Assembly: GCF_024498355.1 (NCBI RefSeq) | Contig: NZ_CP101834.1 | Coordinates: forward strand, 21,179 to 85,178 | Length of the DNA stretch: 64,000 nucleotides | Source of the DNA: Bacillus pumilus | GTDB taxonomy: Bacteria > Bacillota > Bacilli > Bacillales > Bacillaceae | Reading direction: 5' to 3' | Part shown: positions 1 through 64,000 of the stretch, piece by piece | Layout: each line of letters begins with the position of its first letter | Numbering within the stretch: the first letter of the stretch is position 1 | Notes under the pieces: generated by a model | The model's input: only the letters and a program-made list of their open reading frames with translations | What the model was told of the DNA's origin: nothing | Databases searched by the model: none | Position numbers and translations under genes: made by a program

Positions 1-231
1 CTCGAACCTGGTTCATACGTTCTTCATGTAAAAGCAGAAGGGCAGAAAAGACAGCTTATAAATTTTGAGATTAAAAATAACGAAATTGCTGAGTACGGAA
101 AAAAGGCGGATCTCACGCCTTCAATTTCAATCGTAATTCCTCTATGGACTTTTATTTGTGTAGGTACCTTGATTTTTATTCTTGTGTTTTTATTCTTGAA
201 AAGAAAAAAGAAAAGGGAAGAAAAAAGATAG
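1..231 (+). CDS. C-terminal end of a membrane-anchored surface protein (partial)
   Basis: The reading frame is open from the first base and ends in a TAG at 229-231, giving the last 76 residues of a larger protein. The piece has an extracellular beta-rich stretch, one hydrophobic membrane segment (IPLWTFICVGTLIFILVFLF) and a short, very basic lysine/arginine tail. That is the usual C-terminal anchor of a type I membrane surface protein and differs from an LPXTG sortase signal. It sits 12 nt before the next large secreted protein and is probably co-transcribed with it. Its identity cannot be judged without the upstream part. Confidence 0.8.
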   Translation, partial: LEPGSYVLHVKAEGQKRQLINFEIKNNEIAEYGKKADLTPSISIVIPLWTFICVGTLIFILVFLFLKRKKKREEKR

Positions 232-243
232 AAAGGTGAATTC

Positions 244-2631
244 ATGGGGCAAACAAATAAAAACATTCTATTAATAATCATACTTTTATTAACAACTTTT
301 ATTTTGGGACAAGAGGTTGTAACAGCTGCAGCTAATCCAGTTTTATCTGCAAAACCACATTCTTCAGGTGAATATATTGAACTGAGTTGGACAAAACCCG
401 ACTCCAGCCAACCATATAGTTATAGAGTATTTTCAAAGAACAAAAATGAATCCCAATTTCAGAGCATACCGACAAAAGAAAAGGTGAAAGTTTTAAATGT
501 ATATCCAGATGCCAGAAACATACCAGAAGCCGGGCTTGAATCTTTTAAGAATTGGAAAGGTGAAACACATAAATTCTTAAAGTCTGCCTCAGTTAAAAAA
601 TGGATGGAAGAACCTAATTCAGAGAACCCCAAAGGCTATGGCAAGGGGTTGATTGAGGTTGATATAGTATCAATTACTGATTTCAATAACGCACCTATGA
701 AGTACCTTATGGCAAATAACCAATATAAATATGATGTTATTTTTGCGGGTACATGGGATACAAATGCTAGGCAGGACCTTTCTGATGCTGCAGAAAAAGC
801 AATTGAGGATTTCATTCAAACTGGAAGGGGATTTCTTGCAGGACATGATACGATCACAGAATACCATAACCTAAAAAACTTTGTGAAATTATCGAAGTTT
901 TTGAATGTAAAGACATACTCTTTTACCAACAATATATATAAAGCAAATAGCACATATATACAAATGCCCTGGATTGGATCTGAGATGATTACGATTAGAA
1001 AGAAGGGTCTTTTAACAAGTTATCCATGGGATATTGGTGAAGTAGGGAATAATCTAAAAACACCTTATAGTCATACAAATTCGCAAGTTGCACTAGGCGA
1101 TGTATGGATGTCATATAAAAATTGGAGAAGTGACTTTTCGGATACCACAGTTGGTGTTGGTCCAGAAAAGGGAGATGGATCGGGACAAGGCACCAATAAC
1201 GTATATTTAACAACATGGAATAATACTGCAATGATTCAGACCGGCCACTCTAATGGGGCTGCCACTCCAGATGAACAGAAGGTACTAGCCAATACTTTGT
1301 TTTATCTTGCCCAGGTATCTGAAAATACAAGTTGGAATGACAGGAAAGCCCAGGATATTGAGGCGCCGGATAAGCCACAAATTGAATCAATAAAGCTTCA
1401 GCAAGATAACCTTGATTTAATGCTAGAGTCAAAAGATAATGCAGCAGTGTATAACTATTATGTTGAAGCTACGGGAGCTAGAAGTGGGAGATACGTATCA
1501 AAAACGATAGCAGCTGATATTGAATCCGGTTTAAAGGGGTTTGCGGTTACTGTTGATCATATTGGTGATACTGATCCGGGATTTAAAGTCAATTATAAAG
1601 AGAAAAACGCGAGAGTCAGCTTACCTAATAATTATTTGAAGACGGGATTTTATTTGCATGTCAGAGCTATCGATAATGCTGGAAATGGATCGGAAGTTGA
1701 ACATATAAGACTTGAGCCACCAGAAATTAAGGTGAAAGGTTTGCAATCTAATAAGTGGACGCAATTTGTTGATTTAGAGGTAGCACCAGTTTCGATGAAT
1801 CCACATTCAAATATAGTTGAAATCGAGATTAATGGAGAAAAAAGAGAAGTTAAAAATTTAAAGAAAAGAATCGAAAAAAACGGACAGTATAAAATATTGG
1901 TTAAAGATTCATTGGGATTTATTACTGAAAAGACTATTTCGATAAGCAATATCGATAAAGAGATACCTAAAATAGATATTGAAATGGATCCTAAAACAGC
2001 CAGATCAGAGATGTATAAAGGTAGGGTTATTACTGCAGCTGCAAGTGGAATAGAAGACATAAGGATAGCAAAAGGAAAGAAGAGTCTGGAAAATATGAGG
2101 AATGAAAAAAGTATATCCACTGAGGGAACATTTGAAGTGAATGATAACGGACTGTACACATTCTATGTTAAAAGTGGAAGTGGGATAGAAAACATTAAAA
2201 CAATAAATATTGAAGGAATGATAGGTCAACTGGATATTGTAGACGTACCTGAAAACTTATCTCTCATAACCATACTAGGTTCTAACAAAAACATGGTAAC
2301 AGTTGATGCTGCAAAAGAAGATATAGTTATTCAAGATACTTTAAGGAATCAAAATGATTCCTGGGTACTAAAAGCCAGATTGATCGAAAAACCAATCTTC
2401 TTTTCTTTTTTTGTTAGTCCAATCATTAACAAGAATAATATAGATGCGCTAATACGCCATGATGAATTCGATGAAAATTGGAAAGTGTTATACCAATCCT
2501 CTCCTGGTAATCCAAAAGGTTTTTGTAAGATACCTATAGAGGACCTAAATATCCAATTAAATTATCCAAATGATATTGTTGCGGAAAACTACAATTTTCA
2601 AATTGATTGGAAATTGGAGATTGTAAAATAA
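244..2631 (+). CDS. Large secreted protein, possibly DUF5057-like
   Basis: A 795-aa protein preceded by AAAGGTG. It has an N-terminal signal peptide (basic start, hydrophobic residues 8-25, probable cleavage near AAA). A fibronectin-like start (LSWTKP) is followed by a domain at about residues 75-370 with KVLNVYPD, VDIVSITDF, DVIFAGTWD and GRGFLAGHD. That pattern recalls the DUF5057-type domain of Bacillus surface proteins; this is my recollection, not a search result. The C-terminal half looks like Ig-like beta repeats. There is no LPXTG or transmembrane anchor at the C-terminus, so it may be released or held by partners. With the preceding gene it probably forms the end of the conjugation or surface operon. 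Confidence 0.7.
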   Translation: MGQTNKNILLIIILLLTTFILGQEVVTAAANPVLSAKPHSSGEYIELSWTKPDSSQPYSYRVFSKNKNESQFQSIPTKEKVKVLNVYPDARNIPEAGLESFKNWKGETHKFLKSASVKKWMEEPNSENPKGYGKGLIEVDIVSITDFNNAPMKYLMANNQYKYDVIFAGTWDTNARQDLSDAAEKAIEDFIQTGRGFLAGHDTITEYHNLKNFVKLSKFLNVKTYSFTNNIYKANSTYIQMPWIGSEMITIRKKGLLTSYPWDIGEVGNNLKTPYSHTNSQVALGDVWMSYKNWRSDFSDTTVGVGPEKGDGSGQGTNNVYLTTWNNTAMIQTGHSNGAATPDEQKVLANTLFYLAQVSENTSWNDRKAQDIEAPDKPQIESIKLQQDNLDLMLESKDNAAVYNYYVEATGARSGRYVSKTIAADIESGLKGFAVTVDHIGDTDPGFKVNYKEKNARVSLPNNYLKTGFYLHVRAIDNAGNGSEVEHIRLEPPEIKVKGLQSNKWTQFVDLEVAPVSMNPHSNIVEIEINGEKREVKNLKKRIEKNGQYKILVKDSLGFITEKTISISNIDKEIPKIDIEMDPKTARSEMYKGRVITAAASGIEDIRIAKGKKSLENMRNEKSISTEGTFEVNDNGLYTFYVKSGSGIENIKTINIEGMIGQLDIVDVPENLSLITILGSNKNMVTVDAAKEDIVIQDTLRNQNDSWVLKARLIEKPIFFSFFVSPIINKNNIDALIRHDEFDENWKVLYQSSPGNPKGFCKIPIEDLNIQLNYPNDIVAENYNFQIDWKLEIVK

Positions 2632-2639
2632 AAGAAAAC

Positions 2640-2670
2640 ACTTGCACACGATGTAAGCAAGTGGTAAAAT
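2640..2670 (+). promoter_or_regulatory. ssb promoter with embedded inverted repeat
   Basis: TTGCAC (2642-2647), a 17-nt spacer and TAAAAT (2665-2670). The arms ACTTGC (2640) and GCAAGT (2657) form an inverted repeat with an 11-nt gap across the -35 and spacer. The same layout recurs at 4635-4665 and in weaker form at 3213-3243, so it is probably an operator shared by three transcription units. Confidence 0.7.
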
Positions 2671-2705
2671 AAAAGTATAAAAATAACATTTATGGAGTGA
2701 TTCAA

Positions 2706-3191
2706 ATGATTAATAGAACAGTTTTAATTGGTAGACTTACAAAAGATCCCGAGCTTCGTTATACACCAAATGGTGCAGCTGTAGCGACTTTTACTTTAGC
2801 TGTGAATCGTACATTTACAAATCAATCTGGAGAGCGTGAAGCAGATTTTATTAATTGTGTTACTTGGAAAAAACAAGCCGAGAACGTAGCTAACTACTTG
2901 AAAAAAGGAAGCCTTGCCGGTGTGGACGGTCGTTTGCAGACAAGAAACTATGAAAATCAACAAGGTCAACGTGTATTTGTGACCGAGGTTGTGGCTGAAA
3001 GTGTTCAATTTCTAGAGCCTAAAGAAAAGAGAGAAAATGCAGGATATGGTGGTAATCAATATCCAAATAGCCAGCAACGTAATAATAACTATAACAACAA
3101 CCAACCTGATCAGAACAGTAACTTTAGAAATGATCCTTTTGCAAACGATGGAAAGCCAGTTGATATTTCTGATGACGATCTTCCTTTTTAA
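2706..3191 (+). CDS. ssb: Single-stranded DNA-binding protein
   Basis: A 161-aa SSB with the OB fold in residues 1-105 ([18 protein letters not shown] start, [14 protein letters not shown]) and a flexible Asn/Gln-rich linker. The acidic tip DDDLPF recruits repair and replication partners. The start is the ATG at 2706, behind TATGGAGTG. Plasmid ssb genes are commonly carried in the region that enters the recipient first, where SSB coats the incoming strand. The adjacent promoter with its inverted repeat suggests specific control. Identification is secure; the transfer-related role is inference. Confidence 0.97.
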
Positions 3192-3212
3192 ATTCTAATA
3201 GGGAAGATGCTC

Positions 3213-3243
3213 ACTTGCTTAAATGGTAAGCGTGTGGTAGAGT
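3213..3243 (+). promoter_or_regulatory. Weak promoter of the double-RHH gene, degenerate copy of the shared operator
   Basis: TTGCTT (3215-3220), 17 nt, TAGAGT (3238-3243). ACTTGC at 3213 matches the left arm of the operator at 2640 and 4635. The right arm is degenerate (GCGTGT). Confidence 0.4.
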
Positions 3244-3273
3244 CATCATGAAAAAACAAGTGAGGTCGATAAC

Positions 3274-3591
3274 ATGGCTAATTCAGATGTATCCAATACT
3301 GGAATTAGAGTAAACATAAAAACACATGAATTTTTGAGAGAATTTGCGTATCAGAATAGAACTAGCATTAAAGAAGCAATTACATTCATTATTACAAAGC
3401 TGAAGAGTGAAATTGAAGAAGGGAAAATTCATTTTCCGAAATATAAGAAAGTCGTTGGAGAAGAAACGAAGAATGTCAGGATCTCTGAAACTGACCGGTT
3501 GTTTCTTGAAAGTTTAGCTTTTCACAAGCACACAAAAATAAAAAACGCTCTTGAAATCATAGCAAGTGAGTATGAAAAAAGAAATAACTAA
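3274..3591 (+). CDS. Tandem ribbon-helix-helix-like DNA-binding protein
   Basis: A 105-aa protein behind AAGTGAGGTCG. It consists of two similar halves: a beta-strand-like start (IRVNIKTHEFL / NVRISETDRLF) followed by two helices (SIKEAITFIITKL / KIKNALEIIASEY). This is the pattern of the MetJ/Arc RHH fold duplicated in one chain, so a single chain could act as a dimer. It lies directly behind a promoter with the shared ACTTGC element, which makes it a reasonable candidate for the regulator of that element. An alternative is an auxiliary protein of the relaxosome. Confidence 0.65.
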   Translation: MANSDVSNTGIRVNIKTHEFLREFAYQNRTSIKEAITFIITKLKSEIEEGKIHFPKYKKVVGEETKNVRISETDRLFLESLAFHKHTKIKNALEIIASEYEKRNN

Positions 3592-3631
3592 TAAGAGACT
3601 TGTGTAATTCAAAAAGTAGGAGGGAATCATA

Positions 3632-3859
3632 TTGAAGGTTAAAACATTAATACATTTGATATTGTTTATACTTTTCGTACTTATGTTAATTAAGTATAAG
3701 GCCATTCTTTTTGGATTATTGCAAGTCTTATTATTAGTCGTTATTTTATTTATTGGGTTAGTTATTGTAGGAAGGTTTGCTTTGGGATTGATAGCCTTTA
3801 TTGCAACAGTGTTCGGTATATTCGCAGTATTCGGTATATTTGTCACTTACTTCGTATAA
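3632..3859 (+). CDS. Small membrane protein
   Basis: A 75-aa protein starting at TTG after AGGAGGGAATCATA. Almost the whole sequence is hydrophobic, with segments at about residues 5-23 and 25-70, the latter long enough for two passes, joined by only a few charged residues. No family recognised. It is transcribed in line with the RHH gene upstream and ends about 110 nt before the resolvase. Confidence 0.6.
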   Translation: MKVKTLIHLILFILFVLMLIKYKAILFGLLQVLLLVVILFIGLVIVGRFALGLIAFIATVFGIFAVFGIFVTYFV

Positions 3860-3869
3860 AAATATTTCT

Positions 3870-3962
3870 TGGTGTTCAATTTGGGTATACCTCAAATTAA
3901 CAACTGTAATCACAGATTCAATAAGGGTTCAATATGTTCATTTTGGGTTGTTCATTAAACAG
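3870..3962 (+). promoter_or_regulatory. Probable res recombination site
   Basis: About 90 nt of AT-rich DNA directly before the resolvase gene hold partly palindromic elements. One is centred on GTATAC (AATTTG..GTATAC..CAAATT, about 3886-3905); the others contain GTTCAA/TTCAT repeats (3925-3955). Resolvases of this type bind three subsites upstream of their own gene. The exact subsites are not certain. Confidence 0.5.
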
Positions 3963-3972
3963 GAGGTAATTT

Positions 3973-4590
3973 ATGATTTTTGGCTATGCGCGTGTGAGTA
4001 GCTCGGATCAAAATTTAGATCGGCAGGTACAAGATCTTAAAAAAAAGAATTGTGACAAGATTTACGTGGAAAAAATTTCAGGAAAAAATTTCAATCGTCC
4101 TCAATTTACAGAAATGAGAAATAAAATGAGATTTGGCGACTTATTAATAGTTCATGATCTTTCTCGTTTTGGAAGGAACAAAGAAGAGATTATGAATGAA
4201 TGGAAGAAACTAATTGATGATGAAATTGATATTGAAGTTCTTGATATGCCTATTTTAAATACTAGGCAATATAAAGACTTACCTGGTGTCGGCAAACTGG
4301 TGTCAGATTTAGTTTTGACGTTATTGGCTTGGGCCGTTGAGGATGAAAGGAAAAGAAATCGAAAAGCTCAGAGGGAAGGAATTGAGATTGCAAAGGAAAA
4401 GGGTAAATACAAGGGGCAGGAGAGGAAGTATCATGCAAATGCAACAGGAAGAAATAAGCTAATATTTGACGAAGTGGTTAGAGGATTGAATGCTCATGAA
4501 TCTGTTATGGATATACATAGAAAAACTGGATTATCAAGAAATACAATATATAAAATTAAATACGAAATCAATAATAACGTAGAGATGTAA
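3973..4590 (+). CDS. Serine resolvase / site-specific recombinase
   Basis: A 205-aa small serine recombinase behind AGGAGGTAATTT. The catalytic domain starts with YARVSSSDQNLDRQ (nucleophilic serine near residue 10) and continues with the family's VHDLSRFGRN arginine motif. A C-terminal helix-turn-helix lies at about residues 165-200 (SVMDIHRKTGLSRNTIYKIK). Proteins of this size on theta plasmids usually resolve multimers through an upstream res site, which is present as a candidate here. An invertase or transposon resolvase role is possible, but no transposon ends are visible. Confidence 0.92.
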   Translation: MIFGYARVSSSDQNLDRQVQDLKKKNCDKIYVEKISGKNFNRPQFTEMRNKMRFGDLLIVHDLSRFGRNKEEIMNEWKKLIDDEIDIEVLDMPILNTRQYKDLPGVGKLVSDLVLTLLAWAVEDERKRNRKAQREGIEIAKEKGKYKGQERKYHANATGRNKLIFDEVVRGLNAHESVMDIHRKTGLSRNTIYKIKYEINNNVEM

Positions 4591-4616
4591 AGCTTCAGTA
4601 GAAGCTTTTTTTATTT
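4590..4616 (+). terminator. Rho-independent terminator after the resolvase
   Basis: AAGCTTC and GAAGCTT pair around a 4-nt loop and are followed by a T-run, starting on the last base of the resolvase stop codon. Confidence 0.85.
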
Positions 4617-4634
4617 GAAAAAAATAACATGTTT

Positions 4635-4665
4635 ACTTGCACACGACGTGAGCAAGTGGTATAAT
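4635..4665 (+). promoter_or_regulatory. Strong promoter with inverted-repeat operator
   Basis: TTGCAC (4637-4642), a 17-nt spacer and a perfect TATAAT (4660-4665). ACTTGC (4635) and GCAAGT (4652) form the same 11-nt-gapped inverted repeat as before ssb. The region is nearly identical to 2640-2670 although the genes behind them are unrelated. Confidence 0.8.
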
Positions 4666-4698
4666 AAAGAAGAACAAAGAGTAGGAGGTAATTGTGGT

Positions 4699-5025
4699 AT
4701 GGAATTAAGTCTAAGAGATTATTTTTGTATTAGAAAAAACCAATTTGATGATGAAAGGTTACAAAATGTTTTGTGTTCTGAAAAAACAACCACTGTAGAT
4801 CATTTGGTTAAAAGGCATGATTTTGATCAGGATTTTGTCAATAGTCAATTGAAAGATTTGACAAGGTTAGGGAAGATTCGTGTGGAAAGAGGAATAATAA
4901 AGGTGAATAGGGTCGAAAAGCATAGAAGGGATCAAATTAAAGTCAATATTTTTACTGCGTTTGGTGCCAGCGTATTCTTCTTTTTCATTGCGATTTTCCC
5001 AGCTTTAGTTGAGGTGTTTTTTTAA
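4699..5025 (+). CDS. Winged-helix-like protein with C-terminal membrane anchor
   Basis: A 108-aa protein. The start is the ATG at 4699 behind GTAGGAGGTAATT; upstream in-frame codons lie inside the promoter and are rejected. Residues 30-75 (TTTVDHLVKRHDF, VNSQLKDLTRLGKIRVERG) resemble a winged helix with its beta-wing. The last about 25 residues form one hydrophobic segment, so it may be a tail-anchored DNA-binding protein. It overlaps the next gene by one base (TAATG), which suggests translational coupling. Specific function unknown. Confidence 0.65.
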   Translation: MELSLRDYFCIRKNQFDDERLQNVLCSEKTTTVDHLVKRHDFDQDFVNSQLKDLTRLGKIRVERGIIKVNRVEKHRRDQIKVNIFTAFGASVFFFFIAIFPALVEVFF

Positions 5026-5198
5026 TGAGGTCAATTCAAGCTATAAGAGAACTTTTGAAAATGAAGGGTATCAAGACGGATGTTGTTAATAAAAAAAATA
5101 TAATGACAGAGAGGGATTCATTTGAATGTATTATTTACAGCTTCGAAGTTGATGAAGGCCAAAGATGTGAAGCGATGGTGCCAGAAGAACAGAAATAG
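5025..5198 (+). CDS. Small protein of unknown function
   Basis: A 57-aa frame starting at an ATG that shares its first base with the stop of the winged-helix gene, with GAGGTG upstream. It begins MRSIQAIRELLKMKGIKT and has an acidic C-terminal half (FEVDEGQRCEAMVPEEQ). A second open frame (5122-5343) overlaps its end but lacks a ribosome-binding site. No family recognised. Confidence 0.5.
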   Translation: MRSIQAIRELLKMKGIKTDVVNKKNIMTERDSFECIIYSFEVDEGQRCEAMVPEEQK

Positions 5199-5371
5199 CC
5201 TGGCATTTAACTTAGTTATTGAGTTTGAATCAAAAGAAAAGCTAATGCGTATGAAAAATTCACTGACTTTAAAAAGATCCAAACAAGAAAAAAGCCAAGT
5301 CCGTGGCGCGAACTTGGTTTCTCTAAGAAAAAGTTGTTGTTAAGTGTAACAATATAAATATACCATTATTC

Positions 5372-5401
5372 ATTCAGCATAGCAAATTTTGCATGCTGAA
5401 T
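5372..5401. repeat. Near-perfect inverted repeat upstream of the zinc-ribbon gene
   Basis: ATTCAGCAT and ATGCTGAAT arms with further pairing of GCAAA/TTTGC inside, 28-57 nt before the next start codon. It lacks a T-run, so it is more likely an operator or a 5' mRNA hairpin than a terminator. Confidence 0.55.
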
Positions 5402-5428
5402 GACCTATTTATTTGGAGGCGTGATTTC

Positions 5429-5962
5429 ATGAAACCTAACAAGACCTGTCCTTACTGTGCTACTAAAGTAAGTGAAGAGAAAGAGAAATTTTATTGTGAT
5501 TTTTGTGATATCTATTTAAAAATTGACCAGGTATCCAGTGATGGTGTAAGAGTTCAGGTACCTCGTCATAGATCGACAGTAGATCCAGAAGAATTAAAAA
5601 AAACCACGTCCGAACTAATGTTGTATCCAACATGGGAATTGATTTTGTTACTTAAAGAGGCAAGGAAAAACAGAACGTATTTTTATAAAAGGCTGTATGA
5701 CGTTAGGAAATCAAATCGCGGCTTAGCTGATAAGCAAAGAGGTGATGAGATCTTAGCTGCGTATAAAGATGCAACAAAAAGGATGTATGTCGTGGAAAAT
5801 TTGATAAAGGTTCGTATTGGTTATATTCCAGATAACTTAAATGACAGTTATATGAAAGACTATGAAAAGAGAATGAACAACAAAAAAACTAATTCTGTAA
5901 TGGAAATGTGGGATGAAAGTGATGGATCTGGTTCAAGAAGACAAGTTGATTTTCGCGAATAG
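5429..5962 (+). CDS. Zinc-ribbon protein of unknown function
   Basis: A 177-aa protein starting at the ATG behind TTTGGAGGCGTG. Residues 6-30 contain two CxxC pairs (CPYCATKV..FYCDFCDIY), a treble-clef or zinc-ribbon nucleic-acid-binding module. The rest is helical and charged (TWELILLLKEARKNR; VVENLIKVRIGY) with an acidic C-terminus. No catalytic motif is visible. It probably acts through DNA, RNA or protein binding. Confidence 0.65.
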   Translation: MKPNKTCPYCATKVSEEKEKFYCDFCDIYLKIDQVSSDGVRVQVPRHRSTVDPEELKKTTSELMLYPTWELILLLKEARKNRTYFYKRLYDVRKSNRGLADKQRGDEILAAYKDATKRMYVVENLIKVRIGYIPDNLNDSYMKDYEKRMNNKKTNSVMEMWDESDGSGSRRQVDFRE

Positions 5963-6061
5963 CATTAGATTCCTAAATCGCAAGCAAATTAAAGCCATGC
6001 TTTTTTTATTTGAAAGTCAAATCGATGCTGCTACTTTGGGTATAAGATCTGAGGTCCAAAT

Positions 6062-6598
6062 ATGAAGCTGTTATGCAAACTTTTCGTTTTATTCCTTGTT
6101 TTTTTCATATCGGGATGTAATTCATATTACGCGAATCAAACACCAGCTAGAGAAGAAGCTAGATTATTAAAAGTGATAGATGGAGATACGATTAAAGTTC
6201 TTTATAAGGGAAAGAAAACATCTGTCAGATTGCTTCTAATAGATACACCTGAAACTAAAAGTCCAAAAACCTGTGTGCAGCCGTATGGACTTGAAGCATC
6301 TAAAAGGCTTCAGGAATTATTAAAAGATGATTTAGTTGAATTAGAGTTTGAGCCTGAAGAGGATGAAAAAAAAGATAAATATGGTCGTTTACTTGCTTAT
6401 GTCTATAGTGATGGAAAACTAATTCAGAAGCAGTTGTTAGAAGAGGGATATGCTAGACTTGCTTATATTTTCAAAAGTAACTATCTACATTTAGAGCAGT
6501 TGAAAAAATCGGAAAGCATAGCCAAAAATAAACAGATAAACATTTGGAGTACACCAAATTATGTGACATCGAGGGGTTTCAGCTATTGTGAACTTTAG
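6062..6598 (+). CDS. Thermonuclease-family lipoprotein
   Basis: A 178-aa protein behind GAGGTCCAAAT. The N-terminus is a lipoprotein signal with lipobox ISGC, so the mature protein should be attached to the outer face of the membrane. The body matches the staphylococcal nuclease (SNase) fold, with VIDGDTIKV, VRLLLIDTPE (active-site Arg) and YGRLLAYVY. The family cleaves single- and double-stranded DNA and RNA with calcium. B. subtilis has related surface nucleases of the YncB type. Possible roles are cell-surface DNA processing or nucleotide scavenging; the role on this plasmid is unknown. Confidence 0.92.
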   Translation: MKLLCKLFVLFLVFFISGCNSYYANQTPAREEARLLKVIDGDTIKVLYKGKKTSVRLLLIDTPETKSPKTCVQPYGLEASKRLQELLKDDLVELEFEPEEDEKKDKYGRLLAYVYSDGKLIQKQLLEEGYARLAYIFKSNYLHLEQLKKSESIAKNKQINIWSTPNYVTSRGFSYCEL

Positions 6599-6625
6599 AA
6601 ATTGTTGATTCTGGAGGTAGCAAAA

Positions 6626-8014
6626 ATGGAATATTTAAATTTGAATTTATTTCGTGAAATTGTTGTTGATAACTTTGCAGGAGGCGGCGGAGCAAGCACT
6701 GGAATCGAGCTTGCGACAGGTTTATCCGTTGATATTGCTATTAATCATGATCCAGATGCAATTGCGATGCACAAAACAAACCATCCTGATACAGAGCATT
6801 ACTGCGAAAGTGTATGGGATGTAGATCCGAAAGAGGCTGTTAAGGGACGAAAAGTTGGACTTGCATGGTTTTCACCTGATTGTAAGCATTTTTCGAAAGC
6901 AAAAGGTGGTAAACCGAAGGATAAACAGGTTCGAGGATTAGCATGGATTGCAGTGAAATGGGCTATTGCAGTACGTCCACGAGTGATCATGTTAGAAAAC
7001 GTTGAAGAGTTTCAGACGTGGTGTCCGTTAGATGCTGATGGTTATCCAATTAAAGAAAAAAAGGGTGAAACCTTCAAATCTTTTGTGAAATCACTTGAAG
7101 CATTGGGATACAAGGTTCAATTCAAAGAATTGAGGGCTTGTGACTATGGTGCGCCTACTACTAGAAAACGTTTTTTTATGGTAGCTCGTTGTGATGGTAA
7201 ACCGATTGTTTGGCCTGCACCTACACATGGTGATCCAAATAGTCTAACCGTACAAGTTGGTAAGCTGTTACCTTGGAGGACAGCCGCAGAAGTCATTGAT
7301 TGGAGCCTAGAAATTCCATCAATATTTACAAGGAAAAGACCTCTTGCAGAAAACACAATGAGGAGGATAGCGCGTGGTGTTCAACGATTCGTGCTTAATA
7401 ACCCAACCCCATTTATCGTGAGAATTGGTCAAACAGGTTTTGCCGGTGATCGGCTGCAATATGAATTGAATAAGCCGTTAACCACTATAACAACTAAGCA
7501 AGAACATTGTTTGATAGCACCGACAATTATGGTTAATACCACAGGCCATTCAGGAAGTAGAATTGATGAGCCGATTAAAACCATAACAACAGGTGGACAG
7601 CATGCATTAGTAACATCTGTTCTTTCAGCAAGTTTGAAAAACAGAAGCCAATCTGTTTATGCATTTCTAAGCAAATATTATGGTTCCGAAATTGGACAGA
7701 GTATAAATGGTCCTTTACATACCATTACAACCAAAGACCGTTTTGCTTTGGTGACTGTTAAGGGTCAGGATTACCAAATTGTAGACATAGGTATGAGGAT
7801 GTTGCAGCCACATGAGTTGTTCAACGCACAAGGTTTCCCTTCAAACTATGTAATAAATAGAGACTGTTATGGAAATGTTTATTCCAAAGTAAAACAAGTC
7901 GCTAGATGTGGGAACTCGGTTCCGCCACCATTTGCGGAACAACTGGTAAGAGCCAATCTTCCAGAAATGTGTGTACCTGAACATATGACCAAATATTATG
8001 GGAAGGCAAATTAG
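6626..8014 (+). CDS. C5-cytosine DNA methyltransferase (variant PDC motif)
   Basis: A 462-aa enzyme with the ATG at 6626 behind CTGGAGGTAG. It has motif I (DNFAGGGGASTG), motif IV in the variant form SPDCKHFSKA, motif VI (ENVEEF) and motif VIII (TTRKRFFMVAR). A variable target-recognition region follows, then motifs IX/X (FNAQGFPSNY, GNSVPPPFAEQL). The cysteine follows PD instead of P, as in a phage/plasmid subgroup. It transfers a methyl group from S-adenosylmethionine to cytosine C5. No cognate restriction enzyme is next to it, so it is an orphan enzyme, most simply for self-protection against restriction. Confidence 0.93.
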   Translation: MEYLNLNLFREIVVDNFAGGGGASTGIELATGLSVDIAINHDPDAIAMHKTNHPDTEHYCESVWDVDPKEAVKGRKVGLAWFSPDCKHFSKAKGGKPKDKQVRGLAWIAVKWAIAVRPRVIMLENVEEFQTWCPLDADGYPIKEKKGETFKSFVKSLEALGYKVQFKELRACDYGAPTTRKRFFMVARCDGKPIVWPAPTHGDPNSLTVQVGKLLPWRTAAEVIDWSLEIPSIFTRKRPLAENTMRRIARGVQRFVLNNPTPFIVRIGQTGFAGDRLQYELNKPLTTITTKQEHCLIAPTIMVNTTGHSGSRIDEPIKTITTGGQHALVTSVLSASLKNRSQSVYAFLSKYYGSEIGQSINGPLHTITTKDRFALVTVKGQDYQIVDIGMRMLQPHELFNAQGFPSNYVINRDCYGNVYSKVKQVARCGNSVPPPFAEQLVRANLPEMCVPEHMTKYYGKAN

Positions 8015-8027
8015 GAGGAAACGGAAA

Positions 8028-8447
8028 ATGCCAAAACCTGAACAGCTAAAAAGAATAATTGACATAAACGAGCTGATCCAGCTCATAGCAAGCATTGATC
8101 ATAGAACATTTTATTACGAATCAAAAAATTCGGTTGCCTGCTTTATATTTGGAAAGCGAGGGAAATTATTCTTCGTAGACGATTACACAGGGGAATGGGT
8201 CTATCCATATGAATTAGGGCATGGCCCAGCAAAAGGATTCTCACATGGAGGGAACATGTGGCAGCTGGTCAACAGCATGAGGGAATTCATCATCACTGGT
8301 CAATATGGCGATCTTAGAGACTATAAAGAAATTTGGGCTTATAGTCATGAAGGCTGTCAAAAGATTCGCCAAAAGGCGAAGGAAATCGGATTTATTGAAA
8401 CGGTTGATTATCCATACAGTTTCAGAGAATGGGAGTTGGCGAAATGA
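8028..8447 (+). CDS. Hypothetical protein
   Basis: A 139-aa protein starting behind TTAGGAGGAAACGG, 13 nt after the methyltransferase, and ending in an ATGA overlap with the next gene. Mixed alpha/beta composition with aromatic-rich stretches (HRTFYYESKN, YTGEWVYPYELGHGP, HGGNMWQLVNSMREFI). No known motif. Tight coupling to the methyltransferase suggests co-expression. Confidence 0.65.
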   Translation: MPKPEQLKRIIDINELIQLIASIDHRTFYYESKNSVACFIFGKRGKLFFVDDYTGEWVYPYELGHGPAKGFSHGGNMWQLVNSMREFIITGQYGDLRDYKEIWAYSHEGCQKIRQKAKEIGFIETVDYPYSFREWELAK

Positions 8448-8899
8448 ATTTACATGAATACTTTTGTGAAGAGTGTAGTGAACGAACATATATAAAAGAG
8501 TTAACGTATGGTCATGATTTATACTGCGCTTTTTGTGGTCAAAAAGAATTATCTATGTCTGGTGAAGATATGTTGTTATTGGAATACGGTCCAAGAGAAG
8601 TGATGAAGCAGAACAATAAAATCCCTATGGCAGAAGCAGAATTATCTCTTTTAAAGATGTGGAAAAGCGCTGGTATTGAATCTGTTTATAAATACAAAGG
8701 GAGAATTAGTGAGTTTCGTCAGGGGGTATCTGATATTAGCTCGATATATGATGTGTCAAGCCTTCTTTTATATGACTTGTCTGGTGTTATGTTTGAAAAC
8801 CTTGAAGACATTGCCAATGGCAATCACAAAAATTTTAGGCTGGAAGATTTCGCAGTGCGGCTTGAAGATATTCTCAGGGAACAAGAACAGATATTTTGA
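8444..8899 (+). CDS. Zinc-ribbon protein of unknown function
   Basis: A 151-aa protein whose ATG overlaps the previous TGA. Residues 8-32 hold two CxxC pairs (CEECSERT..YCAFCGQKE). The remainder is acidic and helical, ending in LEDILREQEQIF. Possibly a small nucleic-acid-binding or adaptor protein. It belongs to the same run of closely packed genes as the methyltransferase. Confidence 0.6.
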   Translation: MNLHEYFCEECSERTYIKELTYGHDLYCAFCGQKELSMSGEDMLLLEYGPREVMKQNNKIPMAEAELSLLKMWKSAGIESVYKYKGRISEFRQGVSDISSIYDVSSLLLYDLSGVMFENLEDIANGNHKNFRLEDFAVRLEDILREQEQIF

Positions 8900-8957
8900 A
8901 ATGACAGTAAGAGGAAAGACAAGAGAGCTAATGATTCTATAGGAAAGGAGGATGAAG

Positions 8958-9422
8958 ATGAAACGCATTATAAAGTCTATTAAAAAGACTTATAACCTTT
9001 ATAAACAACCGTTACAAATTGGAGATCTGATGGAGGTTAAGAAAGAAAATTGGATCATCATAGGCATAGAAGAAGTTTCAATCACATATAGCCAGCTTGA
9101 AATTGTATACACATGTCAAAACACAGCTGAAAAAATACTGTACCAGCCAGACACATTTAATCTTGGTGAATATAAAACAGTGGACATTGTAGCAAGAATC
9201 AGAACAGGTAAAGAACACATATTGAAAAAAATACAACTTGGAAAACTCGTATGGATTGAGGACAAACCATATCAATCAGTAGGGTATACAGATGTCAGCA
9301 TTGAATTTACCGATGTTGTTGTTTCCTTTCTTGGAAGACCTGTAAGGCCAATTCCAGTGAAAGAGGTCAAAGCAAAATTATTGGAAGAACGGAAAAAAGC
9401 ACTCAATTTACAGCTTATATAA
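8958..9422 (+). CDS. Hypothetical beta-rich protein
   Basis: A 154-aa protein. The second ATG (8958) has the better spacing from AAAGGAGG. After a basic N-terminus (MKRIIKSIKKTY) there are two similar beta-rich halves: LQIGDLMEVKKENWIIIGIEEV..ITYSQLEIVY and LQLGKLVWIEDKPYQSVGYTDV..IEFTDVVVSF. This suggests an internally duplicated small barrel. No recognised family. Confidence 0.6.
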   Translation: MKRIIKSIKKTYNLYKQPLQIGDLMEVKKENWIIIGIEEVSITYSQLEIVYTCQNTAEKILYQPDTFNLGEYKTVDIVARIRTGKEHILKKIQLGKLVWIEDKPYQSVGYTDVSIEFTDVVVSFLGRPVRPIPVKEVKAKLLEERKKALNLQLI

Positions 9423-9441
9423 GCTTAGGAGGAATTATAGG

Positions 9442-9651
9442 ATGCCATATGACGATAATCAGGGTAAATTAGTTGATCCTAAAGTCAGTGATGTTATTAA
9501 AGCGTTACAAGATCAACTTGAAATCTATGGTGACACTCCATTGAGATTCACAATTGATGGAAGAGAAACCGAAAAAGAGATCCAACTAGACTTTTATAAA
9601 AACATTTTGTTGCTGCATTTGGAGGAAAGGATAACTGATGATGAACATTGA
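9442..9651 (+). CDS. Small hypothetical protein
   Basis: A 69-aa acidic protein behind TTAGGAGGAATT, 19 nt after the preceding gene. It overlaps the next start by 14 nt. No motif recognised. Confidence 0.55.
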   Translation: MPYDDNQGKLVDPKVSDVIKALQDQLEIYGDTPLRFTIDGRETEKEIQLDFYKNILLLHLEERITDDEH

Positions 9652-9961
9652 GCTAGGAGCATTTTATGCCGATGATCACGTACGACCTGATGGTGTAACT
9701 GAGACGAATATAATGCTTGTTTTGGAAAAAAGAAAAAACAGGTTTTTTGAAATAGAATCAGATTTCTATATATCTGAAACTATGGAAATGGTAGATGGAA
9801 AATTTGATGCTATGTATATAAACGATTGGTTACCACAAGCCTTTGAAAGAGAAGCAACACCACATGAAATAGAAGAATTTAAACGTCATAGAGAGTTATA
9901 CACGAATCTAAAGTCATGGAAAGAACTAATTTTTGAGGCGTTTTCGAGGCAAGCTCATTAA
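9638..9961 (+). CDS. Hypothetical protein
   Basis: A 107-aa protein starting at tandem ATGs behind GAGGAAAGGATAACTG, inside the end of the preceding gene. Sequence features include YADDHVRPDGVTE and an amphipathic C-terminal helix (HEIEEFKRHRELY). No family recognised. Confidence 0.55.
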   Translation: MMNIELGAFYADDHVRPDGVTETNIMLVLEKRKNRFFEIESDFYISETMEMVDGKFDAMYINDWLPQAFEREATPHEIEEFKRHRELYTNLKSWKELIFEAFSRQAH

Positions 9962-10009
9962 ATAGCTGCTGGAAGGATAAATAAATACAAATCGAAGGGT
10001 TGATGAATA

Positions 10010-10414
10010 ATGAAAAAGAAATTATTAGTATTACTTATTACTGCAATGGCGATTATGGCTGGCTGTAGTGAAGCTGATGTAGTCTCTGAAAACATTTCAA
10101 AATCCTCTGACTCATTCGAGGTTCAAAGAAGAATTGTTTTCTTCAACGGCATTACTGACAAATACTTACTAACAGTAGAGGGCCTTTGTGCTTTGGGTAA
10201 TGACGATACTGATCTAAGAATGACAGTAACGTGCAAAGTCGGAAAAGACGAATACAAAAAGCACTATCTTGGTTTAAGTGATAATGTGAGTTTTTTTGCT
10301 GAACAACTTGAACCTAACAAGGAAGATCCCTTCCATTACAAGATTTTATTCAGACCGCAGACCATCATTCCAGATATTGAATTACAGACAAGTAAAACAA
10401 AAAAAGGAGAATGA
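10010..10414 (+). CDS. Small lipoprotein
   Basis: A 134-aa protein with a classic lipoprotein signal peptide (MKKKLLVLLITAMAIMAGC), so it is predicted to be lipidated at Cys-19 and held on the outer membrane face. The mature part is a charged beta-rich domain without recognised motifs. It lies within the plus-strand run between hypothetical genes. Confidence 0.7.
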   Translation: MKKKLLVLLITAMAIMAGCSEADVVSENISKSSDSFEVQRRIVFFNGITDKYLLTVEGLCALGNDDTDLRMTVTCKVGKDEYKKHYLGLSDNVSFFAEQLEPNKEDPFHYKILFRPQTIIPDIELQTSKTKKGE

Positions 10415-10455
10415 ACACCAAATGATTATTATTGATATTAGAACGGAGAGAGAAG

Positions 10456-11106
10456 ATGGCTAAGTCCTCTCTTACATTAAAACTTGAAAATCAAATCCAT
10501 GCACATACAAAAGAAAAAGGTGTGTTTAGTTGCTTTGAAGTGACTATTGGTTACGACAAAGCTAGAGCTGGCTACGAGAGAATTGATTTTCTTACTTTAG
10601 ATAGAAAGGGTATCTGGAGATGTTATGAAATTAAAGTATCACTGTCAGACTTTCGATCAAGCTCGAAAAAAAGTTTTGTTGGTCACTATAATTATTTTGT
10701 TCTGACAAAGGAACTTTACGAATTAGTAAAAGATGAGATTCCTAATCACATTGGTGTTTACATCGGAGGTACTAGTTGTGTGAAAAAAGCAAAAAAACAG
10801 GAATTGAAGGAGAGTTCCGATACTTTAATGTTCTCAATGATCCGCGCTGCAACGCGGGATGCAAGTAAATTATATGAAAGCACAAATTCATTTATTATCA
10901 ATGACTATAGAAGGCAGATCCGGCAATTAGAGCAACAATTGTTTAATAAAAATCCAAATTTGCCTGATGCACAAATTAATTATGAATTAAGAGAAGAAAA
11001 TTTTCGTTTGAAACACCTTTTAAGTAAACATGGAGTGGATTTTCTCATAGGAGAGAATGAGTCTATGTCTAATCCAAAAGGAGATGACAAGCGTGTGGTT
11101 GAATGA
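10456..11106 (+). CDS. MmcB-like / PD-(D/E)xK nuclease-fold protein
   Basis: A 216-aa protein; the ATG at 10456 follows GGAGAGAG. Residues 15-110 fit a PD-(D/E)xK core: a helical start, RIDFLTLDRKG (acidic residue), WRCYEIKVSLSDFR (E-x-K on the next strand) and HYNYFVLTKELYELV. This arrangement is that of MmcB-like DNA-repair proteins and related endonuclease-like proteins. A C-terminal coiled coil (about 150-190) follows. It probably acts on DNA; cleavage activity is not shown. Confidence 0.6.
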   Translation: MAKSSLTLKLENQIHAHTKEKGVFSCFEVTIGYDKARAGYERIDFLTLDRKGIWRCYEIKVSLSDFRSSSKKSFVGHYNYFVLTKELYELVKDEIPNHIGVYIGGTSCVKKAKKQELKESSDTLMFSMIRAATRDASKLYESTNSFIINDYRRQIRQLEQQLFNKNPNLPDAQINYELREENFRLKHLLSKHGVDFLIGENESMSNPKGDDKRVVE

Positions 11107-11545
11107 TTTCCTCGAAAACTTTAAACGATTTACACTTTTAGCAGTGCCTCTAGGTATAATGCTGGTTATTTTAGCGAACGTAGTGCTTCCTCTAGGCATT
11201 GATATGCTTGAAGATATTACAGGATATGAAGAACAAGCTTCATCAAAAAATGAAAGTGTGGAAGTCGAGGGTCTAATAGTTGATAAAAAAATGAATATAT
11301 TAACTAACAATAAAATAGATATAATGCCTCTTCCAGCCATGATGATAGGCAGTGGTTCGTTAGGTTTGGCTTTAACACCAGTATCACGTACTACTAAAGA
11401 AAGAACAGAGTTTACACTTCGAGTATATGCAGAGGAAAAGACCTCGACAATCGTTGTTAATGAAAAAACTTATCATACCTATATGAAAGGCGATAAAGTG
11501 TCGATACGAATGAAAAACAACAAATTTGAACTTGAAGGGGAATAA
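11093..11545 (+). CDS. Small membrane protein
   Basis: A protein of about 150 aa overlapping the end of the preceding gene. The GTG at 11093 lies 9 nt after AAAAGGAG; an in-frame ATG at 11057 is the alternative start. Two hydrophobic segments are present: LLAVPLGIMLVILANVVLPL near the N-terminus and PAMMIGSGSLGLALTP in the middle. A beta-rich C-terminal part follows. Unknown function; overlap suggests translational coupling. Confidence 0.55.
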   Translation: MWLNDFLENFKRFTLLAVPLGIMLVILANVVLPLGIDMLEDITGYEEQASSKNESVEVEGLIVDKKMNILTNNKIDIMPLPAMMIGSGSLGLALTPVSRTTKERTEFTLRVYAEEKTSTIVVNEKTYHTYMKGDKVSIRMKNNKFELEGE

Positions 11546-11559
11546 TGGGGGAATAGTGA

Positions 11560-11961
11560 ATGAAATTATTTGAGATATCCTATCCATATTATTCATTGAT
11601 AAGAGCAAGAAATATGGATAAGGCATTGAAGATGTACAATGAAGCTCTTCTTGAAAGTAATTTAGTTGAAAGTGATCATGACAATGTAATTAGAGAAATC
11701 TCAAAAAAGCAGGCAGTACGTTCTTTTCTTTCTATAGTGGGTTTCGAGAAAGGATGCCACTTGAAAGATGTGATTCTAGAAGGCAAAAAAGAAGGAGTAA
11801 TTGTTTTGGATCATAATAGGCAATCAAGGCAATACAAAGGATCCAGAAGATCCAGAATTGCTTTAGAAAGAGTAAATTCTTTAATCCTTCTTTATGCAAT
11901 AATTACATGCTTTTTACTTGCGAAAATCATTGGAGATTTTTTGTTGGTGTATCTTAAATAG
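11560..11961 (+). CDS. Hypothetical protein with C-terminal membrane segment
   Basis: A 133-aa protein behind GGGGGAATAGTGA. The N-terminal half is predicted soluble (FEISYPYYSLIRARNMDKAL). The last 25 residues (LILLYAIITCFLLAKIIGDF) form a tail anchor. No recognised family. Confidence 0.55.
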   Translation: MKLFEISYPYYSLIRARNMDKALKMYNEALLESNLVESDHDNVIREISKKQAVRSFLSIVGFEKGCHLKDVILEGKKEGVIVLDHNRQSRQYKGSRRSRIALERVNSLILLYAIITCFLLAKIIGDFLLVYLK

Positions 11962-12003
11962 CTATTAAGACTATTGAATTCAATAAGGACATGGAGTGGA
12001 TAG

Positions 12004-12195
12004 GTGGTTTTATCTTTGTTGAAAACGTTTTATTTTGTTGTTATTGCGATTGTTTCTTGTATTTTTATTAACGTTCTCTTGTTTTTTTTGTTGGGTGTGA
12101 CTTCAACATTTAAAATGCTGACGCAACTTTTGCAAATAACAGCTTTGTCTGCTGGCATAACTATTATTCTTATGCGACATGGCGAAGAAGATTGA
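12004..12195 (+). CDS. Small double-membrane-span protein
   Basis: A 63-aa hydrophobic protein with two predicted membrane segments (residues 5-30 and 38-58) and a charged end (MRHGEED). The start is probably GTG behind ATGGAGTGG. No recognised family. Confidence 0.5.
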   Translation: MVLSLLKTFYFVVIAIVSCIFINVLLFFLLGVTSTFKMLTQLLQITALSAGITIILMRHGEED

Positions 12196-12254
12196 TTTTC
12201 CTGGAGCAATTAAAGATGCTTTTTTCTAGTTTTGATATTAAGGAGTGATCTTTT

Positions 12255-12287
12255 ATGAACCATGTGCTTACTGAGGATCATCAATAA
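12255..12287 (+). other. Ten-codon reading frame with a strong ribosome-binding site
   Basis: AAGGAGTGATC is followed at good spacing by ATG and the frame MNHVLTEDHQ, stop. It sits 33 nt before the next gene and could be a leader peptide. A decayed gene start is equally possible. Confidence 0.25.
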
Positions 12288-12319
12288 AGACCAATATATA
12301 AATAAAGGGGAAGAGAATT

Positions 12320-12784
12320 TTGAGAAAAGAAATAGACAATTTAAAGAATGAACTAAGAGAAATAGAAGAAGCTTTAAGAAATGCAAAGAGTAATACAGTG
12401 AAAAACATACTTCAGGAAGCAATTGAACAACGAGCGAACGAACTTGAAAAACATAAAGCTCAGGGCGTGGTGATGCTGGATGTAAAGCTGAAAGACGGTA
12501 GAGAGCTAAAAAGATGTTCATTATATTCAGTATCAGACAGTGCGGGATCCTACGCTGTAACCGATTTGAAGGAAGCAGCCACAATGTTACAGTTTGAAGA
12601 GGAAGTATATCTTCAGCAGGACGTAGAAAAATTTGGTGACTTTGCAGGGGAGATATTTGTATCTGAGATCGATTCATTTTACCCTTATAAAGTTTTGGAT
12701 ATTAATGATCTAGACTCTTATACAGTTAGGAATCCTAAAATTGAAGCTTTCAAAAACATACAGGCAAAAGGAGAATTGAAATAA
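12320..12784 (+). CDS. Hypothetical protein with N-terminal coiled coil
   Basis: A 154-aa protein starting at TTG behind GGGGAAGAG. Residues 1-50 form a heptad-rich coiled coil (LRKEIDNLKNELREIEEAL). The C-terminal domain is mixed alpha/beta (VVMLDVKLKDGRELKRCSLY; EEEVYLQQDVEKFGDFAGEI). No family recognised. Confidence 0.6.
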   Translation: MRKEIDNLKNELREIEEALRNAKSNTVKNILQEAIEQRANELEKHKAQGVVMLDVKLKDGRELKRCSLYSVSDSAGSYAVTDLKEAATMLQFEEEVYLQQDVEKFGDFAGEIFVSEIDSFYPYKVLDINDLDSYTVRNPKIEAFKNIQAKGELK

Positions 12785-12841
12785 TGAAGATTCCATTTGA
12801 AACTCATAAAATATTCGTCTGCAAATTAAGGGGGCCTTACG

Positions 12842-13303
12842 ATGAATAAGAATGATTTAAAAGTTCCAAAAGATCCAAAAGACATGGTGAATATGGAGCT
12901 GTTAGAGGCATATAGCGCATATAGCGCAAAAGGGTTTCGAACGATAGAAGAACAAAATTACTTGGGGCAGCTGCGTCAAGTAATTTTGGAACGGATGAGT
13001 GAAAAGGAATGCGCTAACTGCGGTTCACCAAGAAGTAAAGCACAAAAAGAAGAAAAGGAGAATGAAAAAGTGATTACAAATATTGATAAAGATAAACTTT
13101 ATAGAACCTTCCTTAAATTTCTATTAGAGAACGGAGAATATCGATTATCTAATCATGGTCTATGTAACGATGACATAGATGAATTCATTGAAAATGCTAT
13201 TGATGATCCATTCTTTCATGAGGAATTAGAAGATTTTATCAAAGATTTCATACGTAAGAATGGAGAAGTCTATGGAATGTTATTGAATCCGAATTTTCGA
13301 TAA
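12842..13303 (+). CDS. Hypothetical acidic protein with a CxxC pair
   Basis: A 153-aa protein behind AAGGGGGCC. It contains a single CANCG motif near residue 60, so any metal site would need a second chain, and a very acidic helical C-terminal half (NDDIDEFIENAIDDPFFHEE). No recognised family. Confidence 0.6.
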   Translation: MNKNDLKVPKDPKDMVNMELLEAYSAYSAKGFRTIEEQNYLGQLRQVILERMSEKECANCGSPRSKAQKEEKENEKVITNIDKDKLYRTFLKFLLENGEYRLSNHGLCNDDIDEFIENAIDDPFFHEELEDFIKDFIRKNGEVYGMLLNPNFR

Positions 13304-13311
13304 TCAATCAA

Positions 13312-13586
13312 ATAAAGGAGGTCATGCTAAATATATATTTGATTTAATCAAGAATGACTATGGAGAAAATAGAGGTCAACCAGAATGCACAGTTGATCTC
13401 ATGAATGAAGGGGTAATATTAGAAGATTTTCTTTGACTCGTAAGCAAGTAGATAAGATTATCTCAAAACTTCCAACATACGAAATTCTTGCTAAAATTGA
13501 TGCTAGTCCAAACCGTGAATTTGATGATTTCAGCCAATTTATGTATTTCTTCCCTACCAATGAAAGAAACAGAAAGGAACTTTGAC
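13312..13586 (+). pseudogene. Frameshifted gene remnant
   Basis: Two protein-like stretches lie in different frames without an intact start. The first reads KYIFDLIKNDYGENRG and EGVILEDFL then stop; the second reads RKQVDKIISKLPTYEILAKI and NREFDDFSQFMYFFP. Joining them needs a one-base shift near 13433. A strong AAAGGAGGTC followed by ATG exists, but that ATG is in another frame. A decayed gene is the simplest reading. Confidence 0.5.
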
Positions 13587-13587
13587 A

Positions 13588-13881
13588 ATGAGTAGATTAG
13601 ATCAAAAATTCAACTGGACTTGTCCAAAATGCAATCATACAAACACAAATGACTTATATTCCAACGAAATTGAACCGTCACGTTGCTCAAATTGTGATGT
13701 TCTATGTGATGTATACATAAACATTCAAATTCAAGTAACTAAGGTTGTTTCATATCAAAAGACAGAGACAGATGAAGATGAAAACGAAACTCATCAGTTT
13801 CATATTTTAGATGAAATGAATCAGATACCCACATCATTTATAGATCATGAATACAAGAGAAGAAAAGCAAACAATGAGTAG
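13588..13881 (+). CDS. Small zinc-ribbon protein
   Basis: A 97-aa protein starting at ATG behind AAAGGAAC. It carries CPKCNHTN and CSNCDVLC (two CxxC pairs, a zinc ribbon) in the first 45 residues and an acidic stretch (TETDEDENETH). No enzymatic motif seen. Confidence 0.6.
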   Translation: MSRLDQKFNWTCPKCNHTNTNDLYSNEIEPSRCSNCDVLCDVYINIQIQVTKVVSYQKTETDEDENETHQFHILDEMNQIPTSFIDHEYKRRKANNE

Positions 13882-14009
13882 ATTATTGATTAGCAAAAAT
13901 GAATTCGAAAACGAGAAACAGGGACCTTTAATTTGTTGTTAGAACGACCGTTTCTATAATAATGGACCCTTATTCATGTACCTGTACAACAATTGTTCAA
14001 AATAAAAAT

Positions 14010-14040
14010 GTAAACTAGGTTAAATTTTCACTCAGTTTAC
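14010..14040. repeat. Inverted repeat in a 220-bp intergenic region
   Basis: GTAAACT (14010) and AGTTTAC (14034) form a stem with a 17-nt loop, and a palindromic ACAATTGT lies just before it. No T-run follows. The rest of 13882-14102 shows no coding signal. Confidence 0.4.
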
Positions 14041-14102
14041 ATAATCTTTATTCTCGGAAGTTGTGTGTCAACCCCCAAACTGATGTTCAAGGAGGATAAG
14101 AA

Positions 14103-14228
14103 ATGATTTGGTATATATGTTTTTTCTTTGTGTTGTATTTGTATTGGACTATTGTTGACATTATTGTTGAGACTGGTAGCAGCATGATAAAACGAACAGT
14201 AGCAGAAAAAGAAGATAAATTTAACTAA
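14103..14228 (+). CDS. Small single-pass membrane protein
   Basis: A 41-aa frame behind an excellent AAGGAGGATAAG. An N-terminal hydrophobic segment (ICFFFVLYLYWTIVDIIV) is followed by a charged tail. Its length, spacing and composition fit a genuine small membrane peptide. Role unknown. Confidence 0.55.
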   Translation: MIWYICFFFVLYLYWTIVDIIVETGSSMIKRTVAEKEDKFN

Positions 14229-14242
14229 GAAGGATGATGAAA

Positions 14243-14482
14243 ATGATTTTTAGCCAACATCCCGAAAACATATTAGAAACTATAAAAAAATTGGAGTACA
14301 TTATCAGCACCTCTACTAATACACATCCAAGAATAGAACAAAAGCCTGATCCTGAGTTCATTGTTGATGAATATGCTCTTGCACTTACGTTAATAAGACC
14401 AGAAAGACAACAGGCTCAAAAGGAACTGAATGAAGCGATCCAAAGGATCAGAAAGGAAAAACAAAATGCAAAAAATAAATAA
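14243..14482 (+). CDS. Small hypothetical protein
   Basis: A 79-aa protein from the ATG behind AGAAGGATGATG. It is helical, with a charged C-terminus (EAIQRIRKEKQNAKNK) that overlaps the next gene. No recognised family. Confidence 0.5.
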   Translation: MIFSQHPENILETIKKLEYIISTSTNTHPRIEQKPDPEFIVDEYALALTLIRPERQQAQKELNEAIQRIRKEKQNAKNK

Positions 14483-15029
14483 TCTAGAGTATTTGAGCGA
14501 TTCGATAATAAAATTCCGAACAAAAATGATTCTGACTATTGGATGTCTTCTCATCCTTGCTTTAGTCATAGCACCGATTATCATGTTTAACTCTAGTTTA
14601 ATTTATGTTGTCCTATTAATTACTGCAATAATTGTCCTCTCTAGATACTTATCGGAAATAATTGGTATCTATGGCATGCTTACAAAAGCAAAAAAATTGT
14701 GTGATCATATTCTTGAAGAAGACAGTAAATTTAGTAAGGAAACACTTAACGATTTTATAGATTTACTTTTGCTAAGACAAGAGCTTGCGGACCGATTTAA
14801 ATCTACCATTTCACCAAGTACACTAGACAAAATTGCTATTACTGATAAGAAGCTTGACGACTTTGTAGAAAATGTGTTTTATCAACATGAAAAATCTAAG
14901 TTTTCTTATACTTATAAAGTTAGATCAATGTTTGAACTGCATTCTAAGGTTAGGATGTATCTATATGCTGCATTTGATATAGGAGCTAAACGCAGATACT
15001 TTGAGAAATGGTACTCTGAGAGCGAATAA
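14466..15029 (+). CDS. Membrane protein, paralogue of the gene at 15316
   Basis: A 187-aa protein from the ATG at 14466 behind AAAGGAAAAAC. Two transmembrane segments lie at about residues 20-65, followed by a cytoplasmic helical domain (LNDFIDLLLLRQELADRFK; TDKKLDDFVENVFY). The same layout and motifs (INEFINLGFKRYRA; IDSELDDFV) occur in the 205-aa protein two genes downstream, so the pair arose by duplication. Function unknown. Confidence 0.6.
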   Translation: MQKINNLEYLSDSIIKFRTKMILTIGCLLILALVIAPIIMFNSSLIYVVLLITAIIVLSRYLSEIIGIYGMLTKAKKLCDHILEEDSKFSKETLNDFIDLLLLRQELADRFKSTISPSTLDKIAITDKKLDDFVENVFYQHEKSKFSYTYKVRSMFELHSKVRMYLYAAFDIGAKRRYFEKWYSESE

Positions 15030-15098
15030 TCATGATATGCCCTCTTCTGTGTATGATGTGATGTAACATCTAAAATATATGTTCAAAGGAGAATCAAA

Positions 15099-15293
15099 AT
15101 GAGAAATGCAATGAAGGCCCCCTCTTTCTGGATAACATTCTTTATCTATTGCGCCCTATACTTTGCTTTTCTTGCTGCTGCTGGTGGTAATAGTTTTGTG
15201 GCATTCATAGGTGCATTTACCTCAGTAATCGTTGGAATTTATGTGCGGCTCTATTTTGTAAAGAGAAGAAAAGTAAGCAGAAAAGGAAGATAA
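15099..15293 (+). CDS. Small membrane protein
   Basis: A 64-aa protein behind AAAGGAGAATC. Two membrane segments (residues 8-28 and 31-50) are followed by a basic tail (VKRRKVSRKGR). It sits between the two paralogous membrane proteins and is probably co-expressed with them. Confidence 0.55.
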   Translation: MRNAMKAPSFWITFFIYCALYFAFLAAAGGNSFVAFIGAFTSVIVGIYVRLYFVKRRKVSRKGR

Positions 15294-15315
15294 ACTTAAT
15301 TAGACGGAGGACAAA

Positions 15316-15933
15316 ATGAATAAAGAATTTTCGCACTTAGATTATTTAAACAAGCTCGTTGTTGAGATGAGGATAAAAGTAATTGCAGCATTTGTCTTTC
15401 TATTCCTGCTCATACTCGGTTATGGCCTTTATGGAAACTCAATCCTTCTAGATGGTTACAGATTGTTTAATATAAGCATTTTTATCTTTTTATCTATTAT
15501 TGCTCTTGCTGTATATGCGTCAGAAAATCGTCGTTTTTTGATGCTCCTAGAAGTAGCGAAATCAAAGTCTAAGGATGTAGTTAACCATGATGAACCACCA
15601 TCAAAAGAAAAGATAAACGAGTTTATCAATTTAGGTTTCAAGAGATATCGAGCAGTGACATATTTTAAATTAAATTATAAAAAGACATCACTAGATGCTA
15701 TTCATAAAATTGATAGTGAACTTGATGATTTTGTATTACATCAAGACAAAGACTTGAATTTTCATTTCACAGGTGAGCTTTTGACGGCTATGGAATGTTT
15801 ATATGAAGCATTTGATGCTAAGGATATATTCTCAAAGAACAAATATAAATATTTCAAAAAATGGACTGGTACTCAAAAGAGGCTTGAATGGGAAAAACAT
15901 CAAGAAGAAAGGAAGAACAACAAAAGGAAATGA
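15316..15933 (+). CDS. Membrane protein, paralogue of the gene at 14466
   Basis: A 205-aa protein behind GACGGAGGAC. Two membrane segments (about 20-40 and 50-70) precede a helical cytoplasmic domain similar to that of the 187-aa protein, with a very basic end (EERKNNKRK). It is the last gene of this plus-strand run, closed by a bidirectional terminator. Confidence 0.6.
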   Translation: MNKEFSHLDYLNKLVVEMRIKVIAAFVFLFLLILGYGLYGNSILLDGYRLFNISIFIFLSIIALAVYASENRRFLMLLEVAKSKSKDVVNHDEPPSKEKINEFINLGFKRYRAVTYFKLNYKKTSLDAIHKIDSELDDFVLHQDKDLNFHFTGELLTAMECLYEAFDAKDIFSKNKYKYFKKWTGTQKRLEWEKHQEERKNNKRK

Positions 15934-15943
15934 ACATAATGCA

Positions 15944-15975
15944 CCCCCTTCTATCACGTATGAAGGGGGTTTTAC
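15944..15975. terminator. Bidirectional terminator between convergent units
   Basis: ACCCCCTTC and GAAGGGGGT pair around a 9-nt loop and are followed by TTTTA on the plus strand. It lies between the plus-strand membrane gene and the end of uvrX on the minus strand. Confidence 0.7.
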
Positions 15976-17237
15976 CCCATATGACCGCCAACCAAATTAG
16001 ATCGATGAATCATGGTTCCGGCATTAGTATATGATGCTGCGCGCATGATTGCGGTATGACCAAATTTGTTGTTGATTGCATCCATTACATGGCCCAACCG
16101 ACTAACCTTTTCTTGATCAGGATTAAAGAGATCTAGCTGCATGTAGTTGGCCGGATCTACTTTTGAAAGAGAAATGGCAATTGATCTTACTGTCCCATGA
16201 GAGTGAAATTGATCAAAGAGGGCTTCGCACACCCTGAAAATATCCATAGTCACATTAGTCGGCTGGTCAATCGTTTTAGCGCGGTTGAATCCTCCCCCAC
16301 CCTCTTTTACGCTGTAACCTATAGAGAGTGACACAGTTCTTCCTGCTTTATGTGCTTTTCTTGCTCTGCTTGCAACTGCTTCAGCTATTTCTAAAATGAC
16401 GGTTTTTATGGCAGCTATGTCTCGGTCTGTCTCACCAGGATAGTCTCTCAACAAGATCTGGCTCGTTCCGAAAGAAATGTTTTCAGGAAGATCCTGATGA
16501 TTGATCTCACTTGTATCGATTCCGTTAGCATGATAGTGCAGCTGCAGCCCCATTACACCGAATTTTTTCTGTAACAATTCTTTTGGGTAGTTAGCCAGCT
16601 GGCCAACTGTAGAAATGCCCATGCCATTCAAATTACGTTCCATACGTCTTCCTATGCCCCACATTTTAGATAATGGTCTAACAGGCCACAACTTCTCTTT
16701 TATATCGGTTACAGTCCACTCAGCGATTCCTGAAGGGCTCTTCTTGCTTTCGAGATCCATAGCAAGCTTAGACAGCAGCATATTGTCGCCAATTCCAATG
16801 GTCACTGTCAATCCAAATTGCCTTAGAATAGATTCTTTTATTTTTACGGCCATGTCCTTTGGGCTGCCCCACAGACGCGATGAACGCCATCTTATAAACG
16901 ATTCATCGATGCTATAGACATAAACATCTTCAGGAGGCGCAAAACTGTAAAATAGCTCTGTTAATGCGGTTGATATGTCAATAAACTTCCTCATCTGTGG
17001 ATTCACAATGTGAATTCTAGGGTCTGAAGGGACTTCATACAAACGAGATCCAGTCTTGATATTGTAGTCGCGTTTTAAAGCCGGTGATGCAGCTAAAACT
17101 ACGCTACCAGAACGATCCTTGTTACCGACTACAGCAAGGTAGCAAGTTAACGGATCAAGATCCATCATTATGGCGGCAGCACTCGCATAAAAACTTTTCA
17201 CGTCAACGGCCAAGAACTTTTTATTTTGATGGTTCAT
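15972..17237 (-). CDS. uvrX: Y-family DNA polymerase, UvrX/UmuC-like
   Basis: A 421-aa Y-family translesion polymerase. It has the N-terminal catalytic motif LAVDVKSFYASAAA and the palm motif VYSIDESFI with paired carboxylates, a helix-hairpin-helix region (WGIGRRMERNLNGMGI), and a little-finger domain to the end. It is the B. subtilis UvrX/YqjW type found on phages and plasmids. Its ATG overlaps the stop of yolD, so the two are co-translated. The LexA box upstream indicates SOS induction. It should bypass lesions at the cost of accuracy. Confidence 0.93.
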   Translation of the reverse strand: MNHQNKKFLAVDVKSFYASAAAIMMDLDPLTCYLAVVGNKDRSGSVVLAASPALKRDYNIKTGSRLYEVPSDPRIHIVNPQMRKFIDISTALTELFYSFAPPEDVYVYSIDESFIRWRSSRLWGSPKDMAVKIKESILRQFGLTVTIGIGDNMLLSKLAMDLESKKSPSGIAEWTVTDIKEKLWPVRPLSKMWGIGRRMERNLNGMGISTVGQLANYPKELLQKKFGVMGLQLHYHANGIDTSEINHQDLPENISFGTSQILLRDYPGETDRDIAAIKTVILEIAEAVASRARKAHKAGRTVSLSIGYSVKEGGGGFNRAKTIDQPTNVTMDIFRVCEALFDQFHSHGTVRSIAISLSKVDPANYMQLDLFNPDQEKVSRLGHVMDAINNKFGHTAIMRAASYTNAGTMIHRSNLVGGHMG

Positions 17238-17566
17238 AGAGCCGCACTGTTTGCATCAACAATATCATTAAAGTTAATTGTCATCTGGTCTTCGTCATTT
17301 TTTAATGTTACCTGGTGGTTTTGAGCTGATATTGAAATTAGATGACCTTTTTTCTTTTCGTTAAATCCATTATGATGCGTGGTTATTTCAATCAATGTAT
17401 TGTTATAGAGTGCTTCATACAAGTTTAAGGAAATGTACTCCTGGTGTTGTTCATCGAGTATTGGTTTATCGGTTTTTTCAAATGTCAATCTTAGTTTGTT
17501 GAGCGAGTCCCTATGCTCCGGCATCATAAGAGAAGTTCCCCACTTCTTACTAAACCCTCGATCCAT
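17234..17566 (-). CDS. yolD: YolD-like protein, partner of the Y-family polymerase
   Basis: A 110-aa YolD-family protein. The ATG at 17566 behind AAGGAGGAAT gives the normal family length and the typical start MDRGFSKKWGTSLMMPEH. The fold is Sm-like/beta-rich (KKGHLISISAQNHQVTLKND). YolD proteins are encoded with UvrX-type polymerases in Firmicutes and are thought to assist or regulate them, like UmuD. It overlaps uvrX by 4 nt. Confidence 0.9.
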   Translation of the reverse strand: MDRGFSKKWGTSLMMPEHRDSLNKLRLTFEKTDKPILDEQHQEYISLNLYEALYNNTLIEITTHHNGFNEKKKGHLISISAQNHQVTLKNDEDQMTINFNDIVDANSAAL

Positions 17567-17605
17567 GCTGTATTCCTCCTTAGAAATCATTACACTTATT
17601 TTAAC

Positions 17606-17619
17606 CGAACTTACGTTCT
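17606..17619. promoter_or_regulatory. LexA (DinR) SOS box
   Basis: CGAAC TTAC GTTCT, one mismatch from the Bacillus consensus CGAAC-N4-GTTCG, 40 nt upstream of yolD on the minus strand. It predicts damage induction of yolD-uvrX. Confidence 0.75.
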
Positions 17620-17771
17620 TATCCAACAAGAAGTTTTTTCCGGTAAATTGAAACACTCTATTAATGATTAAGGTTATTGTTTGGAAGTATTAGAAGGATA
17701 TATTTTCATTTGCCCTTTAAAATATGATAATCTTTTTTTAATTACTTTATTTAGGAAGGAGAAGTTTTTTC

Positions 17772-18236
17772 ATGGGAAAAAGGATTGATTTGAAAGGAAA
17801 AGTCTTTGGAGAACTGAAAGTCATAAAGTTAAGTGATAAAACCACTAAAAACAATACACGTTTGTGGGAATGTGAGTGTGTTTGCGGAAATCTAGTCTAT
17901 GTGTTGGGGATAAGTTTACGGGCAGGATATTACAAAAGCTGTGGTTGTAAACGCTCCGAAAAACGTGATCAAGGATTAGAGGAGTATTTACATCGAGATG
18001 CTATTGATGGCACAAGAAAAAGTGCTCTTACATCAAAACTACATAAAAATAATAAAAGTGTACATAAAGGTGTGCGCTGGAACGAATCTCGCAGCAAATG
18101 GGCGGTAACTATAGGATTTCAACGGAAACAAATTTTCTTAGGGAACTATGACATTTTAGACGACGCTGTCGAAGCTAGAAAAAAAGCAGAAGAAAAATAC
18201 CATCTACCATATTTAGGAGGACAAGAAAATGAATAA
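17772..18236 (+). CDS. AP2-domain protein with cysteine motif
   Basis: A 154-aa protein behind GGAAGGAGAAG. The N-terminal half has the cysteine pattern ECECVCGN and KSCGC seen in phage proteins, probably metal-binding. The C-terminal half (about 95-145) is an AP2-type DNA-binding domain (GVRWNESRSKWAVTIGF, IFLGNYDILDDAVEARK). In phages this pair often accompanies an HNH nuclease; no HNH residues are visible here. It is probably a DNA-binding regulator or the remnant of a homing endonuclease. Confidence 0.75.
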   Translation: MGKRIDLKGKVFGELKVIKLSDKTTKNNTRLWECECVCGNLVYVLGISLRAGYYKSCGCKRSEKRDQGLEEYLHRDAIDGTRKSALTSKLHKNNKSVHKGVRWNESRSKWAVTIGFQRKQIFLGNYDILDDAVEARKKAEEKYHLPYLGGQENE

Positions 18237-18447
18237 AGAAGAAATTAAAAAATGGATGGAACAGAACTTGGTTGGAACAGATGAGGCAAGGGAAATTACA
18301 GGTCAATCAAGATCCGCCTTTAATCAAGCATTAGAAACAAAAAGAATTATTCCCTTTTTCTCTACCGGCGAAGGCACAGGGAAAAGAAATCTATACTTGA
18401 AAAGCGACCTCGAAGAATATTATAAAAATAAGAAAAAAATCAAATGA
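18229..18447 (+). CDS. Excisionase-like winged helix protein
   Basis: A 72-aa protein overlapping the AP2 gene by 8 nt, behind TAGGAGGACAAG. It shows a MerR/excisionase-type helix-turn-helix (VGTDEAREITGQSRSAFNQA) and a wing (GTGKRNLYLKSDLEEYYK). Similar small proteins act as recombination directionality factors or regulators. No integrase is nearby. Confidence 0.65.
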   Translation: MNKEEIKKWMEQNLVGTDEAREITGQSRSAFNQALETKRIIPFFSTGEGTGKRNLYLKSDLEEYYKNKKKIK

Positions 18448-18460
18448 ACTATTTACTAAC

Positions 18461-18484
18461 CTCTGTTTATAACAGAGTTTTTTT
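18461..18484 (+). terminator. Terminator after the AP2 / excisionase-like pair
   Basis: CTCTGTT and AACAGAG flank a short loop and are followed by seven T. Confidence 0.85.
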
Positions 18485-18555
18485 GCGATGATTTAAAGGA
18501 AAGAGTAGATGAATCGCTCATACCGAATTACTACACCTCAACTCAAAGTACAACG

Positions 18556-19116
18556 TTGCTGCCTAACACAAGCAACTCATCAAATGATGAGTTAGACATG
18601 AATAAATATCTTGATGACAACCTTGCTCTAGGGCAGTTCGAAAGCCACTCAATCAATGATAACCTTACAATTATCACTACAAATAGTCCTGTCTTTTACA
18701 TCCACCAAACAACGGCCGAAGAAACTCCTGAAGAGAATGGAGATTTCAAAGCTACTGCTGCTAAATACAAAAACACTAAAACCTTCACCAGCTGGTACAC
18801 AGCAAAAAACTTTCTCAATATGAAGCTTTTCACCGTCAAGACAAAGGGTTACTTCCAATATAATGGTAGTGACGTTAAGGCAAAATTAAATGATGCCTGG
18901 TATACAAAAGCATTCCTTTCCATCTGGCAAGTCTCCAACTGGAAGAAAGGGACCTATAAAAAGGGTAAGAATTATGCTGAAGTGTACGGAAGAGGAAATT
19001 TCCACTTTGGTCTTGAAATAAAAGGATATGGCTTGGTCGTACAAGACCAGTACATCAAGGTTTATTTGACGGCCAACAAAAAAGGAACCGTATGGAAGAA
19101 ATGGAGCGTTAAATAA
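18556..19116 (+). CDS. Hypothetical protein, probably 5'-truncated
   Basis: An open frame of 186 codons from a TTG without a ribosome-binding site. The same frame remains open upstream to the terminator at 18484 (reading DDLKERVDESLIPNYYTS), yet has no start codon there. The only good Shine-Dalgarno plus ATG (at about 18509) is in a different frame. The C-terminal domain is aromatic and beta-rich (FTSWYTAKNFLNMKLFTVK; WKKGTYKKGKNYAEVYGRG) and looks secreted. The N-terminal signal is missing, so this is probably a truncated or frameshifted gene. Confidence 0.45.
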   Translation: MLPNTSNSSNDELDMNKYLDDNLALGQFESHSINDNLTIITTNSPVFYIHQTTAEETPEENGDFKATAAKYKNTKTFTSWYTAKNFLNMKLFTVKTKGYFQYNGSDVKAKLNDAWYTKAFLSIWQVSNWKKGTYKKGKNYAEVYGRGNFHFGLEIKGYGLVVQDQYIKVYLTANKKGTVWKKWSVK

Positions 19117-19154
19117 ACTGTAAGCAACAGGTTCCATTGAAAGGTGGTGAGAAT

Positions 19155-19352
19155 TTGAAAAGATTCTTCATATCAAAATCCTTTATGATCTCATTCTTTG
19201 TAACGCTTCTCTTCTTTGGCATTCAAATTAACAAAGAAGGAGCCAACTTCACAGTTTTTGCTAACCTCCTGATCACAAGCTTTATAGTAGGTGTTCTGGT
19301 TGCTGCTATCGTCAGATTGTTCACAAGACGAAAAGCATCAACAAGCTCTTAA
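19155..19352 (+). CDS. Small membrane protein
   Basis: A 65-aa protein from the TTG at 19155 behind AAAGGTGGTGAG. Two hydrophobic segments (FMISFFVTLLFFGIQI; NLLITSFIVGVLVAAIVRLF) are followed by a basic end. No recognised family. A weak hairpin (19352-19375) follows, where the repeat island begins. Confidence 0.55.
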   Translation: MKRFFISKSFMISFFVTLLFFGIQINKEGANFTVFANLLITSFIVGVLVAAIVRLFTRRKASTSS

Positions 19353-19374
19353 CATTTACCTTTGAAATGTTTTA

Positions 19375-19570
19375 AGCAGGCTTCAGCCTGCACGCAGTCG
19401 TCCGCGCGTAAAGAACGATGGAGGAACAATGCAGCTGTTGCAGCTGGTGACAACCAGGTGCTTACAGATGTTTGTTATCCCATGGTTTAGCGTGGAGCGA
19501 GATACCACGAAATGTTGGCCGGTGTTTTGTACCGGCTTACAGTTCGTGAGTAGACCCGAAGGGCAGCCCT
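19375..19570 (+). repeat. Repeat island, copy 1: partial A2 element (no A1)
   Basis: The first and most diverged copy of A2. It starts at the GCAGGC-UUCA-GCCUGC hairpin; the whole A1 part and the first hairpins of A2 are missing. The hairpin CACGAA..TTCGTG replaces the CATGAA..TTCATG of other copies, a paired change that keeps the stem. The CCTGG..CCAGG stem is replaced by CAGCTGG..CCAGGTG, also still paired. Confidence 0.8.
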
Positions 19571-19572
19571 GA

Positions 19573-19602
19573 TTGTCATTTGATTTGCATATCAGTTATA
19601 AT
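19573..19602 (+). promoter_or_regulatory. Promoter of a short intergenic RNA
   Basis: TTGTCA (19573-19578), an 18-nt spacer and a perfect TATAAT (19597-19602), located in the A2-B spacer of copy 1. Confidence 0.65.
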
Positions 19603-19608
19603 CTTTAC

Positions 19609-19736
19609 AACCCATCAATCCATTAAGGATGCATACGCATTCTAACAATGTACAATATGGCTGATCAACTACATGGTCAATCATTGTATAGTATTAAAGA
19701 GAGACTTGCCCAAGCATAAGGGAAGTCTCTTTTTTT
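19609..19736 (+). ncRNA. Candidate small RNA of about 128 nt
   Basis: It runs from the promoter at 19573-19602 to an intrinsic terminator (AGAGACTT and AAGTCTCT arms extended by CCC/GGG, then TTTTTT, 19700-19736). No frame with a start and ribosome-binding site lies between. ACAATG..CATTGT segments could form an additional stem. It could be a regulatory or antisense RNA. Confidence 0.5.
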
Positions 19737-19745
19737 ATGTTTAGG

Positions 19746-19880
19746 TGCTGCGATGTGAACGAAGTGAACATGCAGCACAGTCTTTTTTCTTTTGCAGCGT
19801 TAGCTGCCGAAGCAGGCTCGATGCCTGCGTTTTAATAAAAGGAAAGCTACAGCTTTCCTACCAAGCGTAAGCGCAATTCA
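19746..19880 (+). repeat. Repeat island, copy 1: B element
   Basis: B is a string of hairpins: the outer stem GCTGC..GCAGC (CTATGC..GCATAG in other copies, a compensated change), then CAGC-GTTA-GCTG, GCAGGC..GCCTGC and GGAAAGC-TACA-GCTTTCC. It ends next to a bidirectional terminator (19896-19922). Confidence 0.8.
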
Positions 19881-19895
19881 TTTACTTTTGAGAAA

Positions 19896-19922
19896 AGAAA
19901 AAACCGCGTTTATGCGGTTTTA
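19896..19922. terminator. Bidirectional terminator
   Basis: AAAACCGC and GCGGTTTT arms with A- and T-runs on both sides. It serves the end of B on the plus strand and the end of the methyltransferase operon on the minus strand. Confidence 0.75.
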
Positions 19923-20071
19923 AATAAAGTCACATCTATAATGTCATCTAAATCACACAAGCGACTACATAAAGCTCTTTCTAGGTCGTCACCTGTAACG
20001 CCCTTTCTAATGAGTGCGTCCTTGATTTTTTGAATATCACTCTTTTCTAAGCAATAAATATATTGATTCAT
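19910..20071 (-). CDS. Small protein at the end of the methyltransferase operon
   Basis: A 53-aa frame (start MNQYIYCLEKSDIQKIKDAL) behind GAGGGGG, 14 nt after the methyltransferase stop. It is predicted helical and acidic, with LERALC and a DLDDIIDV end. The stop lies inside the terminator stem. It is too short for automated calling but has a good start and codon usage. Function unknown. Confidence 0.55.
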   Translation of the reverse strand: MNQYIYCLEKSDIQKIKDALIRKGVTGDDLERALCSRLCDLDDIIDVTLFKTA

Positions 20072-20085
20072 TGTGAACCCCCTCT

Positions 20086-21627
20086 TCACACTTGCACCAA
20101 GTGTGGGTGTTTGTTAAAACTGTTTATAGCTTTTTTGATCACTTTAGCAATCGCTTTTCCGATCTCAACTGGCACAGCGTTTGCTATTTGTTGTTGCATT
20201 GATGACAGGGACCCCTTGAATACGAATGAATCTTTTAAACCAAATAGTCTCGCGCATTCCCGTACACTTAAAATGCGATTTTCTATCGGGTGAGTGATTA
20301 GACTTTTTCTTGGATTTGCTATCGTGATCGATGGCTCATCCATATTAAGTCTTTTATAAACCGAACTATGTGTATTGCCACTCAACATCCTAGCATTTTT
20401 CAAATAATCTGGAATAGAAGTCCAGTTCTCCCCCTGCTTCACATACCGCATTCTTTCAATCGTATCTTCCCTACTCTTTGATATATCTGTTTGATTGGGA
20501 ACCCAATCATATAGATTTTCAAATGCTTCTCGTACTGTTTTATATTTAGAAGTATTGGGTTTCGGAAGTTCGATCGGTCCAATTTTTGAACCAATAAAAA
20601 TTGCACGTTTTCGTTTTTGTGCGGAACCCATATCAACGGCATTAATTACTCCATATGAAATGGTGAACTCGGACAATTCTTTTACAATCTCATCTTTAAA
20701 TTGACCATTCCCTGCCGTTAGGATTTCCGGCACGTTTTCTAGGACAAACACCTTACAATGCTTGTTTGCTTTCACTGCTTCAATATATTTTTTTACTAAT
20801 AAGTTATTTGGATTTTCAAGGAATGATGTTTTTCTGTTCGAGCTTGAAAATCCTTGACATGGGCTACCTCCAATCATGATAGGAGCCTTAATGTCATTGA
20901 ATATTGAGAAGTCAAAGTTTGTTAGATCGGCTTGCTGAATATGACTCCCCAAATTAGCTTTATACGTTTGAATTGCCTCTGCATCCTTTTCTAACGCCAA
21001 TTTTACAGTGAACCCTTCTTCAACAAAGCCCTGGTCGAAGATCCCAGCACCACTAAATAGACTAATTATCTGTAGTGGTAATTTATGCTGATTGACCAAA
21101 TTTGTTGTGATAGCGTTGTTTTCAACGCGATTTGTACCGGCATCCAAGTAGTCGAATATAGAAAATTGCTGGTAGCTGTCTCCGACTACTTGATCCAGTT
21201 GCTTTCTTGAAAGCAATACTTCTAGTCTGTTTTTTTGCTTGAAGACCTTCTTCTCTTTCTTTTTGAAAGAGAAGAAATCCTTGAGCTGACCTAGCTTGTT
21301 AGATAATGCTGTTTTTTTTTTGATTCCACGAATAAGGATTTGATCATCAAAGATCTCGATTTCTAATTGATCAACACCTGCGAATCCTTGCAAAGCATCC
21401 TTTTTACGAATATCAATCACAGGCTTATAACTTCCGTTATAGGCTCTTTTTGATACGGTGTTTCTAGTTTGTTCCGCAGGCACAATTGTTACTGTATTGC
21501 TCTTAGGATCAATGATGTAGTCAAAGTTTTTACCTACTTCAAATTGTGTTTGAAGTAGTTGGGCATCCTGGATGTAAATGCCTCTTTTGCTGGGTTTCGC
21601 TGTTCTCTTTTTAATCAACAATCTCAT
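20086..21627 (-). CDS. C5-cytosine DNA methyltransferase with N-terminal extension
   Basis: A 513-aa enzyme. Residues 1-180 form an extra lysine-rich domain of unknown fold. The methyltransferase core then follows: motif I (SLFSGAGIFDQGF), motif IV with the catalytic cysteine (GGSPCQGFSSSNRK), motif VI (VLENVPEIL), motif VIII (AQKRKRAIFIGS), and motifs IX-X (VRECARLFGLKDSF, QIANAVPVEIGKAI). The target-recognition region between VIII and IX is short. Possibly the N-terminal domain takes on DNA recognition. It overlaps the upstream gene by 17 nt. No restriction partner is present, so self-protection or anti-restriction is likely. Confidence 0.93.
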   Translation of the reverse strand: MRLLIKKRTAKPSKRGIYIQDAQLLQTQFEVGKNFDYIIDPKSNTVTIVPAEQTRNTVSKRAYNGSYKPVIDIRKKDALQGFAGVDQLEIEIFDDQILIRGIKKKTALSNKLGQLKDFFSFKKKEKKVFKQKNRLEVLLSRKQLDQVVGDSYQQFSIFDYLDAGTNRVENNAITTNLVNQHKLPLQIISLFSGAGIFDQGFVEEGFTVKLALEKDAEAIQTYKANLGSHIQQADLTNFDFSIFNDIKAPIMIGGSPCQGFSSSNRKTSFLENPNNLLVKKYIEAVKANKHCKVFVLENVPEILTAGNGQFKDEIVKELSEFTISYGVINAVDMGSAQKRKRAIFIGSKIGPIELPKPNTSKYKTVREAFENLYDWVPNQTDISKSREDTIERMRYVKQGENWTSIPDYLKNARMLSGNTHSSVYKRLNMDEPSITIANPRKSLITHPIENRILSVRECARLFGLKDSFVFKGSLSSMQQQIANAVPVEIGKAIAKVIKKAINSFNKHPHLVQV

Positions 21628-21856
21628 CACGCCCCAGATCCACTGGAATAAGATCAGTTGCGTATGCTTGGATCGTTATTCCCTTTTCTTTGCTGAAAGC
21701 CTCATATATGTGAATCTCATCGTCCAAAATGATTTGTGTAATTTCAAAAACATCACTGCCATTGCTATTCAAGCCTAGCTCTTTTCTTGTAATATCATCT
21801 AAGTCAATTTGCACAGCCAGTCCAATATTAAATTCAAATACCTCGTTCTTATTCAT
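21611..21856 (-). CDS. Small hypothetical protein, coupled to the methyltransferase
   Basis: An 81-aa acidic protein. The second ATG of ATGACAATG has correct spacing from AAAAGGAG. It is beta-rich (FNIGLAVQIDLDDI, DEIHIYEAFSKEKGITIQAY). Its end overlaps the methyltransferase start, which suggests obligatory co-expression. No recognised family. Confidence 0.6.
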   Translation of the reverse strand: MNKNEVFEFNIGLAVQIDLDDITRKELGLNSNGSDVFEITQIILDDEIHIYEAFSKEKGITIQAYATDLIPVDLGRDEIVD

Positions 21857-21877
21857 TGTCATTTCTCCTTTTGATAA

Positions 21878-22093
21878 TTAGTAGATTTTTGGTAAGTCCA
21901 ATTGTTTTTCGATTTCTTCTCGAACGTTTGAGATTTTTTCAATATCCCAAGAGAATTCGGGTAACACTTCTTTCGATGTTGCGCTATAAATTTGATACAT
22001 TTCGACTAACATATTGAAAATCACATTGTCGATATTATCTTGCGTTTCAATATGTCTTTTTGTTTGATAGTTGTCTTTGTATTGATTTGTCAT
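21878..22093 (-). CDS. Small hypothetical protein, first gene of the methyltransferase operon
   Basis: A 71-aa helical protein (MTNQYKDNYQTKRHIETQD..) with GAGGAACG upstream. It is the first gene after repeat copy 2, whose A1 edge lies about 36 nt upstream of this start. No recognised family. Confidence 0.55.
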   Translation of the reverse strand: MTNQYKDNYQTKRHIETQDNIDNVIFNMLVEMYQIYSATSKEVLPEFSWDIEKISNVREEIEKQLDLPKIY

Positions 22094-22128
22094 ATGACGT
22101 TCCTCATTTCCCTTTTATTTGTCTTTTT

Positions 22129-22725
22129 ACCTCCGAAGGGGTTGGTCCCCATAGGGGATGAATTTTCCCTTTTGACATGTAGAACGGACAACTGAGGATA
22201 GACGCATGACAAGAGGGCCGCAGGCATCGCGGTAGCGACAAGTGCTGATTTGCCTTTAGGTAGCGTAACCGTTGCTTCAGGAATGTTTAGCATAGGCTCT
22301 ACTGCTAAACATTTCTGAGGCTTACGAGTTACGACTGATCAGCATTTGCTCTTGTCATGTGGCTTGCCGTCTTATCAAAAAGTGTGGTAAAGAGCCGCAG
22401 GCGCAAACTTTGGCACGCTTTTTGATTAGCCGGCCCCGAATGTTGTACGCTTCGGAGGTCAAAAGGGAAATGTTATTTCAATGGCAGCCGTAGGCTGGCT
22501 ACCGATGGTTTTAGGAAGCTTCAGCTTCCGTCAAGCAGGCTCTAGCCTGCACGCAGTCGGCCGCGCGTGAAGAACGATGGAGGAACAATGCAGCTGTTGT
22601 CCTGGTGCAGCCAGGGCTTACAGATGTTTGTTATCCCATGGTTTAGCGTGGAGCGAGATACCATGAAATGTTGGCCGGTGTTGTGTACCGGCTTACAGTT
22701 CATGAGTAGACCCACAGGGCAGCCC
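22129..22725 (+). repeat. Repeat island, copy 2: A1 (22129-22472) and A2 (22484-22725)
   Basis: The A1 ends ACCTCCGAAG and CTTCGGAGGT are inverted repeats closing a domain of about 344 nt. Inside, CATGACAAGAG pairs with CTCTTGTCATG across about 150 nt, and a 12-15-bp hairpin is built on GTTTAGC/GCTAAAC. A2 holds GCCGTAGGC, GGAAGC-TTCA-GCTTCC, GCAGGC-TCTA-GCCTGC, CCTGG/CCAGG and GCCGGT/ACCGGC hairpins. In this copy the GTTTAGC hairpin has AGGAATG opposite CATTTCT, which is G.U on plus but A.C on minus. The 138-nt spacer before B (22726-22863) holds nothing recognisable. Confidence 0.9.
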
Positions 22726-22863
22726 TAAACAGGTTTTAATGAGTTAATGATCATTAATACAGGGGTTCAATCTCAAACTTAAACAGTGATGAGATAAGAA
22801 GGATAAGAGCGTGTAAGATGGAGTAAGAGAGCCACTGGAATCAAGCTGATACAAAATAAAAAA

Positions 22864-22999
22864 GCTATGCGATGACAACGAAGTTGGCAGAGCATAGCAA
22901 AGAATTTGTCTTTTGGGCAGCGTTAGCTGACCCAGCAGGCTCGATGCCTGCGTTTTAATAAAAGGAAAGCTTCAGCTTTCCATCCAAGCGTAGCGCAAT
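22864..22999 (+). repeat. Repeat island, copy 2: B element
   Basis: Hairpin series CTATGC..GCATAG (inner CAAC-GAA-GTTG), CAGC-GTTA-GCTG, GCAGGC..GCCTGC, GGAAAGC-TTCA-GCTTTCC. It is followed by the AAAACCGC/GCGGTTTT bidirectional terminator at 23003-23025. Confidence 0.85.
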
Positions 23000-23002
23000 A
23001 AG

Positions 23003-23025
23003 AAAACCGCACTTTTGCGGTTTTC
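23003..23025. terminator. Bidirectional terminator
   Basis: AAAACCGC and GCGGTTTT arms around ACTTTT. It separates B of copy 2 from the minus-strand operon 23032-25266. Confidence 0.75.
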
Positions 23026-23031
23026 TTTGGT

Positions 23032-23439
23032 TTAATCTATATCGCAAGGACAAATTAAATCATCTTGTATTACCTTGCCCTTTACAATGTTAACTTTTTG
23101 GACGTAATCCGATGGGGTATTTGCCCGAATTGCAATATCTATATTAAATTGTTTAGAAATGGATTCTAGCAGCTGCGTGTCGATTTCAAACGCTGCGGAA
23201 AATTGACATTCTATCACTTGGCATTTTTGATGATCCATCGTGATATTATGACATGAAAGATAATGCCTATCAGAATCCACTATAAGATAATCACTATCTG
23301 GTGTTAGCATTTCAAACTTCGATTTACTGTTTCTAATTTCAATCGAATTTCCCATTGGTATTAAACCATTTAAGAGAAACTGAATCAAATTAGAACGAAA
23401 CCCACTTAACTGAATATTCCCCTCTACCCAATCAGCCAT
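23032..23439 (-). CDS. YubB-like small protein, island family Y
   Basis: A 135-aa protein starting MADWVEGNIQLSGFRSNLIQ behind AGAGAGGTACAAATG. It aligns by eye with the next gene (MANYVEGRIAVTGKYTNLKK) and with the protein at 27266 (MTNFCKGRIKITG): short N-terminal strand, then a FLxxGL helix, a central SxAFEIDTQLLESISKQF segment and an IRxxxxDY motif. The N-terminal pattern recalls YubB ferredoxin-like proteins of plasmids and phages; that link is tentative. Function unknown. Confidence 0.6.
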   Translation of the reverse strand: MADWVEGNIQLSGFRSNLIQFLLNGLIPMGNSIEIRNSKSKFEMLTPDSDYLIVDSDRHYLSCHNITMDHQKCQVIECQFSAAFEIDTQLLESISKQFNIDIAIRANTPSDYVQKVNIVKGKVIQDDLICPCDID

Positions 23440-23474
23440 AACATTTGTACCTCTCTCTCGTCAGTAGTCTTTTT

Positions 23475-23894
23475 TTAATCATTATCAACTAATGTGAAAA
23501 CATCATCTCTTATGATTTGTCCGTTCTTAATGGAAATGTTCTGTTGGAAGTAATCAACCGTTTCTTCCCCTGAAGCATTTATGTTCAGGTTATATTTTTG
23601 AGCGATGTCCAAAAGTTCACTCGATTGGATTTTCCATTTGCATGTTAATTCCATGCGAACGGTGTAAATGTCATCACGTACTATTTCAAGGGGAATGTCA
23701 TCACCCCAAGAATGGACTACGAGACTTGTATCAATCATTAATAATGCTGCCCCTGTATCTTTGAGACATTGATCTTCTTCGTCTAGTGTTGGCGGAACAC
23801 CATTTGATTCAGTCACTAACCCTTGAAGAATAAACTTCTTCAAGTTCGTATATTTACCAGTTACAGCGATTCTTCCTTCAACATAATTCGCCAT
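23475..23894 (-). CDS. YubB-like small protein, island family Y
   Basis: A 139-aa paralogue of the neighbouring 135-aa protein, behind AAAGGAGGAAT. Shared features are the MANYVEGRIAVTG start, NLKKFILQGLV, a conserved IDTSLVVHSW strand and a C-terminal SSELLDIAQKYNLNI helix. Side-by-side paralogues imply a tandem duplication. Function unknown. Confidence 0.6.
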   Translation of the reverse strand: MANYVEGRIAVTGKYTNLKKFILQGLVTESNGVPPTLDEEDQCLKDTGAALLMIDTSLVVHSWGDDIPLEIVRDDIYTVRMELTCKWKIQSSELLDIAQKYNLNINASGEETVDYFQQNISIKNGQIIRDDVFTLVDND

Positions 23895-23912
23895 GTCTAT
23901 TCCTCCTTTAGT

Positions 23913-24653
23913 TCAAAAATTGGTAATATCATCGTCAATCGTTTGTTTCAAATAATCCATCTGTTCCCCCTCTTTACGACCTCTATGATAAGCCTCTACC
24001 TCACCAATTGATGGAGTTTTTACCGGCTTTGCCTTACCCGAAAAGCCCTTTGCTAGATCATTGTAAGCCCTCGAAACTTCTTTAGGGGTTATGACCATTA
24101 AGCCAAACTCTTGTTCCATTTCTTTAACTTGCTTTTCAAATTTTTCACTCAGTCCAGTTAGAAATCCTAACATATATGAATTTTTAAGTTCTTTTGTTTT
24201 CTCTTTCGTTCTAATTACAAAGGCATCTCTCTGATAATAGTTTTTGACGAATCTTGTGCTGTACTTACTTATAGCATCATAAGCAAGCACGTACATTTCT
24301 TTAGCTAAATTCACATCATTTTCGAAACCAAAGAAAATAATACTACTCTTCCTCCTTTTTTCACCGTTTAAAAATCTATTATGATAGTAGAATTTTACTC
24401 TGAAATTATTTGCTATTATTCCGGCTAATTGTCTTTCCCACCAAAATAATTTTTTATATGCAACAGCCTGTCCTTTAATAATTTCTTGCTTTTCATCTCT
24501 AGTTGTTTCTACATCACTCTGCTGAATATCATGTTTGATCATTAGCTTTTGAGCTAATAAGAAAGCACTTTGGGATTCCTCATCATTTTTTGAGTCATCC
24601 GCAATTGCCAGTAAACCTTTTATCTTCTTTATAATCGATTCATTTCTGTTCAT
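23913..24653 (-). CDS. DUF2786-containing protein
   Basis: A 246-aa protein; the ATG behind AAGGAGGGTG gives MNRNESIIKKIKGLLAIADD. Residues 5-50 match the DUF2786 pattern (KIKGLLAIADDSKNDEES..LLAQKLMIKH). A C-terminal domain follows, with WWERQLAGIIANNF and many aromatic and basic residues, as in the DUF2786-containing proteins of phages and conjugative plasmids. The molecular function of the family is not established. Confidence 0.7.
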   Translation of the reverse strand: MNRNESIIKKIKGLLAIADDSKNDEESQSAFLLAQKLMIKHDIQQSDVETTRDEKQEIIKGQAVAYKKLFWWERQLAGIIANNFRVKFYYHNRFLNGEKRRKSSIIFFGFENDVNLAKEMYVLAYDAISKYSTRFVKNYYQRDAFVIRTKEKTKELKNSYMLGFLTGLSEKFEKQVKEMEQEFGLMVITPKEVSRAYNDLAKGFSGKAKPVKTPSIGEVEAYHRGRKEGEQMDYLKQTIDDDITNF

Positions 24654-24666
24654 GTTTTCACCCTCC

Positions 24667-25266
24667 TTAGAAAATCTCTTCGAATCTAATACTTTCAATT
24701 GCAATGATTTCTTCTATAATTCTATGTTTTTCATTTTGGAGGAAATTTTGTGGACCTGTATAATCCCAATTGGCTACACATGTGTCTGACAACTGAATCA
24801 TTATTCTGGTTGCTCGACCTACAGCCTCTTTTAAGAATGTTTCTGAATCATAGAAGGGGTTTGTTAGAATTCCTTCGTCATAAGCGTAAATCCAATAATC
24901 AAGCAATTCTTCTGCCCATGCTTTTTTCAACTGCTCTTGCTGATCTTTGTCTTCAGGAATGCACACATTTTCTGAAATGTACAATCCGAGGTCGTAACCT
25001 GAAGTAATTTGTTTATCTGTTTCATTTAAAATTCGTTTGATTTCTCCCTTGCAATACTTATCAAACACGAAAGTGTTAGATTCTGTGACTTGCATCAATT
25101 CGTCCTGAATTTCATTAATCAATACTGGCAAGGCTTTTGAAGAACAGTATCTTTTTACATTATTTAATACCGCATAACCTGTTATATAAGAACCCTGTTT
25201 AATTTGTTCAATTGCTTCAAGGACATTTTCTACATCATTTTGTTTTTGTTCGATGTTACTGATCAT
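24667..25266 (-). CDS. Hypothetical protein with island domain H
   Basis: A 199-aa protein with the start at 25266 behind AAAGGAGC. Longer upstream readings run into repeat A1 and are rejected. The C-terminal about 90 residues (QLKKAWAEELLDYWIYAYDE..ILTNPF..IIEEIIAIESIRFEEI) resemble the N-terminal 100 residues of the 477-aa protein at 37657, so the domain has been recombined between operons. First gene after repeat copy 3. Function unknown. Confidence 0.6.
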   Translation of the reverse strand: MISNIEQKQNDVENVLEAIEQIKQGSYITGYAVLNNVKRYCSSKALPVLINEIQDELMQVTESNTFVFDKYCKGEIKRILNETDKQITSGYDLGLYISENVCIPEDKDQQEQLKKAWAEELLDYWIYAYDEGILTNPFYDSETFLKEAVGRATRIMIQLSDTCVANWDYTGPQNFLQNEKHRIIEEIIAIESIRFEEIF

Positions 25267-25294
25267 TGTTCTAGCTCCTTTGTTTTTCATTTTT

Positions 25295-25890
25295 ACCTCC
25301 GAAGGGGTACGCCCCTTCAGGGTGAATTTTTCCCTTTTGACAGGTAGAACGGACAACTGAGGATAGACGCATGACAAGAGGGCCGCAGGCATCGCGTTAG
25401 CGACAAGTGCTGATTTGCCTTTAGGTAGCGTAACCGTTGCTTCAGGGATGTTTAGCATAGGCTCTACTGCTAAACATTCCTGGGGCTTACGAGTTACGAC
25501 TGATCAGCATTTGCTCTTGTCATGTGGCTTGCCGTCTTATCAAAAAGTGTGGTAAAGAGCCGGAGGCGCAAACTTTGGCACGCTTTTTGATTAGCCGGCC
25601 CCGAATGTTGTACGCTTCGGAGGTCAAAAGGGAAATGTCACTTTAACGGCAGCCGGAGGCTGGCTACCGATGGTTTTAGGAAGCTTCAGCTTCCGTCAAG
25701 CAGGCTCTAGCCTGCACGCAGTCGGCCGCGCGTGAAGAACGATGGAGGAACAATGCAGCTGTTGTCCTGGTGTAGCCAGGGCTTACAGATGTTTGTTATC
25801 CCATGGTTTAGCGTGGAGCGAGATACCATGAAATGTTGGCCGGTGTTTTGTACCGGCTTACAGTTCATGAGTAGACCCGCAGGGCAGCCC
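25295..25890 (+). repeat. Repeat island, copy 3: A1 (25295-25638) and A2 (25649-25890)
   Basis: A full copy. A1 is closed by ACCTCCGAAG/CTTCGGAGGT. The CATGACAAGAG/CTCTTGTCATG long-range stem is intact, and the GTTTAGC hairpin has GGGATG opposite CATTCC (one G.U on plus). A2 ends in GTAGACCCGCAGGGCAGCCC. Its A1 edge lies 29 nt upstream of the minus-strand start at 25266. Confidence 0.9.
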
Positions 25891-25955
25891 GGATCTCGTA
25901 GTCAATAAAATGTTTTTAGAATATAATTGTGCTTTATTGAAAGGAGCAATATTTC

Positions 25956-26153
25956 ATGCAAACTGAGCGTATAATCGCTGTTATAAAGAACGATACAGAA
26001 TTACCATTGAATAAAAGAAGAATTCCATTCAAACCTGCTATTATGGTGGACGGTGAAGTAGAGGAAGTACACATGGAAGAGTTATCAGAGCTAGAAAAAG
26101 AAAAGTATTTTTCGATTCTCAATAAAGTATTAGAACAGAATGGTGCATCATAG
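25956..26153 (+). CDS. Small acidic protein nested between A2 and B
   Basis: A 65-aa protein on the plus strand, opposite in direction to all island operons. It has GAAAGGAGCAAT upstream and a TATAAT (25923-25928) with a weak -35. The C-terminal half is acidic and helical (VDGEVEEVHMEELSELEKEK). The good start signals and codon usage make it a likely gene. Together with the frame at 40387 it shows that the A2-B spacer can carry plus-strand cargo. Confidence 0.6.
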   Translation: MQTERIIAVIKNDTELPLNKRRIPFKPAIMVDGEVEEVHMEELSELEKEKYFSILNKVLEQNGAS

Positions 26154-26162
26154 TTATAGATC

Positions 26163-26315
26163 GCTATGCGATGACAACGTAGTTGGCAGAGCATAGCAAA
26201 GGTTTTGACTTTTGGGCAGCGTTAGCTGACCCAGCAGGCTCGATGCCTGCGTTTTAATAAAAGGAAAGCTATAGCTTTCCTACCATGCGTAGGCCAGCGA
26301 TAGGCTGGACAACGC
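26163..26315 (+). repeat. Repeat island, copy 3: B element
   Basis: Hairpins CTATGC..GCATAG with inner CAAC-GTA-GTTG, CAGC-GTTA-GCTG, GCAGGC..GCCTGC, GGAAAGC-TATA-GCTTTCC, plus an extra GCCAGC..GCTGGAC hairpin. Confidence 0.85.
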
Positions 26316-26318
26316 AAG

Positions 26319-26348
26319 AAACCACTAGGGTACTCCCCTAGTGGTTTT
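26319..26348. terminator. Bidirectional terminator
   Basis: AACCACTAGGG and CCCTAGTGGTTTT arms around a 4-nt loop. The T-run overlaps the stop codon of the minus-strand gene 26347-26736. Confidence 0.75.
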
Positions 26349-26736
26349 ATTCGAATCGTTTTAATACATCCGTTGACAGATCAAACAAGTCATCATTGTA
26401 AGTGAGTAATCTGATATATTCTATTACGGTAAGGGCTTGCTGATCTCCCTCTTTTAATTTCTGAATGGCTTTATCTAAGTATTTCAATTCAGTTTCAAGA
26501 CCGTCTCGATTAAATATAGAAATATCTTTTAAAGCTTTAATCCGACTTTGGACACCAACCAGTTTTTCATTCATTTGAATAGTATTCAGTTCATTATGAA
26601 TCTCTCTTACATCAGCTTCTATAGAGCCGTATGCAATAAGTTCAGAAATATCTTGTATCCCTTCTTCTTTTGCTTCTTGATGAGAAGTAGAACTAACTTC
26701 TACTGCAATTGTCACTGAATATTGCTTGTTGTTCAT
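26347..26736 (-). CDS. Hypothetical helical protein
   Basis: A 129-aa protein; the ATG at 26736 follows AAAAGGGGAG. A short N-terminal strand (QYSVTIAVEVSS) is followed by helical, coiled-coil-prone sequence (LNTIQMNEKLVGVQSRIKAL, ELKYLDKAIQKLKEG). Last gene of the copy-3-side operon. No family recognised. Confidence 0.6.
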   Translation of the reverse strand: MNNKQYSVTIAVEVSSTSHQEAKEEGIQDISELIAYGSIEADVREIHNELNTIQMNEKLVGVQSRIKALKDISIFNRDGLETELKYLDKAIQKLKEGDQQALTVIEYIRLLTYNDDLFDLSTDVLKRFE

Positions 26737-26749
26737 ACGATCTCCCCTT

Positions 26750-27253
26750 TTAATTCCACTCAACTATGTAGAATTTTTCTTTCATTCGATTTACTATTTC
26801 ATCCACTGAGCTTATAGAGCCATCCAAGATGATAGACCCAGTGTCGATGTGAATTACAGCAAAGTGAAGCATTTCTCCCTCATCATTTGCTTTGTTAATT
26901 AAGTAATCTTCATACCATTCTGTTAAGGTTATAGTCTCGACCTTTTGAATTGTCACTTTAACCTCAAATGAATCTTTGAATTGGTCATATGTCATAACTT
27001 TTGGTCTGTTGCAAATGGCTAAAAGTTCAGATCCTAAGTGTGCAGCACCGGCTTTCAAACACCGGTGTTCAACAAGAGACTCGACAAAAATGCGTCCCTC
27101 TTCTTGCAACAATTTCACCTTTTGTAAGGCTGACTTTAAAAGTTCAGCCCCGCGTAAGTCCTCACCTTGATAATGAGAACAGTCTTTTGCATAGTCATTT
27201 AACTTGTGTTCATAATTTTCAATTTCTTTACTAAACAACTCTTTTTTCTTCAT
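26750..27253 (-). CDS. Hypothetical protein
   Basis: A 167-aa protein behind CTAGGAGAGTG. The N-terminal half is helical and charged (KELFSKEIENYEHKLNDYAK). The C-terminal half is mixed (VTIQKVETITLTEWYEDYL, VIHIDTGSIILDGSISSVDE). No recognised motif. Confidence 0.6.
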   Translation of the reverse strand: MKKKELFSKEIENYEHKLNDYAKDCSHYQGEDLRGAELLKSALQKVKLLQEEGRIFVESLVEHRCLKAGAAHLGSELLAICNRPKVMTYDQFKDSFEVKVTIQKVETITLTEWYEDYLINKANDEGEMLHFAVIHIDTGSIILDGSISSVDEIVNRMKEKFYIVEWN

Positions 27254-27265
27254 TTTCCCACTCTC

Positions 27266-27643
27266 CTAGTGAATTTTTTCATCTTTTTCATATTGCTTTA
27301 TTTCTTTATGAAGCTGACCCTCGCAGATCAGCAGGCGAATATCTGTTAAATCGGCAAGGCAGTGTACTTCTATTTCAAACGTCAGTTTAAATTGTTTAGA
27401 CAAATGAGTAAGAAGTTTTTCATCAACACCTCTCGCGGCTTCAAACGGAAGTGATATTTTAGTAGTGTCTTTATATGAAATATCGCTTGTTTGAATAAAG
27501 TTGGCATTGCTGCCCTTTATCCTAGTAAACACTTTTCCTTCACGATCAGATTCATCAGATTCATGAAAATTCACACAATAAGCAAGGAAAAAAGGAATCT
27601 GATCGCCAGTTATTTTGATTCGACCTTTACAAAAATTAGTCAT
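27266..27643 (-). CDS. YubB-like small protein, island family Y
   Basis: A 125-aa protein from the ATG behind GGGGGATGC (MTNFCKGRIKITGDQIPFFL). It is the third member of the family seen at 23032 and 23475, sharing the strand-helix start, a central LPFEAARGVDEKLLTHLSKQF segment and a final ICEGQLHKE strand. Its presence in a different operon shows spread of the family within the island. Confidence 0.6.
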   Translation of the reverse strand: MTNFCKGRIKITGDQIPFFLAYCVNFHESDESDREGKVFTRIKGSNANFIQTSDISYKDTTKISLPFEAARGVDEKLLTHLSKQFKLTFEIEVHCLADLTDIRLLICEGQLHKEIKQYEKDEKIH

Positions 27644-27688
27644 TTTTTGCATCCCCCATTCCTCTTTAATAGTGCAAAGAATCCCCCT

Positions 27689-28279
27689 TTACAGTTTTTC
27701 ATTATAAAAAATCAATTCTCCGTTCAAGTCAAACATAATGTCTAATAATGTTTTGACTTGTAAATCTCTATCAACCATACTACTTTCAGTCTCTATGCTA
27801 AATTCGTCTATCAGTGTTCCTTTCTCTACAATGATACTCAAATAGTCATAAGAACTAACATCTACTACTTCAATTCCTCCACTATAGTCTAAGTTCCAAT
27901 AACCATCACCATTTAACAAAATAAAAATTTCAATTCGTTTTTCCTTGATATCCCTAATTGACCAGTCATTACAGTTAATCGGATTCGGAAACGGTTGATC
28001 CATGTAATTATCTAAATGTCCGTTCACTAAAGATGCTAAGATTAAATAAGTATCATAATCTCTTGAAGTGAAGTCCTTTTCTTTTGTTAAAAATTCGAGC
28101 ATATCTTCCTTATAGAGTGGTAAATCTCTAACGTCAAAACTCTTATCTTCAAACGAATAAAGACCAAGTTTGTTTTCGATATAAACAGTTACAATTTTGT
28201 GGTAACAATCTGAAATTGAAAATAATACTTTTTTATTGCAGAAGATATCTGCTGGTACTTCTACTTCTTTATATGGCAT
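27689..28279 (-). CDS. Island family L protein
   Basis: A 196-aa protein behind AAAGGAGAG, starting MPYKEVEVPADIF. Conserved features shared with the proteins at 29667, 39158 and both halves of the 477-aa protein are an LPLY motif, a YLILASLVNGHLD core and a beta-rich C-terminal part with WNLDYSGGIEVVDV. No catalytic motif recognised; the family may be protein-protein interaction modules or inhibitors. First gene after repeat copy 4. Confidence 0.65.
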   Translation of the reverse strand: MPYKEVEVPADIFCNKKVLFSISDCYHKIVTVYIENKLGLYSFEDKSFDVRDLPLYKEDMLEFLTKEKDFTSRDYDTYLILASLVNGHLDNYMDQPFPNPINCNDWSIRDIKEKRIEIFILLNGDGYWNLDYSGGIEVVDVSSYDYLSIIVEKGTLIDEFSIETESSMVDRDLQVKTLLDIMFDLNGELIFYNEKL

Positions 28280-28305
28280 ATTTTTTTCTCTCCTTTTTTC
28301 TTTTT

Positions 28306-28901
28306 ACCTCCGAAGGGGTACGCCCCTTCAGGGTGAATTTTTCCCTTTTGACAGGTAGAACGGACAACTGAGGATAGACGCATGACAAGAGGGCCGCAGG
28401 CATCGCGTTAGCGACAAGTGCTGATTTGCCTTTAGGTAGCGTAACCGTTGCTTCAGGGATGCTTAGCATAAGCTCTACTGCTAAACATCCCTGGGGCTTA
28501 CGAGTTACGACTGATCAGCATTTGCTCTTGTCATGTGGCTTGCAGTCTTATCAAAAAGTGTGGTAAAGAGCCGGAGGCGCAAACTTTGGCACGCTTTTTG
28601 ATTAGCCGGCCCCGAATGTTGTACGCTTCGGAGGTCAAAAGGGAAATGTCACTTTAACGGCAGCCGTAGGCTGGCTACCGATGGTTTTAGGAAGCTTCAG
28701 CTTCCGTCAAGCAGGCTCTAGCCTGCACGCAGTCGGCCGCGCGTGAAGAACGATGGAGGAACAATGCAGCTGTTGTCCTGGTTCAGCCAGGACTTACAGA
28801 TGTTTGTTATCCCATGGTTTAGCGTGGAGCGAGATACCATGAAATGTTGGCCGGTGTCTTGTACCGGCTTACATTTCATGAGTAGACCCGGAGGGCAGCC
28901 C
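28306..28901 (+). repeat. Repeat island, copy 4: A1 (28306-28649) and A2 (28660-28901)
   Basis: A full copy with informative changes. GGGATGCTTAGC pairs with GCTAAACATCCC. In A2, CATGAAATGT pairs fully with ACATTTCATG, and GTCCTGG pairs fully with CCAGGAC where other copies have U.G. The spacer to B is related to those of copies 5 and 6. Confidence 0.9.
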
Positions 28902-29045
28902 GACAAAAGAATTTAAGGGTTTGGGAGAAGAAACTAAAAGAGTATAAGGACCATGCTGAAGATCAGTGAAAAGAATAAAGAGGTCATGATATTGCAGGAG
29001 GTACTAATGACGAGAGAATTTAAAACTGAAGGATATCACTATGCA

Positions 29046-29196
29046 GCTATGCGATGACAACGAAGTTGGCAGAGCATAGCAAAGGTTTTGTCTTTTGGGC
29101 AGCGTTAGCTGACCCAGCAGGCTCGATGCCTGCGTTTCTATAAATGGAAAGCTAAAGCTTTCCTACCATGCGTGGGCCAGCTGTAAGCTGGACAAG
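29046..29196 (+). repeat. Repeat island, copy 4: B element
   Basis: Same hairpin order as the other B copies. The GGAAAGC stem here carries a TAAA loop, and a GCCAGC-TGTA-AGCTGG hairpin follows. Confidence 0.85.
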
Positions 29197-29200
29197 CGTT

Positions 29201-29238
29201 AAAAAACCACTAGGGCTTATCCTAGTGGTTGCTTTTTA
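29201..29238. terminator. Bidirectional terminator
   Basis: AAAAAACCACTAGG and CCTAGTGGTT arms, with a T-run on both strands (GCTTTTTA on plus, TTTTTT on minus). Confidence 0.75.
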
Positions 29239-29394
29239 TTTAGTTAATGTGTAAATATCAGTTGTTTTCAACCCTTGATCTAAAGCTAGAAGTTCTTTTG
29301 TTGATTGAATCTCATCAGGGAATGTACCCTCTATCGTTATTCTAGACAACTCTTCATCTGTGTTCTTATTATAAAATATTATCCATTCTTTCAA
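29236..29394 (-). CDS. Small protein at the end of the copy-4-side operon
   Basis: A 52-aa frame starting at TTG 4 nt after AGAGGTGAT (reads MKEWIIFYNKNTDEELSRIT..). Its composition is protein-like with an acidic middle, and it lies 24 nt after the stop of the 82-aa gene. It was found by reading the gap. No family recognised. Confidence 0.5.
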   Translation of the reverse strand: MKEWIIFYNKNTDEELSRITIEGTFPDEIQSTKELLALDQGLKTTDIYTLTK

Positions 29395-29418
29395 CCGTAT
29401 CACCTCTTATCTCTATTT

Positions 29419-29667
29419 TTAGCCGATCATTTTGACTTCAAGGGCTAAAATATCTTCCCATGTCAACCATTCCGGCTTATCATCTATTGAAAAACTGTTC
29501 CATAATTTTTTCATTGTGTTAATGTGTCTTTTTTCATCTCCTGCCCATAATTTTTTTTTGTTCCTGCCTCCGTTTCCTAAATAGTAACGACAATCTGATT
29601 GTAAACGGCTCAATAATTGGTATCTAAATGTGTCACTGTATTCTAAAATATCTCTTTGTTTTGCCAT
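29419..29667 (-). CDS. Small hypothetical protein
   Basis: An 82-aa protein whose ATG overlaps the TAA of the preceding gene. It contains a central YYLGNGGRNKKKLWAGDEKR stretch followed by a tryptophan-rich end (LWNSFSIDDKPEWLTWEDIL). Sequences of this type occur in phage- and plasmid-borne hypothetical proteins. Function unknown. Confidence 0.6.
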   Translation of the reverse strand: MAKQRDILEYSDTFRYQLLSRLQSDCRYYLGNGGRNKKKLWAGDEKRHINTMKKLWNSFSIDDKPEWLTWEDILALEVKMIG

Positions 29668-30197
29668 TATCTTAAATCCCCTTCTGAATAAGTTGAGAAA
29701 AGTACATGAAAAAACTTTTCAATGTCTGAATCTTCTTGTACAGGGAATTTCAACATTTCTACATCATCTTCATTGCATAGGACTAGAGATTTATAATAAG
29801 GATTGTCAACACAACCTATACCAAAGTTAGGAACCCATTCACTTTCAGCTTCGAATGAGACATATACCTTCAATTTGTGACCTAGATCATTAGGTGTGTA
29901 AGAGGCAAATTCTTTAGCGAATTTAAAAGGTTCAATCATAGCAAAATCTAAATCTCCTCTTGCAATGGAGGCTATGATTAAATGACGATGATAATCTTCC
30001 CTAAATTCGTATAAATTTTGATCTTCATCAAAAAGTGGAAGTCTACTAACTTCAAATTCATCAGCTTCATACCATGAAAGTGAATAAACCTCTTCTTTTA
30101 AATAATCATACCTCTCATCGCGATAAGCATAATAAATTTCAATATCATTCACTTTTAAAAAAATCTCGGCTGGCACTTCAATATCTTTATAAGGCAT
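29667..30197 (-). CDS. Island family L protein
   Basis: A 176-aa paralogue of the 27689 protein with the same start (MPYKDIEVPAEIF), an LPLFDED motif and HLIIASIARGDLD. RBS AAAGGAG. It is the first gene after repeat copy 5, in the same position relative to the repeat as its paralogue has to copy 4. Confidence 0.65.
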   Translation of the reverse strand: MPYKDIEVPAEIFLKVNDIEIYYAYRDERYDYLKEEVYSLSWYEADEFEVSRLPLFDEDQNLYEFREDYHRHLIIASIARGDLDFAMIEPFKFAKEFASYTPNDLGHKLKVYVSFEAESEWVPNFGIGCVDNPYYKSLVLCNEDDVEMLKFPVQEDSDIEKFFHVLFSTYSEGDLR

Positions 30198-30225
30198 TTG
30201 AACTTCTCCTTTAATTTTTCTTTTT

Positions 30226-30822
30226 ACCTTCGAAGGGGTTAGTCCCCTTCAGGGTGAATTTTTCCCTTTTGACAGGTAGAACGGACAACTGAGGATAGAC
30301 GCATGACAAGAGGGCCGCAGGCATCGCTTTAGCGACAAGTGCTGATTTGCCTTTAGGTAGCGTAACCGTTGCCCCAGGGATGTTTAGCATAGGCTCTACT
30401 GCTAAACATTCCTGGGGCTTACGAGTTACGACTGATCAGCATTTGCTCTTGTCATGTGGCTTGCCGTCTTATCAAAAAGTGTGGTAAAGAGCCGGAGGCG
30501 CAAACTTTGGCACGCTTTTTGATTAGCCGGCCCCGAATGTTGTACGCTTCGGAGGTCAAAAGGGAAATGTCACTTTAACGGCAGCCGGAGGCTGGCTACC
30601 GATGGTTTTAGGAAGCTTCAGCTTCCGTCAAGCAGGCTTTAGCCTGCACGCAGTCGGCCGCGCGTGAAGAACGATGGAGGAACAATGCAGCTGTTGTCCT
30701 GGTGCAACCAGGGCTTACAGATGTTTGTTATCCCATGGTTTAGCGTGGAGCGAGATACCATGAAATGTTGGCCGGTGTCTTGTACCGGCTTACAGTTCAT
30801 GAGTAGACCCACAGGGCAGCCC
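30226..30822 (+). repeat. Repeat island, copy 5: A1 (30226-30570) and A2 (30581-30822)
   Basis: A full copy. The A1 left end reads ACCTTCGAAG, so one outer pair becomes G.T-type (G.U on the plus strand is not involved here). The internal stems are intact, and the GTTTAGC hairpin has GGGATG opposite CATTCC. Confidence 0.88.
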
Positions 30823-30966
30823 GACAAAAGAATTTAAGGGTTTGAGAGAAGAAACTAAAAAAGTGTAGGGACCTTACTGAAGAACATGAAGATACATAAG
30901 ATAGAAGAATTCATATAGAGGATGAACGTAATGAGAGGATCTAAAATCGTGTAGTTGCACCAGGCA

Positions 30967-31121
30967 GCTATGCGATGACAACGTAGTTGGCAGAGCATAG
31001 TAAAGGTTTTGTCTTTTGGGCAGCGTCAGCTGACCCAGCAGGCTCGATGCCTGCGTTTTAATAAAAGGAAAGCTTCAGCTTTCCTACCATGCGTAACGCC
31101 AGCGAATTGCTGGTGTTACGC
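30967..31121 (+). repeat. Repeat island, copy 5: B element with terminal hairpin
   Basis: B hairpins as elsewhere (CAGC-GTCA-GCTG loop variant). It ends in a long CGTAACGCCAGC..GCTGGTGTTACG hairpin (31092-31121). No clear T-run terminator separates it from the end of the 1005-aa gene. Confidence 0.8.
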
Positions 31122-31127
31122 CCCCTT

Positions 31128-34100
31128 TCAGGAGCATTTAGAAAACTTTTGATCTCCCCAGGCAATGTAGGTTTTTCCGTCCTTGTCTTGCTCTTTGGTC
31201 AAGAGCATGTCGAGAATGTCACCATCAAGCCCAAAACGCTCATTAATTTCTGAGCTATCAAGATCCTCATTCTTCATGAAACAATTTATCTTTTCTTTGC
31301 TCATGACCAGCTGTAACATGTTTGATTCTATGCTGTTTTCAACGGTCAAAAAGTGGATTTCTTTTTGATCCGTTGACGTATAACGGACAAAGCGTCCGAA
31401 AAATTGTTGCATGGCTGAGAAATTCCACTGCATTTCTAGCAATAGAACACGATTGACAAAATCAATGTTCATGCTGCTTGGAAGGGATTGCTGGGTGCAA
31501 ATTAAAATACCGTTTTCTGTATTCTTTAAATTTTTGACGATCTGTTTTCTTTGTTCAAATGACGCTTTATCTCCTGTGATGACAAACACAGGACGATCAG
31601 GAAAATGATCTTTTATATAACTGGCATATCGGTTTACAGCTTCTACATGAGTGCAACCGATGGCAACTTTATCATGCTGCCATTCTTTCAAAAGGTTAAT
31701 CGTTTCAATCGCTTTAGACGGCATTACGTTTGCGCTATGCTCTTTGAAACTATTAGGAAGGACACAGGCTTTTAAAAGGCTGTTTAATTGGTTGATGATC
31801 ATTAGCAGTGAATCTTTTCTTGTGTTCCCTGTGCTTTTATAAAGGTTAGTCATTCTATAAAATTCTTTCATGATGGTGCTATACAGATCCTTTTCGCTTG
31901 AATTAAACTGACAAAAATTCTGTTTTATTTCATAGATCGCCTTTCCTGCTACTTCTTCAAATGTACGTGTAATCATTGACCGATCAATCAAGCTTTTAAG
32001 ATGATCGCTATTGTATATCGATTGATCATGTTTACCGATCCCGAAGACTGTTACTTTTTCAGGTGAAAAGCATTGCTTGAACAAGCGATGCCCTTTTTTA
32101 TATGCCGGAAAAGGCTTGTTGTAATGCTTATTTTCTTTTTGTCCAAGCTGTTTGGTCTTTCGGTCCTCTTCGTATAGCGTTTCACACTTACAAAGAAAAT
32201 TGACCGAATTGTTATACATCAATTCAAATGCTGTGAAGGCTTCTGAAACATTGTTTCTTGTGCTGGTGGCACTTAATAAGACTTTATATTTAACGCGTCT
32301 GAAGCAATTTAAAACGGCTTTTGTGCGTTTTGATGAAGGATTAGAAATGTTGTCGGCTTCATCCAGTACAAGCATGACTTTTTGTGATTGTCTCTTGATG
32401 TACCGTTTTATAAATCTTTCGTACTTTGTCAGCATGTTAAATGTCATGATGACGATTTGTCCTTGTTCAATAGTTTCAATGTCTTTCATGCTTTTGATCT
32501 GTTTCACATTGAAACCATAACTTATCAAGATATCGTGCCAGTTGTTATTAATCGCGATAGCAGGCGCAACGATAAAAACGTTTTTGATGTTGCTGTGTTG
32601 TTGCCTGTACATGATTTGCGCTATAGCTGAAATGCTCTTTCCTGATCCTGTTCCCCACTGAAGATATGCATGATCTTTCATGAGTAGTTTTCCAGTATCG
32701 GTTTTTTGAATGTCATTCAGCTTAATAACATTTTGATTCTCTGAATCATGAATCTCTAATTGATCCAGAAAGCTTGTTATTTGTTCGGTCGGCTTGATCT
32801 CCGTCAATTTCTTTTGTGCTAGTGTGTACGTTCTCTGTTTCTTCAGGAACAGCTTTAAAAAACGTTTATCCTGAAAAGGATAATAACCATCACGCAGCAA
32901 GTCCGAAAAATCCGTGCTTTTTGTTCCTTTCTGCATATTTAACAGCCGTTTTTCTTTATAACTGTATGCTTTCAGTTTCAAACCGTATCTTGTTTTCACA
33001 AGTGCGGTTCTTTTATCCTTGGGCTTTCCATGTTGTTCTTTTAAGACTCTTTTTAAATAATTCAGTACCTTTTTTTCGGTTAGCTTCTTTTTGTTCCATT
33101 CCTCCATGTCCATTTCATGCGGTTTTGATTGTGTGAAATAGCGTTCCACATATTGCTCACATTTTGCGGCTTTATGGCTAATTGCCGGATGCCTCTTTAT
33201 ATCAAAAAGAAGCTTGTTCACCTTGTCTAAAAATCCTTTTTTACTTTCGTGAAGTTCCGCAAGCTCAGATCGTATTTTATGCCGGACTTGTTCTTTTTGC
33301 TGAAGCGCAGGATGAACAAAATTTTCATAGATGAATTGTGAATCTAGCCCTTCTGTGTAATTGATTTCATATGGAACATTTGGAAGGTGTTCACTTTTGT
33401 TTTGAAAGATCATTACTTTTGTTTCATAATGATCAACGCCCATTTGTTTAAAGGCGTTTGTCGGCAAGGCAAGCTGACAAATAAAATTAAATGAATCATT
33501 TACTTCATTTATCATGCCAGTGTAAAAGTCATCATTCAAAAAGCTATTAGGTACAATGAGAGCTAATATGCCCCCTGGCTTCAACAATGTGCTTGCTTTT
33601 TGGACGTAAAATAATTGACTTAAAATTTCATTGCTGTTGACTTTCCACCTTAAATTGAAAGGAGGGTTGCCCACTATGAAATCAAATTTCATGTCTGGAC
33701 TATAGAAACGTATATCCTCATTTGAAAGATTAGCGTTAGGGTACAAATGGCGCGCCACTTTAAACGCCTTTATATCAAGCTCATTACCGTACACGTTTTC
33801 TTGATTAGGGCAATAGTTGAAGAAATTACCCATGCCACATGTTAGATCCGCAATTAAATCTTTTTCAGTCGGTTTTAAACACTCCAACAAGAACCTTGAA
33901 AGCTCATGAGGCGTAAAGAATTGACCATTTTCAATTTCCTTTTTTGCTTCTGAATAAAGGTGATAATTTTCGAAGGAAGAAAAGGAAAGACCATGAAGCC
34001 CCCCTTCTCCTGTATAAGAGTTGAAAATGTCCTCCTTTGTGATTTGCATATCCTCGCATTTGTTGTTTTCAATAAGATATAAAATCTTCTCGTTGATTGC

Positions 34101-34145
34101 TTTTCTTTGTTCAAACGGTATGATTTGACTTATTGTTTTGTACAT
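31128..34145 (-). CDS. N6-adenine methyltransferase fused to SF2 (SNF2-like) helicase
   Basis: A 1005-aa protein. Residues 60-300 form an N6-methyltransferase, with motif I-like LIADLTCGMGNF and catalytic FIVGNPPFNL. About 300-480 is a basic helical linker. About 480-960 is a superfamily 2 helicase: Walker A WGTGSGKS, DEAD-like VLDEADNI, motif III LLSATS, motif VI FFGRFVRYT. Methylase-helicase fusions of this kind occur in polyvalent phage and plasmid proteins, and the DarB anti-restriction protein of phage P1 has the same two activities. An anti-restriction role, entering with or acting on newly transferred DNA, is the leading inference. It could also be part of a defence system, but no partner nuclease is seen. 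Confidence 0.88.
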   Translation of the reverse strand: MYKTISQIIPFEQRKAINEKILYLIENNKCEDMQITKEDIFNSYTGEGGLHGLSFSSFENYHLYSEAKKEIENGQFFTPHELSRFLLECLKPTEKDLIADLTCGMGNFFNYCPNQENVYGNELDIKAFKVARHLYPNANLSNEDIRFYSPDMKFDFIVGNPPFNLRWKVNSNEILSQLFYVQKASTLLKPGGILALIVPNSFLNDDFYTGMINEVNDSFNFICQLALPTNAFKQMGVDHYETKVMIFQNKSEHLPNVPYEINYTEGLDSQFIYENFVHPALQQKEQVRHKIRSELAELHESKKGFLDKVNKLLFDIKRHPAISHKAAKCEQYVERYFTQSKPHEMDMEEWNKKKLTEKKVLNYLKRVLKEQHGKPKDKRTALVKTRYGLKLKAYSYKEKRLLNMQKGTKSTDFSDLLRDGYYPFQDKRFLKLFLKKQRTYTLAQKKLTEIKPTEQITSFLDQLEIHDSENQNVIKLNDIQKTDTGKLLMKDHAYLQWGTGSGKSISAIAQIMYRQQHSNIKNVFIVAPAIAINNNWHDILISYGFNVKQIKSMKDIETIEQGQIVIMTFNMLTKYERFIKRYIKRQSQKVMLVLDEADNISNPSSKRTKAVLNCFRRVKYKVLLSATSTRNNVSEAFTAFELMYNNSVNFLCKCETLYEEDRKTKQLGQKENKHYNKPFPAYKKGHRLFKQCFSPEKVTVFGIGKHDQSIYNSDHLKSLIDRSMITRTFEEVAGKAIYEIKQNFCQFNSSEKDLYSTIMKEFYRMTNLYKSTGNTRKDSLLMIINQLNSLLKACVLPNSFKEHSANVMPSKAIETINLLKEWQHDKVAIGCTHVEAVNRYASYIKDHFPDRPVFVITGDKASFEQRKQIVKNLKNTENGILICTQQSLPSSMNIDFVNRVLLLEMQWNFSAMQQFFGRFVRYTSTDQKEIHFLTVENSIESNMLQLVMSKEKINCFMKNEDLDSSEINERFGLDGDILDMLLTKEQDKDGKTYIAWGDQKFSKCS

Positions 34146-34161
34146 TGCCGGATCTCCTTTC

Positions 34162-34956
34162 TTACTTTTTTAGATATGTGTTGGCAAACTCATTTGCAAA
34201 CTCCATTGAATGAAATTCGATAGACACTTTGCCATTTTTGAACGCCTTGAAGCTTTTAATTTTATTGAAATTTTCCATTTCATATTTATCAAAAATAGGA
34301 GCCTTTCTTGAACCTTCCCGCATTTCTTTTTCAATCGATACAAATTTATTAATTTTTGTTGGCTCTCCATTTTCAAACAGTGATAGAGCATCAAATAACT
34401 TATCTAATTTTTCTTCACTTCTATAATAAATTCTTAAATTTCCGTACCAGTCATCTTCAATGTGTAGATAATTGGGTAAGTGCAAAGTGTGTTTTTTGAC
34501 TTCAAATTTATATACGGCATCTTTTATTTTGTTCTTTATTTGCTCGTTTGCCATTTCTGCAAAAGAGTAGCCGCCTAATTGTTCAAATAAATGTTCTAGC
34601 ACCTCTTCAAACGTGATGAATTGTTCAAAAGAGTAACTTTTATAAATAAATGAATAATCAAATTCAACATTGTATTTCTTTGAAAAATATTGTGTAATCG
34701 CTTCTGTAAATGCATCATTACATTCTTGTTGAGCTTTTTCTATTTCATTAACCACGCCATATTTCCGAATATATTTTTCCTTAATCGAATCGACTAACAG
34801 TAATGTATTTACACTCTTATAAGCTTGTTCCAAGGCTTTCCTTGCTACTTTATAAGACTCTTCCTCTTTTAAACAAAATTGTTCATCTTCTTGTGAAATG
34901 CGGCTAGTGTTATCAATTGTGACTTCTTCAAAACGTTGTAATAGGTTTAGGTTCAT
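34162..34956 (-). CDS. Island family S protein, upstream of the methylase-helicase
   Basis: A 264-aa protein behind AAAGGAGC. It is closely related to the 261-aa protein at 35905, with shared ISQEDEQFCL, YFSKKYNVEFDYS and KHTLHLPNYLHIE segments and an almost identical C-terminus (IKSFKAFKNGKVSIEFHS). No motif of known function. First gene after repeat copy 6 and likely co-transcribed with the 1005-aa gene 16 nt downstream. Confidence 0.65.
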   Translation of the reverse strand: MNLNLLQRFEEVTIDNTSRISQEDEQFCLKEEESYKVARKALEQAYKSVNTLLLVDSIKEKYIRKYGVVNEIEKAQQECNDAFTEAITQYFSKKYNVEFDYSFIYKSYSFEQFITFEEVLEHLFEQLGGYSFAEMANEQIKNKIKDAVYKFEVKKHTLHLPNYLHIEDDWYGNLRIYYRSEEKLDKLFDALSLFENGEPTKINKFVSIEKEMREGSRKAPIFDKYEMENFNKIKSFKAFKNGKVSIEFHSMEFANEFANTYLKK

Positions 34957-34989
34957 TTTTGTTTTGCTCCTTTAGTTTTTTTATTTTTG

Positions 34990-35584
34990 ACCTCCGAAGG
35001 GCTTTGCCCTTCAGGGTGAATTTTTCCCTTTTGACAGGTAGAACGGACAACTGAGGATAGACGCATGACAAGAGGGCCGCAGGCATCGCGTTAGCGACAA
35101 GTGCTGATTTGCCTTTAGGTAGCGTAACCGTTGCCTCAGGAATGTTTAGCATAGGCTCTACTGCTAAACATTCCTGGGGCTTACGAGTTACGACTGATCA
35201 GCATTTGCTCTTGTCGTGTGGCTGGCCGTCTTATCAAAAAGTGTGGTAAAGAGCCGCAGGCGCAAACTTTGGCACGCTTTTTGATTAGACGGCCCCGAAT
35301 GTTGTACGCTTCGGAGGTCAAAAGGGAAATGTCACTTCAATGGCAGCCGTAGGCTGGCTACCGATGGGTTTAGGAAGCTTCGGCTTCCGTTAAGCAGGCT
35401 TTAGCCTGCACGCAGTCGTCCGCGCGTAAAGAACGATGGAGGAACAATGCAGCTGTTGTCCTGGTGGAACCAGGGCTTACAGATGTTTGTTATCCCATGG
35501 TTTAGCGTGGAGCGAGATGCCATGAAATGTTGGCCGGTGTCTTGTGCCGGCTTACAATTCATGAGTAGACCCGGAGGGCAGCCC
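34990..35584 (+). repeat. Repeat island, copy 6: A1 (34990-35332) and A2 (35343-35584)
   Basis: A full copy with several single-arm changes. CATGACAAGAG faces CTCTTGTCGTG (U.G on plus, C.A on minus), and GCCGGT faces GCCGGC (U.G on plus). The GGAAGC hairpin has a TTCG loop closed by C-G, the very stable UUCG tetraloop when read as plus-strand RNA, where other copies have TTCA. Confidence 0.9.
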
Positions 35585-35716
35585 GACAAAAGAATTTAGG
35601 AGAAGAAAATAAAAAAGCGATAAGGATCGTGCTGAAGATCATTAGAAAGAATAAAAAGGTCATTGAAGTTCGTACTAATAACAAAAGGTTTCAAAACTGA
35701 TGGATTCCACTATGCA

Positions 35717-35868
35717 GCTATGCGATGACAACGTAGTTGGCAGAGCATAGCAAAGATTTTGTCTTTTGGGCAGCGTTAGCTGACCCAGCAGGCTCGATGC
35801 CTGCGTTTTAATAAAAGGAAAGCTTCAGCTTTCCTACCATGCGTAGGCCAGCGATTAGCTGGCCAAAA
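35717..35868 (+). repeat. Repeat island, copy 6: B element
   Basis: CTATGC..GCATAG, CAGC-GTTA-GCTG, GCAGGC..GCCTGC, GGAAAGC-TTCA-GCTTTCC and GGCCAGC..GCTGGCC hairpins. Confidence 0.85.
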
Positions 35869-35870
35869 GT

Positions 35871-35908
35871 GAAAAAACCACTAGGGATTTCCCAAGTGGT
35901 TTTTTCAC
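35871..35908. terminator. Bidirectional terminator
   Basis: GTGAAAAAACCACT and AGTGGTTTTTTCAC arms, with A/T runs inside both arms so it can act on either strand. It overlaps the end of the 261-aa gene. Confidence 0.75.
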
Positions 35909-36690
35909 TTACTGAGATATGTGTTAGCAAATTCATTTGCAAACTCCATTGAATGAAATTCGATAGACACTTTGCCATTTTTGAACGCCTTGAAGCTTTT
36001 GATTTTTCGAAATATATCAAAGCTATATTTTTCAAAAATAGCGTGGTGCTTTGAACCTTCTCCCATTTCATATTTAATCTGATTCAAAGCATTTGTTTCG
36101 ATTGGCGAACCATTTTCAAATAACATCAAGGCATCGAATAATTTTTCTAGTTTTCCTTTGCTTTGATAGAAGATTTTAAAAGATTCGAACCATTCTTCAA
36201 TATAGAGAAAATTTGGTAAGTGCAACGTGTGTTTTTTTACTTCGAATCTATATACGGATTTTTTTATTTTTTCTTTTATTTGCTCGTTTGCCATTTCAAC
36301 AAACGTAAAGCCACCTAATTCCGCGAATAAATGGTCTAACACCTCATCAAGCGTGATTAATTGTTGATATGAGAATTTTTGATCAAGTTTTGAGTAATCA
36401 AAATCAACATTGTATTTTTTTGAAAAATATTGGGTTATTGCTCTAATAAAATTATAACCACAATTTACCTTGGCTTCTTTTATTTTAGAAATCACATCAT
36501 TTGTATGAATATATCTTTCTTTAAGCGTTGACCCTGACCACAATTCATTTATGACTTTGTATGCTTTATCTATGGCTTTCCAAGCTTCATCATAAGAGTG
36601 TTGCTCATTTAAACAAAATTGTTCATCCTCTTGTGAAATGCGACTTGTGTGATTAATTTCAACAGTTTCTAATTTTTGTAATAGGTCCAT
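35905..36690 (-). CDS. Island family S protein
   Basis: A 261-aa paralogue of the 264-aa protein at 34162, alone in its operon between repeat copies 6 and 7. RBS AAAAGGAGC. The C-terminal 25 codons are almost identical to the paralogue in DNA as well as protein, while the middle has diverged. This suggests recent gene conversion or selection on that end. Confidence 0.65.
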   Translation of the reverse strand: MDLLQKLETVEINHTSRISQEDEQFCLNEQHSYDEAWKAIDKAYKVINELWSGSTLKERYIHTNDVISKIKEAKVNCGYNFIRAITQYFSKKYNVDFDYSKLDQKFSYQQLITLDEVLDHLFAELGGFTFVEMANEQIKEKIKKSVYRFEVKKHTLHLPNFLYIEEWFESFKIFYQSKGKLEKLFDALMLFENGSPIETNALNQIKYEMGEGSKHHAIFEKYSFDIFRKIKSFKAFKNGKVSIEFHSMEFANEFANTYLSK

Positions 36691-36723
36691 TTTTCTTTTG
36701 CTCCTTTTGTTTTTTTATTTTTG

Positions 36724-37321
36724 ACCTCCGAAGGGGTATGCCCCTTCAGGGTGAATTTTTCCCTTTTGACATGTAGAACGGACAACTGAGGATAGACGCA
36801 TGACAAGAGGGCCGCAGGCATCGCGTTAGCGACAAGTGCTGATTTGCCTTTAGGTAGCGTAACCGTTGCTTCAGGGATGTTTAGCATAGGCTCTACTGCT
36901 AAACATTCCTGGGGCTTACGAGTTACGACTGATCAGCATTTGCTCTTGTCATGCGGCTGGCCGTCTTATCAAAAAGTGTGGTAAAGAGCCGCAGGCGCAA
37001 ACTTTGGCACGCTTTTTGATTAGCCGGCCCCGAATGTTGTACGCTTCGGAGGTCAAAAGGGAAATGTCACTTTAACGGCAGCCGTAGGCTGGCTACCGAT
37101 GGGTTTAGGAAGCTTCAGCTTCCGTCAAGCAGGCTCTAGCCTGCACGCAGTCGGCCGCGCGTAAAGAACGATGGAGGAACAATGCAGCTGTTGTCCTGGG
37201 TGAAAGCCAGGGCTTACAGATGTTTGTTATCCCATGGTTTAGCGTGGAGCGAGATACCATGAAATGTTGGCCGGTGTTCTGTACCGGCTTACAGTTCATG
37301 AGTAGACCCGGAGGGCAGCCC
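36724..37321 (+). repeat. Repeat island, copy 7: A1 (36724-37067) and A2 (37078-37321)
   Basis: A full copy. The CCTGG/CCAGG hairpin has a larger loop (GTGAAAG) here than in other copies. This length change breaks the plus-strand reading frame that starts at ATGCAGCTG and so argues against a protein-coding role for A2. Confidence 0.9.
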
Positions 37322-37468
37322 TAAGTAGTTGGAATGCAATTTTTATAGAAGGAATATAAGATGTCTTTTCTAAAACAATGGAATTGCTGTTAGATGGACC
37401 TATAAGGCTTTATTACGTCCATAGAAGGCATAATGAGGGTGATGTCGTTAAAACTTAGGAGAAGGAAC

Positions 37469-37620
37469 GCTATGCGATGACAACGTAGTTGGCAGAGCAT
37501 AGCAAAGGTTTTGTCTTTTGGGCAGCGTTAGCTGACCCAGCAGGCTCGATGCCTGCGTTTCAATCAGAGGAAAGCTTTAGCTTTCCTACCATGCGAACGC
37601 CAGCGAAAAGCTGGTGCTTC
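37469..37620 (+). repeat. Repeat island, copy 7: B element
   Basis: Standard B hairpins with a GGAAAGC-TTTA-GCTTTCC variant and a GCGAACGCCAGC..GCTGGTGCTTCGC end hairpin. Confidence 0.85.
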
Positions 37621-37625
37621 GCAAC

Positions 37626-37652
37626 AAAAAAGGCTAGGTTCCCCTAGCCTTT
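37626..37652 (-). terminator. Terminator of the 39706-37657 operon
   Basis: Read on the minus strand, AAAGGCTAGGGG and CCTAGCCTTTTTT form a hairpin followed by six T. The plus-strand T-run is shorter. Confidence 0.75.
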
Positions 37653-37656
37653 CGCT

Positions 37657-39090
37657 TTAATATTGGTCTATTAACTTGCCCTTAAAGTTGAACATGATAT
37701 CAAAGAGTGTCCTCATCTGCATATCTTTGTCAACCACACTACTTTCACTTTCAAGTTCATATTCAACTAGCAGTTCGTCATCTAAAATTATAGTTGACTT
37801 GATATATGAATAAATGTCTACTCCATCAATTGATCCTCCATCACTGACATTCCAAAACCCATCACCATATATCTCCATGACGACCTTTAATCTGTCACTG
37901 CTGTCACTGAAATCATCTATTGAAAAATCGCGAACATCGATAACATGATGAAATGGCGCTTGCATGTATTGATCTAAATGACCATTCACAATTGAGGCTA
38001 AAATAAGATAAGAGTGATATTCTTCAATGTTAAACCCTTTCTCGCTTGTGATTTCAACCGTATCTTTGTCATACAAAGGTAATTCTCTTACATCAAAAAT
38101 CTTCCCATTCATTTTTTCAAATGAATAATGATTGGGACCTTCAATATAAACACATTTGTATGAATCTTGGTCGCGATAATGGAGAAACGCCTTTCGTTCT
38201 TTGAATTCTCCCCTATTCAATAGAATATGAGGAAATGCCCTCAATTCATTATCAGATTCAACCGTCATATGCAAGAAGATTTGACCATCCACAATCAAAT
38301 TGAAATGATGAAAGGAATCAACTTTTACTTGATCAACTTGCCCACCAAAGGATAAATTTCCCTTGCCATAAAATTTCGTTTCAATTTTAGCCCTTTCTTT
38401 AAATTCTTCTAGTGACCAATTCATAAAATCATATGAATCATTACTTTCTAGGTAATCATTGAAATGCCCATGAGCTATTGAAGCCAAAATTAATAGACGA
38501 TGATATTCGTTTTCTTTCAGCATCAAAGCAGACGCTAATTCAGGATTATACAAAGGTAATTCCTTAATGTTGAATTCATGTCCCTTCTTACTAAACAACG
38601 TATATATTCCTTCTCCTGCCTCATATACACGTTTAAATGAAGTTTGATCACCAAACTCTAAAAATTCTGATCTGTGAACATATTCTTCATCGATATCCAA
38701 TTCTTCATGAAAGTTAATGCACTCAACCGCACTAATTTCTTTGATCATTTGATCTGCAATATCACCTAGATCAATTGGATTATCCCAATGTTTTTTTGCA
38801 ATTGGTGATTGACGTAACAGATACGTCATACCAAAGCTAATGGCTTCAAATGCAAATTTTTTAAAATTAGAAAATGGATTTGTATAGATGAATCCGTAAG
38901 TGTTCACATGGACAAAGAATAAATTCAATTCGTCTTCCCATGCTTTTCGCATGAGCTGAACCTGTTTAACATACAATTGAATATTTTCTGTCGTTTGCAG
39001 ATTTAGTGTAGACGTATCCATATGGATTGACCTTTTCTCTTGTATGACCTCAATCAAGTTTTCTATACAAAATAAAGTAAATGTTTTCAT
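37657..39090 (-). CDS. Chimeric island protein: domain H plus two family L domains
   Basis: A 477-aa protein behind AAAAGGAGC. Residues 30-135 resemble the C-terminal domain of the 199-aa protein at 24667 (LMRKAWEDELNLFFVHVNTY, IYTNPF, IKEISAVECINFHEE). About 145-310 and 310-477 are two tandem copies of the family L domain, with LPLYNPE..LLILASIAHGHFN and LPLYDKD..YLILASIVNGHLD. The N-terminal 20 residues resemble those of the neighbouring 182-aa protein. The chain is therefore a mosaic of modules that occur separately in other operons of the island. Function unknown. Confidence 0.7.
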   Translation of the reverse strand: MKTFTLFCIENLIEVIQEKRSIHMDTSTLNLQTTENIQLYVKQVQLMRKAWEDELNLFFVHVNTYGFIYTNPFSNFKKFAFEAISFGMTYLLRQSPIAKKHWDNPIDLGDIADQMIKEISAVECINFHEELDIDEEYVHRSEFLEFGDQTSFKRVYEAGEGIYTLFSKKGHEFNIKELPLYNPELASALMLKENEYHRLLILASIAHGHFNDYLESNDSYDFMNWSLEEFKERAKIETKFYGKGNLSFGGQVDQVKVDSFHHFNLIVDGQIFLHMTVESDNELRAFPHILLNRGEFKERKAFLHYRDQDSYKCVYIEGPNHYSFEKMNGKIFDVRELPLYDKDTVEITSEKGFNIEEYHSYLILASIVNGHLDQYMQAPFHHVIDVRDFSIDDFSDSSDRLKVVMEIYGDGFWNVSDGGSIDGVDIYSYIKSTIILDDELLVEYELESESSVVDKDMQMRTLFDIMFNFKGKLIDQY

Positions 39091-39157
39091 GGTTTTTTGC
39101 TCCTTTTTTCTTTTTTATCTACGAAAATTTAACGTCACATTCAGGATCATCTTAAAT

Positions 39158-39706
39158 TTAATTATTTAATAAAATTTTAATAAATGCCCACAATTCATTA
39201 TTGGTTTCAGCCGTAGAAGTGAGTATAGTTTGATCGTCCACTATCAATTTAAAATGATGGAATGAATCTACAAGTACATTTTCTATTTCGTTATCAATAT
39301 AGGATTCAGCTGTCAATGTTCCTTTACCGTAAAAGTACGTTTCAACCCTTGCTCTTCTTGAAAAATCTTCATTGGTCCAATTTAAATACTCATACGATTT
39401 AAAAGGCGTAGCCAGCAAATGATCTAAATGCCCATGGGCAATTGAAGCCAAGATTAATAATCGGTGAAATTCGCTTTCCATCAGCCCCAATTTTGAAGCT
39501 AGTTCAGAGTTATACAAAGGTAATTCCTGAATGAAAATATCTTTTCCTTTGCCAGTAGACAGCGTGTATTTCCCTTCACCACTCTCATATACTCTCTTGA
39601 TCGACATGTGATCCCCAAACTCCAAAAACTCTGATCTGTGGATTGAGTTTTTTCCATGAATGACTCCAATCAATTTTTCTTTACAGAACGCAATGAATGT
39701 TTTCAA
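39158..39706 (-). CDS. Island family L protein
   Basis: A 182-aa protein. The TTG at 39706 behind AAAAGGAGC aligns with the start of the 477-aa neighbour; an ATG 21 nt upstream, next to GGAGGT at the repeat edge, is the alternative. It has LPLYNSE and RLLILASIAHGHLD and is close to the middle domain of the 477-aa protein. First gene after repeat copy 8. Confidence 0.65.
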   Translation of the reverse strand: MKTFIAFCKEKLIGVIHGKNSIHRSEFLEFGDHMSIKRVYESGEGKYTLSTGKGKDIFIQELPLYNSELASKLGLMESEFHRLLILASIAHGHLDHLLATPFKSYEYLNWTNEDFSRRARVETYFYGKGTLTAESYIDNEIENVLVDSFHHFKLIVDDQTILTSTAETNNELWAFIKILLNN

Positions 39707-39731
39707 TTGTTTTGCTCCTTTTTTCATTTTT

Positions 39732-40330
39732 ACCTCCGAAGGGGTTTGTCCCCTTCAGGGGATTAATTTTCCCTTTTGACAGGTAGAACGGACAACTGAG
39801 GATAGACGCATGACAAGAGGGCCGCAGGCATCGCGGTAGCGACAAGTGCTGATTTGCCTTTAGGTAGCGTAATCGTTGCTTCAGGGATGTTTAGCATAGG
39901 CTCTACTGCTAAACATTCCTGGGGCTTACGAGTTACGACTGATCAGCATTTGCTCTTGTCGTGTGGCTTGCCGTCTTATCAAAAAGTGTGGTAAAGAGCC
40001 GCAGGCGCAAACTTTGGCACGCTTTTTGATTAGCCGGCCCCGAATGTTGTACGCTTCGGAGGTCAAAAGGGAAATGTCACTTTAACGGCAGCCGTAGGCT
40101 GGCTACCGATGGGTTTAGGAAGCTTCAGCTTCCGTCAAGCAGGCTTTAGCCTGCACGCAGTCGTCCGCGCGTAAAGAACGATGGAGGAACAATGCAGCTG
40201 TTGTCCTGGGTGAAACCAGGGCTTACAGATGTTTGTTATCCCATGGTTTAGCGTGGAGCGAGATACCATGAAGTGTTGGCCGGTGTTTTTTACCGGCTTA
40301 CACTTCATGAGTAGACCCGCAGGGCAGCCC
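39732..40330 (+). repeat. Repeat island, copy 8: A1 (39732-40077) and A2 (40088-40330)
   Basis: The rightmost full copy. CATGACAAGAG faces CTCTTGTCGTG (U.G on plus). In A2, CATGAAGTGT pairs with ACACTTCATG, a two-sided change relative to CATGAAATGT/ACATTTCATG in copy 4. Confidence 0.9.
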
Positions 40331-40386
40331 AAATATAATTTCTGATGTTATAATAAGGAAAAAGATTCAAAGGAGATCATGAATAC

Positions 40387-40572
40387 ATGTGCGGAAAAGT
40401 AATCGGATCAGAAGATCTTTCATACATAAACGGATATAAAGATGAAGGAATAGAGACGTTAAAAAAGGAATTAGAAAAACTAATGGATATAAGGTTTAAA
40501 AACAAAAGAGTTTACACTGAAGAAAGTACACTTGCACATAGAGTCAGTGAGCTTGAAGACCGACTCAAATAA
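40387..40572 (+). CDS. Small helical protein nested between A2 and B
   Basis: A 61-aa plus-strand protein after AAAGGAGATC and a TATAAT at about 40350. It is helical and coiled-coil-prone (LKKELEKLMDIRFKNKRVYT, LAHRVSELEDRLK). Like the frame at 25956, it lies in the A2-B spacer and runs against the island operons. It ends 5 nt before B. Confidence 0.6.
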   Translation: MCGKVIGSEDLSYINGYKDEGIETLKKELEKLMDIRFKNKRVYTEESTLAHRVSELEDRLK

Positions 40573-40576
40573 AAAA

Positions 40577-40720
40577 GCTATGCGATGACAACGAAGTTGG
40601 CAGAGCATAGCAAAGGTTTTGTCTTTTGCAGCGTTAGCTGCCCAAGCAGGCTCGATGCCTGCGTTTCAATAAGAGGAAAGCTTCAGCTTTCCTTCCATGC
40701 GAATGCAAGCGAAAAGCTGG
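40577..40720 (+). repeat. Repeat island, copy 8: B element
   Basis: CTATGC..GCATAG with inner CAAC-GAA-GTTG, then CAGC-GTTA-GCTG, GCAGGC..GCCTGC and GGAAAGC-TTCA-GCTTTCC. The CAGC hairpin lacks the usual GG before it. This copy forms the right border of the island. Confidence 0.85.
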
Positions 40721-40723
40721 TGG

Positions 40724-40767
40724 TCAAAAAAAATAAGCCCTTAGAGGCTTATTTTTAATCTCGTGTA
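40724..40767. terminator. Bidirectional terminator at the right edge of the island
   Basis: AAAAAAATAAGCC and GGCTTATTTTT arms around CTTAGA. Confidence 0.75.
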
Positions 40768-40862
40768 GTAAGGAAATTCAATCAATGGTACTATATTGAA
40801 AAGATACATAAATATTCAATCCATTAAGATACAGACAAATTGCATTTTAGGAGGGGTTTTAT

Positions 40863-41000
40863 ATGTTTATTGTGGGCATTGCGATTTTAATCATGTTGTT
40901 CGTTTGTTCTTCCATGGTTGAAAGGACATTAAAGAACATGGAGAAGCAAAACGAAACAATTATTAGACTGCTAGAAGAATTGAATCATAAAAACAAATAG
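40863..41000 (+). CDS. Small single-pass membrane protein
   Basis: A 45-aa protein behind TAGGAGGGG. An N-terminal membrane segment (FIVGIAILIMLFVCSSMV) is followed by a charged coiled-coil-like tail (KNMEKQNETIIRLLEELN). It is closed by a strong terminator. Function unknown. Confidence 0.6.
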   Translation: MFIVGIAILIMLFVCSSMVERTLKNMEKQNETIIRLLEELNHKNK

Positions 41001-41008
41001 CATCAAGA

Positions 41009-41052
41009 AAAAAAGGCCGTAAGACAACCATATGGACAGCTTACGGCCTTTT
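41009..41052. terminator. Bidirectional terminator
   Basis: AAAAGGCCGTAAG and CTTACGGCCTTTT arms. It separates the 45-aa gene from the convergent secreted-protein gene. Confidence 0.85.
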
Positions 41053-41056
41053 TAGT

Positions 41057-41782
41057 TTAGTAGTAATTTAACCTTGCAAACATCTTATCCTTCTGTGCAT
41101 ACAGTGTTAAAGTCCTCGACACTGTATACAATCCCAATTTGTGTGTAAATTGGTTAGTATAATCAGCTCTTGCGGCGTACTTCTTCGTTTCAGTCTTCCG
41201 AGTTATTTTGAATTTTTTTTCAGAAACATTATAAAAGACTGCATCAACAGCCTGTTTGTTGATTTTTGTGATACTGTCATATCCGCCGAAGGCGGTACTC
41301 ACTTTTCCCTCAAAGCGTACATCCCAGATACCATCATGATATCTTGCTTTTACTCGGCAATTTCTATAACCTGACCCAGATGTACAGGATAATTTTGAGA
41401 CAGTTCCAGTCGCATAATCAAATGCGGTGAATGGAGGTGGCTCTTCTTCGCCTTCTTCCACTGAAAGCATGATGCGTGATCCGTCATCAAATTCAATATA
41501 TTTCTCTTTGTTATCTGTACTAACTGTTAACTGATCGGCACGCTTTGCTACTTCGCTTTCTTTTTGCGCGTCAACCATTTCCCCCTTGGCAACCTTTTGA
41601 GTAAGCTTTTCGGCAGTTTTTTCATCAATGCCGATTTTCATGAAATTCTCTTTTTGCTGCTGTAAATCTTCTTTTGTGATTGTGTTTTCACTCGCCTGAG
41701 ATATTTCGGTATTTACAAAATAGAGTATACAGCCCAAAATCAAAGTCGCAGCAACTTTTGAAACAACCTTAAAATTTAACAT
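41057..41782 (-). CDS. Secreted protein of unknown function
   Basis: A 241-aa protein with a signal peptide (VVSKVAATLILGCILYFVNT, cleavage near SQA). A charged helical propeptide-like part (about 32-90) is followed by a beta-rich C-terminal domain with two cysteines (LSCTSGSGYRNCRVKARYHD), probably a disulfide. Such layouts occur in secreted immunity or bacteriocin-like proteins, but I do not recognise this family. Confidence 0.6.
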   Translation of the reverse strand: MLNFKVVSKVAATLILGCILYFVNTEISQASENTITKEDLQQQKENFMKIGIDEKTAEKLTQKVAKGEMVDAQKESEVAKRADQLTVSTDNKEKYIEFDDGSRIMLSVEEGEEEPPPFTAFDYATGTVSKLSCTSGSGYRNCRVKARYHDGIWDVRFEGKVSTAFGGYDSITKINKQAVDAVFYNVSEKKFKITRKTETKKYAARADYTNQFTHKLGLYTVSRTLTLYAQKDKMFARLNYY

Positions 41783-41922
41783 TTCCCACTAACATCCCCC
41801 TTTTATGTAAACGCATTCATATTATGGCATATTTAGTCATTACAGTCTAGTGGTGGCAAAATAATGACACAAAAAATTCCTATCCAAACATTCTTAAAAG
41901 GTGGAACTTTATTATGGCAAAA

Positions 41923-41952
41923 AAAAAAAGACCCCTATGGGATCTTTCAACG
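41923..41952 (-). terminator. Terminator of the rap-phr operon
   Basis: On the minus strand AAGATCCC-ATA-GGGGTCTT is followed by about ten T. Confidence 0.85.
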
Positions 41953-41959
41953 TAAGGCA

Positions 41960-42106
41960 TTATAATATTATGTCTTCTTTTCCAACACTTGAAGTGATCA
42001 CTTTATCAGCTACTTGATGATGTGTTTGCGTTACATTAGATTGAACCATAGGTAGCACAAGTGCAGCAGCTACTAAAATGATGGGAAAAATAATTTTACT
42101 CTTCAT
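41960..42106 (-). CDS. phr: Phr signalling peptide precursor
   Basis: A 48-aa precursor with its start inside the end of rap (11-nt overlap) and GAGAGGGG upstream. The N-terminal export signal (MKSKIIFPIILVAAALVLP) is followed by a hydrophilic C-terminal region. By analogy with known Phr pentapeptides, which carry a basic second residue and often a final Thr, DKVIT (within HQVADKVITSS) is a plausible mature signal; this is inference. It would be exported, processed, re-imported by Opp and inhibit the adjacent Rap. Confidence 0.8.
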   Translation of the reverse strand: MKSKIIFPIILVAAALVLPMVQSNVTQTHHQVADKVITSSVGKEDIIL

Positions 42107-43256
42107 TTAACAATTCCCCTCTCTGAATGAGCGACCTAGCATGGTCTGCTCTTTCATAAAATACGACAGCATTTTCCAACTGCCCACTTTTATTATAATA
42201 GCGCGCTGCTTCAATTGCCAGCTCATATACATCTTCATGAAGATTCTGACTTTGAATCACATCAAGCCACTTCTTCAGATCAGATGCGGAATCGGAATCA
42301 TTAGAGTGAAAATAAAGGTGATATAGAAACTTCATTTCAGTTTCGTATACTTTATCACCTAGATCCTGTGCAGCTGCTACCCCTCTTTGGTATGCTTCCG
42401 TTGCTGGGCCGACTTGTCCTAATCTCAACAGTGTGTGCAGCTTGTTGAAATAAGCTTTTGGCGTGTGACGCGTTTCATTTTTTTCAAATAAATCTACTGC
42501 TGTGTCAAAGTACGTTAAAGCTTCTGTGAATTTTTCTAAGTGGAAATAACATTTACCCAGGTTTAAAATTGTTGAAGTGATGAGGTATTGCTTTGTAGTA
42601 ACTTGTGCGTGTGAGTGGGACTTGTTGAAGTAGTTTAAAGCATCATCATACTGCATCTTGCTTAGATAGTTACCAGCAATAACTGAATAACACCAGGCTA
42701 TTTTCTCGTCCATTAATGGCTGTTCTGAGAAAAATCCCAACGCCTTTGATGCATACTTAACCGATATTTGATATTGATCTATGTGATAGTAGACTTCGGC
42801 TAACTTGTAGTAAAATTCACCTTTTTCGTTAGAATCCTCTACATCTTCGAGAATCTTTTCAGCATTCTTATAACAGTTTAACGCAAGGTCAAACTGGTTC
42901 TTCCTGAATTCATGTGTACCTTTGAAGAACCAGAAGTAATATTCTAACATCCTATCTATTTGATTCATTTCTCCTTTTGAATTTTGAACTTTACTTCTCT
43001 GATCTTCTATATGTTCCATGATGTCATGAAGCTCCTTAGAAGCCAGCTTTGGCCGAAGGTCACTCAACATCAATCGGTGTCTAAATTCCAGTAAAGCAAA
43101 GTAAAGCAGCACTGTTTGATTCTCTTCCATGTCGTCAAAGAGTCCCTTCACCTCTTTTTTCAAAAATTCCGCGTCAGTTACTTCACCCTTTTTTATGGCT
43201 GAGTACCATTCATTGAGTTTGATTGCTACTTCATCATACGGCTTGATTCCACCCAC
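42096..43256 (-). CDS. rap: Rap family TPR regulator
   Basis: A 386-aa protein of typical Rap length: an N-terminal three-helix bundle (VAIKLNEWYSAIKKGEV) followed by TPR repeats (YYKLAEVYYHIDQYQISVKY, STILNLGKCYFHLEKFTEAL). Rap proteins dephosphorylate Spo0F, block ComA or act on plasmid repressors, and are inhibited by their Phr peptide. Overlap with phr confirms the cassette. Its target here is unknown. It could tie host sporulation or competence to plasmid carriage. Confidence 0.93.
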   Translation of the reverse strand: MGGIKPYDEVAIKLNEWYSAIKKGEVTDAEFLKKEVKGLFDDMEENQTVLLYFALLEFRHRLMLSDLRPKLASKELHDIMEHIEDQRSKVQNSKGEMNQIDRMLEYYFWFFKGTHEFRKNQFDLALNCYKNAEKILEDVEDSNEKGEFYYKLAEVYYHIDQYQISVKYASKALGFFSEQPLMDEKIAWCYSVIAGNYLSKMQYDDALNYFNKSHSHAQVTTKQYLITSTILNLGKCYFHLEKFTEALTYFDTAVDLFEKNETRHTPKAYFNKLHTLLRLGQVGPATEAYQRGVAAAQDLGDKVYETEMKFLYHLYFHSNDSDSASDLKKWLDVIQSQNLHEDVYELAIEAARYYNKSGQLENAVVFYERADHARSLIQRGELLNEE

Positions 43257-43437
43257 ACAAACTCCCCCTTACCTTCCTATATATACAATATTTTAACATG
43301 TCTAACTATTCTAAATTCGAATAAATGCCCTATGATTGTAAATTTTCGGTATACCGCAAAATGAACACCGAAAGATAACCTCTTGTAACCAGTAGTGACC
43401 GGATCCTGTGATCAGTTGCAAAATTAGTTCTGATCCC

Positions 43438-43468
43438 AAAAAAGGAACCTTTGAAGGATCCTTTTTAT
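43438..43468 (-). terminator. Terminator after the AbrB-like gene
   Basis: On the minus strand AAAAAGGATCC and GGTTCCTTTTTT form a hairpin with one mismatch followed by T, 21 nt after the stop. Confidence 0.65.
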
Positions 43469-43488
43469 AGAATTGAACAGATATTATG

Positions 43489-43761
43489 TTATTTAGAAAG
43501 GGCTAAAATCTCTTCAAGTAATTCCTCGGCTCCTTCTCGACTGAACACAAGACCACTCGGTAGGTGCATATTTTCATTTGATATTTTACCTGTTATTATG
43601 CAGGCTTCCTCTCGCTCATATTTTCTAAATATCACTGACTCTCCATCAACAAATATCTCCAATGGATCTGTCTCTTTGATGTTTAGTGTTTTTCTAAGTT
43701 CTTTTGGCAGCACAACTCTACCCAATTGGTCTACTTTGCGTACAATACCTGTGTTTTTCAT
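43489..43761 (-). CDS. AbrB family transition-state regulator
   Basis: A 90-aa protein with the full AbrB layout. The N-terminal swapped-hairpin DNA-binding domain (GIVRKVDQLGRVVLPKELRK) and the C-terminal multimerisation domain (CIITGKISNENMHL) are nearly the length of AbrB/Abh. RBS AAAGGAGC. Plasmid-borne AbrB paralogues can modulate host genes or form mixed tetramers. Target unknown. Confidence 0.92.
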   Translation of the reverse strand: MKNTGIVRKVDQLGRVVLPKELRKTLNIKETDPLEIFVDGESVIFRKYEREEACIITGKISNENMHLPSGLVFSREGAEELLEEILALSK

Positions 43762-43853
43762 TTGTTTGCTCCTTTGATTGATTTATTTTCACGATACGAG
43801 GGTTTATACCCCTTTTTTGTCAATGAAATAGGATCTGTTCACTATTTAAGCCC

Positions 43854-44192
43854 TCATTCATTCTTTTTAGGCCCCACTTTCACAAAGTGTTCTATTTTGG
43901 AGTAATTTTTATTAAAATCAACTATATACTCTCCCTTTCCCGAGAACACTATATATTTATCTTCTTTTATATCAATATAAAAAGAATCCTTTGGTTCATT
44001 TAATTTTTCACTAACAAGCTGATACCTCATTGATTCCTCTTTAATTATTTCAGTTTTTTTCATATCCATTTTTTCATCAATCTTTTCACCAATCATATAT
44101 AAGGAATACAAGACTGCGCAAACAGCAACTATAAACACGCAAATTTGAACTCCTGTACTCTCTGTTTCTTTTGCTCCCTTCACACTAAACAC
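43854..44192 (-). CDS. Small membrane protein
   Basis: A 112-aa protein with one membrane segment (TGVQICVFIVAVCAVLYSLY) and a soluble C-terminal beta-rich part (DSFYIDIKEDKYIVFSGKGE). It is 15 nt after the 355-aa membrane protein, so the two are probably one operon. No recognised family. Confidence 0.55.
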   Translation of the reverse strand: MFSVKGAKETESTGVQICVFIVAVCAVLYSLYMIGEKIDEKMDMKKTEIIKEESMRYQLVSEKLNEPKDSFYIDIKEDKYIVFSGKGEYIVDFNKNYSKIEHFVKVGPKKNE

Positions 44193-44207
44193 CTTACTTT
44201 CTTAATT

Positions 44208-45275
44208 TTAGGAACCACTATCATAACTACTGCTATGATCATAATTTGATGAATGATTATAACTAGAACTTGTGGTGCAGTGATTTGCTGTGTTTTCATT
44301 ACTAGATGTTGATGTGGCTTCAGGATGTTTCGTCAACAGAGATAAGCTTTCAGAAGTTATGGACTGTACTAGCTTAGATGCTCTGTCAATTTCAATTAAT
44401 TCTTTAAATTGAGGATCACGTTTTTCAGATAGGTCAGTTAGTTCTGGAAGTTGTTCTTGGCCAGTTAGATAACTTTTTTCAAATTTAATGTTTTTAGATG
44501 CTCTATCAAGATCGACATTTATCAATTCATTAGTCAACCTCTTTTCTTGCTCGAATTCAGGTGAAATTCTTCTCTCAAAATTATTTAAACAATCTATAAT
44601 ATCTTGCAACAAATTTATTACTTTCTTTATGTGAGTGTTCTCTAATTCTAACTTCTTAACAGTTTGATATTCTCTGGTGAATTCATCAATTGAAGGGTTA
44701 AATGAAAAAAATTCACCTGAGATTCTATTGAACACATCTGGATATTTACCCAGTGAAAATCCTTCTTCTTTTTCACCGGATAAATAAGTGGTTATTTTTT
44801 TGATTGTTAGACCTAATTGATCTTTTTGTGAAATAACCCTCTTATCTTGAAATATATGACTAGCACATGATTTGGTATCAGAGTTTGTTTCGTCTAATAA
44901 CTTTAACTTTTCTAAAAGAGCCTCGTATTCCTTCAGTGTATAGTTCGTTGTGTTGAAAAGGGTCAATTGGTCCTTTCGTTTTCTTTTTTCAAGGAATCTT
45001 TTATGGAAATTCTTAAACACCTTAATAAAAACAAAAAATGTTACAGCTGCAAAGATCGATATAAAAGTAGCTGTGACAAAAAACTCAGTTAAGTTTTGAA
45101 AAAGCGACCCTAATTCTTTAACTCCTGGATCTGAAAGGTTTGTTTCTTCAACTTTTTTGCTGGGTTTGCTCATCCTTTCAGAGAAGAACAAAAATAACCC
45201 AAAGGGAAACAAACTTATAGGTACTGCGTAAATAAGCCAGCTACCAAAAAATCTATCAGCATTTGATTCAAACAT
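44208..45275 (-). CDS. Membrane protein with coiled-coil domain
   Basis: A 355-aa protein with two membrane segments (about 12-30 and 65-90), a long charged helical cytoplasmic region (about 100-310) and a low-complexity Ser/His/Asn end. Its N-terminus (MFESNADRFFGS) resembles the start of the tandem pilin-like peptides at 62.5 kb (LFEANADRSIHG), perhaps by chance. Function unknown. Confidence 0.55.
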   Translation of the reverse strand: MFESNADRFFGSWLIYAVPISLFPFGLFLFFSERMSKPSKKVEETNLSDPGVKELGSLFQNLTEFFVTATFISIFAAVTFFVFIKVFKNFHKRFLEKRKRKDQLTLFNTTNYTLKEYEALLEKLKLLDETNSDTKSCASHIFQDKRVISQKDQLGLTIKKITTYLSGEKEEGFSLGKYPDVFNRISGEFFSFNPSIDEFTREYQTVKKLELENTHIKKVINLLQDIIDCLNNFERRISPEFEQEKRLTNELINVDLDRASKNIKFEKSYLTGQEQLPELTDLSEKRDPQFKELIEIDRASKLVQSITSESLSLLTKHPEATSTSSNENTANHCTTSSSYNHSSNYDHSSSYDSGS

Positions 45276-45394
45276 TTTTCACTCTCCCATACAGTTGGTT
45301 AATTTTTATATAACTGTTTCTATTATACCATTATTATGTATTATAGGCACTCCTTTAAGATAATAATTACCTTTTTTCAAAAAAAAAAGACTGA

Positions 45395-45964
45395 TCAGTT
45401 ATCTTCAGTCAATGAACGTATTAATTTTTGAACTATGAATTTTCCTTTCCCCCTCATGAATTCCGCAACAAATTCATTAAGTGATATTTCTATGATTTCT
45501 CCAATAGATATCTCCACATCCTCGCCAGCAACATCCCATAAAAAAACTTCACCTCTTAACACATCATCCCTTTTCATTTTAATTCTGTATGTGACCAAAC
45601 CCTCATTTCTTAATTCTACACATTCACCATCATAAGTAGACAGCTTTAAGTAATTGTTTTTTCTTACTTCTATTCGTCTATAAAGTTCTCTAAGAGAAAC
45701 AATATCGCTTGTCCTTTTTATTTGTTTTAGAAAATCTTTATATAGCAATCCAAGAAGATCCTCTAACTCAAATTCCTCTTCAGCCAAGTCTTCAATGTCT
45801 TCACATATCGTTTTTGCTCTCAAAAGTATGAAAGGTTCCAGCTGTAATTCTAAAGTAATGTCCTGCATAATGGCTTTGTATGCTTTCCTTATGAGGTTAG
45901 ACCACTTGGATGAAGTCACACTCATCATTTCCAATTCTTCATGGATCACCTTATAACAAGTCAT
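45395..45964 (-). CDS. Hypothetical protein
   Basis: A 189-aa protein overlapping the end of the upstream RHH gene by 14 nt, with weak start signals; the start may lie at an internal GTG or ATG. The N-terminal half is helical and acidic (ICEDIEDLAEEEFELEDLLG). The C-terminal half is beta-rich (GLVTYRIKMKRDDVLRGEVF). No recognised family. Confidence 0.55.
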   Translation of the reverse strand: MTCYKVIHEELEMMSVTSSKWSNLIRKAYKAIMQDITLELQLEPFILLRAKTICEDIEDLAEEEFELEDLLGLLYKDFLKQIKRTSDIVSLRELYRRIEVRKNNYLKLSTYDGECVELRNEGLVTYRIKMKRDDVLRGEVFLWDVAGEDVEISIGEIIEISLNEFVAEFMRGKGKFIVQKLIRSLTEDN

Positions 45965-46382
45965 ATTCTTTATCTCTCATCAGCATGTTTATCAGAACAT
46001 GATGAGCAGCCTGTCTCTGCGATCTATAATCAAATTCCAATTGCAATACAAATAATTGCTCGTACTCATGCTTATTTAATTTTGCACGTACAGTGTTTTC
46101 ATTCCCCTTATAACTTCTTTCTGGCATCGGAAGGTACTTGGCCAAAGAACCTTTTACCCCTTTTTGAAGCAAGTAAGAAGTAAATTCAGTAAGAGTCATA
46201 CGCTTGTCAAATGCTCTTTTTTTCATTTCTTTAATCAATTCTTTGTCTAGTGGTATTTTAATATCATGTTTTTTATCCACTCTCTGCTGTTTTTTTTGCT
46301 GGACACCGGATCTTTGAATTGTTTTGCTTTCATCCTTATTTAACTTATTCAAAATTGGATTTAGATGATCGCGTTTCGTCAT
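45951..46382 (-). CDS. Tandem RHH-like DNA-binding protein
   Basis: A 143-aa protein from the ATG after AGGGGGAGGA. After a basic tail there are two RHH-like units: DIKIPLDKELIKEMKKRAFD..LTEFTSYLL and TVRAKLNKHEYEQLFVLQLE..QRQAAHHVLI. The same duplicated design occurs in the 105-aa protein at 3274 and the 237-aa protein at 46647. It might be a relaxosome accessory or a partition/copy regulator. Confidence 0.6.
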   Translation of the reverse strand: MTKRDHLNPILNKLNKDESKTIQRSGVQQKKQQRVDKKHDIKIPLDKELIKEMKKRAFDKRMTLTEFTSYLLQKGVKGSLAKYLPMPERSYKGNENTVRAKLNKHEYEQLFVLQLEFDYRSQRQAAHHVLINMLMRDKEYDLL

Positions 46383-46542
46383 TCCTTCCTCCCCCTTCTC
46401 TTTTACGGTCCTTCGCTCTTTTATATCAGGGTCATCGGGCCAAACGGCCATACTTAATCATATTGTCCACGATAGGGGGTTAGAACCAAGAAAATCTGGC
46501 GATGATGAATAAAAAGAAACTCCTGAAGAGAGGATGAAGACA

Positions 46543-46638
46543 ATGGCTAATCAAACAGAAAAGTCGATAACAAAAAAACAGGCAGCAGCACTTGCAGCAC
46601 TTTCTAAAAAAAATAAAATTATAAAGAAGACAAAATAA
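46543..46638 (+). CDS. Very small basic protein
   Basis: A 31-aa frame behind AGAGGATGAAG, rich in lysine and alanine (KSITKKQAAALAALSKKNKI). It lies between two minus-strand genes and directly before a bidirectional terminator, which suggests a short plus-strand transcript. Existence plausible, function unknown. Confidence 0.4.
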   Translation: MANQTEKSITKKQAAALAALSKKNKIIKKTK

Positions 46639-46640
46639 AA

Positions 46641-46666
46641 AAGAGCTTATCTAAGCTCTTTTTTGT
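46641..46666. terminator. Bidirectional terminator
   Basis: AAGAGCTTA-TC-TAAGCTCTT with T- and A-runs on the two sides. It overlaps the end of the 237-aa gene. Confidence 0.75.
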
Positions 46667-47360
46667 TGTCTTCATATTCTATAATCTGGTTCACAACGTC
46701 CCTCATTACTACAGACTTGCTCACCTCATATGTATTAGCGATCTCATTTAATATATCGTGGGCCAATGAATCAAGTTCAATTTTAGTGGTTTTAAGGGTA
46801 GCCCCTTTATGTATGCCAACCTCAAATGATTCACGATGATAGTGATTTTTAATGAAAAGTTCAATGTTTATTGATCTTTGCTTGAACGGGTAAAGTTGAT
46901 TTAGTTGTTCAAGCAATTCGTTTCGTATTTTGTATTGTGATTTTATTATCGTGGTGCTTCTTCTGTAGTATTCTGGACATTCGCACAAAAATGCTAATAA
47001 CTGTTCGAATGCATCTCTAAAGAGCTTCGACCTATTCCAGTGCGCGTTGTTCATCTGATTAATTTTATGTAGATATTTCTCATCAGCATTAAATCTAAAT
47101 TTATACTGATTCTGTGCATCCATGGATTTATTTCTCTTTAAATTTAAGTTTTCGGAAGGTGCGTAATGATTTAGTATGAAATCCCTCAAAACAATACTTA
47201 AATGAGTATTTAGAGCTTCAACTTTCTTTCTTACATTTTTAAACACTTCTAAATCAATATTTACAGTAAGCTGCTTCTTAGTCACCCTTGCATCCCACTC
47301 CTGTTTATCAATAAAATAGACCTCTTGTCGTAAGAGGTCCATGTAATGCTGCATAAACAA
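46647..47360 (-). CDS. Protein with three RHH-like units
   Basis: A 237-aa protein with repeated strand-helix-helix units: QLTVNIDLEVFKNVRKKVEA..LRDFIL, QYKFRFNADEKYLHKINQMN..FRDAFE and TKIELDSLAHDILNEIANTY..MRDVVN. This looks like several MetJ/Arc-type units in one chain. The start is uncertain because none of the nearby ATG/TTG codons has a good RBS. A near-consensus promoter lies 26-55 nt upstream. A role in transfer initiation, copy control or transcription is possible. Confidence 0.55.
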   Translation of the reverse strand: MFMQHYMDLLRQEVYFIDKQEWDARVTKKQLTVNIDLEVFKNVRKKVEALNTHLSIVLRDFILNHYAPSENLNLKRNKSMDAQNQYKFRFNADEKYLHKINQMNNAHWNRSKLFRDAFEQLLAFLCECPEYYRRSTTIIKSQYKIRNELLEQLNQLYPFKQRSINIELFIKNHYHRESFEVGIHKGATLKTTKIELDSLAHDILNEIANTYEVSKSVVMRDVVNQIIEYEDNKKELR

Positions 47361-47385
47361 GCAGGAGCTTATTTATTCCCTTTAT

Positions 47386-47415
47386 ATTATAACGTTGGCT
47401 TACTTATTTAATCAA
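47386..47415 (-). promoter_or_regulatory. Promoter of the 237-aa RHH-like gene
   Basis: On the minus strand TTGATT, an 18-nt spacer and TATAAT. Confidence 0.7.
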
Positions 47416-47474
47416 GGTGAGTTTAATTAGTTAAAAGCACCTCTATCTGGACAATCCTAATTAGAATATACCCT

Positions 47475-47798
47475 TTATAGATAAGTATGTATTTTATCCA
47501 AACACTCCGTAATAATTGTCTCAGGTGCAGTGTCTTTGAATTGAAAGCTCCTGGCTTTCCAATCTAAACTTTTTATTTGATCTGTAAGGATAACCCCTTG
47601 AATGGCCAAACCATCAGGCAAGGCCACTTCAAAAGGATAACCTTTCTTTTTGCTGGTAATAGGACAGACTACTGCAAAACCAGTTATTTCATTAAAATTC
47701 TTTGGTGATAATACAATTGCGGGTCTTCTACCGGCTTGTTCATGGCCTGCTTGTGGAGTAAATTGAACATACACGAGATCTCCTTTATCAAACGACAT
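47475..47798 (-). CDS. mazF: MazF/PemK family toxin
   Basis: A 107-aa mRNA interferase. It has the family's GDLVYVQFTPQAGHEQAGRR start, RPAIVLSPKNFNE and VICPIT-like CPITSKKKGYPFEV motifs, and the conserved LTDQIKSLDW segment. It should cleave single-stranded RNA at short specific sites unless bound by MazE. The start overlaps the mazE stop by one base. It acts as a plasmid addiction module. Confidence 0.95.
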   Translation of the reverse strand: MSFDKGDLVYVQFTPQAGHEQAGRRPAIVLSPKNFNEITGFAVVCPITSKKKGYPFEVALPDGLAIQGVILTDQIKSLDWKARSFQFKDTAPETIITECLDKIHTYL

Positions 47799-48037
47799 TA
47801 GAACATTTCATTCCCTTCAGGCCCACCAAAGTTAATTTCAGTGTGTTTGTTTTCTGCTGTTACTTTACTTAAAAGATCATCTAGGTTAGGTTTTTGATTT
47901 TTGAGTTTAATCATTATACCAGCGTCTTCAGCAATTAATTCAACCTCTGATCCATTTTCTAGCTCGGCAACCTTTGCTATATTCATTGGAATTCTAACAC
48001 CAAGACTGTTTCCCCATTTTGTTATAACTGTTGTCAC
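47798..48037 (-). CDS. mazE: MazE-type antitoxin
   Basis: A 79-aa AbrB/MazE-fold antitoxin. The GTG at 48037 behind GAGGTGATC gives the canonical start TTVITKWGNSLGVRIP; a longer reading to 48085 lacks support. The C-terminal acidic tail (FGGPEGNEMF) would bind MazF. It probably represses its own operon. Confidence 0.9.
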   Translation of the reverse strand: MTTVITKWGNSLGVRIPMNIAKVAELENGSEVELIAEDAGIMIKLKNQKPNLDDLLSKVTAENKHTEINFGGPEGNEMF

Positions 48038-48149
48038 TTTGATCACCTCATTGTGTCTTTTCTCCATTATAACACCTCTTATCACATTTGTATATACATT
48101 GTATATACATAATTATGTGATTATATACTATATGGTGATGAATTTGCTC

Positions 48150-48178
48150 AAAAAAAACCCTCTATCCAAAGAGGGTTT
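48150..48178. terminator. Bidirectional terminator between mazEF upstream region and alp7R
   Basis: AAAACCCTCT and AGAGGGTTT arms around ATCCAA. The T-run on the minus strand serves the alp7AR operon. Confidence 0.8.
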
Positions 48179-48563
48179 AAAAATCATTATTATAATCTTC
48201 ATTAATTTCACCAGTGATTTTATCGGTGATAAGTAGACCTTCTTCAATGTCGCTTGTTTTAGTCTCTCCATATGATAATGCTGTTGTGTAGGTTCTTTTA
48301 TCAATCTTGTTTTCTAATTTATTGAAGCCGCGGTTCATCTGTTCTTGAAGTTCTAATAAGATATCATGTACATGCATATCCTTTTCTTTGTTTGCTTGTT
48401 CTGTTTGTTTTTGCTGCATATCTAATCGTATTAATTTAAACGCATAATCTTTAAACGTCTTACCAGGTGTTTCATTGATTTGCTGCATAACAAAATTGTA
48501 CATTTCATTTGACATTTGTGCTGTGCGTACACCAAAGAGTTCCACTCTGTTTTCTTTTTTCAT
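48177..48563 (-). CDS. Alp7R-like segregation regulator
   Basis: A 128-aa charged helical protein 10 nt downstream of the actin-like gene, behind AGGTGATT. In plasmid pLS20 the gene in this position, alp7R, encodes the DNA-binding protein that represses the operon and bridges filament and centromere. The size (about 130 aa), position and the RLDMQQKQTEQANKEKDMHV coiled coil agree. The sequence itself shows no recognisable HTH, so the assignment rests on context. Confidence 0.65.
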   Translation of the reverse strand: MKKENRVELFGVRTAQMSNEMYNFVMQQINETPGKTFKDYAFKLIRLDMQQKQTEQANKEKDMHVHDILLELQEQMNRGFNKLENKIDKRTYTTALSYGETKTSDIEEGLLITDKITGEINEDYNNDF

Positions 48564-48573
48564 GTTTAATCAC

Positions 48574-49776
48574 CTAAACGGTTTCAGTTGCTTTTTTTTC
48601 TCTTTTTACTTGTTCATCCCTGCTTAACACTTCAAGTCCATATAAATTAAGCATCCTAGCATCTTCAGCAACAATATGATTTGCTTCTGAAATTTCAGCA
48701 TTGTATTTCTCTCTCGTAACCTCACTTATTGCCTCTTTTAGAATTTCAGCAACTCCGCCAAAGTATAAGTATTTATACACCTTGTCTTTAGGAGGTGTGA
48801 ATGCATTTTCAACCTGTGTAATTTTGATTTCTGCATATTCAATTAAAGAGTTTTTAATAATATCTGTAAGGTCATATGTTTTTCCTGTATTTCCATCTGT
48901 ACGGATCATTTTTGTTTTTTGGATGTTAGTATAAATGAATTTTTCAAGCTCTCTAACACTTTCGAAATGTTCAAGAAGCTTATCTTTTCGGAGTCTTTCA
49001 AGATGGACAAGAAAAGGTGCCTCAGTATTAGAAATAAAGGAATCGCGATCCTTTGGTGCCTTCAACCCAGCTGGAAGTAAAGCGAGGTCATCTGTTCCTC
49101 CCCCTAAATCACAAGCTACAACATCGTAGTCTTTGAACTGCTTTGCCTCTTCGTTATCATTTAATTCGAAATCCTTTTTTATAGCCCAACGTGCAACTTC
49201 TGATTCAATTCTACATGCTGCATCTTTCACCGTGATTTCAATTTCATTTTCCATGCCGAGAGTTAATATTTTAACTGTGTGTACACCTAAAAACCTTTTG
49301 ACCATTTTTTCCTGCATTTCGCTAAACTTATTTAATTTTTTAAGAAGCCAGATCGGCAACATGGTCTGAAAATACTCAATTTCAACATGGTTATCCATGT
49401 TTTGATCATTTGATTTAACACCCGATTTTTTAATTGCGTCATAATTTGAGTAATAATAAGCTGTGGCAGCAAGGAAGGTTACATATGGTATGTGCGATTC
49501 AACTTTATTATGTAACTTATTGATGTGATTATTCCCCAGGACCTCCTTTTCAGCTATTTCACCTACTAAGAAGTATCTTTCTACTTCATCAATTTCAGTG
49601 GAAATGAGTAATCTGTCTTTTAAATCTGCTGGATTGTCGATTTGGGTTGTGAACTTTCCTTCTGCCACTTCTTTCTTTATTTCAACTACATTCGTAGGCA
49701 GTTCAAAGAAATACCCATCGATCAGATTCATGTACATACTGTTACCAAAATCTACGTTAAAACGAGAAATATTCAA
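48574..49776 (-). CDS. Actin-like plasmid segregation ATPase (Alp7A/ParM type)
   Basis: A 400-aa protein. The TTG at 49776 behind AAGGGGAGC is chosen because the phosphate-1 motif (FNVDFGNSMY) then lies at residues 6-15 as in ParM-type proteins. The phosphate-2 motif is VVACDLGGGTDDLALL, and a C-terminal adenosine motif-like YLYFGGVAEILKEA follows. Such proteins polymerise into dynamic filaments that push plasmid copies apart. Its gene order with the downstream 128-aa gene and upstream GTTAAC repeats matches alp7ARC of pLS20. Confidence 0.88.
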   Translation of the reverse strand: MNISRFNVDFGNSMYMNLIDGYFFELPTNVVEIKKEVAEGKFTTQIDNPADLKDRLLISTEIDEVERYFLVGEIAEKEVLGNNHINKLHNKVESHIPYVTFLAATAYYYSNYDAIKKSGVKSNDQNMDNHVEIEYFQTMLPIWLLKKLNKFSEMQEKMVKRFLGVHTVKILTLGMENEIEITVKDAACRIESEVARWAIKKDFELNDNEEAKQFKDYDVVACDLGGGTDDLALLPAGLKAPKDRDSFISNTEAPFLVHLERLRKDKLLEHFESVRELEKFIYTNIQKTKMIRTDGNTGKTYDLTDIIKNSLIEYAEIKITQVENAFTPPKDKVYKYLYFGGVAEILKEAISEVTREKYNAEISEANHIVAEDARMLNLYGLEVLSRDEQVKREKKATETV

Positions 49777-49810
49777 AATTAGCTCCCCTTTTTTGTTAAC
49801 ATTTTTTATA

Positions 49811-49839
49811 ACAATACCATTTATCCGTGAATAAGTCAA
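49811..49839 (-). promoter_or_regulatory. Promoter of the actin-like gene
   Basis: On the minus strand TTGACT, a 17-nt spacer and TATTGT, ending 35 nt before the TTG start. It overlaps the longer, rejected N-terminal reading of the gene. Confidence 0.6.
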
Positions 49840-49874
49840 TCATCTGATAACGTTTAAAATCCCTATATAATAAA

Positions 49875-49965
49875 GGTTTATTTTAAGTAAATGTGTTAAT
49901 CGTTAACGGTGTTAACATCTTTTTTCGTTGTTAACGCCTGAACTCTTTACGATGCGGATGAAATC
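49875..49965. promoter_or_regulatory. Centromere-like region with GTTAAC repeats
   Basis: Three GTTAAC hexamers in the pattern CGTTAACGG, TGTTAACAT, TGTTAACGC (about 49899-49937), plus a related GTGTTAAT, directly upstream of the actin-like operon. This matches the position of alp7C in pLS20. Confidence 0.55.
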
Positions 49966-50029
49966 ATGTATATTAAAAGCGTGAAGTTATTTTCATGAAT
50001 TTTTGTTTGTTTTCCTTGACAAAAATATC

Positions 50030-50085
50030 CTCAAAAAAACAAAAAAATAACCTTGCTCGATTTGAACAAGGTTAAGAATTTCAGC
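50030..50085 (-). terminator. Terminator read from the right on the minus strand
   Basis: On the minus strand AACCTTG..CAAGGTT is followed by ATTTTTTTGTTTTTTTG. No coding gene lies immediately upstream on that strand, so it implies a non-coding transcript across the origin region. Confidence 0.65.
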
Positions 50086-50249
50086 TTTTGTATTGTACAT
50101 AAAAAACTAAATATAAACGAAAACGAAAAAGTGTTCGATGCGCCAACATCAAACACTGGTAGTGATTGAAAGATAGCGCCTTTCAACCGTTTACTTAATG
50201 GATGATTTTATTGTACTAATTTTCCTTGTTTTAGTCAAGGTTTTTTAGT

Positions 50250-50316
50250 GCTTTTTAAACGACAGTAAGCGATTGTTATTGCTATTTTTGACAATCATTT
50301 ACTGTCGTTTTTTGTT
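50250..50316 (+). terminator. Long bipartite hairpin with T-run
   Basis: AAACGACAGTAA pairs with TTTACTGTCGTTT and an inner GATTGT pairs with ACAATC; six T follow on the plus strand. It can act as a terminator or as an origin hairpin. Confidence 0.65.
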
Positions 50317-50324
50317 TGTCACCC

Positions 50325-50760
50325 AGCTGCCGTTAAGGGGTGTAAAAAAAACACGTCAGGCGTTGCTCCGTGCACTGCAAAAACGGAGATATACCACAAT
50401 AAGCGTTCCTTGCTACGCTTGTGGCGAATGGCGAGGACGGCCATAAACGGTCCGGAGAATGTGGAGAAACCACTAGGTTGCTTGGCGCACTACGGTGCGG
50501 GTAACCACAATCAAGCTTTTATTTTGCAGGTTGTAACTAAACGATTTGCGTGAGAGAACACAAGACAAACTCATAAAAGTAAGCATGTAGGACAAGCATT
50601 GCATGTAAAAAGGTTGTGGTGAGTGAAAACTCGTCGATAAGCAAGGCTGTACTGGAAACCTCAGCTGTCTCTATGACGCTAGTTTACGCTATCAGATCGA
50701 TTACTTATGTTGTCTGTATTTTTTTATGCAGACAACATAGGTAATCGAATTTCGCGCCTG
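50325..50760 (+). ncRNA. Structured non-coding region, candidate replication origin RNA
   Basis: No supported gene. Hairpins include CCACAA..AGCG..CGCTTGTGG (50393-50424), GGAC..GTCC (50436-50453), and GCGCAC-TACG-GTGCGG (50482-50497), whose loop is a C(UACG)G tetraloop if read on the plus strand. A near-perfect 18-bp hairpin follows: GATTACTTATGTTGTCTG with CAGACAACATAGGTAATC (50699-50748). Lying between the segregation operon and the rap-phr-repressor block, it is the best candidate for the origin. pLS20 is known for a replicon without a classical Rep gene. Function is inference. Confidence 0.5.
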
Positions 50761-51016
50761 TTTCCTAGACTATCAGCTATTCTGCTAGTTCGCTTGTTGT
50801 AAAAGTCAAGTAAAATATGAAAATACTGCGAAATTCTTTAAAAACCGAATGGTTTTTAAATACCTTTTTGAAACGGTTTTTGAGCATAATTCGTAATAAT
50901 TGTCAAGAGAACATAAATTGAAAAAATGTAAAGTGATTGTATATTTACTCGATGATATGTATACTTCGGTATATAATCATGTGTCCACACTGTGGGCTAT
51001 ATTAGGTGGTGTAGAG
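50761..51016. other. AT-rich non-coding stretch
   Basis: AAAACCGTTT-type inverted repeats around 50840-50880, and a likely plus-strand promoter TTGTAT-17-TATACT at about 50937-50964 for the gene at 51017. No other feature seen. Confidence 0.4.
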
Positions 51017-51193
51017 TTGAAGAAAAAAGGAGAATCCCCGATTATTAAGTTTAGAGCACCTACTTTAGAGCAAAGAATGCTTATTGACATAGTTAAACAC
51101 TATAATGATGTGAAAGATCCATTAAATTCGTATGATAAGTCTAAAATTTTGAGAATGTTAATTCGGAAAGAACATAGAGAAATATTTGAGTAG
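51017..51193 (+). CDS. Small hypothetical protein next to the origin candidate
   Basis: A 58-aa protein from the TTG behind TAGGTGGTG (reads MKKKGESPIIKFRAPTLEQR). It is basic with helices (MLIDIVKHYNDVKDPLNSYD, ILRMLIRKEHREIF). A longer reading from 50900 passes through the promoter and is rejected. Position suggests a copy-control or regulatory role, unproven. Confidence 0.55.
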   Translation: MKKKGESPIIKFRAPTLEQRMLIDIVKHYNDVKDPLNSYDKSKILRMLIRKEHREIFE

Positions 51194-51299
51194 TTAAGTA
51201 TTCCTGTTTTGTTAAAAAGTTCTTTTAAAATTATGGCATATTTGGGATAATCAGATCATCATAAATAGATTTTTAGGAGTCATTGGAAGGGGAAAAGGT

Positions 51300-52409
51300 A
51301 TGTTCTCTGCACAAAACAAAGCGTCTTCTGCCTATGTAGCCGAAATTATTAATGAATGGAACAATGCAATATCATTAGGATCGCGTGATGAATCACTAAA
51401 ATATCAAAATAAAGTTGAAAATTTGTTAGACATTATGGAGGATAGTATTGAAGTTGTTTCCTTCTTCATGTTAACTGATTATTATCATGGAACGGTCTTT
51501 AATGTGAAGGTGAATACTTCTGCGAACAGTTTGAAAAACATCTTCTCCGATGGTAATTTTGATTTATGGAGAGAATACTATAGTGTTTACTTTAAAGGGC
51601 TTATTGAATTTGAAAAAAAGCAATTTACTGAGGCAATTAATTATTATGATTTAGCAGAACAAAAGTTAAGTGTAATACCTGGAGCTGATGAATTAAAGTT
51701 TGCTGATTTCCATTATAAAATTGCTGAAGCTTATTATCAAATCGATCAATATTTATTTTCAATTAGTCATGTAGAAGAAGCCAGGAAAATATTTTTAAAA
51801 CATAAAGAATTTCAATATGAGGCAACTGAATGTGGAATATTAATTGGAGCGAACATGTATGATATGAAACGTTTTGAAGCAGCCCACAAAAATTATCAAG
51901 AAGCCTTGACCGAAGCAAAACGTTTTAGATATGATAAACTTATCTCTAAAATTTACCACAATCTTGGGTTGATTCATTGGCAACAAGAAGAAATGGATAA
52001 GGCAATCGCGTATTTTAAAAAGGCCCTAGAGGACGAAATTTTTGAGAAGAAATATGGTGTTCAACCAGTTTATATGATGTCTTGGATATTGTATGGATTG
52101 GGTGACAGAAAAGAAGCGTTTAAGCTGTATGAGGTTGGTAAAAAGAAAGCAGAGGAAACTAATAATACGGAATTTATGGCAAAACTAAATATTCTGTACC
52201 ATACTTATGAACAAACAGATGTCAGCAAAATATTGACTGAACTATCTGTTTTAGAAGATTTAAACACATGGCCGGATTATTCAGAAATCACTGTGCGTAC
52301 AGCTAGTTATTTCGAGGAAAATTCGGATATTCTAATGAGCCATAAGTTCCTTAAACTCCACGCTTTTGCCAATACTCAAATAAAAAAAATTACGGAGGCG
52401 TTAGCATGA
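51300..52409 (+). CDS. rap: Rap family TPR regulator of the conjugation switch
   Basis: A 369-aa Rap protein with N-terminal helices (VAEIINEWNNAISLGSRDES) and TPR units (YYDLAEQKLSVIPGADELKF, YHNLGLIHWQQEEMDKAIAY), overlapped by phr and followed by a convergent XRE repressor gene. In pLS20 the Rap in this position relieves repression of the conjugation operon by binding the Rco repressor, and Phr inhibits Rap. The same circuit is the natural reading here. Confidence 0.93.
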   Translation: MFSAQNKASSAYVAEIINEWNNAISLGSRDESLKYQNKVENLLDIMEDSIEVVSFFMLTDYYHGTVFNVKVNTSANSLKNIFSDGNFDLWREYYSVYFKGLIEFEKKQFTEAINYYDLAEQKLSVIPGADELKFADFHYKIAEAYYQIDQYLFSISHVEEARKIFLKHKEFQYEATECGILIGANMYDMKRFEAAHKNYQEALTEAKRFRYDKLISKIYHNLGLIHWQQEEMDKAIAYFKKALEDEIFEKKYGVQPVYMMSWILYGLGDRKEAFKLYEVGKKKAEETNNTEFMAKLNILYHTYEQTDVSKILTELSVLEDLNTWPDYSEITVRTASYFEENSDILMSHKFLKLHAFANTQIKKITEALA

Positions 52410-52522
52410 AGAATTTGAAAAATGTTCTTTTAGCGGTAAGTGCTGCAGCTGTCATTACTGTACTCACGAATGCGTATTTATATCAAGAACAGATTCAAGT
52501 TGCAGTGAAGGCAATTACTTGA
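52406..52522 (+). CDS. phr: Phr signalling peptide precursor
   Basis: A 38-aa precursor overlapping rap by 4 nt, behind ACGGAGGCG. It has an export signal (KNLKNVLLAVSAAAVITVLT) and a short C-terminus QIQVAVKAIT. The C-terminal VKAIT fits the Phr pentapeptide pattern (basic second residue, final Thr) and is the likely mature signal; inference only. It differs from the DKVIT proposed for the first cassette, so the two systems could be separate. Confidence 0.8.
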   Translation: MKNLKNVLLAVSAAAVITVLTNAYLYQEQIQVAVKAIT

Positions 52523-52605
52523 ATTTGTTCTTGACTCTCTTTATGAATTAATTATAATGGGTAGTGAAGACTATTACAATAGTCCCTGTTGTATATTTAA
52601 AACTT

Positions 52606-52639
52606 GGCTAACTGTCTTTGTGATAGTTAGTCCTTTTTA
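52606..52639. terminator. Terminator between phr and the repressor gene
   Basis: GGCTAACT and AGTTAGTCC arms followed by TTTTT on plus. The convergent repressor gene ends inside it. Confidence 0.7.
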
Positions 52640-53013
52640 TTTGATCCATTCAGATAGTGATAAGCGTTCTTAATTCTTAATAACTCAATATATTTTATAA
52701 CATCTTTAATATCACTCTCACTTAAACCTGTGACATTGAATTCTCTTATACGAGTTGATCCATTATCCAATTCAATAGCGTCTTGTGCAGGAGAATCATC
52801 AAATCTAAAAATGTTTAACAAGTCTCTATTTGGTATCTCTAATGCAGTTCCTATTTTCTTAATAGTTTTATATGCAGGTTTTTTTTGTCCAGATTCTAAC
52901 ATTGAGATATAAGAAACTGACAATCCTGTTTCTGAAGCTAGTTGCGTTTTTGTCCACTTTTTCTCTTTTCTTTTTTCCTCAACTATTTTTGCAAAATCAA
53001 ATTCTTCATCCAA
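52627..53013 (-). CDS. XRE-family repressor, Rco-like
   Basis: A 128-aa protein with a classical N-terminal helix-turn-helix (KKWTKTQLASETGLSVSYISM then LESGQKKP) and a C-terminal helical oligomerisation part (LSESDIKDVIKYIELLRIKN). Its position, divergent from the conjugation operon with symmetrical TTCAC..GTGAA sites between, corresponds to rco of pLS20, although that protein is longer (about 170 aa). It probably represses conjugation and is counteracted by the adjacent Rap. Confidence 0.85.
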   Translation of the reverse strand: MDEEFDFAKIVEEKRKEKKWTKTQLASETGLSVSYISMLESGQKKPAYKTIKKIGTALEIPNRDLLNIFRFDDSPAQDAIELDNGSTRIREFNVTGLSESDIKDVIKYIELLRIKNAYHYLNGSNKKD

Positions 53014-53062
53014 TTTCGGTACACCTCATTCACCTTTGATTGAGTTAATAATTCCAGCAAAA

Positions 53063-53120
53063 TTTCACTAGTGGTGAAAAAATTCACTTTTAGTGAAAAA
53101 AGTTCTTTACTAAAGTGAAA
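53063..53120. promoter_or_regulatory. Operator cluster of the conjugation repressor
   Basis: Three similar palindromic sites: TTTCACTAGTGGTGAAA (53063), TTCACTTTTAGTGAA (53083) and TTTACTAAAGTGAAA (53106). All are built on AGTGAAA/TTTCACT. The pLS20 repressor is known to bind CAGTGAAA repeats, so the agreement is good. Confidence 0.75.
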
Positions 53121-53134
53121 AATAGTGCTAATAT
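53106..53134 (+). promoter_or_regulatory. Probable main conjugation promoter (Pc-like)
   Basis: TTTACT (53106-53111), a 17-nt spacer and TAATAT (53129-53134). The -35 lies within the third operator, so repressor binding would block it. Confidence 0.55.
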
Positions 53135-53520
53135 ACAATCAAAGCTAATCTTGGTAATCTTTATAGTAGTTGGGTATAATTATCTATTGGCGTAGATAGT
53201 TTTAATAATACTGACACGGGATTACTACATAATAATATACTTTTTTGAGAAATTTTACAATTTTTCTGTATTAATTAGGAAAACATAACAAAAAAAGGGC
53301 GATCAATAAAAAGGCTGGTAACCAATTTATTGATATAGCTCACAAAAACAGTGGCATCTGTTGAGTGAACTTGCCCCATTGTTGTATTAGACATACAACA
53401 CTACCCACTATAATTATTTTTAATTACTTTGTCTAGTGTGTAGTTATATGTTTGTCTTTACAATTTTTGGAGCTGTCAGTCATTATGCCTGGCAGCTTTT
53501 TTATTTAAGGAGGATCTTTT
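53135..53520 (+). promoter_or_regulatory. Long leader of the conjugation operon with an internal terminator
   Basis: A 386-nt untranslated leader. It includes GTTGTAT..ATACAAC (53383-53402) and, just before the first gene, an intrinsic terminator: GCTGTCAG and CTGGCAGC arms followed by TTTTTTATTT (53471-53504). A terminator in the leader of a very long operon points to regulated readthrough. pLS20-family operons use a bipartite protein/RNA antitermination system (ConAn) encoded at this place. Confidence 0.7.
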
Positions 53521-54054
53521 GTGAAAAAGAAAAATGCAAAAATGATGGATCTTGAAATGACAACTAAAGATATAACTACAATTGGAAAGTCTATCAAAAC
53601 ATTTGATGGTAACGTCTATGAGGTCTGTGGAACAAGTGTTGTTAATAGTATAACAAAAACCATTAGACCGATAAGTGAAATTTTTAGGTATGTTAGAAAT
53701 GTGAAGAATGAAGATGGGATTATAATTGCAAAAAGAAAGAACAAACATAGTAAGCTTTGCTTCACTACCGAAATTATTAGAAAACCTCAAAATCGTCGGG
53801 GGCATTCTGGATCTCGTGATTTAATGTTCATAGCAACATCGTCCAGTATACGTAAGGCACCAAAACCTAATCGTAACTGTCGCGCTAAAGAAGTTGGAAT
53901 CCTGCTAGAAGAAACTGTTTTTGATAGCAAATCGAAACTTCAACAAGAATTAAATAAAGCTGGTGCAAAAAAAGTGTCATTCTATGAAACATCAGTTGGT
54001 ACTGTAGTTGTAGCTGATCCGTATAGTTTGCTAGCTGAGTATAAGAAAAAGTAA
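53521..54054 (+). CDS. First gene of the conjugation operon, candidate antitermination protein
   Basis: A 177-aa basic protein starting GTG behind AAGGAGGATC. Rich in Lys/Arg with small beta-strand segments (IIAKRKNKHSKLCFTTEIIR, VSFYETSVGTVVVADPYSLL). No known nucleic-acid motif is recognised. It is first in the operon, directly behind a leader terminator, exactly where pLS20-type plasmids encode the ConAn antiterminator. That position and the several downstream terminators make this the leading hypothesis; sequence alone does not prove it. Confidence 0.55.
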   Translation: MKKKNAKMMDLEMTTKDITTIGKSIKTFDGNVYEVCGTSVVNSITKTIRPISEIFRYVRNVKNEDGIIIAKRKNKHSKLCFTTEIIRKPQNRRGHSGSRDLMFIATSSSIRKAPKPNRNCRAKEVGILLEETVFDSKSKLQQELNKAGAKKVSFYETSVGTVVVADPYSLLAEYKKK

Positions 54055-54388
54055 TCTTTAGATCTTTAAGAACACCAGGGTTTGCACGTTTGTTAATGAA
54101 CTCTATGTTTATTAACGATTAATTGAATATTAGGATTTGCCCTCCTCCAATGGTATAACAGCCATGCAATACTGTTGGGTTAATATTCTTCTTGCTACGA
54201 GTTAATAGATAGCAAGTTTGGCGGACATTGTCAGATTTACTTTTTGGTAAATACTTTGCTGGCATAGAGTTGGTGAGTTACAACTGCTATAAACTCACAA
54301 AAATCGGGCTTACAATCATTAATAAACGTGTGTACCTTGCTTTTTTATAGTAAAATAAAGGTAAAAAATAGCAAAGGGGATTGTTACT
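54055..54388 (+). other. 334-nt non-coding interval inside the operon
   Basis: No supported gene. Short stems such as GCTA..TAGC (54198-54212) and AGTTGGTGAGTTACAACT (54267-54284) suggest RNA structure. It may contain the RNA part of an antitermination system or an internal regulatory element. Confidence 0.4.
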
Positions 54389-55441
54389 GTGCGTTCTAAA
54401 ACAAAAAAATGGATTGTAATTTCATCGTTATGCGTGCTGACAATTGGCAGCGTTGGTGCTGCTATTAGTTTCAAGGCAGCGGAAGCTAGGACGAAAGCTG
54501 CTGAAGCAAAAGTACAAGAACAAGCTGCTACAAATTTATCACGTAAGGCTCATGAGGTTGTAGGGAGTCTTTTTAATTCAAAAACAAACACTCTAGCAAA
54601 AAATGTTACATTGAAAGATATTAAAAGTTCAAGAAATAAAGTAGAAAAACTATCAGATCAGAATGAAAAGAAGAATCTGATAGAAAGGTTAGATTATGCG
54701 ACACATCTTTTTAATGCAGAAACATCAATTGATAAAATCATTAAGAAGGGTGTCATAGTCACCGGCATTAATTCAGAAAAAATAAATAGTGCAGAAAAAG
54801 CAGTGCAAAAAATTGACGCATTTGACCATAAGGTATTCAAGGAGCTTTTCTCAAAAATTAAAGAAGCGATCAAACAAGTAAACTTCATTGAAAAGACCGA
54901 AACTCAATTAAAAAAGGTGAAAACAAAAAAAGAATATGATCAAGTAAAACAACGAATCTCTAAAGTGAAAAACAAGGAGTTTCAAGATAAATTAAAATCT
55001 AAATTGAAAAAGGTTGAAAAATCAGTAGTTAACCCAAAAACTCGTCAAGATGGGTCTTCTCCTAGCAAAGCTCATCCTAATGATAATAAGCAAGAAAAAT
55101 CAGTTTCAAATAATGACGTTTATAAAGAACCTAATTCTGGTGCAAGCAATAAAAAGAATTACTCACCATCATCTGGAACTTCTAGAGGGTCAGATGGTCC
55201 GAGTTCATATAGAAATAATTCAAATTCAAGTAATTCTAACAAACCTATTCAAAAATCAAAACCAAGTCAGAATAATGCTAATAAGAATGTAAGTAAGCCA
55301 AAGACTGATTCACACTCAAACAATAATAAACAAGATTCTATTAACAATTTCGTCAATGATTTTAATTCAGGCAACTATGAGAAGACTGGATCCGGTAATA
55401 ATGGTACAGGTAATAACTATGATGTATATGAGAAAAAATAG
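54389..55441 (+). CDS. Membrane-anchored coiled-coil protein
   Basis: A 350-aa protein from GTG behind AAAGGGGATTG. An N-terminal membrane segment (WIVISSLCVLTIGSVGAAIS) is followed by about 200 residues of lysine-rich coiled coil (QLKKVKTKKEYDQVKQRISK) and a Ser/Asn/Lys-rich low-complexity C-terminal third. It would extend through the cell wall from the membrane. A structural or wall-spanning role in the transfer apparatus is plausible. No defined family. Confidence 0.65.
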   Translation: MRSKTKKWIVISSLCVLTIGSVGAAISFKAAEARTKAAEAKVQEQAATNLSRKAHEVVGSLFNSKTNTLAKNVTLKDIKSSRNKVEKLSDQNEKKNLIERLDYATHLFNAETSIDKIIKKGVIVTGINSEKINSAEKAVQKIDAFDHKVFKELFSKIKEAIKQVNFIEKTETQLKKVKTKKEYDQVKQRISKVKNKEFQDKLKSKLKKVEKSVVNPKTRQDGSSPSKAHPNDNKQEKSVSNNDVYKEPNSGASNKKNYSPSSGTSRGSDGPSSYRNNSNSSNSNKPIQKSKPSQNNANKNVSKPKTDSHSNNNKQDSINNFVNDFNSGNYEKTGSGNNGTGNNYDVYEKK

Positions 55442-55461
55442 TTTAGTTGGGATGATACGGA

Positions 55462-55929
55462 GTGATCGTTCTAGAAAAATTCAAGCCAATAATTAACTTC
55501 ATCTTAAAATTTAGACAAACAGCAATAAATGTCTTAACAATATTTCATTGGTCATTGGTCATATTGTCAATAAGTGCAATCTTCATCATTCCAACTTTAG
55601 GGTACGGAGAAAGCATGATAGAAAGCTACAATCAATGGTACGTGGTAATAACATCAACGATTCCAATTTTTTTAGCTCTAATAGCTTTTAAAATATGTAT
55701 GGATAGATTAGAGGGACGGAAATTGACGTTGAAAAAGGTTATGTATCTAATTGGTTCTCTTTTATTAACATATAATGTGATATTTCAATTAGGTACTGCG
55801 AAATCATTAACCGGTAACTTCATGGTCGCTGTTTACGTTATTTTGATAACGTTGCTACTGTATTTAATAATTTGGTTGTGTGATTTAATTCTTCATGCTT
55901 GGGAATTTTTGGAGGCAACGCGTGGTTAA
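55462..55929 (+). CDS. Four-span membrane protein
   Basis: A 155-aa protein from GTG (weak start context). Predicted membrane segments lie at about 28-48, 60-80, 95-113 and 120-145, with short loops. No recognised family. It belongs to the conjugation operon by position and is followed by an intrinsic terminator. Confidence 0.6.
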   Translation: MIVLEKFKPIINFILKFRQTAINVLTIFHWSLVILSISAIFIIPTLGYGESMIESYNQWYVVITSTIPIFLALIAFKICMDRLEGRKLTLKKVMYLIGSLLLTYNVIFQLGTAKSLTGNFMVAVYVILITLLLYLIIWLCDLILHAWEFLEATRG

Positions 55930-55941
55930 TATGTAAGGCAA

Positions 55942-55968
55942 AAAGAGTCTAATTTTAGGCTCTTTTTT
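55942..55968 (+). terminator. Intrinsic terminator inside the conjugation operon
   Basis: AAGAGTCT and AGGCTCTT arms followed by TTTTCTTTTTT. No new promoter is evident behind it, so transcription of later genes requires readthrough. Confidence 0.75.
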
Positions 55969-56006
55969 CTTTTTTAAAAACGTATGAAGAAAGGTGGTGA
56001 GAACAA

Positions 56007-56201
56007 ATGATGGGAATGTTGGCTCTCTCTCAATTGCTCTTGTTAAAACAACAGGCAAAAAAAAAGGGATCATCAATTATTGTAATCGATCCAGCAGGAG
56101 AATTAGAAGGTAGAAAGCAAGATTTAAGTTTAACTGAACAGCAAAGAGAAATTCTGGTCAAAGCCATTAACTTATTTGAAAAGAAACGAAAGGATGTTTA
56201 G
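56007..56201 (+). CDS. Small protein of the conjugation operon
   Basis: A 64-aa protein behind AAAGGTGGTGAG. The N-terminal hydrophobic patch (MLALSQLLLL) is short for a membrane span; the rest is charged (LTEQQREILVKAINLFEKKR). It ends 5 nt before the adhesin gene. Function unknown. Confidence 0.55.
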   Translation: MMGMLALSQLLLLKQQAKKKGSSIIVIDPAGELEGRKQDLSLTEQQREILVKAINLFEKKRKDV

Positions 56202-56206
56202 AAACA

Positions 56207-58507
56207 ATGGGAAGACAAAACATCGGCTATTTCTTTGCCATTACAACATTTTCAATCGTTTTAACAGTCTTATTTTTGTTTAGTAATGCAGATAGTGCAG
56301 CAGCAGCTAGAGCAGAAGCAAAAGGCCCATATTCATGGACTGATCCAGGTGGCATCACTCACAGTACCGCATTAATCAAAATAGGCGATAATATCGTTTT
56401 CTGTATTGATCCTGATATACCAGCACCATATGGAGGACACAATTATAAATCAGGCGAACGACAGTATGATGATGCTGTGAAAGCTATCCTATATTATGGT
56501 TATGGAGGTGACGGGAATGAGCTTGGAAACACAATGACAGATATGGTTAAGACTTATGTGGCTTTGAATAACTGGAAAAGTGGTAAAAGGACTCAAAGCA
56601 CATACAGTAACCAAGATAAAGAAGTTTGGTCGTTGATTCAACACGCAAAGCGCGGTGATGCACCTAGTTACCAGGTTAGTTTTCAGAAGAAGAATTTAAA
56701 GACTACTTTGAATGGAGAGAATCAAAAATCAGAAGTGAACAAGCTTCAAGGTAAAGGATCTGTAACATTAGAATTACCCAAAGAAGTGACCATAAACATA
56801 AATGGTAATAAGAAAACCGGTGGTAAGGTTACTATTAAGGATGGACAGAGTTTTTATTTTACTGCCCCTTTAAATTATGGTTCGACCTTTAAAACTGGCA
56901 ATGTCAATGGGAAATATAATGAATTAGCTTCGCTATTATACATGCCTAATTCAACGAACTACCAGCGTTTAATGGGTAGTGTATTGGTAGTGGATCCTAT
57001 AGTTTCAGCTGGCTTTAGTGTTGAGTTTGAGAAACGCCAATCAACACTAACCGTAGAACACCGTGACATTTATGATAACACTCTTCTGGAAAGCAAAAAT
57101 GAATTGAAGACGATCGGTACCAAATATAAATATCAAAGCTATAAAGAGATTAAGAAGAATAATAATGTATATGTACCTGTCAAAAAAGAGATTAAAGAAG
57201 GAACTGTTGGGGTTAATAATAAAAAAATAGTCTTTTATTATAACTTAAAAAGGGATGTAACTGTTTTACACAAGGATAACAGAGATAAGAGATTATTAAA
57301 GAAAGAGGTATATAGTAAGCTGCGAGGTGAAAAGTATTCTTATGGGCCAAAAACAGATTTGAAAAAGGGCGATTATACTTATCGGCCTATTAGGTCCGAT
57401 AAGGTAGAAGGTCAAGTTGGTAGCAAGAATATAACAATCACTTTTTTTTATGACGTTCCTCTAATTAAATTAGAACTGAAAAAGCTTCAAATTTATACAG
57501 CAAAAGCAAATGCCGGCTTACCTGTTAAAGTACATTTAGGTAAGGTAAACATATACCCAAATGATACTCCAGGAATGAATGACACAAATATCAACTTGAA
57601 TCTATATCAAGGTGAACAAAAGTTAGCAAGTAAAGAATTCACAGCAAAAGACATACCGAAGTTAGTGGAATTTAAGATTGATTCAAAAAACTTAAAAATC
57701 AACTCAAATAAGCCTTACACGGTGAAATTAGAAGGATTTAACCAAAATGATATAGATGTACTAACCAACGCATCAAGCTTAACTACACATGGTTTTACGA
57801 GTTCTGAGAGGGTAATTACTGCAACTTCTGAAGAAAATACTAGAGTGAGTGAAAAAGCTGTTGTAATGACTGAAATCACTCCTACCACTAAAGAAAAGAG
57901 ATATTACGAAATTTTCAGGTTTGTTCTATCTGATATACCTACCATGAAGACTGGATATGGGTTTGAAAAAGAATTTGAGTACACTTACCAAAATGAAATA
58001 GGACAAAAATTTAGGGATGGAGATTTTCATTTCAATGTACCTTCTAAACTTATAGATAGTTACTTGAAATATGATAAAAGCAAGGTGCCATTTGAAAAAA
58101 TCAAGGAAACCTCACAGAACGAAGGAAATGTTATAACAACGACATCTTTATATGCTTTACCGAAAGTGTATGTCGAAAGAATGACTGGAAATTTATTTTC
58201 AAGCAAGGACAATGATCCAAGATTGAAACATGAATTAATCGATGGTGGCAGAAAATTTTATCTCCCTATCTGGTTGGAACTGGGCGATTATAAAGTTATT
58301 ACTGAATCAAACAAACTAGGTGTAAACCAAGTAATGTTTGAGATTTATGACAATATAAACGTCAAAGCTTCTATGTATGCAACAAAAGATTCTGAAACTG
58401 TTGATGACGATGAAATTCTTTTGCACCCTGTAAACGGAGACAATCCATTTCCTTCAGGTTTACCTGATGGTTGGACAAACGATGATATTAAATGGATTAC
58501 AAAATAA
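56207..58507 (+). CDS. Thioester-domain surface adhesin with MucBP-like repeats
   Basis: A 766-aa secreted protein. Signal peptide in residues 1-34. The thioester (TQXA-type) domain is at about 40-270, with the expected pair Cys-66 (IVFCIDPDIPAP) and Gln-145 (WSLIQHAK), which form an internal Cys-Gln thioester able to bond covalently to a target. Two MucBP-like repeats follow (about 285-350 and 350-425), then a long beta-rich region. No LPXTG motif or transmembrane anchor at the end. It probably binds recipient cells or surfaces during mating. Encoded within the transfer operon before the pilus motor genes. Confidence 0.85.
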   Translation: MGRQNIGYFFAITTFSIVLTVLFLFSNADSAAAARAEAKGPYSWTDPGGITHSTALIKIGDNIVFCIDPDIPAPYGGHNYKSGERQYDDAVKAILYYGYGGDGNELGNTMTDMVKTYVALNNWKSGKRTQSTYSNQDKEVWSLIQHAKRGDAPSYQVSFQKKNLKTTLNGENQKSEVNKLQGKGSVTLELPKEVTININGNKKTGGKVTIKDGQSFYFTAPLNYGSTFKTGNVNGKYNELASLLYMPNSTNYQRLMGSVLVVDPIVSAGFSVEFEKRQSTLTVEHRDIYDNTLLESKNELKTIGTKYKYQSYKEIKKNNNVYVPVKKEIKEGTVGVNNKKIVFYYNLKRDVTVLHKDNRDKRLLKKEVYSKLRGEKYSYGPKTDLKKGDYTYRPIRSDKVEGQVGSKNITITFFYDVPLIKLELKKLQIYTAKANAGLPVKVHLGKVNIYPNDTPGMNDTNINLNLYQGEQKLASKEFTAKDIPKLVEFKIDSKNLKINSNKPYTVKLEGFNQNDIDVLTNASSLTTHGFTSSERVITATSEENTRVSEKAVVMTEITPTTKEKRYYEIFRFVLSDIPTMKTGYGFEKEFEYTYQNEIGQKFRDGDFHFNVPSKLIDSYLKYDKSKVPFEKIKETSQNEGNVITTTSLYALPKVYVERMTGNLFSSKDNDPRLKHELIDGGRKFYLPIWLELGDYKVITESNKLGVNQVMFEIYDNINVKASMYATKDSETVDDDEILLHPVNGDNPFPSGLPDGWTNDDIKWITK

Positions 58508-58514
58508 AGTAACT

Positions 58515-58540
58515 AAGCCTCATTTCCAGTGAGGCTTTTT
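58515..58540 (+). terminator. Intrinsic terminator inside the conjugation operon
   Basis: GCCTCAT and GTGAGGC arms followed by TTTTT, just after the adhesin gene. Confidence 0.75.
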
Positions 58541-58566
58541 AAAATTTCAAAAGGTGGTTTTTAAAA

Positions 58567-58776
58567 ATGTACGAAGTATTTGCCAATCTGATTATTGATC
58601 ACAACCTAATCGTTCAAATTGTCGCAGCTGTGGTTTTATTATTTTCTATTGTACTGTTGGTTACTGCACCTAAGAAAAAGGAAAAGCAACGAGTTTCATA
58701 TAGAGTGCAATATGGTTTGTACACAATTGTTCTCGTTTTATTGAATGTTTTTATCTATTGGGTTGGTCATAGATGA
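58567..58776 (+). CDS. Small two-span membrane protein
   Basis: A 69-aa protein with two membrane segments (about 12-35 and 48-66) separated by a basic loop (APKKKEKQRVSYRV). RBS AAAGGTGG. It overlaps the next start by 4 nt. Position suggests a membrane component of the transfer apparatus. Confidence 0.6.
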   Translation: MYEVFANLIIDHNLIVQIVAAVVLLFSIVLLVTAPKKKEKQRVSYRVQYGLYTIVLVLLNVFIYWVGHR

Positions 58777-59156
58777 AACAAATAATAATTATTATTTTAA
58801 TTATTGTTGGTGCTGCAGGCTTAATTTTTTCCTTTACTTATGGAAAAGAGCACTTGCGATACAATTCAATGATGTCGGCAATTGATGAATCCATGCGGAT
58901 CGCATCGATAAAAAGCTTAGATAATAGCGCGAGGGTCAAAAGTGGAGAAGCGCGTATCTCTGAAGATATTTTTGAAAAAACGTTTAAAAAACAAATGAAA
59001 ATTAGTTCAAATTATAAAATTGATAATAAAAAATATCTGTTTGAGTATTTGAAAACTGATGATGGTGCTTTAAAGGCTATTAAAGTTGCTGTCTATGATG
59101 ATAAAGGTACGATGTACCCTAGAACTTATGTGGCAAATATCAGTAGCAAAAAGTAG
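58773..59156 (+). CDS. Pseudopilin-like or single-pass membrane protein
   Basis: A 127-aa protein with a strongly hydrophobic N-terminus (IIIIILIIVGAAGLIFSFTY) followed by a soluble domain (LEYLK-type strands, KVAVYDDKGTMYPRTYV). N-terminal helix plus globular domain is the layout of minor pilins in Tad-like systems, but no prepilin peptidase motif is obvious. Directly upstream of the TadA-like ATPase. Confidence 0.6.
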   Translation: MKQIIIIILIIVGAAGLIFSFTYGKEHLRYNSMMSAIDESMRIASIKSLDNSARVKSGEARISEDIFEKTFKKQMKISSNYKIDNKKYLFEYLKTDDGALKAIKVAVYDDKGTMYPRTYVANISSKK

Positions 59157-59166
59157 GGAGGAAGAA

Positions 59167-60396
59167 ATGAATAAAGAATTAGTTGCAAAAGACGTAATCG
59201 ATGGCCTCAAAGCAGATTTAAGAAAGAATGATGCTGGATTATTTATTAAATCTTTTGAAGATGAAAGCAAAAAAGAGGAACTAATTGATCAAATGCATAG
59301 CCTGGCACCTGAAATTATGTCAGATCCTGAAATGAAAGAGTACGTTATTCAGGAAATAATGGGGTTGGGTTTAATTGAAAGAATTAAAAAGGATAAAGGC
59401 GTTACAGACATTGGTTTCAATGGAACAGATTTAATTGTAGAGGCCAATAATAGGCCCAAAGAGAGATATGATATTTCTGACATCCCAACAGATTATTTTG
59501 ATAGGCTTATTCAATCATTTGCGACTGATGAGGATAAGGAATTTAATTCAAATCATCCTATTTTAAGTGCTGCAGTTGATGATATAAGGTTGAGCGCAGT
59601 TCATCCTCATAACGCGCATTACGGGCCTACACTTTCAATGAGGGTATTAAGTAAAAGATTAGTCATTGATGATAATGCATTTGTGGAAATTGCTTCAAAG
59701 CAAGTTTCCGATCTTTTAAAAAGCTTAATCAAAGTTGGGTGTAGCACTTTAATAGCTGGCCCAACTGGTACAGGGAAAACTGAATTACAAAAATATCTAA
59801 CAAGTCCTATCCCATTTGAGGAACGTATTATAAGTATTGAAGAAGAAATGGAAACTTTCATGAAGGAACTATACCCAGAGAAGGATATTTATTCTTGGAG
59901 AACCAGAGAGAATTTAACCCAATCTGATTTGATTAAGGCAGCTATGCGTAATCACGCGGTTTGGATTATGCCAACTGAATTGCTTGGATCGGAGGCATAT
60001 GAGGCTGTCGAAGCTACAATTACGGGGCACCATGTAATAAGTAGTTTACATGCTAGTTCTACTAAGACAATTCCAAGAAGAATGTTTTATATGGCTGGAC
60101 AAGGTAGAAATATAAATGAGTCAACATTTCTTCAAGACTTCTTTGACGGTTTTCAAATTGGGATTCATGTTACAAAAATTTTTATTAATGGTATTCCTTT
60201 TAGATATATTGATGAAATTGCAGAGTATACTCCAAAGCAGGAAATTAACATCTTATTCAAAAAAAATGTCTTGCATAATGGAAGTGAAAGAATTGAGTAT
60301 GGCCGCATATCATCCGATCTAGAACTAAAACTATCCGACGCGGGTATTAAAATCCCTTCTTGCTTTGTAGATACAATAGAGGAGAAGGTATTATGA
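59167..60396 (+). CDS. TadA/VirB11-type secretion ATPase
   Basis: A 410-aa ATPase from the ATG behind GGGAGGAAG. The N-terminal domain includes IKKDKGVTDIGFNG. The nucleotide-binding core has Walker A GPTGTGKT (about 198-205), an ISIEEEMETF Asp-box-like region, and His-box-like TGHHVISSLHASS. It belongs to the hexameric VirB11/PilT/TadA superfamily that powers pilus assembly or secretion. It is followed by TadB- and TadC-like membrane proteins. VirB11 relatives are uncommon in Gram-positive conjugation systems. Confidence 0.9.
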   Translation: MNKELVAKDVIDGLKADLRKNDAGLFIKSFEDESKKEELIDQMHSLAPEIMSDPEMKEYVIQEIMGLGLIERIKKDKGVTDIGFNGTDLIVEANNRPKERYDISDIPTDYFDRLIQSFATDEDKEFNSNHPILSAAVDDIRLSAVHPHNAHYGPTLSMRVLSKRLVIDDNAFVEIASKQVSDLLKSLIKVGCSTLIAGPTGTGKTELQKYLTSPIPFEERIISIEEEMETFMKELYPEKDIYSWRTRENLTQSDLIKAAMRNHAVWIMPTELLGSEAYEAVEATITGHHVISSLHASSTKTIPRRMFYMAGQGRNINESTFLQDFFDGFQIGIHVTKIFINGIPFRYIDEIAEYTPKQEINILFKKNVLHNGSERIEYGRISSDLELKLSDAGIKIPSCFVDTIEEKVL

Positions 60397-61202
60397 AGCA
60401 GAGAGGGCGTTTATTTAATTTAGAAGAGTTAAATGCCTATAAGATCGCCTATGGTGAACCGATCAAAGGTAAGGATATTTATCGAGAGATATTTATTCCA
60501 TTTTTAGTGGCTGCAGGTCTTGTTTTTTCACTCTACTACTACTGGTGGTTATCGTTACTAGCAGGATTTACAGCTGTTTTTTATTCTTTTAAAGTTGGTT
60601 TGCCACGAAATATAAAAAAGGCATACTATTTGGATTCGTTTGAAGAAAGGAATAGATTTGTTAATGAAATGACTCAATTCTTATCTAATGAAAATCTTAC
60701 GGTCCAAAGTGCATTGAAATTATACACTTACAGAGCAACTGGAGAATTCCAAAAAGACTTGTTGTACTTGGAAGGAGGGTTACGTGATGCGACTAATCAA
60801 GAGAAAATTAGTCTATTCAACGACCTTCGAAAAAAGTATTCAATGGATATTCCCTTTGATATGTTTGTTGAACAGTTGTTAACGTCAATGCTGGAAGGTA
60901 GAAGAAGTAGCGAATCAATGATGGAGATTACCAAATATCATAATGAAGTTAAAGAGATGCAAAAGAAATACATTCGAAGAAAAGATAGACATGAAAGAGA
61001 ATTTAGACTTTCGGCAATGTATGGTGTAGCAGTAATAGTTGTACTCACAGGATTTCTAGGGTGGGACAAGTTTATTGATGCGTATGCTCATACACCTTTT
61101 AGTTGGGTTTTCAGTACAATTTATCTTATTTATATGGCAAAACTTTATACGCGAAAAGAAAGCCAAATGGCAGATGATAATGTGATGGAGGTAACACTTT
61201 GA
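60393..61202 (+). CDS. TadB-like inner-membrane platform protein
   Basis: A 269-aa protein whose ATG overlaps the ATPase stop. Two N-terminal membrane segments (PFLVAAGLVFSLYYYWWLSL) precede a GspF/TadB-like helical cytoplasmic domain (QFLSNENLTVQSALKLYTYR, LLTSMLEGRRSSESMMEI). C-terminal membrane segments lie at about 205-255. It should form the platform driven by the ATPase. Confidence 0.75.
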   Translation: MKQRGRLFNLEELNAYKIAYGEPIKGKDIYREIFIPFLVAAGLVFSLYYYWWLSLLAGFTAVFYSFKVGLPRNIKKAYYLDSFEERNRFVNEMTQFLSNENLTVQSALKLYTYRATGEFQKDLLYLEGGLRDATNQEKISLFNDLRKKYSMDIPFDMFVEQLLTSMLEGRRSSESMMEITKYHNEVKEMQKKYIRRKDRHEREFRLSAMYGVAVIVVLTGFLGWDKFIDAYAHTPFSWVFSTIYLIYMAKLYTRKESQMADDNVMEVTL

Positions 61203-61942
61203 GCAAAAAATCAATATGGCATACATTTGCTGAACCCGACCTATATGAGATGGTACTTAAAATGGGTTATACCGAGAAGCATTTTTTGTCCTTTCAACGT
61301 CGACGATTCTTTAAATCCTGTTTAATTACATTAGCTGCAGTTCCCCCTGGTTTACTAATTAATAAGCTATGGTTTTTGTTTATGATTGTTTTGTTTTTTT
61401 ATGTTTGGTTTACCGATTACAAGAAAGCAAGGAAAGAGTATCAATTCTTTTTGTTTAAAAAACAATTGGTTTTTGCTAAGTTTATGCGAATTGTTCTCCC
61501 ATATCTTAAAGACAGAACTAACAATGTCTATTCAATATTAAAGAATATTGTAAGAAGAATCGATGATGTAGTCGATAATAAGCCAGATGAGTTAGAATTG
61601 AAAAAATCCTTAGAAAAATTACTTTTTGATATAAGGATGTATCCAGGATCAATTGAACCTTATAAAAGATTTGCAATTGAATCAGGTGGAACTGATAGTG
61701 CTGTATCATTTATGACAATTCTGTATGATTATGAACAACAAGCTACGGATGAACAGGTTATAAATGAGCTTGGGAAAAAGGCAAGTAATGAGTTGTTCGA
61801 TGGGATTGATGAGATTGTAAGAATTAAACTCAATAGATTTGCATTCTTCCCAACGAAAATCACACTAGCGCAATTTATAATCTTTATTGGAGTGATGAGT
61901 GCTGCAATTTATGATTTATTAACTAATTTGAATTTTGAATAG
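61199..61942 (+). CDS. TadC-like inner-membrane platform protein
   Basis: A 247-aa protein from TTG behind GGAGGTAAC, overlapping the TadB-like gene by 4 nt. Membrane segments lie near residues 38-75 and 225-243, with a helical T2SSF-like middle (MRIVLPYLKDRTNNVYSILK, SGGTDSAVSFMTILYDYEQQ). TadB/TadC pairs act together in Tad pili. Confidence 0.7.
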   Translation: MSKKSIWHTFAEPDLYEMVLKMGYTEKHFLSFQRRRFFKSCLITLAAVPPGLLINKLWFLFMIVLFFYVWFTDYKKARKEYQFFLFKKQLVFAKFMRIVLPYLKDRTNNVYSILKNIVRRIDDVVDNKPDELELKKSLEKLLFDIRMYPGSIEPYKRFAIESGGTDSAVSFMTILYDYEQQATDEQVINELGKKASNELFDGIDEIVRIKLNRFAFFPTKITLAQFIIFIGVMSAAIYDLLTNLNFE

Positions 61943-61953
61943 GGGGTGTGTTC

Positions 61954-62286
61954 ATGGATGAACAAAATGTTACATTAACGAATATGATCATAGCATTCTC
62001 TCTTTTGTTTTTCGGCATCTTATCAGCTGCAACAATTGCCCTGCCCTTTACTCAGGCAATTGATATGAAAAGATATGTAAATGATCAAATAGAAAGGTAT
62101 GGTGGGCTAACTAATGATGCCCAAAACCAGATAAAGTTGTACAGTGAAAAAAATTTTGGAGGAAAGTTTACTGTGGTTAGTCTATCAGGAAATCAAAAGG
62201 CGCAGTTTGGAGAAGAGATTAATTACAAACTAAAGGGAGAAGCTGAAATTAACTTTTTGATCTTCCATCAATACCTTTTGCATTGA
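61954..62286 (+). CDS. Pilin- or pseudopilin-like protein
   Basis: A 110-aa protein from the ATG behind AGGGGGTGTG. N-terminal membrane helix (MIIAFSLLFFGILSAATIAL) and a C-terminal beta-rich domain (GGKFTVVSLSGNQKAQFGEE). This is the TadE/pseudopilin layout. Placed between the platform genes and the small pilin-like peptides, it is a candidate minor subunit. Confidence 0.6.
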   Translation: MDEQNVTLTNMIIAFSLLFFGILSAATIALPFTQAIDMKRYVNDQIERYGGLTNDAQNQIKLYSEKNFGGKFTVVSLSGNQKAQFGEEINYKLKGEAEINFLIFHQYLLH

Positions 62287-62320
62287 ATGGTAGCGCGTCA
62301 TCAAATGTAAGAAACGTGAG

Positions 62321-62488
62321 GTGATCATAATTTTTGTAGGCAATATAAAACGTTCATTAATTTTTATTGCATTGTTATCATTTTTAGCTGGTACGGTTTA
62401 TATTGTGGGCGAATTTTTAGACGAAATGCCAGAATTGGTTGAAAAAATATTATACTTTGTTGATACCTCGATAATACTTAAAGTTTAG
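62321..62488 (+). CDS. Small pilin-like membrane peptide
   Basis: A 55-aa protein beginning at GTG inside a GAGGTGATC sequence; an ATA/ATT start a few codons later is the alternative. One hydrophobic helix (SLIFIALLSFLAGTVYIVGE) is followed by an acidic helical end (FLDEMPELVEKILYFV). Too short for routine gene calling. Similar in design to the tandem peptides downstream. Confidence 0.5.
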   Translation: MIIIFVGNIKRSLIFIALLSFLAGTVYIVGEFLDEMPELVEKILYFVDTSIILKV

Positions 62489-62541
62489 GCGTAACAATGC
62501 AAAGCATTGTTTTTTTTTATGCCATTAAAGGGGGTGAGAGA

Positions 62542-62694
62542 TTGTTTGAAGCCAACGCAGATCGTTCGATTCACGGAATTGGTTCAATCATTGTGGGATC
62601 ATTGGTTATCTCAATAATGAGTGTCGCAATGCCGGAAGTTGTACAGCTAGGAGTGACATTCCTGAAGAATAAATTAAACACAGCAGTGGCGTAA
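62542..62694 (+). CDS. Pilin-like peptide, tandem copy a
   Basis: A 50-aa peptide from TTG behind GGGGGTGAGAG. A short polar start (LFEANADRSIHG) is followed by one long hydrophobic helix (IGSIIVGSLVISIMSVAMPE) and a C-terminal amphipathic end (LGVTFLKNKLNTAVA). A small, Ala/Ser/Val-rich single helix encoded next to Tad-type motor genes is what a Flp-like or conjugative pilin looks like. Three copies in a row would raise dose. Pilin identity is inference. Confidence 0.7.
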   Translation: MFEANADRSIHGIGSIIVGSLVISIMSVAMPEVVQLGVTFLKNKLNTAVA

Positions 62695-62739
62695 CAATGC
62701 AAAGCATTGTTTTTTTTATGCCATTAAAGGGGTGAGAGA

Positions 62740-62892
62740 TTGTTTGAAGCCAACGCAGATCGTTCGATTCACGGAATTGGTTCAATCATTGTGGGATCAT
62801 TGGTTATCTCAATAATGAGTGTCGCAATGCCGGAAGTTGTACAGCTAGGAGTGACATTCCTGAAGAATAAATTAAACACAGCAGTGGCGTAA
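62740..62892 (+). CDS. Pilin-like peptide, tandem copy b
   Basis: The encoded protein is identical to copy a; the RBS is one G shorter. Preceded by an intrinsic terminator at 62693-62718 that readthrough must overcome. Confidence 0.7.
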   Translation: MFEANADRSIHGIGSIIVGSLVISIMSVAMPEVVQLGVTFLKNKLNTAVA

Positions 62893-62938
62893 CAATGCAA
62901 AGCATTGTTTTTTTTATGCCATTAAAGGGGGTGAGAGG

Positions 62939-63091
62939 TTGTTTGAAGCCAACGCAGATCGTTCGATTCACGGAATTGGTTCAATCATTGTGGGATCATT
63001 GGTTATCTCAATAATGAGTGTCGCAATGCCGGAAGTTGTACAGCTAGGAGTGACATTCCTGAAGAATAAATTAAACACAGCAGTGGCGTAA
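62939..63091 (+). CDS. Pilin-like peptide, tandem copy c
   Basis: The encoded protein is identical to copies a and b, with GTGAGAGG before the TTG instead of GTGAGAGA. Followed by the fourth terminator hairpin. Confidence 0.7.
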   Translation: MFEANADRSIHGIGSIIVGSLVISIMSVAMPEVVQLGVTFLKNKLNTAVA

Positions 63092-63137
63092 CAATGCAAA
63101 GCATTGTTTTTTTTATGCCATAAAGGGGGTGAGAGGT

Positions 63138-63220
63138 TTGTTTGATACAGAACAAATCCATTCCGCGCTGCAGCTACTAATATAAAAATGACCGGGGAAG
63201 GTAAAGGTGAAGAAGAAAGT
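63138..63220 (+). pseudogene. Remnant at the fourth unit border, possible frameshifted gene start
   Basis: The unit's RBS and TTG TTT are kept, but the frame then reads FDTEQIHSALQLLI and stops at 63185. In another frame the same DNA reads protein-like RTNPFRAAATNIKMTGEGKG straight into the next gene but lacks a start. A one-base shift would restore a longer gene beginning at this TTG, so the junction is probably damaged or newly recombined. Confidence 0.4.
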
Positions 63221-63409
63221 ATGCAATCTGTAAAAATTACTGCGAGTTTGAAGGAAGTAAGGGACAAAAAGGTTCGGGTGCCGGTTGGCACTGATGTTCA
63301 AAAAAAGAAAAGGGTGGATGTTTATTGTAAAGATAACAATACTCTTCACCAATTTATAGTCAAAAACTTTGTTATTCAAAAGACATGCATTTTAATAAAT
63401 TTAGCTTGA
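63221..63409 (+). CDS. Small protein, possibly the truncated rest of a larger gene
   Basis: A 62-aa frame from the ATG behind AAAGGTGAAG (reads MQSVKITASLKEVRDKKVRV). Basic, with a CKDNN stretch. Upstream codons in the same frame (from about 63145) look coding as well, so this may be the C-terminal part of a frameshifted gene. Confidence 0.45.
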   Translation: MQSVKITASLKEVRDKKVRVPVGTDVQKKKRVDVYCKDNNTLHQFIVKNFVIQKTCILINLA

Positions 63410-63423
63410 AGGAGGCAGTTCTA

Positions 63424-63801
63424 TTGTTAAAAAAGCCGACTTCGAAGGAAGCACATAAAAAATCTAAAGACTATGCAACAATTACTTTAGAAAGCCAAGG
63501 ACTAGACTTTGAAAACATCGTTGAAATTGAAGTAGCAAGTGAATTGAAAAAAAAACAGGATCTCAAAAGATTACACAATAAACAAATAGCCAGACGGAAG
63601 TTACATGCATTATTAAAATTTGATTATGCGCGAGTTTTAATTTTTCTCTTGAAAGTTGCTCTGTTGATTTCTATAACCCTTTTCTTTTGTAAATTGTTTT
63701 CAAGTTTACCTGTGAAAGAGGGTGTAGAGTTGCCTGGTTGGATCCAAACGACGCAAGAATACTTTAATAGAATTTATGGCTTTTTTAAAGGAGCAAAATG
63801 A
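63424..63801 (+). CDS. Single-pass membrane protein of the conjugation operon
   Basis: A 125-aa protein from the TTG behind AAGGAGGCAG (reads MLKKPTSKEAHKKSKDYATI). A cytoplasmic charged N-terminal half includes LKKKQDLKRLHNKQIARRKL. One membrane segment (VLIFLLKVALLISITLFFCK) is followed by a short external end. It overlaps the next start by 4 nt. Probably part of the transfer machinery. Confidence 0.6.
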   Translation: MLKKPTSKEAHKKSKDYATITLESQGLDFENIVEIEVASELKKKQDLKRLHNKQIARRKLHALLKFDYARVLIFLLKVALLISITLFFCKLFSSLPVKEGVELPGWIQTTQEYFNRIYGFFKGAK

Positions 63802-64000
63802 GTAATTCAGATCGAATCTTAAAGCAAAAAAAAGTCTGGCTGTTGCTTGTAATTCTTTTAATCATGAGCTTATTCGTGATGATAACAAAAACGCATGAAA
63901 CAAAGGTTGAAAAATACGGTGTTCAAGAAATTATTTCAGAAAATATGAAAAGTTACTCGCAAAAAAATGAGCATTATTTTGTCTTAGTTACTTGGAATAA
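63798..64000 (+). CDS. Membrane-anchored protein (partial, runs off the window)
   Basis: The ATG at 63798 overlaps the previous TGA (ATGA) and has AAAGGAGC upstream. After a basic start (MSNSDRILKQKKVW) comes one membrane segment (LLLVILLIMSLFVMITKT) and the beginning of an external domain. The type II topology is typical of conjugation-channel or pilus proteins. The gene is incomplete at the window end. Confidence 0.65.
   Translation, partial: MSNSDRILKQKKVWLLLVILLIMSLFVMITKTHETKVEKYGVQEIISENMKSYSQKNEHYFVLVTWN

Follow-up and report, generated by a model that had tools for sequence, protein, structure and literature searches.

We found that the A1 and A2 elements of a repeated module on an 85-kb Bacillus plasmid form a conserved, branched fold. 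Selection for this fold has acted on the plus strand, the template for seven minus-strand operons. The modules, which lie in a 64-kb stretch of this plasmid (the window, analysed in full), are EGeRS1 elements and not a new RNA gene. New here is a plasmid with seven full EGeRS1 copies and one A2 without A1. These findings address how Gram-positive conjugative plasmids turn on anti-defence genes only upon arrival, and folding of single-stranded DNA would explain EGeRS1 control, which was published as unsolved.

Layout and identity of the modules

Sequence comparison confirmed the counts and places given in the first-pass annotation, with seven copies of A1, eight of A2, and eight of B alternating with minus-strand operons. 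The parts of its A1-A2-spacer-B order also stood, with the slight correction that the gene strand reads B, spacer, A2, A1, ribosome site, and gene, placing A1 at the 5' end of each operon. Stretches of 300 nt in A1 are 87 to 99% identical depending on the reference copy, and neighboring A1 copies are 1.7 to 4.8 kb apart. In A2, a 120-nt core is 92 to 98% identical to the reference and the 85-nt start is 78 to 88% identical. The 131-nt core of B is 90 to 100% identical in six copies and 63 to 64% identical in the first and last. The module at 19374 contains A2 and B without A1. For A1 and A2, the strand listed below is the best-folding strand.

22118..22473, plus strand, A1 copy 1, gene-proximal branched fold
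25283..25639, plus strand, A1 copy 2
28294..28650, plus strand, A1 copy 3
30215..30571, plus strand, A1 copy 4
34977..35333, plus strand, A1 copy 5
36712..37068, plus strand, A1 copy 6
39722..40078, plus strand, A1 copy 7
19374..19569, plus strand, A2 without A1; the first A2 met if the plus strand is transferred
22477..22725, plus strand, A2 copy
25640..25890, plus strand, A2 copy
28651..28901, plus strand, A2 copy
30572..30822, plus strand, A2 copy
35334..35584, plus strand, A2 copy
37069..37321, plus strand, A2 copy
40079..40330, plus strand, A2 copy
19740..19870, no strand given, B copy 1, divergent, with the two small hairpins
22863..22993, no strand given, B copy 2, hairpins listed as terminator-like in the plus and minus directions
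26162..26292, no strand given, B copy 3, hairpins listed as terminator-like in the plus and minus directions
29045..29175, no strand given, B copy 4, listed as terminator-like in the plus direction
30966..31096, no strand given, B copy 5, hairpins listed as terminator-like in the plus and minus directions
35716..35846, no strand given, B copy 6, hairpins listed as terminator-like in the plus and minus directions
37468..37598, no strand given, B copy 7, with the two small hairpins, listed as terminator-like in neither direction
40574..40704, no strand given, B copy 8, divergent, with the two small hairpins, listed as terminator-like in neither direction
20086..22093, minus strand, operon 1, following A1 copy 1: short ORF from 22093, ORF 21611-21862, C5 cytosine methyltransferase 20086-21630
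23032..25266, minus strand, operon 2: start re-picked at 25266 (mechanical list: ORF 24667-25458), DUF2786/DUF7168 protein 23913-24704, two phrog_2715 proteins
26347..28279, minus strand, operon 3: four ORFs, none matching Pfam above cut-off and one matching phrog_2715
29419..30197, minus strand, operon 4: hypothetical protein and LPD11 (polyvalent-protein-associated domain) protein
31128..34956, minus strand, operon 5: 1005-aa N6-methylase plus DEAD-box helicase protein, 264-aa protein
35905..36690, minus strand, operon 6: 261-aa ORF, repeating parts of 34162-34956
37657..39706, minus strand, operon 7: two ORFs, neither matching Pfam, with the start reassigned to TTG 39706

Seven of the eight modules directly precede genes whose probable role is to aid plasmid survival on entry into a new cell.

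The first-pass annotation did not recognise the class of these sequences, which had been described as EGeRS1, "establishment gene regulatory sequences" of pLS20-type plasmids that fall into two sequence groups and whose mechanism was given as unknown (Val-Calvo et al. 2021, PMC8708921). As described there, EGeRS1 elements are multi-copy, 420 to 750 bp long, GC-rich, rich in inverted repeats, and directly 5' of the ribosome sites of establishment operons. Window A2 copies are 71.9 to 73.1% identical to pLS20 over 171 to 177 nt, above the 60% identity to a known EGeRS1 that defines membership. A1 likewise exceeds 60%, at 72.8 to 74.0% identity to CP035233 (Bacillus glycinifermentans SRCM103574 plasmid), from the strain of the clade IIIA reference plasmid (PMC8708921); window A1 gave no blastn match to pLS20. 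Each of the seven A1 copies is directly 5' of a ribosome site and operon, with 60 to 70 nt between its base and the start codon, and the eighth A2 lacks A1. GC content is 48% in A1 and 53% in A2 (base counts from one copy each), above the 32 to 42% background of the window in 2-kb steps, and the predicted structures are stable. The abstract, Results, Discussion, and legends of PMC8708921 carry no description of a B element.

An Rfam covariance search of the 64 kb with 4,227 families returned no match at gathering score, so that a known RNA family was rejected. The earlier comparison with GOLLD- and ROOL-type large RNAs thus extends to size and complexity only, and our strand evidence points to DNA. 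EGeRS2 of p576 (clade II) also controls establishment operons on related plasmids, but does so through an ordinary, repressor-controlled promoter (PMC8708921), whereas a consensus scan found no promoter-like site on either strand inside the seven window A1 copies.

The conserved fold and its strand

Folding energies were compared with those of 60 dinucleotide-preserving shuffles for each of five sequences (z from -5.0 to -13.6). A1-type folds were 9.9 to 13.6 SD below their shuffles (three sequences) and A2 folds 5.0 to 6.9 SD below (two sequences). The stems named in the first-pass annotation are present in the computed folds. In an alignment of 24 of the 32 available A1 sequences, 99.4% of cells are paired across 111 pairs, and both sides have changed in 27 of these pairs. 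None of 500 column shuffles reached the observed value on any covariation measure, which bears out the earlier description of large, multi-copy, structured elements. The 22 gene-proximal pairs (helices 2 and 3) are invariant across the alignment.

The plus strand folded better than its complement in 30/30 A1, 28/28 A2, and all five pLS20 EGeRS1 elements (tested as full elements). The A1 set comprised matches longer than 250 nt after identical copies were dropped, and the A2 (28) and B (40) sets were selected in the same way with shorter length limits. On majority Watson-Crick pairs, G-T cells outnumbered A-C cells by 83 versus 21 in A1, 30 versus 15 in pLS20-type A1, and 45 versus 26 in A2; pairs with mainly G-T versus mainly A-C numbered 7 versus 1, 8 versus 2, and 5 versus 1, respectively. 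On pairs common to the folds of both strands, A2 was nearly even (11 versus 9). The energy difference between strands exceeded all 60 shuffles in four of five sequences tested and fell within its own shuffles for window A2 (10/60). Part of the energy gap is due to plus-strand composition, which is richer in G+T.

oriT and the transferred strand

We located a MobL oriT core, CTTATGCTCTT, allowing up to 2 mismatches, at 75 of 80 MobL loci in the 3 kb that precede the relaxase gene. The core was on the relaxase strand at 71 loci and on the other strand at 4, with a hairpin 5' of it in 74/75 and 3' of it in 23/75. The nick of a pWBG749-type relaxase has been located within CCTTATGCTCTTACGG (O'Brien 2015). 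In the window plasmid, the core is CTTATGCTC|TT at C2:12007-12020. A relaxed pattern of the pLS20-type nick hairpin was not found in the plasmid's own genome, nor was the MobA_MobL family PF03389. The position, strand, and 5' hairpin of the MobL core suggest that transfer delivers the template strand. From this oriT anatomy, we infer that the plus strand is conjugatively transferred with its 5' end at the MobL core and the relaxase gene entering first. The modules would enter late, about 28 to 50 kb after the core in the window plasmid and 61 to 79 kb in pSHB9.

An oriT core or MobQ motif was on the fold strand in 9 of 11 EGeRS1 plasmids, three of them MobQ plasmids; these nine represent two relaxase types and are thus not nine independent tests. 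We recognised no shared oriT core in the other two, the "replication-relaxation" plasmids L024 and L026. By oriT homology, the strand that is transferred would serve as template for the genes behind each module. The published pLS20 nick contradicts this assignment: in vitro mapping placed it on the opposite strand, some 40 nt away from the core (Ramachandran 2017). If the transferred strand is the template strand, the nick assignment of this MobL prototype needs re-examination, and the single-stranded DNA promoter route of F also exists in Bacillus with a different and larger architecture.

Control of the establishment operons

We favor, with somewhat better than even confidence, a model where A1 and A2 fold in the entering strand as a large single-stranded DNA promoter for anti-defence operons, with B serving as a terminator pair. 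On entering the recipient, the single strand would fold at every module. Host RNA polymerase would then initiate at the sequence-invariant, gene-proximal end of A1, using the single strand itself as template for the anti-defence operon, and terminate at B. Second-strand synthesis would abolish the fold and leave no double-stranded promoter. A2, which is missing from one pLS20 element and found once without A1 in the window, may aid the binding of polymerase or provide priming for second-strand synthesis. The broader proposition, that Bacillus conjugative plasmids carry very large, branched single-stranded DNA promoters, giving each establishment operon its own folded switch, active solely while the incoming DNA is single-stranded, and that the published pLS20 transferred strand is wrong, has in our estimate an even chance of being correct.

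Reporter tests by others found no double-stranded DNA promoter in pLS20 EGeRS1-B in either orientation or in the 338 bp upstream, and EGeRS1-B in its native orientation stopped read-through (PMC8708921). Loss of the fold, absence of a double-stranded promoter, and blocked read-through would together keep expression brief. Our consensus scan gave 53 promoter-like matches in total versus 50.3 by chance, including two plus-strand matches that overlap A2 copies (35530 and 40312). Eight terminator-like matches occur inside A1, all on the plus strand and none in the gene direction, so a simple terminator does not explain the read-through block. A scan of the folded arm in nine A1 and four of the five pLS20 elements revealed no convincing -35/-10, with weak candidates only in 2/9 A1 and 4/4 pLS20 elements; the scan is insensitive, as it finds none in four F-plasmid regions either. 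Val-Calvo et al. saw no promoter in the EGeRS1 fold; their main ground for rejecting a single-stranded promoter was that the Ramachandran 2017 nick made the non-template strand the one transferred (PMC8708921). Our fold, strand, oriT, and A1 placement results point the other way.

The proposed action resembles that of Frpo/ssi of F-type plasmids, where the folded transferred strand is the template for anti-defence genes (Samuel et al. 2024, PMC11541004). In the F plasmid, the strongest folds favor the transferred strand in 12/14 overlapping segments and 4/4 upstream regions. Unlike Frpo, EGeRS1 modules are larger, branched, and repeated before every operon, have no consensus -35/-10 that we could find, belong to a Gram-positive host, and on the window plasmid are tens of kb from oriT.

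Transferred single-stranded DNA fits the promoterless EGeRS1-B better than the RNA gene suggested by the first-pass annotation. We regard as unlikely a structured plus-strand RNA, antisense or stand-alone, that either keeps the operons repressed or has an unrelated role; transcription running on from the transfer operon is one way in which it could arise. The selected strand is the right one for such an RNA, RNA tolerates G-U pairs well, and transfer genes are read in the plus direction in pLS20 and the window plasmid; against it stand the reporter results for reverse-orientation EGeRS1-B (PMC8708921), the absence of an Rfam match, and L024 and L026, whose A1 folding strand opposes the transfer genes so that their read-through would not yield a plus-strand RNA. 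We similarly doubt that the folded transferred strand is chiefly a single-strand origin or loading site that primes second-strand synthesis or binds a protein, with gene control secondary. A2 without A1, at 19374 in the window and in pSHB9 (L016, 3864), suits such a site, which alone would not predict one A1 per operon at a fixed distance from the start codon.

An mRNA leader, in which the fold of the sense transcript controls elongation or translation as an attenuator, antiterminator, or riboswitch-like element, seems to us quite improbable. Although A1 adjoins the ribosome site and native-orientation EGeRS1-B stops read-through, the sense strand folds worse in every A1 and A2, its wobble pairs would be of the wrong kind, and EGeRS1-B and its upstream region were promoterless (PMC8708921). 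Strand polarity is why we set the leader aside as the main reading.

Regarding other candidate identities, a phage origin was rejected, as a phage collection contained no near or distant match. The sso-type CS-6 hexamer is TAGCGT; its occurrence in A2 was dropped as a candidate since it is not kept in pLS20. Searches with nhmmer (E 1e-3) found no EGeRS1 within 10 kb of 80 MobL relaxases; the A2 model gives 36 matches in known plasmids, indicating that the method works and that the MobL stretches lack EGeRS1 or stop short of it. Among 80 genomes of the family, window A2 occurs in four (its own counted), all in one of six genera, with one of the four carrying a 69-nt stretch only.

EGeRS1 modules of the window plasmid

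The array of eight modules described in the first-pass annotation was borne out, with A1 present seven times, A2 eight times, and B eight times across 19374-40704. A distant search recovered relatives in 46 plasmid records, 45 of them Bacillus and pLS20 included. The modules belong to a known element family, the establishment gene regulatory sequences EGeRS1 named by Val-Calvo et al. 2021 (PMC8708921); the plasmid itself is new. According to that paper, one pLS20 copy, EGeRS1-B, had no promoter activity in either orientation and blocked read-through in its native orientation, and the mechanism of EGeRS1 was stated as unknown. Its authors reject a single-stranded DNA (ssDNA) promoter on two grounds: they see no promoter, and the strand that is nicked is not the template. 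Our full-text search of CC-licensed PubMed Central papers found EGeRS1 named in no other paper. Among the later papers listed there on the establishment genes of pLS20 or on ssDNA promoters in Gram-positive hosts, PMC11730352 included, none visibly offered an answer.

On the gene strand, each of the seven full modules runs B, spacer, A2, A1, ribosome site, and gene; the module at 19374 has A2 and B only. In 7/7 copies, the base of A1 (helix 2) lies 60-70 nt upstream of a start codon that has a ribosome site; three of these start codons were re-picked and differ from the mechanical ORF list. All eight B copies contain two small hairpins, and terminator-like calls in both directions (+ hairpin in five, - hairpin in four, over the seven B copies covered) lead us to read B as a putative terminator pair. 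Terminator-like matches inside A1 numbered eight, all on the + strand.

A conserved fold on the template strand

An alignment of 24 A1 sequences from nine plasmids yielded a consensus fold of 111 pairs with 99.4% of cells paired. Twenty-seven pairs were altered on both sides, 0/500 shuffles reached any covariation measure, and slid controls gave at most 46.3% pairing. The A1 fold is real. The 22 gene-nearest pairs (helices 2 and 3) were invariant whereas the outer helices covaried, which suggests that the gene end of A1 is a site read by sequence.

With DNA parameters, the plus strand was more stable in 30/30 A1 (by 10.5-25.7 kcal), 28/28 A2 (by 3.6-15.4 kcal), and 5/5 pLS20 elements (by 24-33 kcal). 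The two strands of B were nearly equal, with plus favored in 36/40, all but one by <5 kcal. Part of the energy gap reflects base composition; the gap beyond composition was above all 60 shuffles in 3/3 A1-type sequences and 1/2 A2. Counting only majority Watson-Crick pairs taken from folds of both strands, we found G-T to A-C wobbles at 83:21 in A1, 30:15 in pLS20-type A1, 45:26 in A2, and 3:4 in B, and pairs with mainly G-T to those with mainly A-C at 7:1, 8:2, 5:1, and 0:0, respectively. On pairs common to the folds of both strands, the wobbles stood at 57:20 in A1 and 7:0 in pLS20 but merely 11:9 in A2. The plus strand, on which A1 and A2 fold better, is the template of the minus-strand operons. 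The strand transferred in conjugation (T-strand) of plasmid F is known, and in this control it was favored in 12/14 of the strongest windows, which overlap, and in 4/4 chosen upstream regions; one of the two exceptions sits directly beyond a gene of the Hok family, the mRNA of which should itself fold.

The transferred strand and a possible ssDNA promoter

Six aligned MobL oriTs all contain CCCCTTATGCTCTT unchanged, with hairpins immediately 5'.

Features of transfer
pLS20 (L013), 7742-7755: MobL oriT core CCCCTTATGCTCTT
Window plasmid (L017), 12007-12020: MobL oriT core CCCCTTATGCTCTT
Window plasmid (C2), 12307-13479: MobL/MobP2 relaxase, outside the modules

We surveyed MobL loci from GTDB genomes (best 80 of 88) for this core, allowing up to 2 mismatches and covering 3 kb upstream of each relaxase. 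It was found in 75/80, on the relaxase strand in 71 and on the opposite strand in four, with a hairpin 5' of it in 74/75; two of the five loci without it have <350 nt upstream and one has a shorter match. Twelve loci from these best 80 of 88 contain CCCCTTATCCTGTT, which is similar to the classical MOBP nick, YATCCTG. O'Brien 2015 describes the same core with 5' hairpins in pWBG749-type plasmids, where relaxase-mediated recombination delimits the nick to inside the core. The strand bias of the core, its 5' hairpins, and this nick lead us to assign the strand of the relaxase gene as the probable T-strand.

The in vitro nick of pLS20 stands against this assignment. As mapped by Ramachandran 2017, the nick sequence falls on pLS20 such that the minus strand is nicked, in agreement with a statement in PMC8708921; the nick is about 40 nt away from the core, which conflicts with it in both strand and place. 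Of the six aligned oriTs, those of pLS20 and pBatNRS213 carry the published sequence exactly and that of CP035233 has it in altered form. The window plasmid, CP035229, and CP123978 lack it, the last two having mutually identical oriTs. The published sequence follows the core in only 1/75 MobL loci (from the best 80 of 88), the pBatNRS213 strain itself. In three MobQ plasmids, the fold shares its strand with hairpin-TAAGTGCGCC, and we take this to be the strand nicked at the motif; hairpin-TAAGTGCGCC is the MOBQ oriT consensus as quoted in PMC3832669. The folding strand is the oriT strand in 9 of 11 EGeRS1 plasmids, the nine representing two relaxase types and the other two not being comparable.

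With the relaxase-gene strand as T-strand, the entering strand would be the template, and establishment operons would be transcribed from ssDNA, in the manner of Frpo of plasmid F, with brief expression. No promoter-like site was found inside the window copies of A1 as double-stranded DNA. Within the fold, our scan returned weak candidates only, and the same scan found nothing in four F regions; TTGTC[AG] ... TACG[CA]T, at a spacing of 19 with a branch skipped, is a tentative candidate promoter and only a lead. The modules enter ~28-50 kb behind the core in the window plasmid, and later still in pSHB9, and are therefore not a classical leading region. An ssDNA-promoter mechanism, set aside in the literature, is revived in testable form.

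In Emergencia loci L089, L090, L091, and L101, the core and its 5' hairpins lie opposite to the relaxase gene strand, so that transfer would run away from the relaxase. Stutzerimonas stutzeri plasmid plas3 (L106, labelled Pseudomonadota) has an oriT stretch matching Exiguobacterium loci, reflecting either transfer or mislabelled sequence. In a "replication-relaxation" plasmid (L024), a GC-rich tandem array of ~110 bp units was seen by eye at 29201-29730, directly after the replication-relaxation gene.

Plasmid and operon content

The window belongs to an 85,178-bp contig, one of two in the genome, which, on the model of its relatives, we take to be circular; the closest named plasmids are from B. 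pumilus. Transfer genes lie outside the modules, as does the gene for an Alp7A-like partition protein in the window. Besides many unknowns, the minus-strand operons between modules encode a C5 methyltransferase, a protein that joins an N6-methylase to a helicase, a DUF2786/DUF7168 protein, and an LPD11 protein.

Neighboring operons, with a module of its own above each, share two stretches, 76% and 85% identical, at 34158-34753 and 35901-36493, which represent a duplicated establishment gene. A Rap-like TPR protein is encoded at 42096-43256, and another TPR protein, with a RapH_N match slightly below cut-off, at 51300-52409. ORFs at 54389-55441 and 56207-58507, which match the Cry-type domain family PF18449 and thioester domain PF20610, precede a VirB11-like gene. 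In CP035229 (L021/L022), several EGeRS1 operons (methylase-helicase, C5 methyltransferase) form a block that is present twice, with gene splits that differ between the copies.
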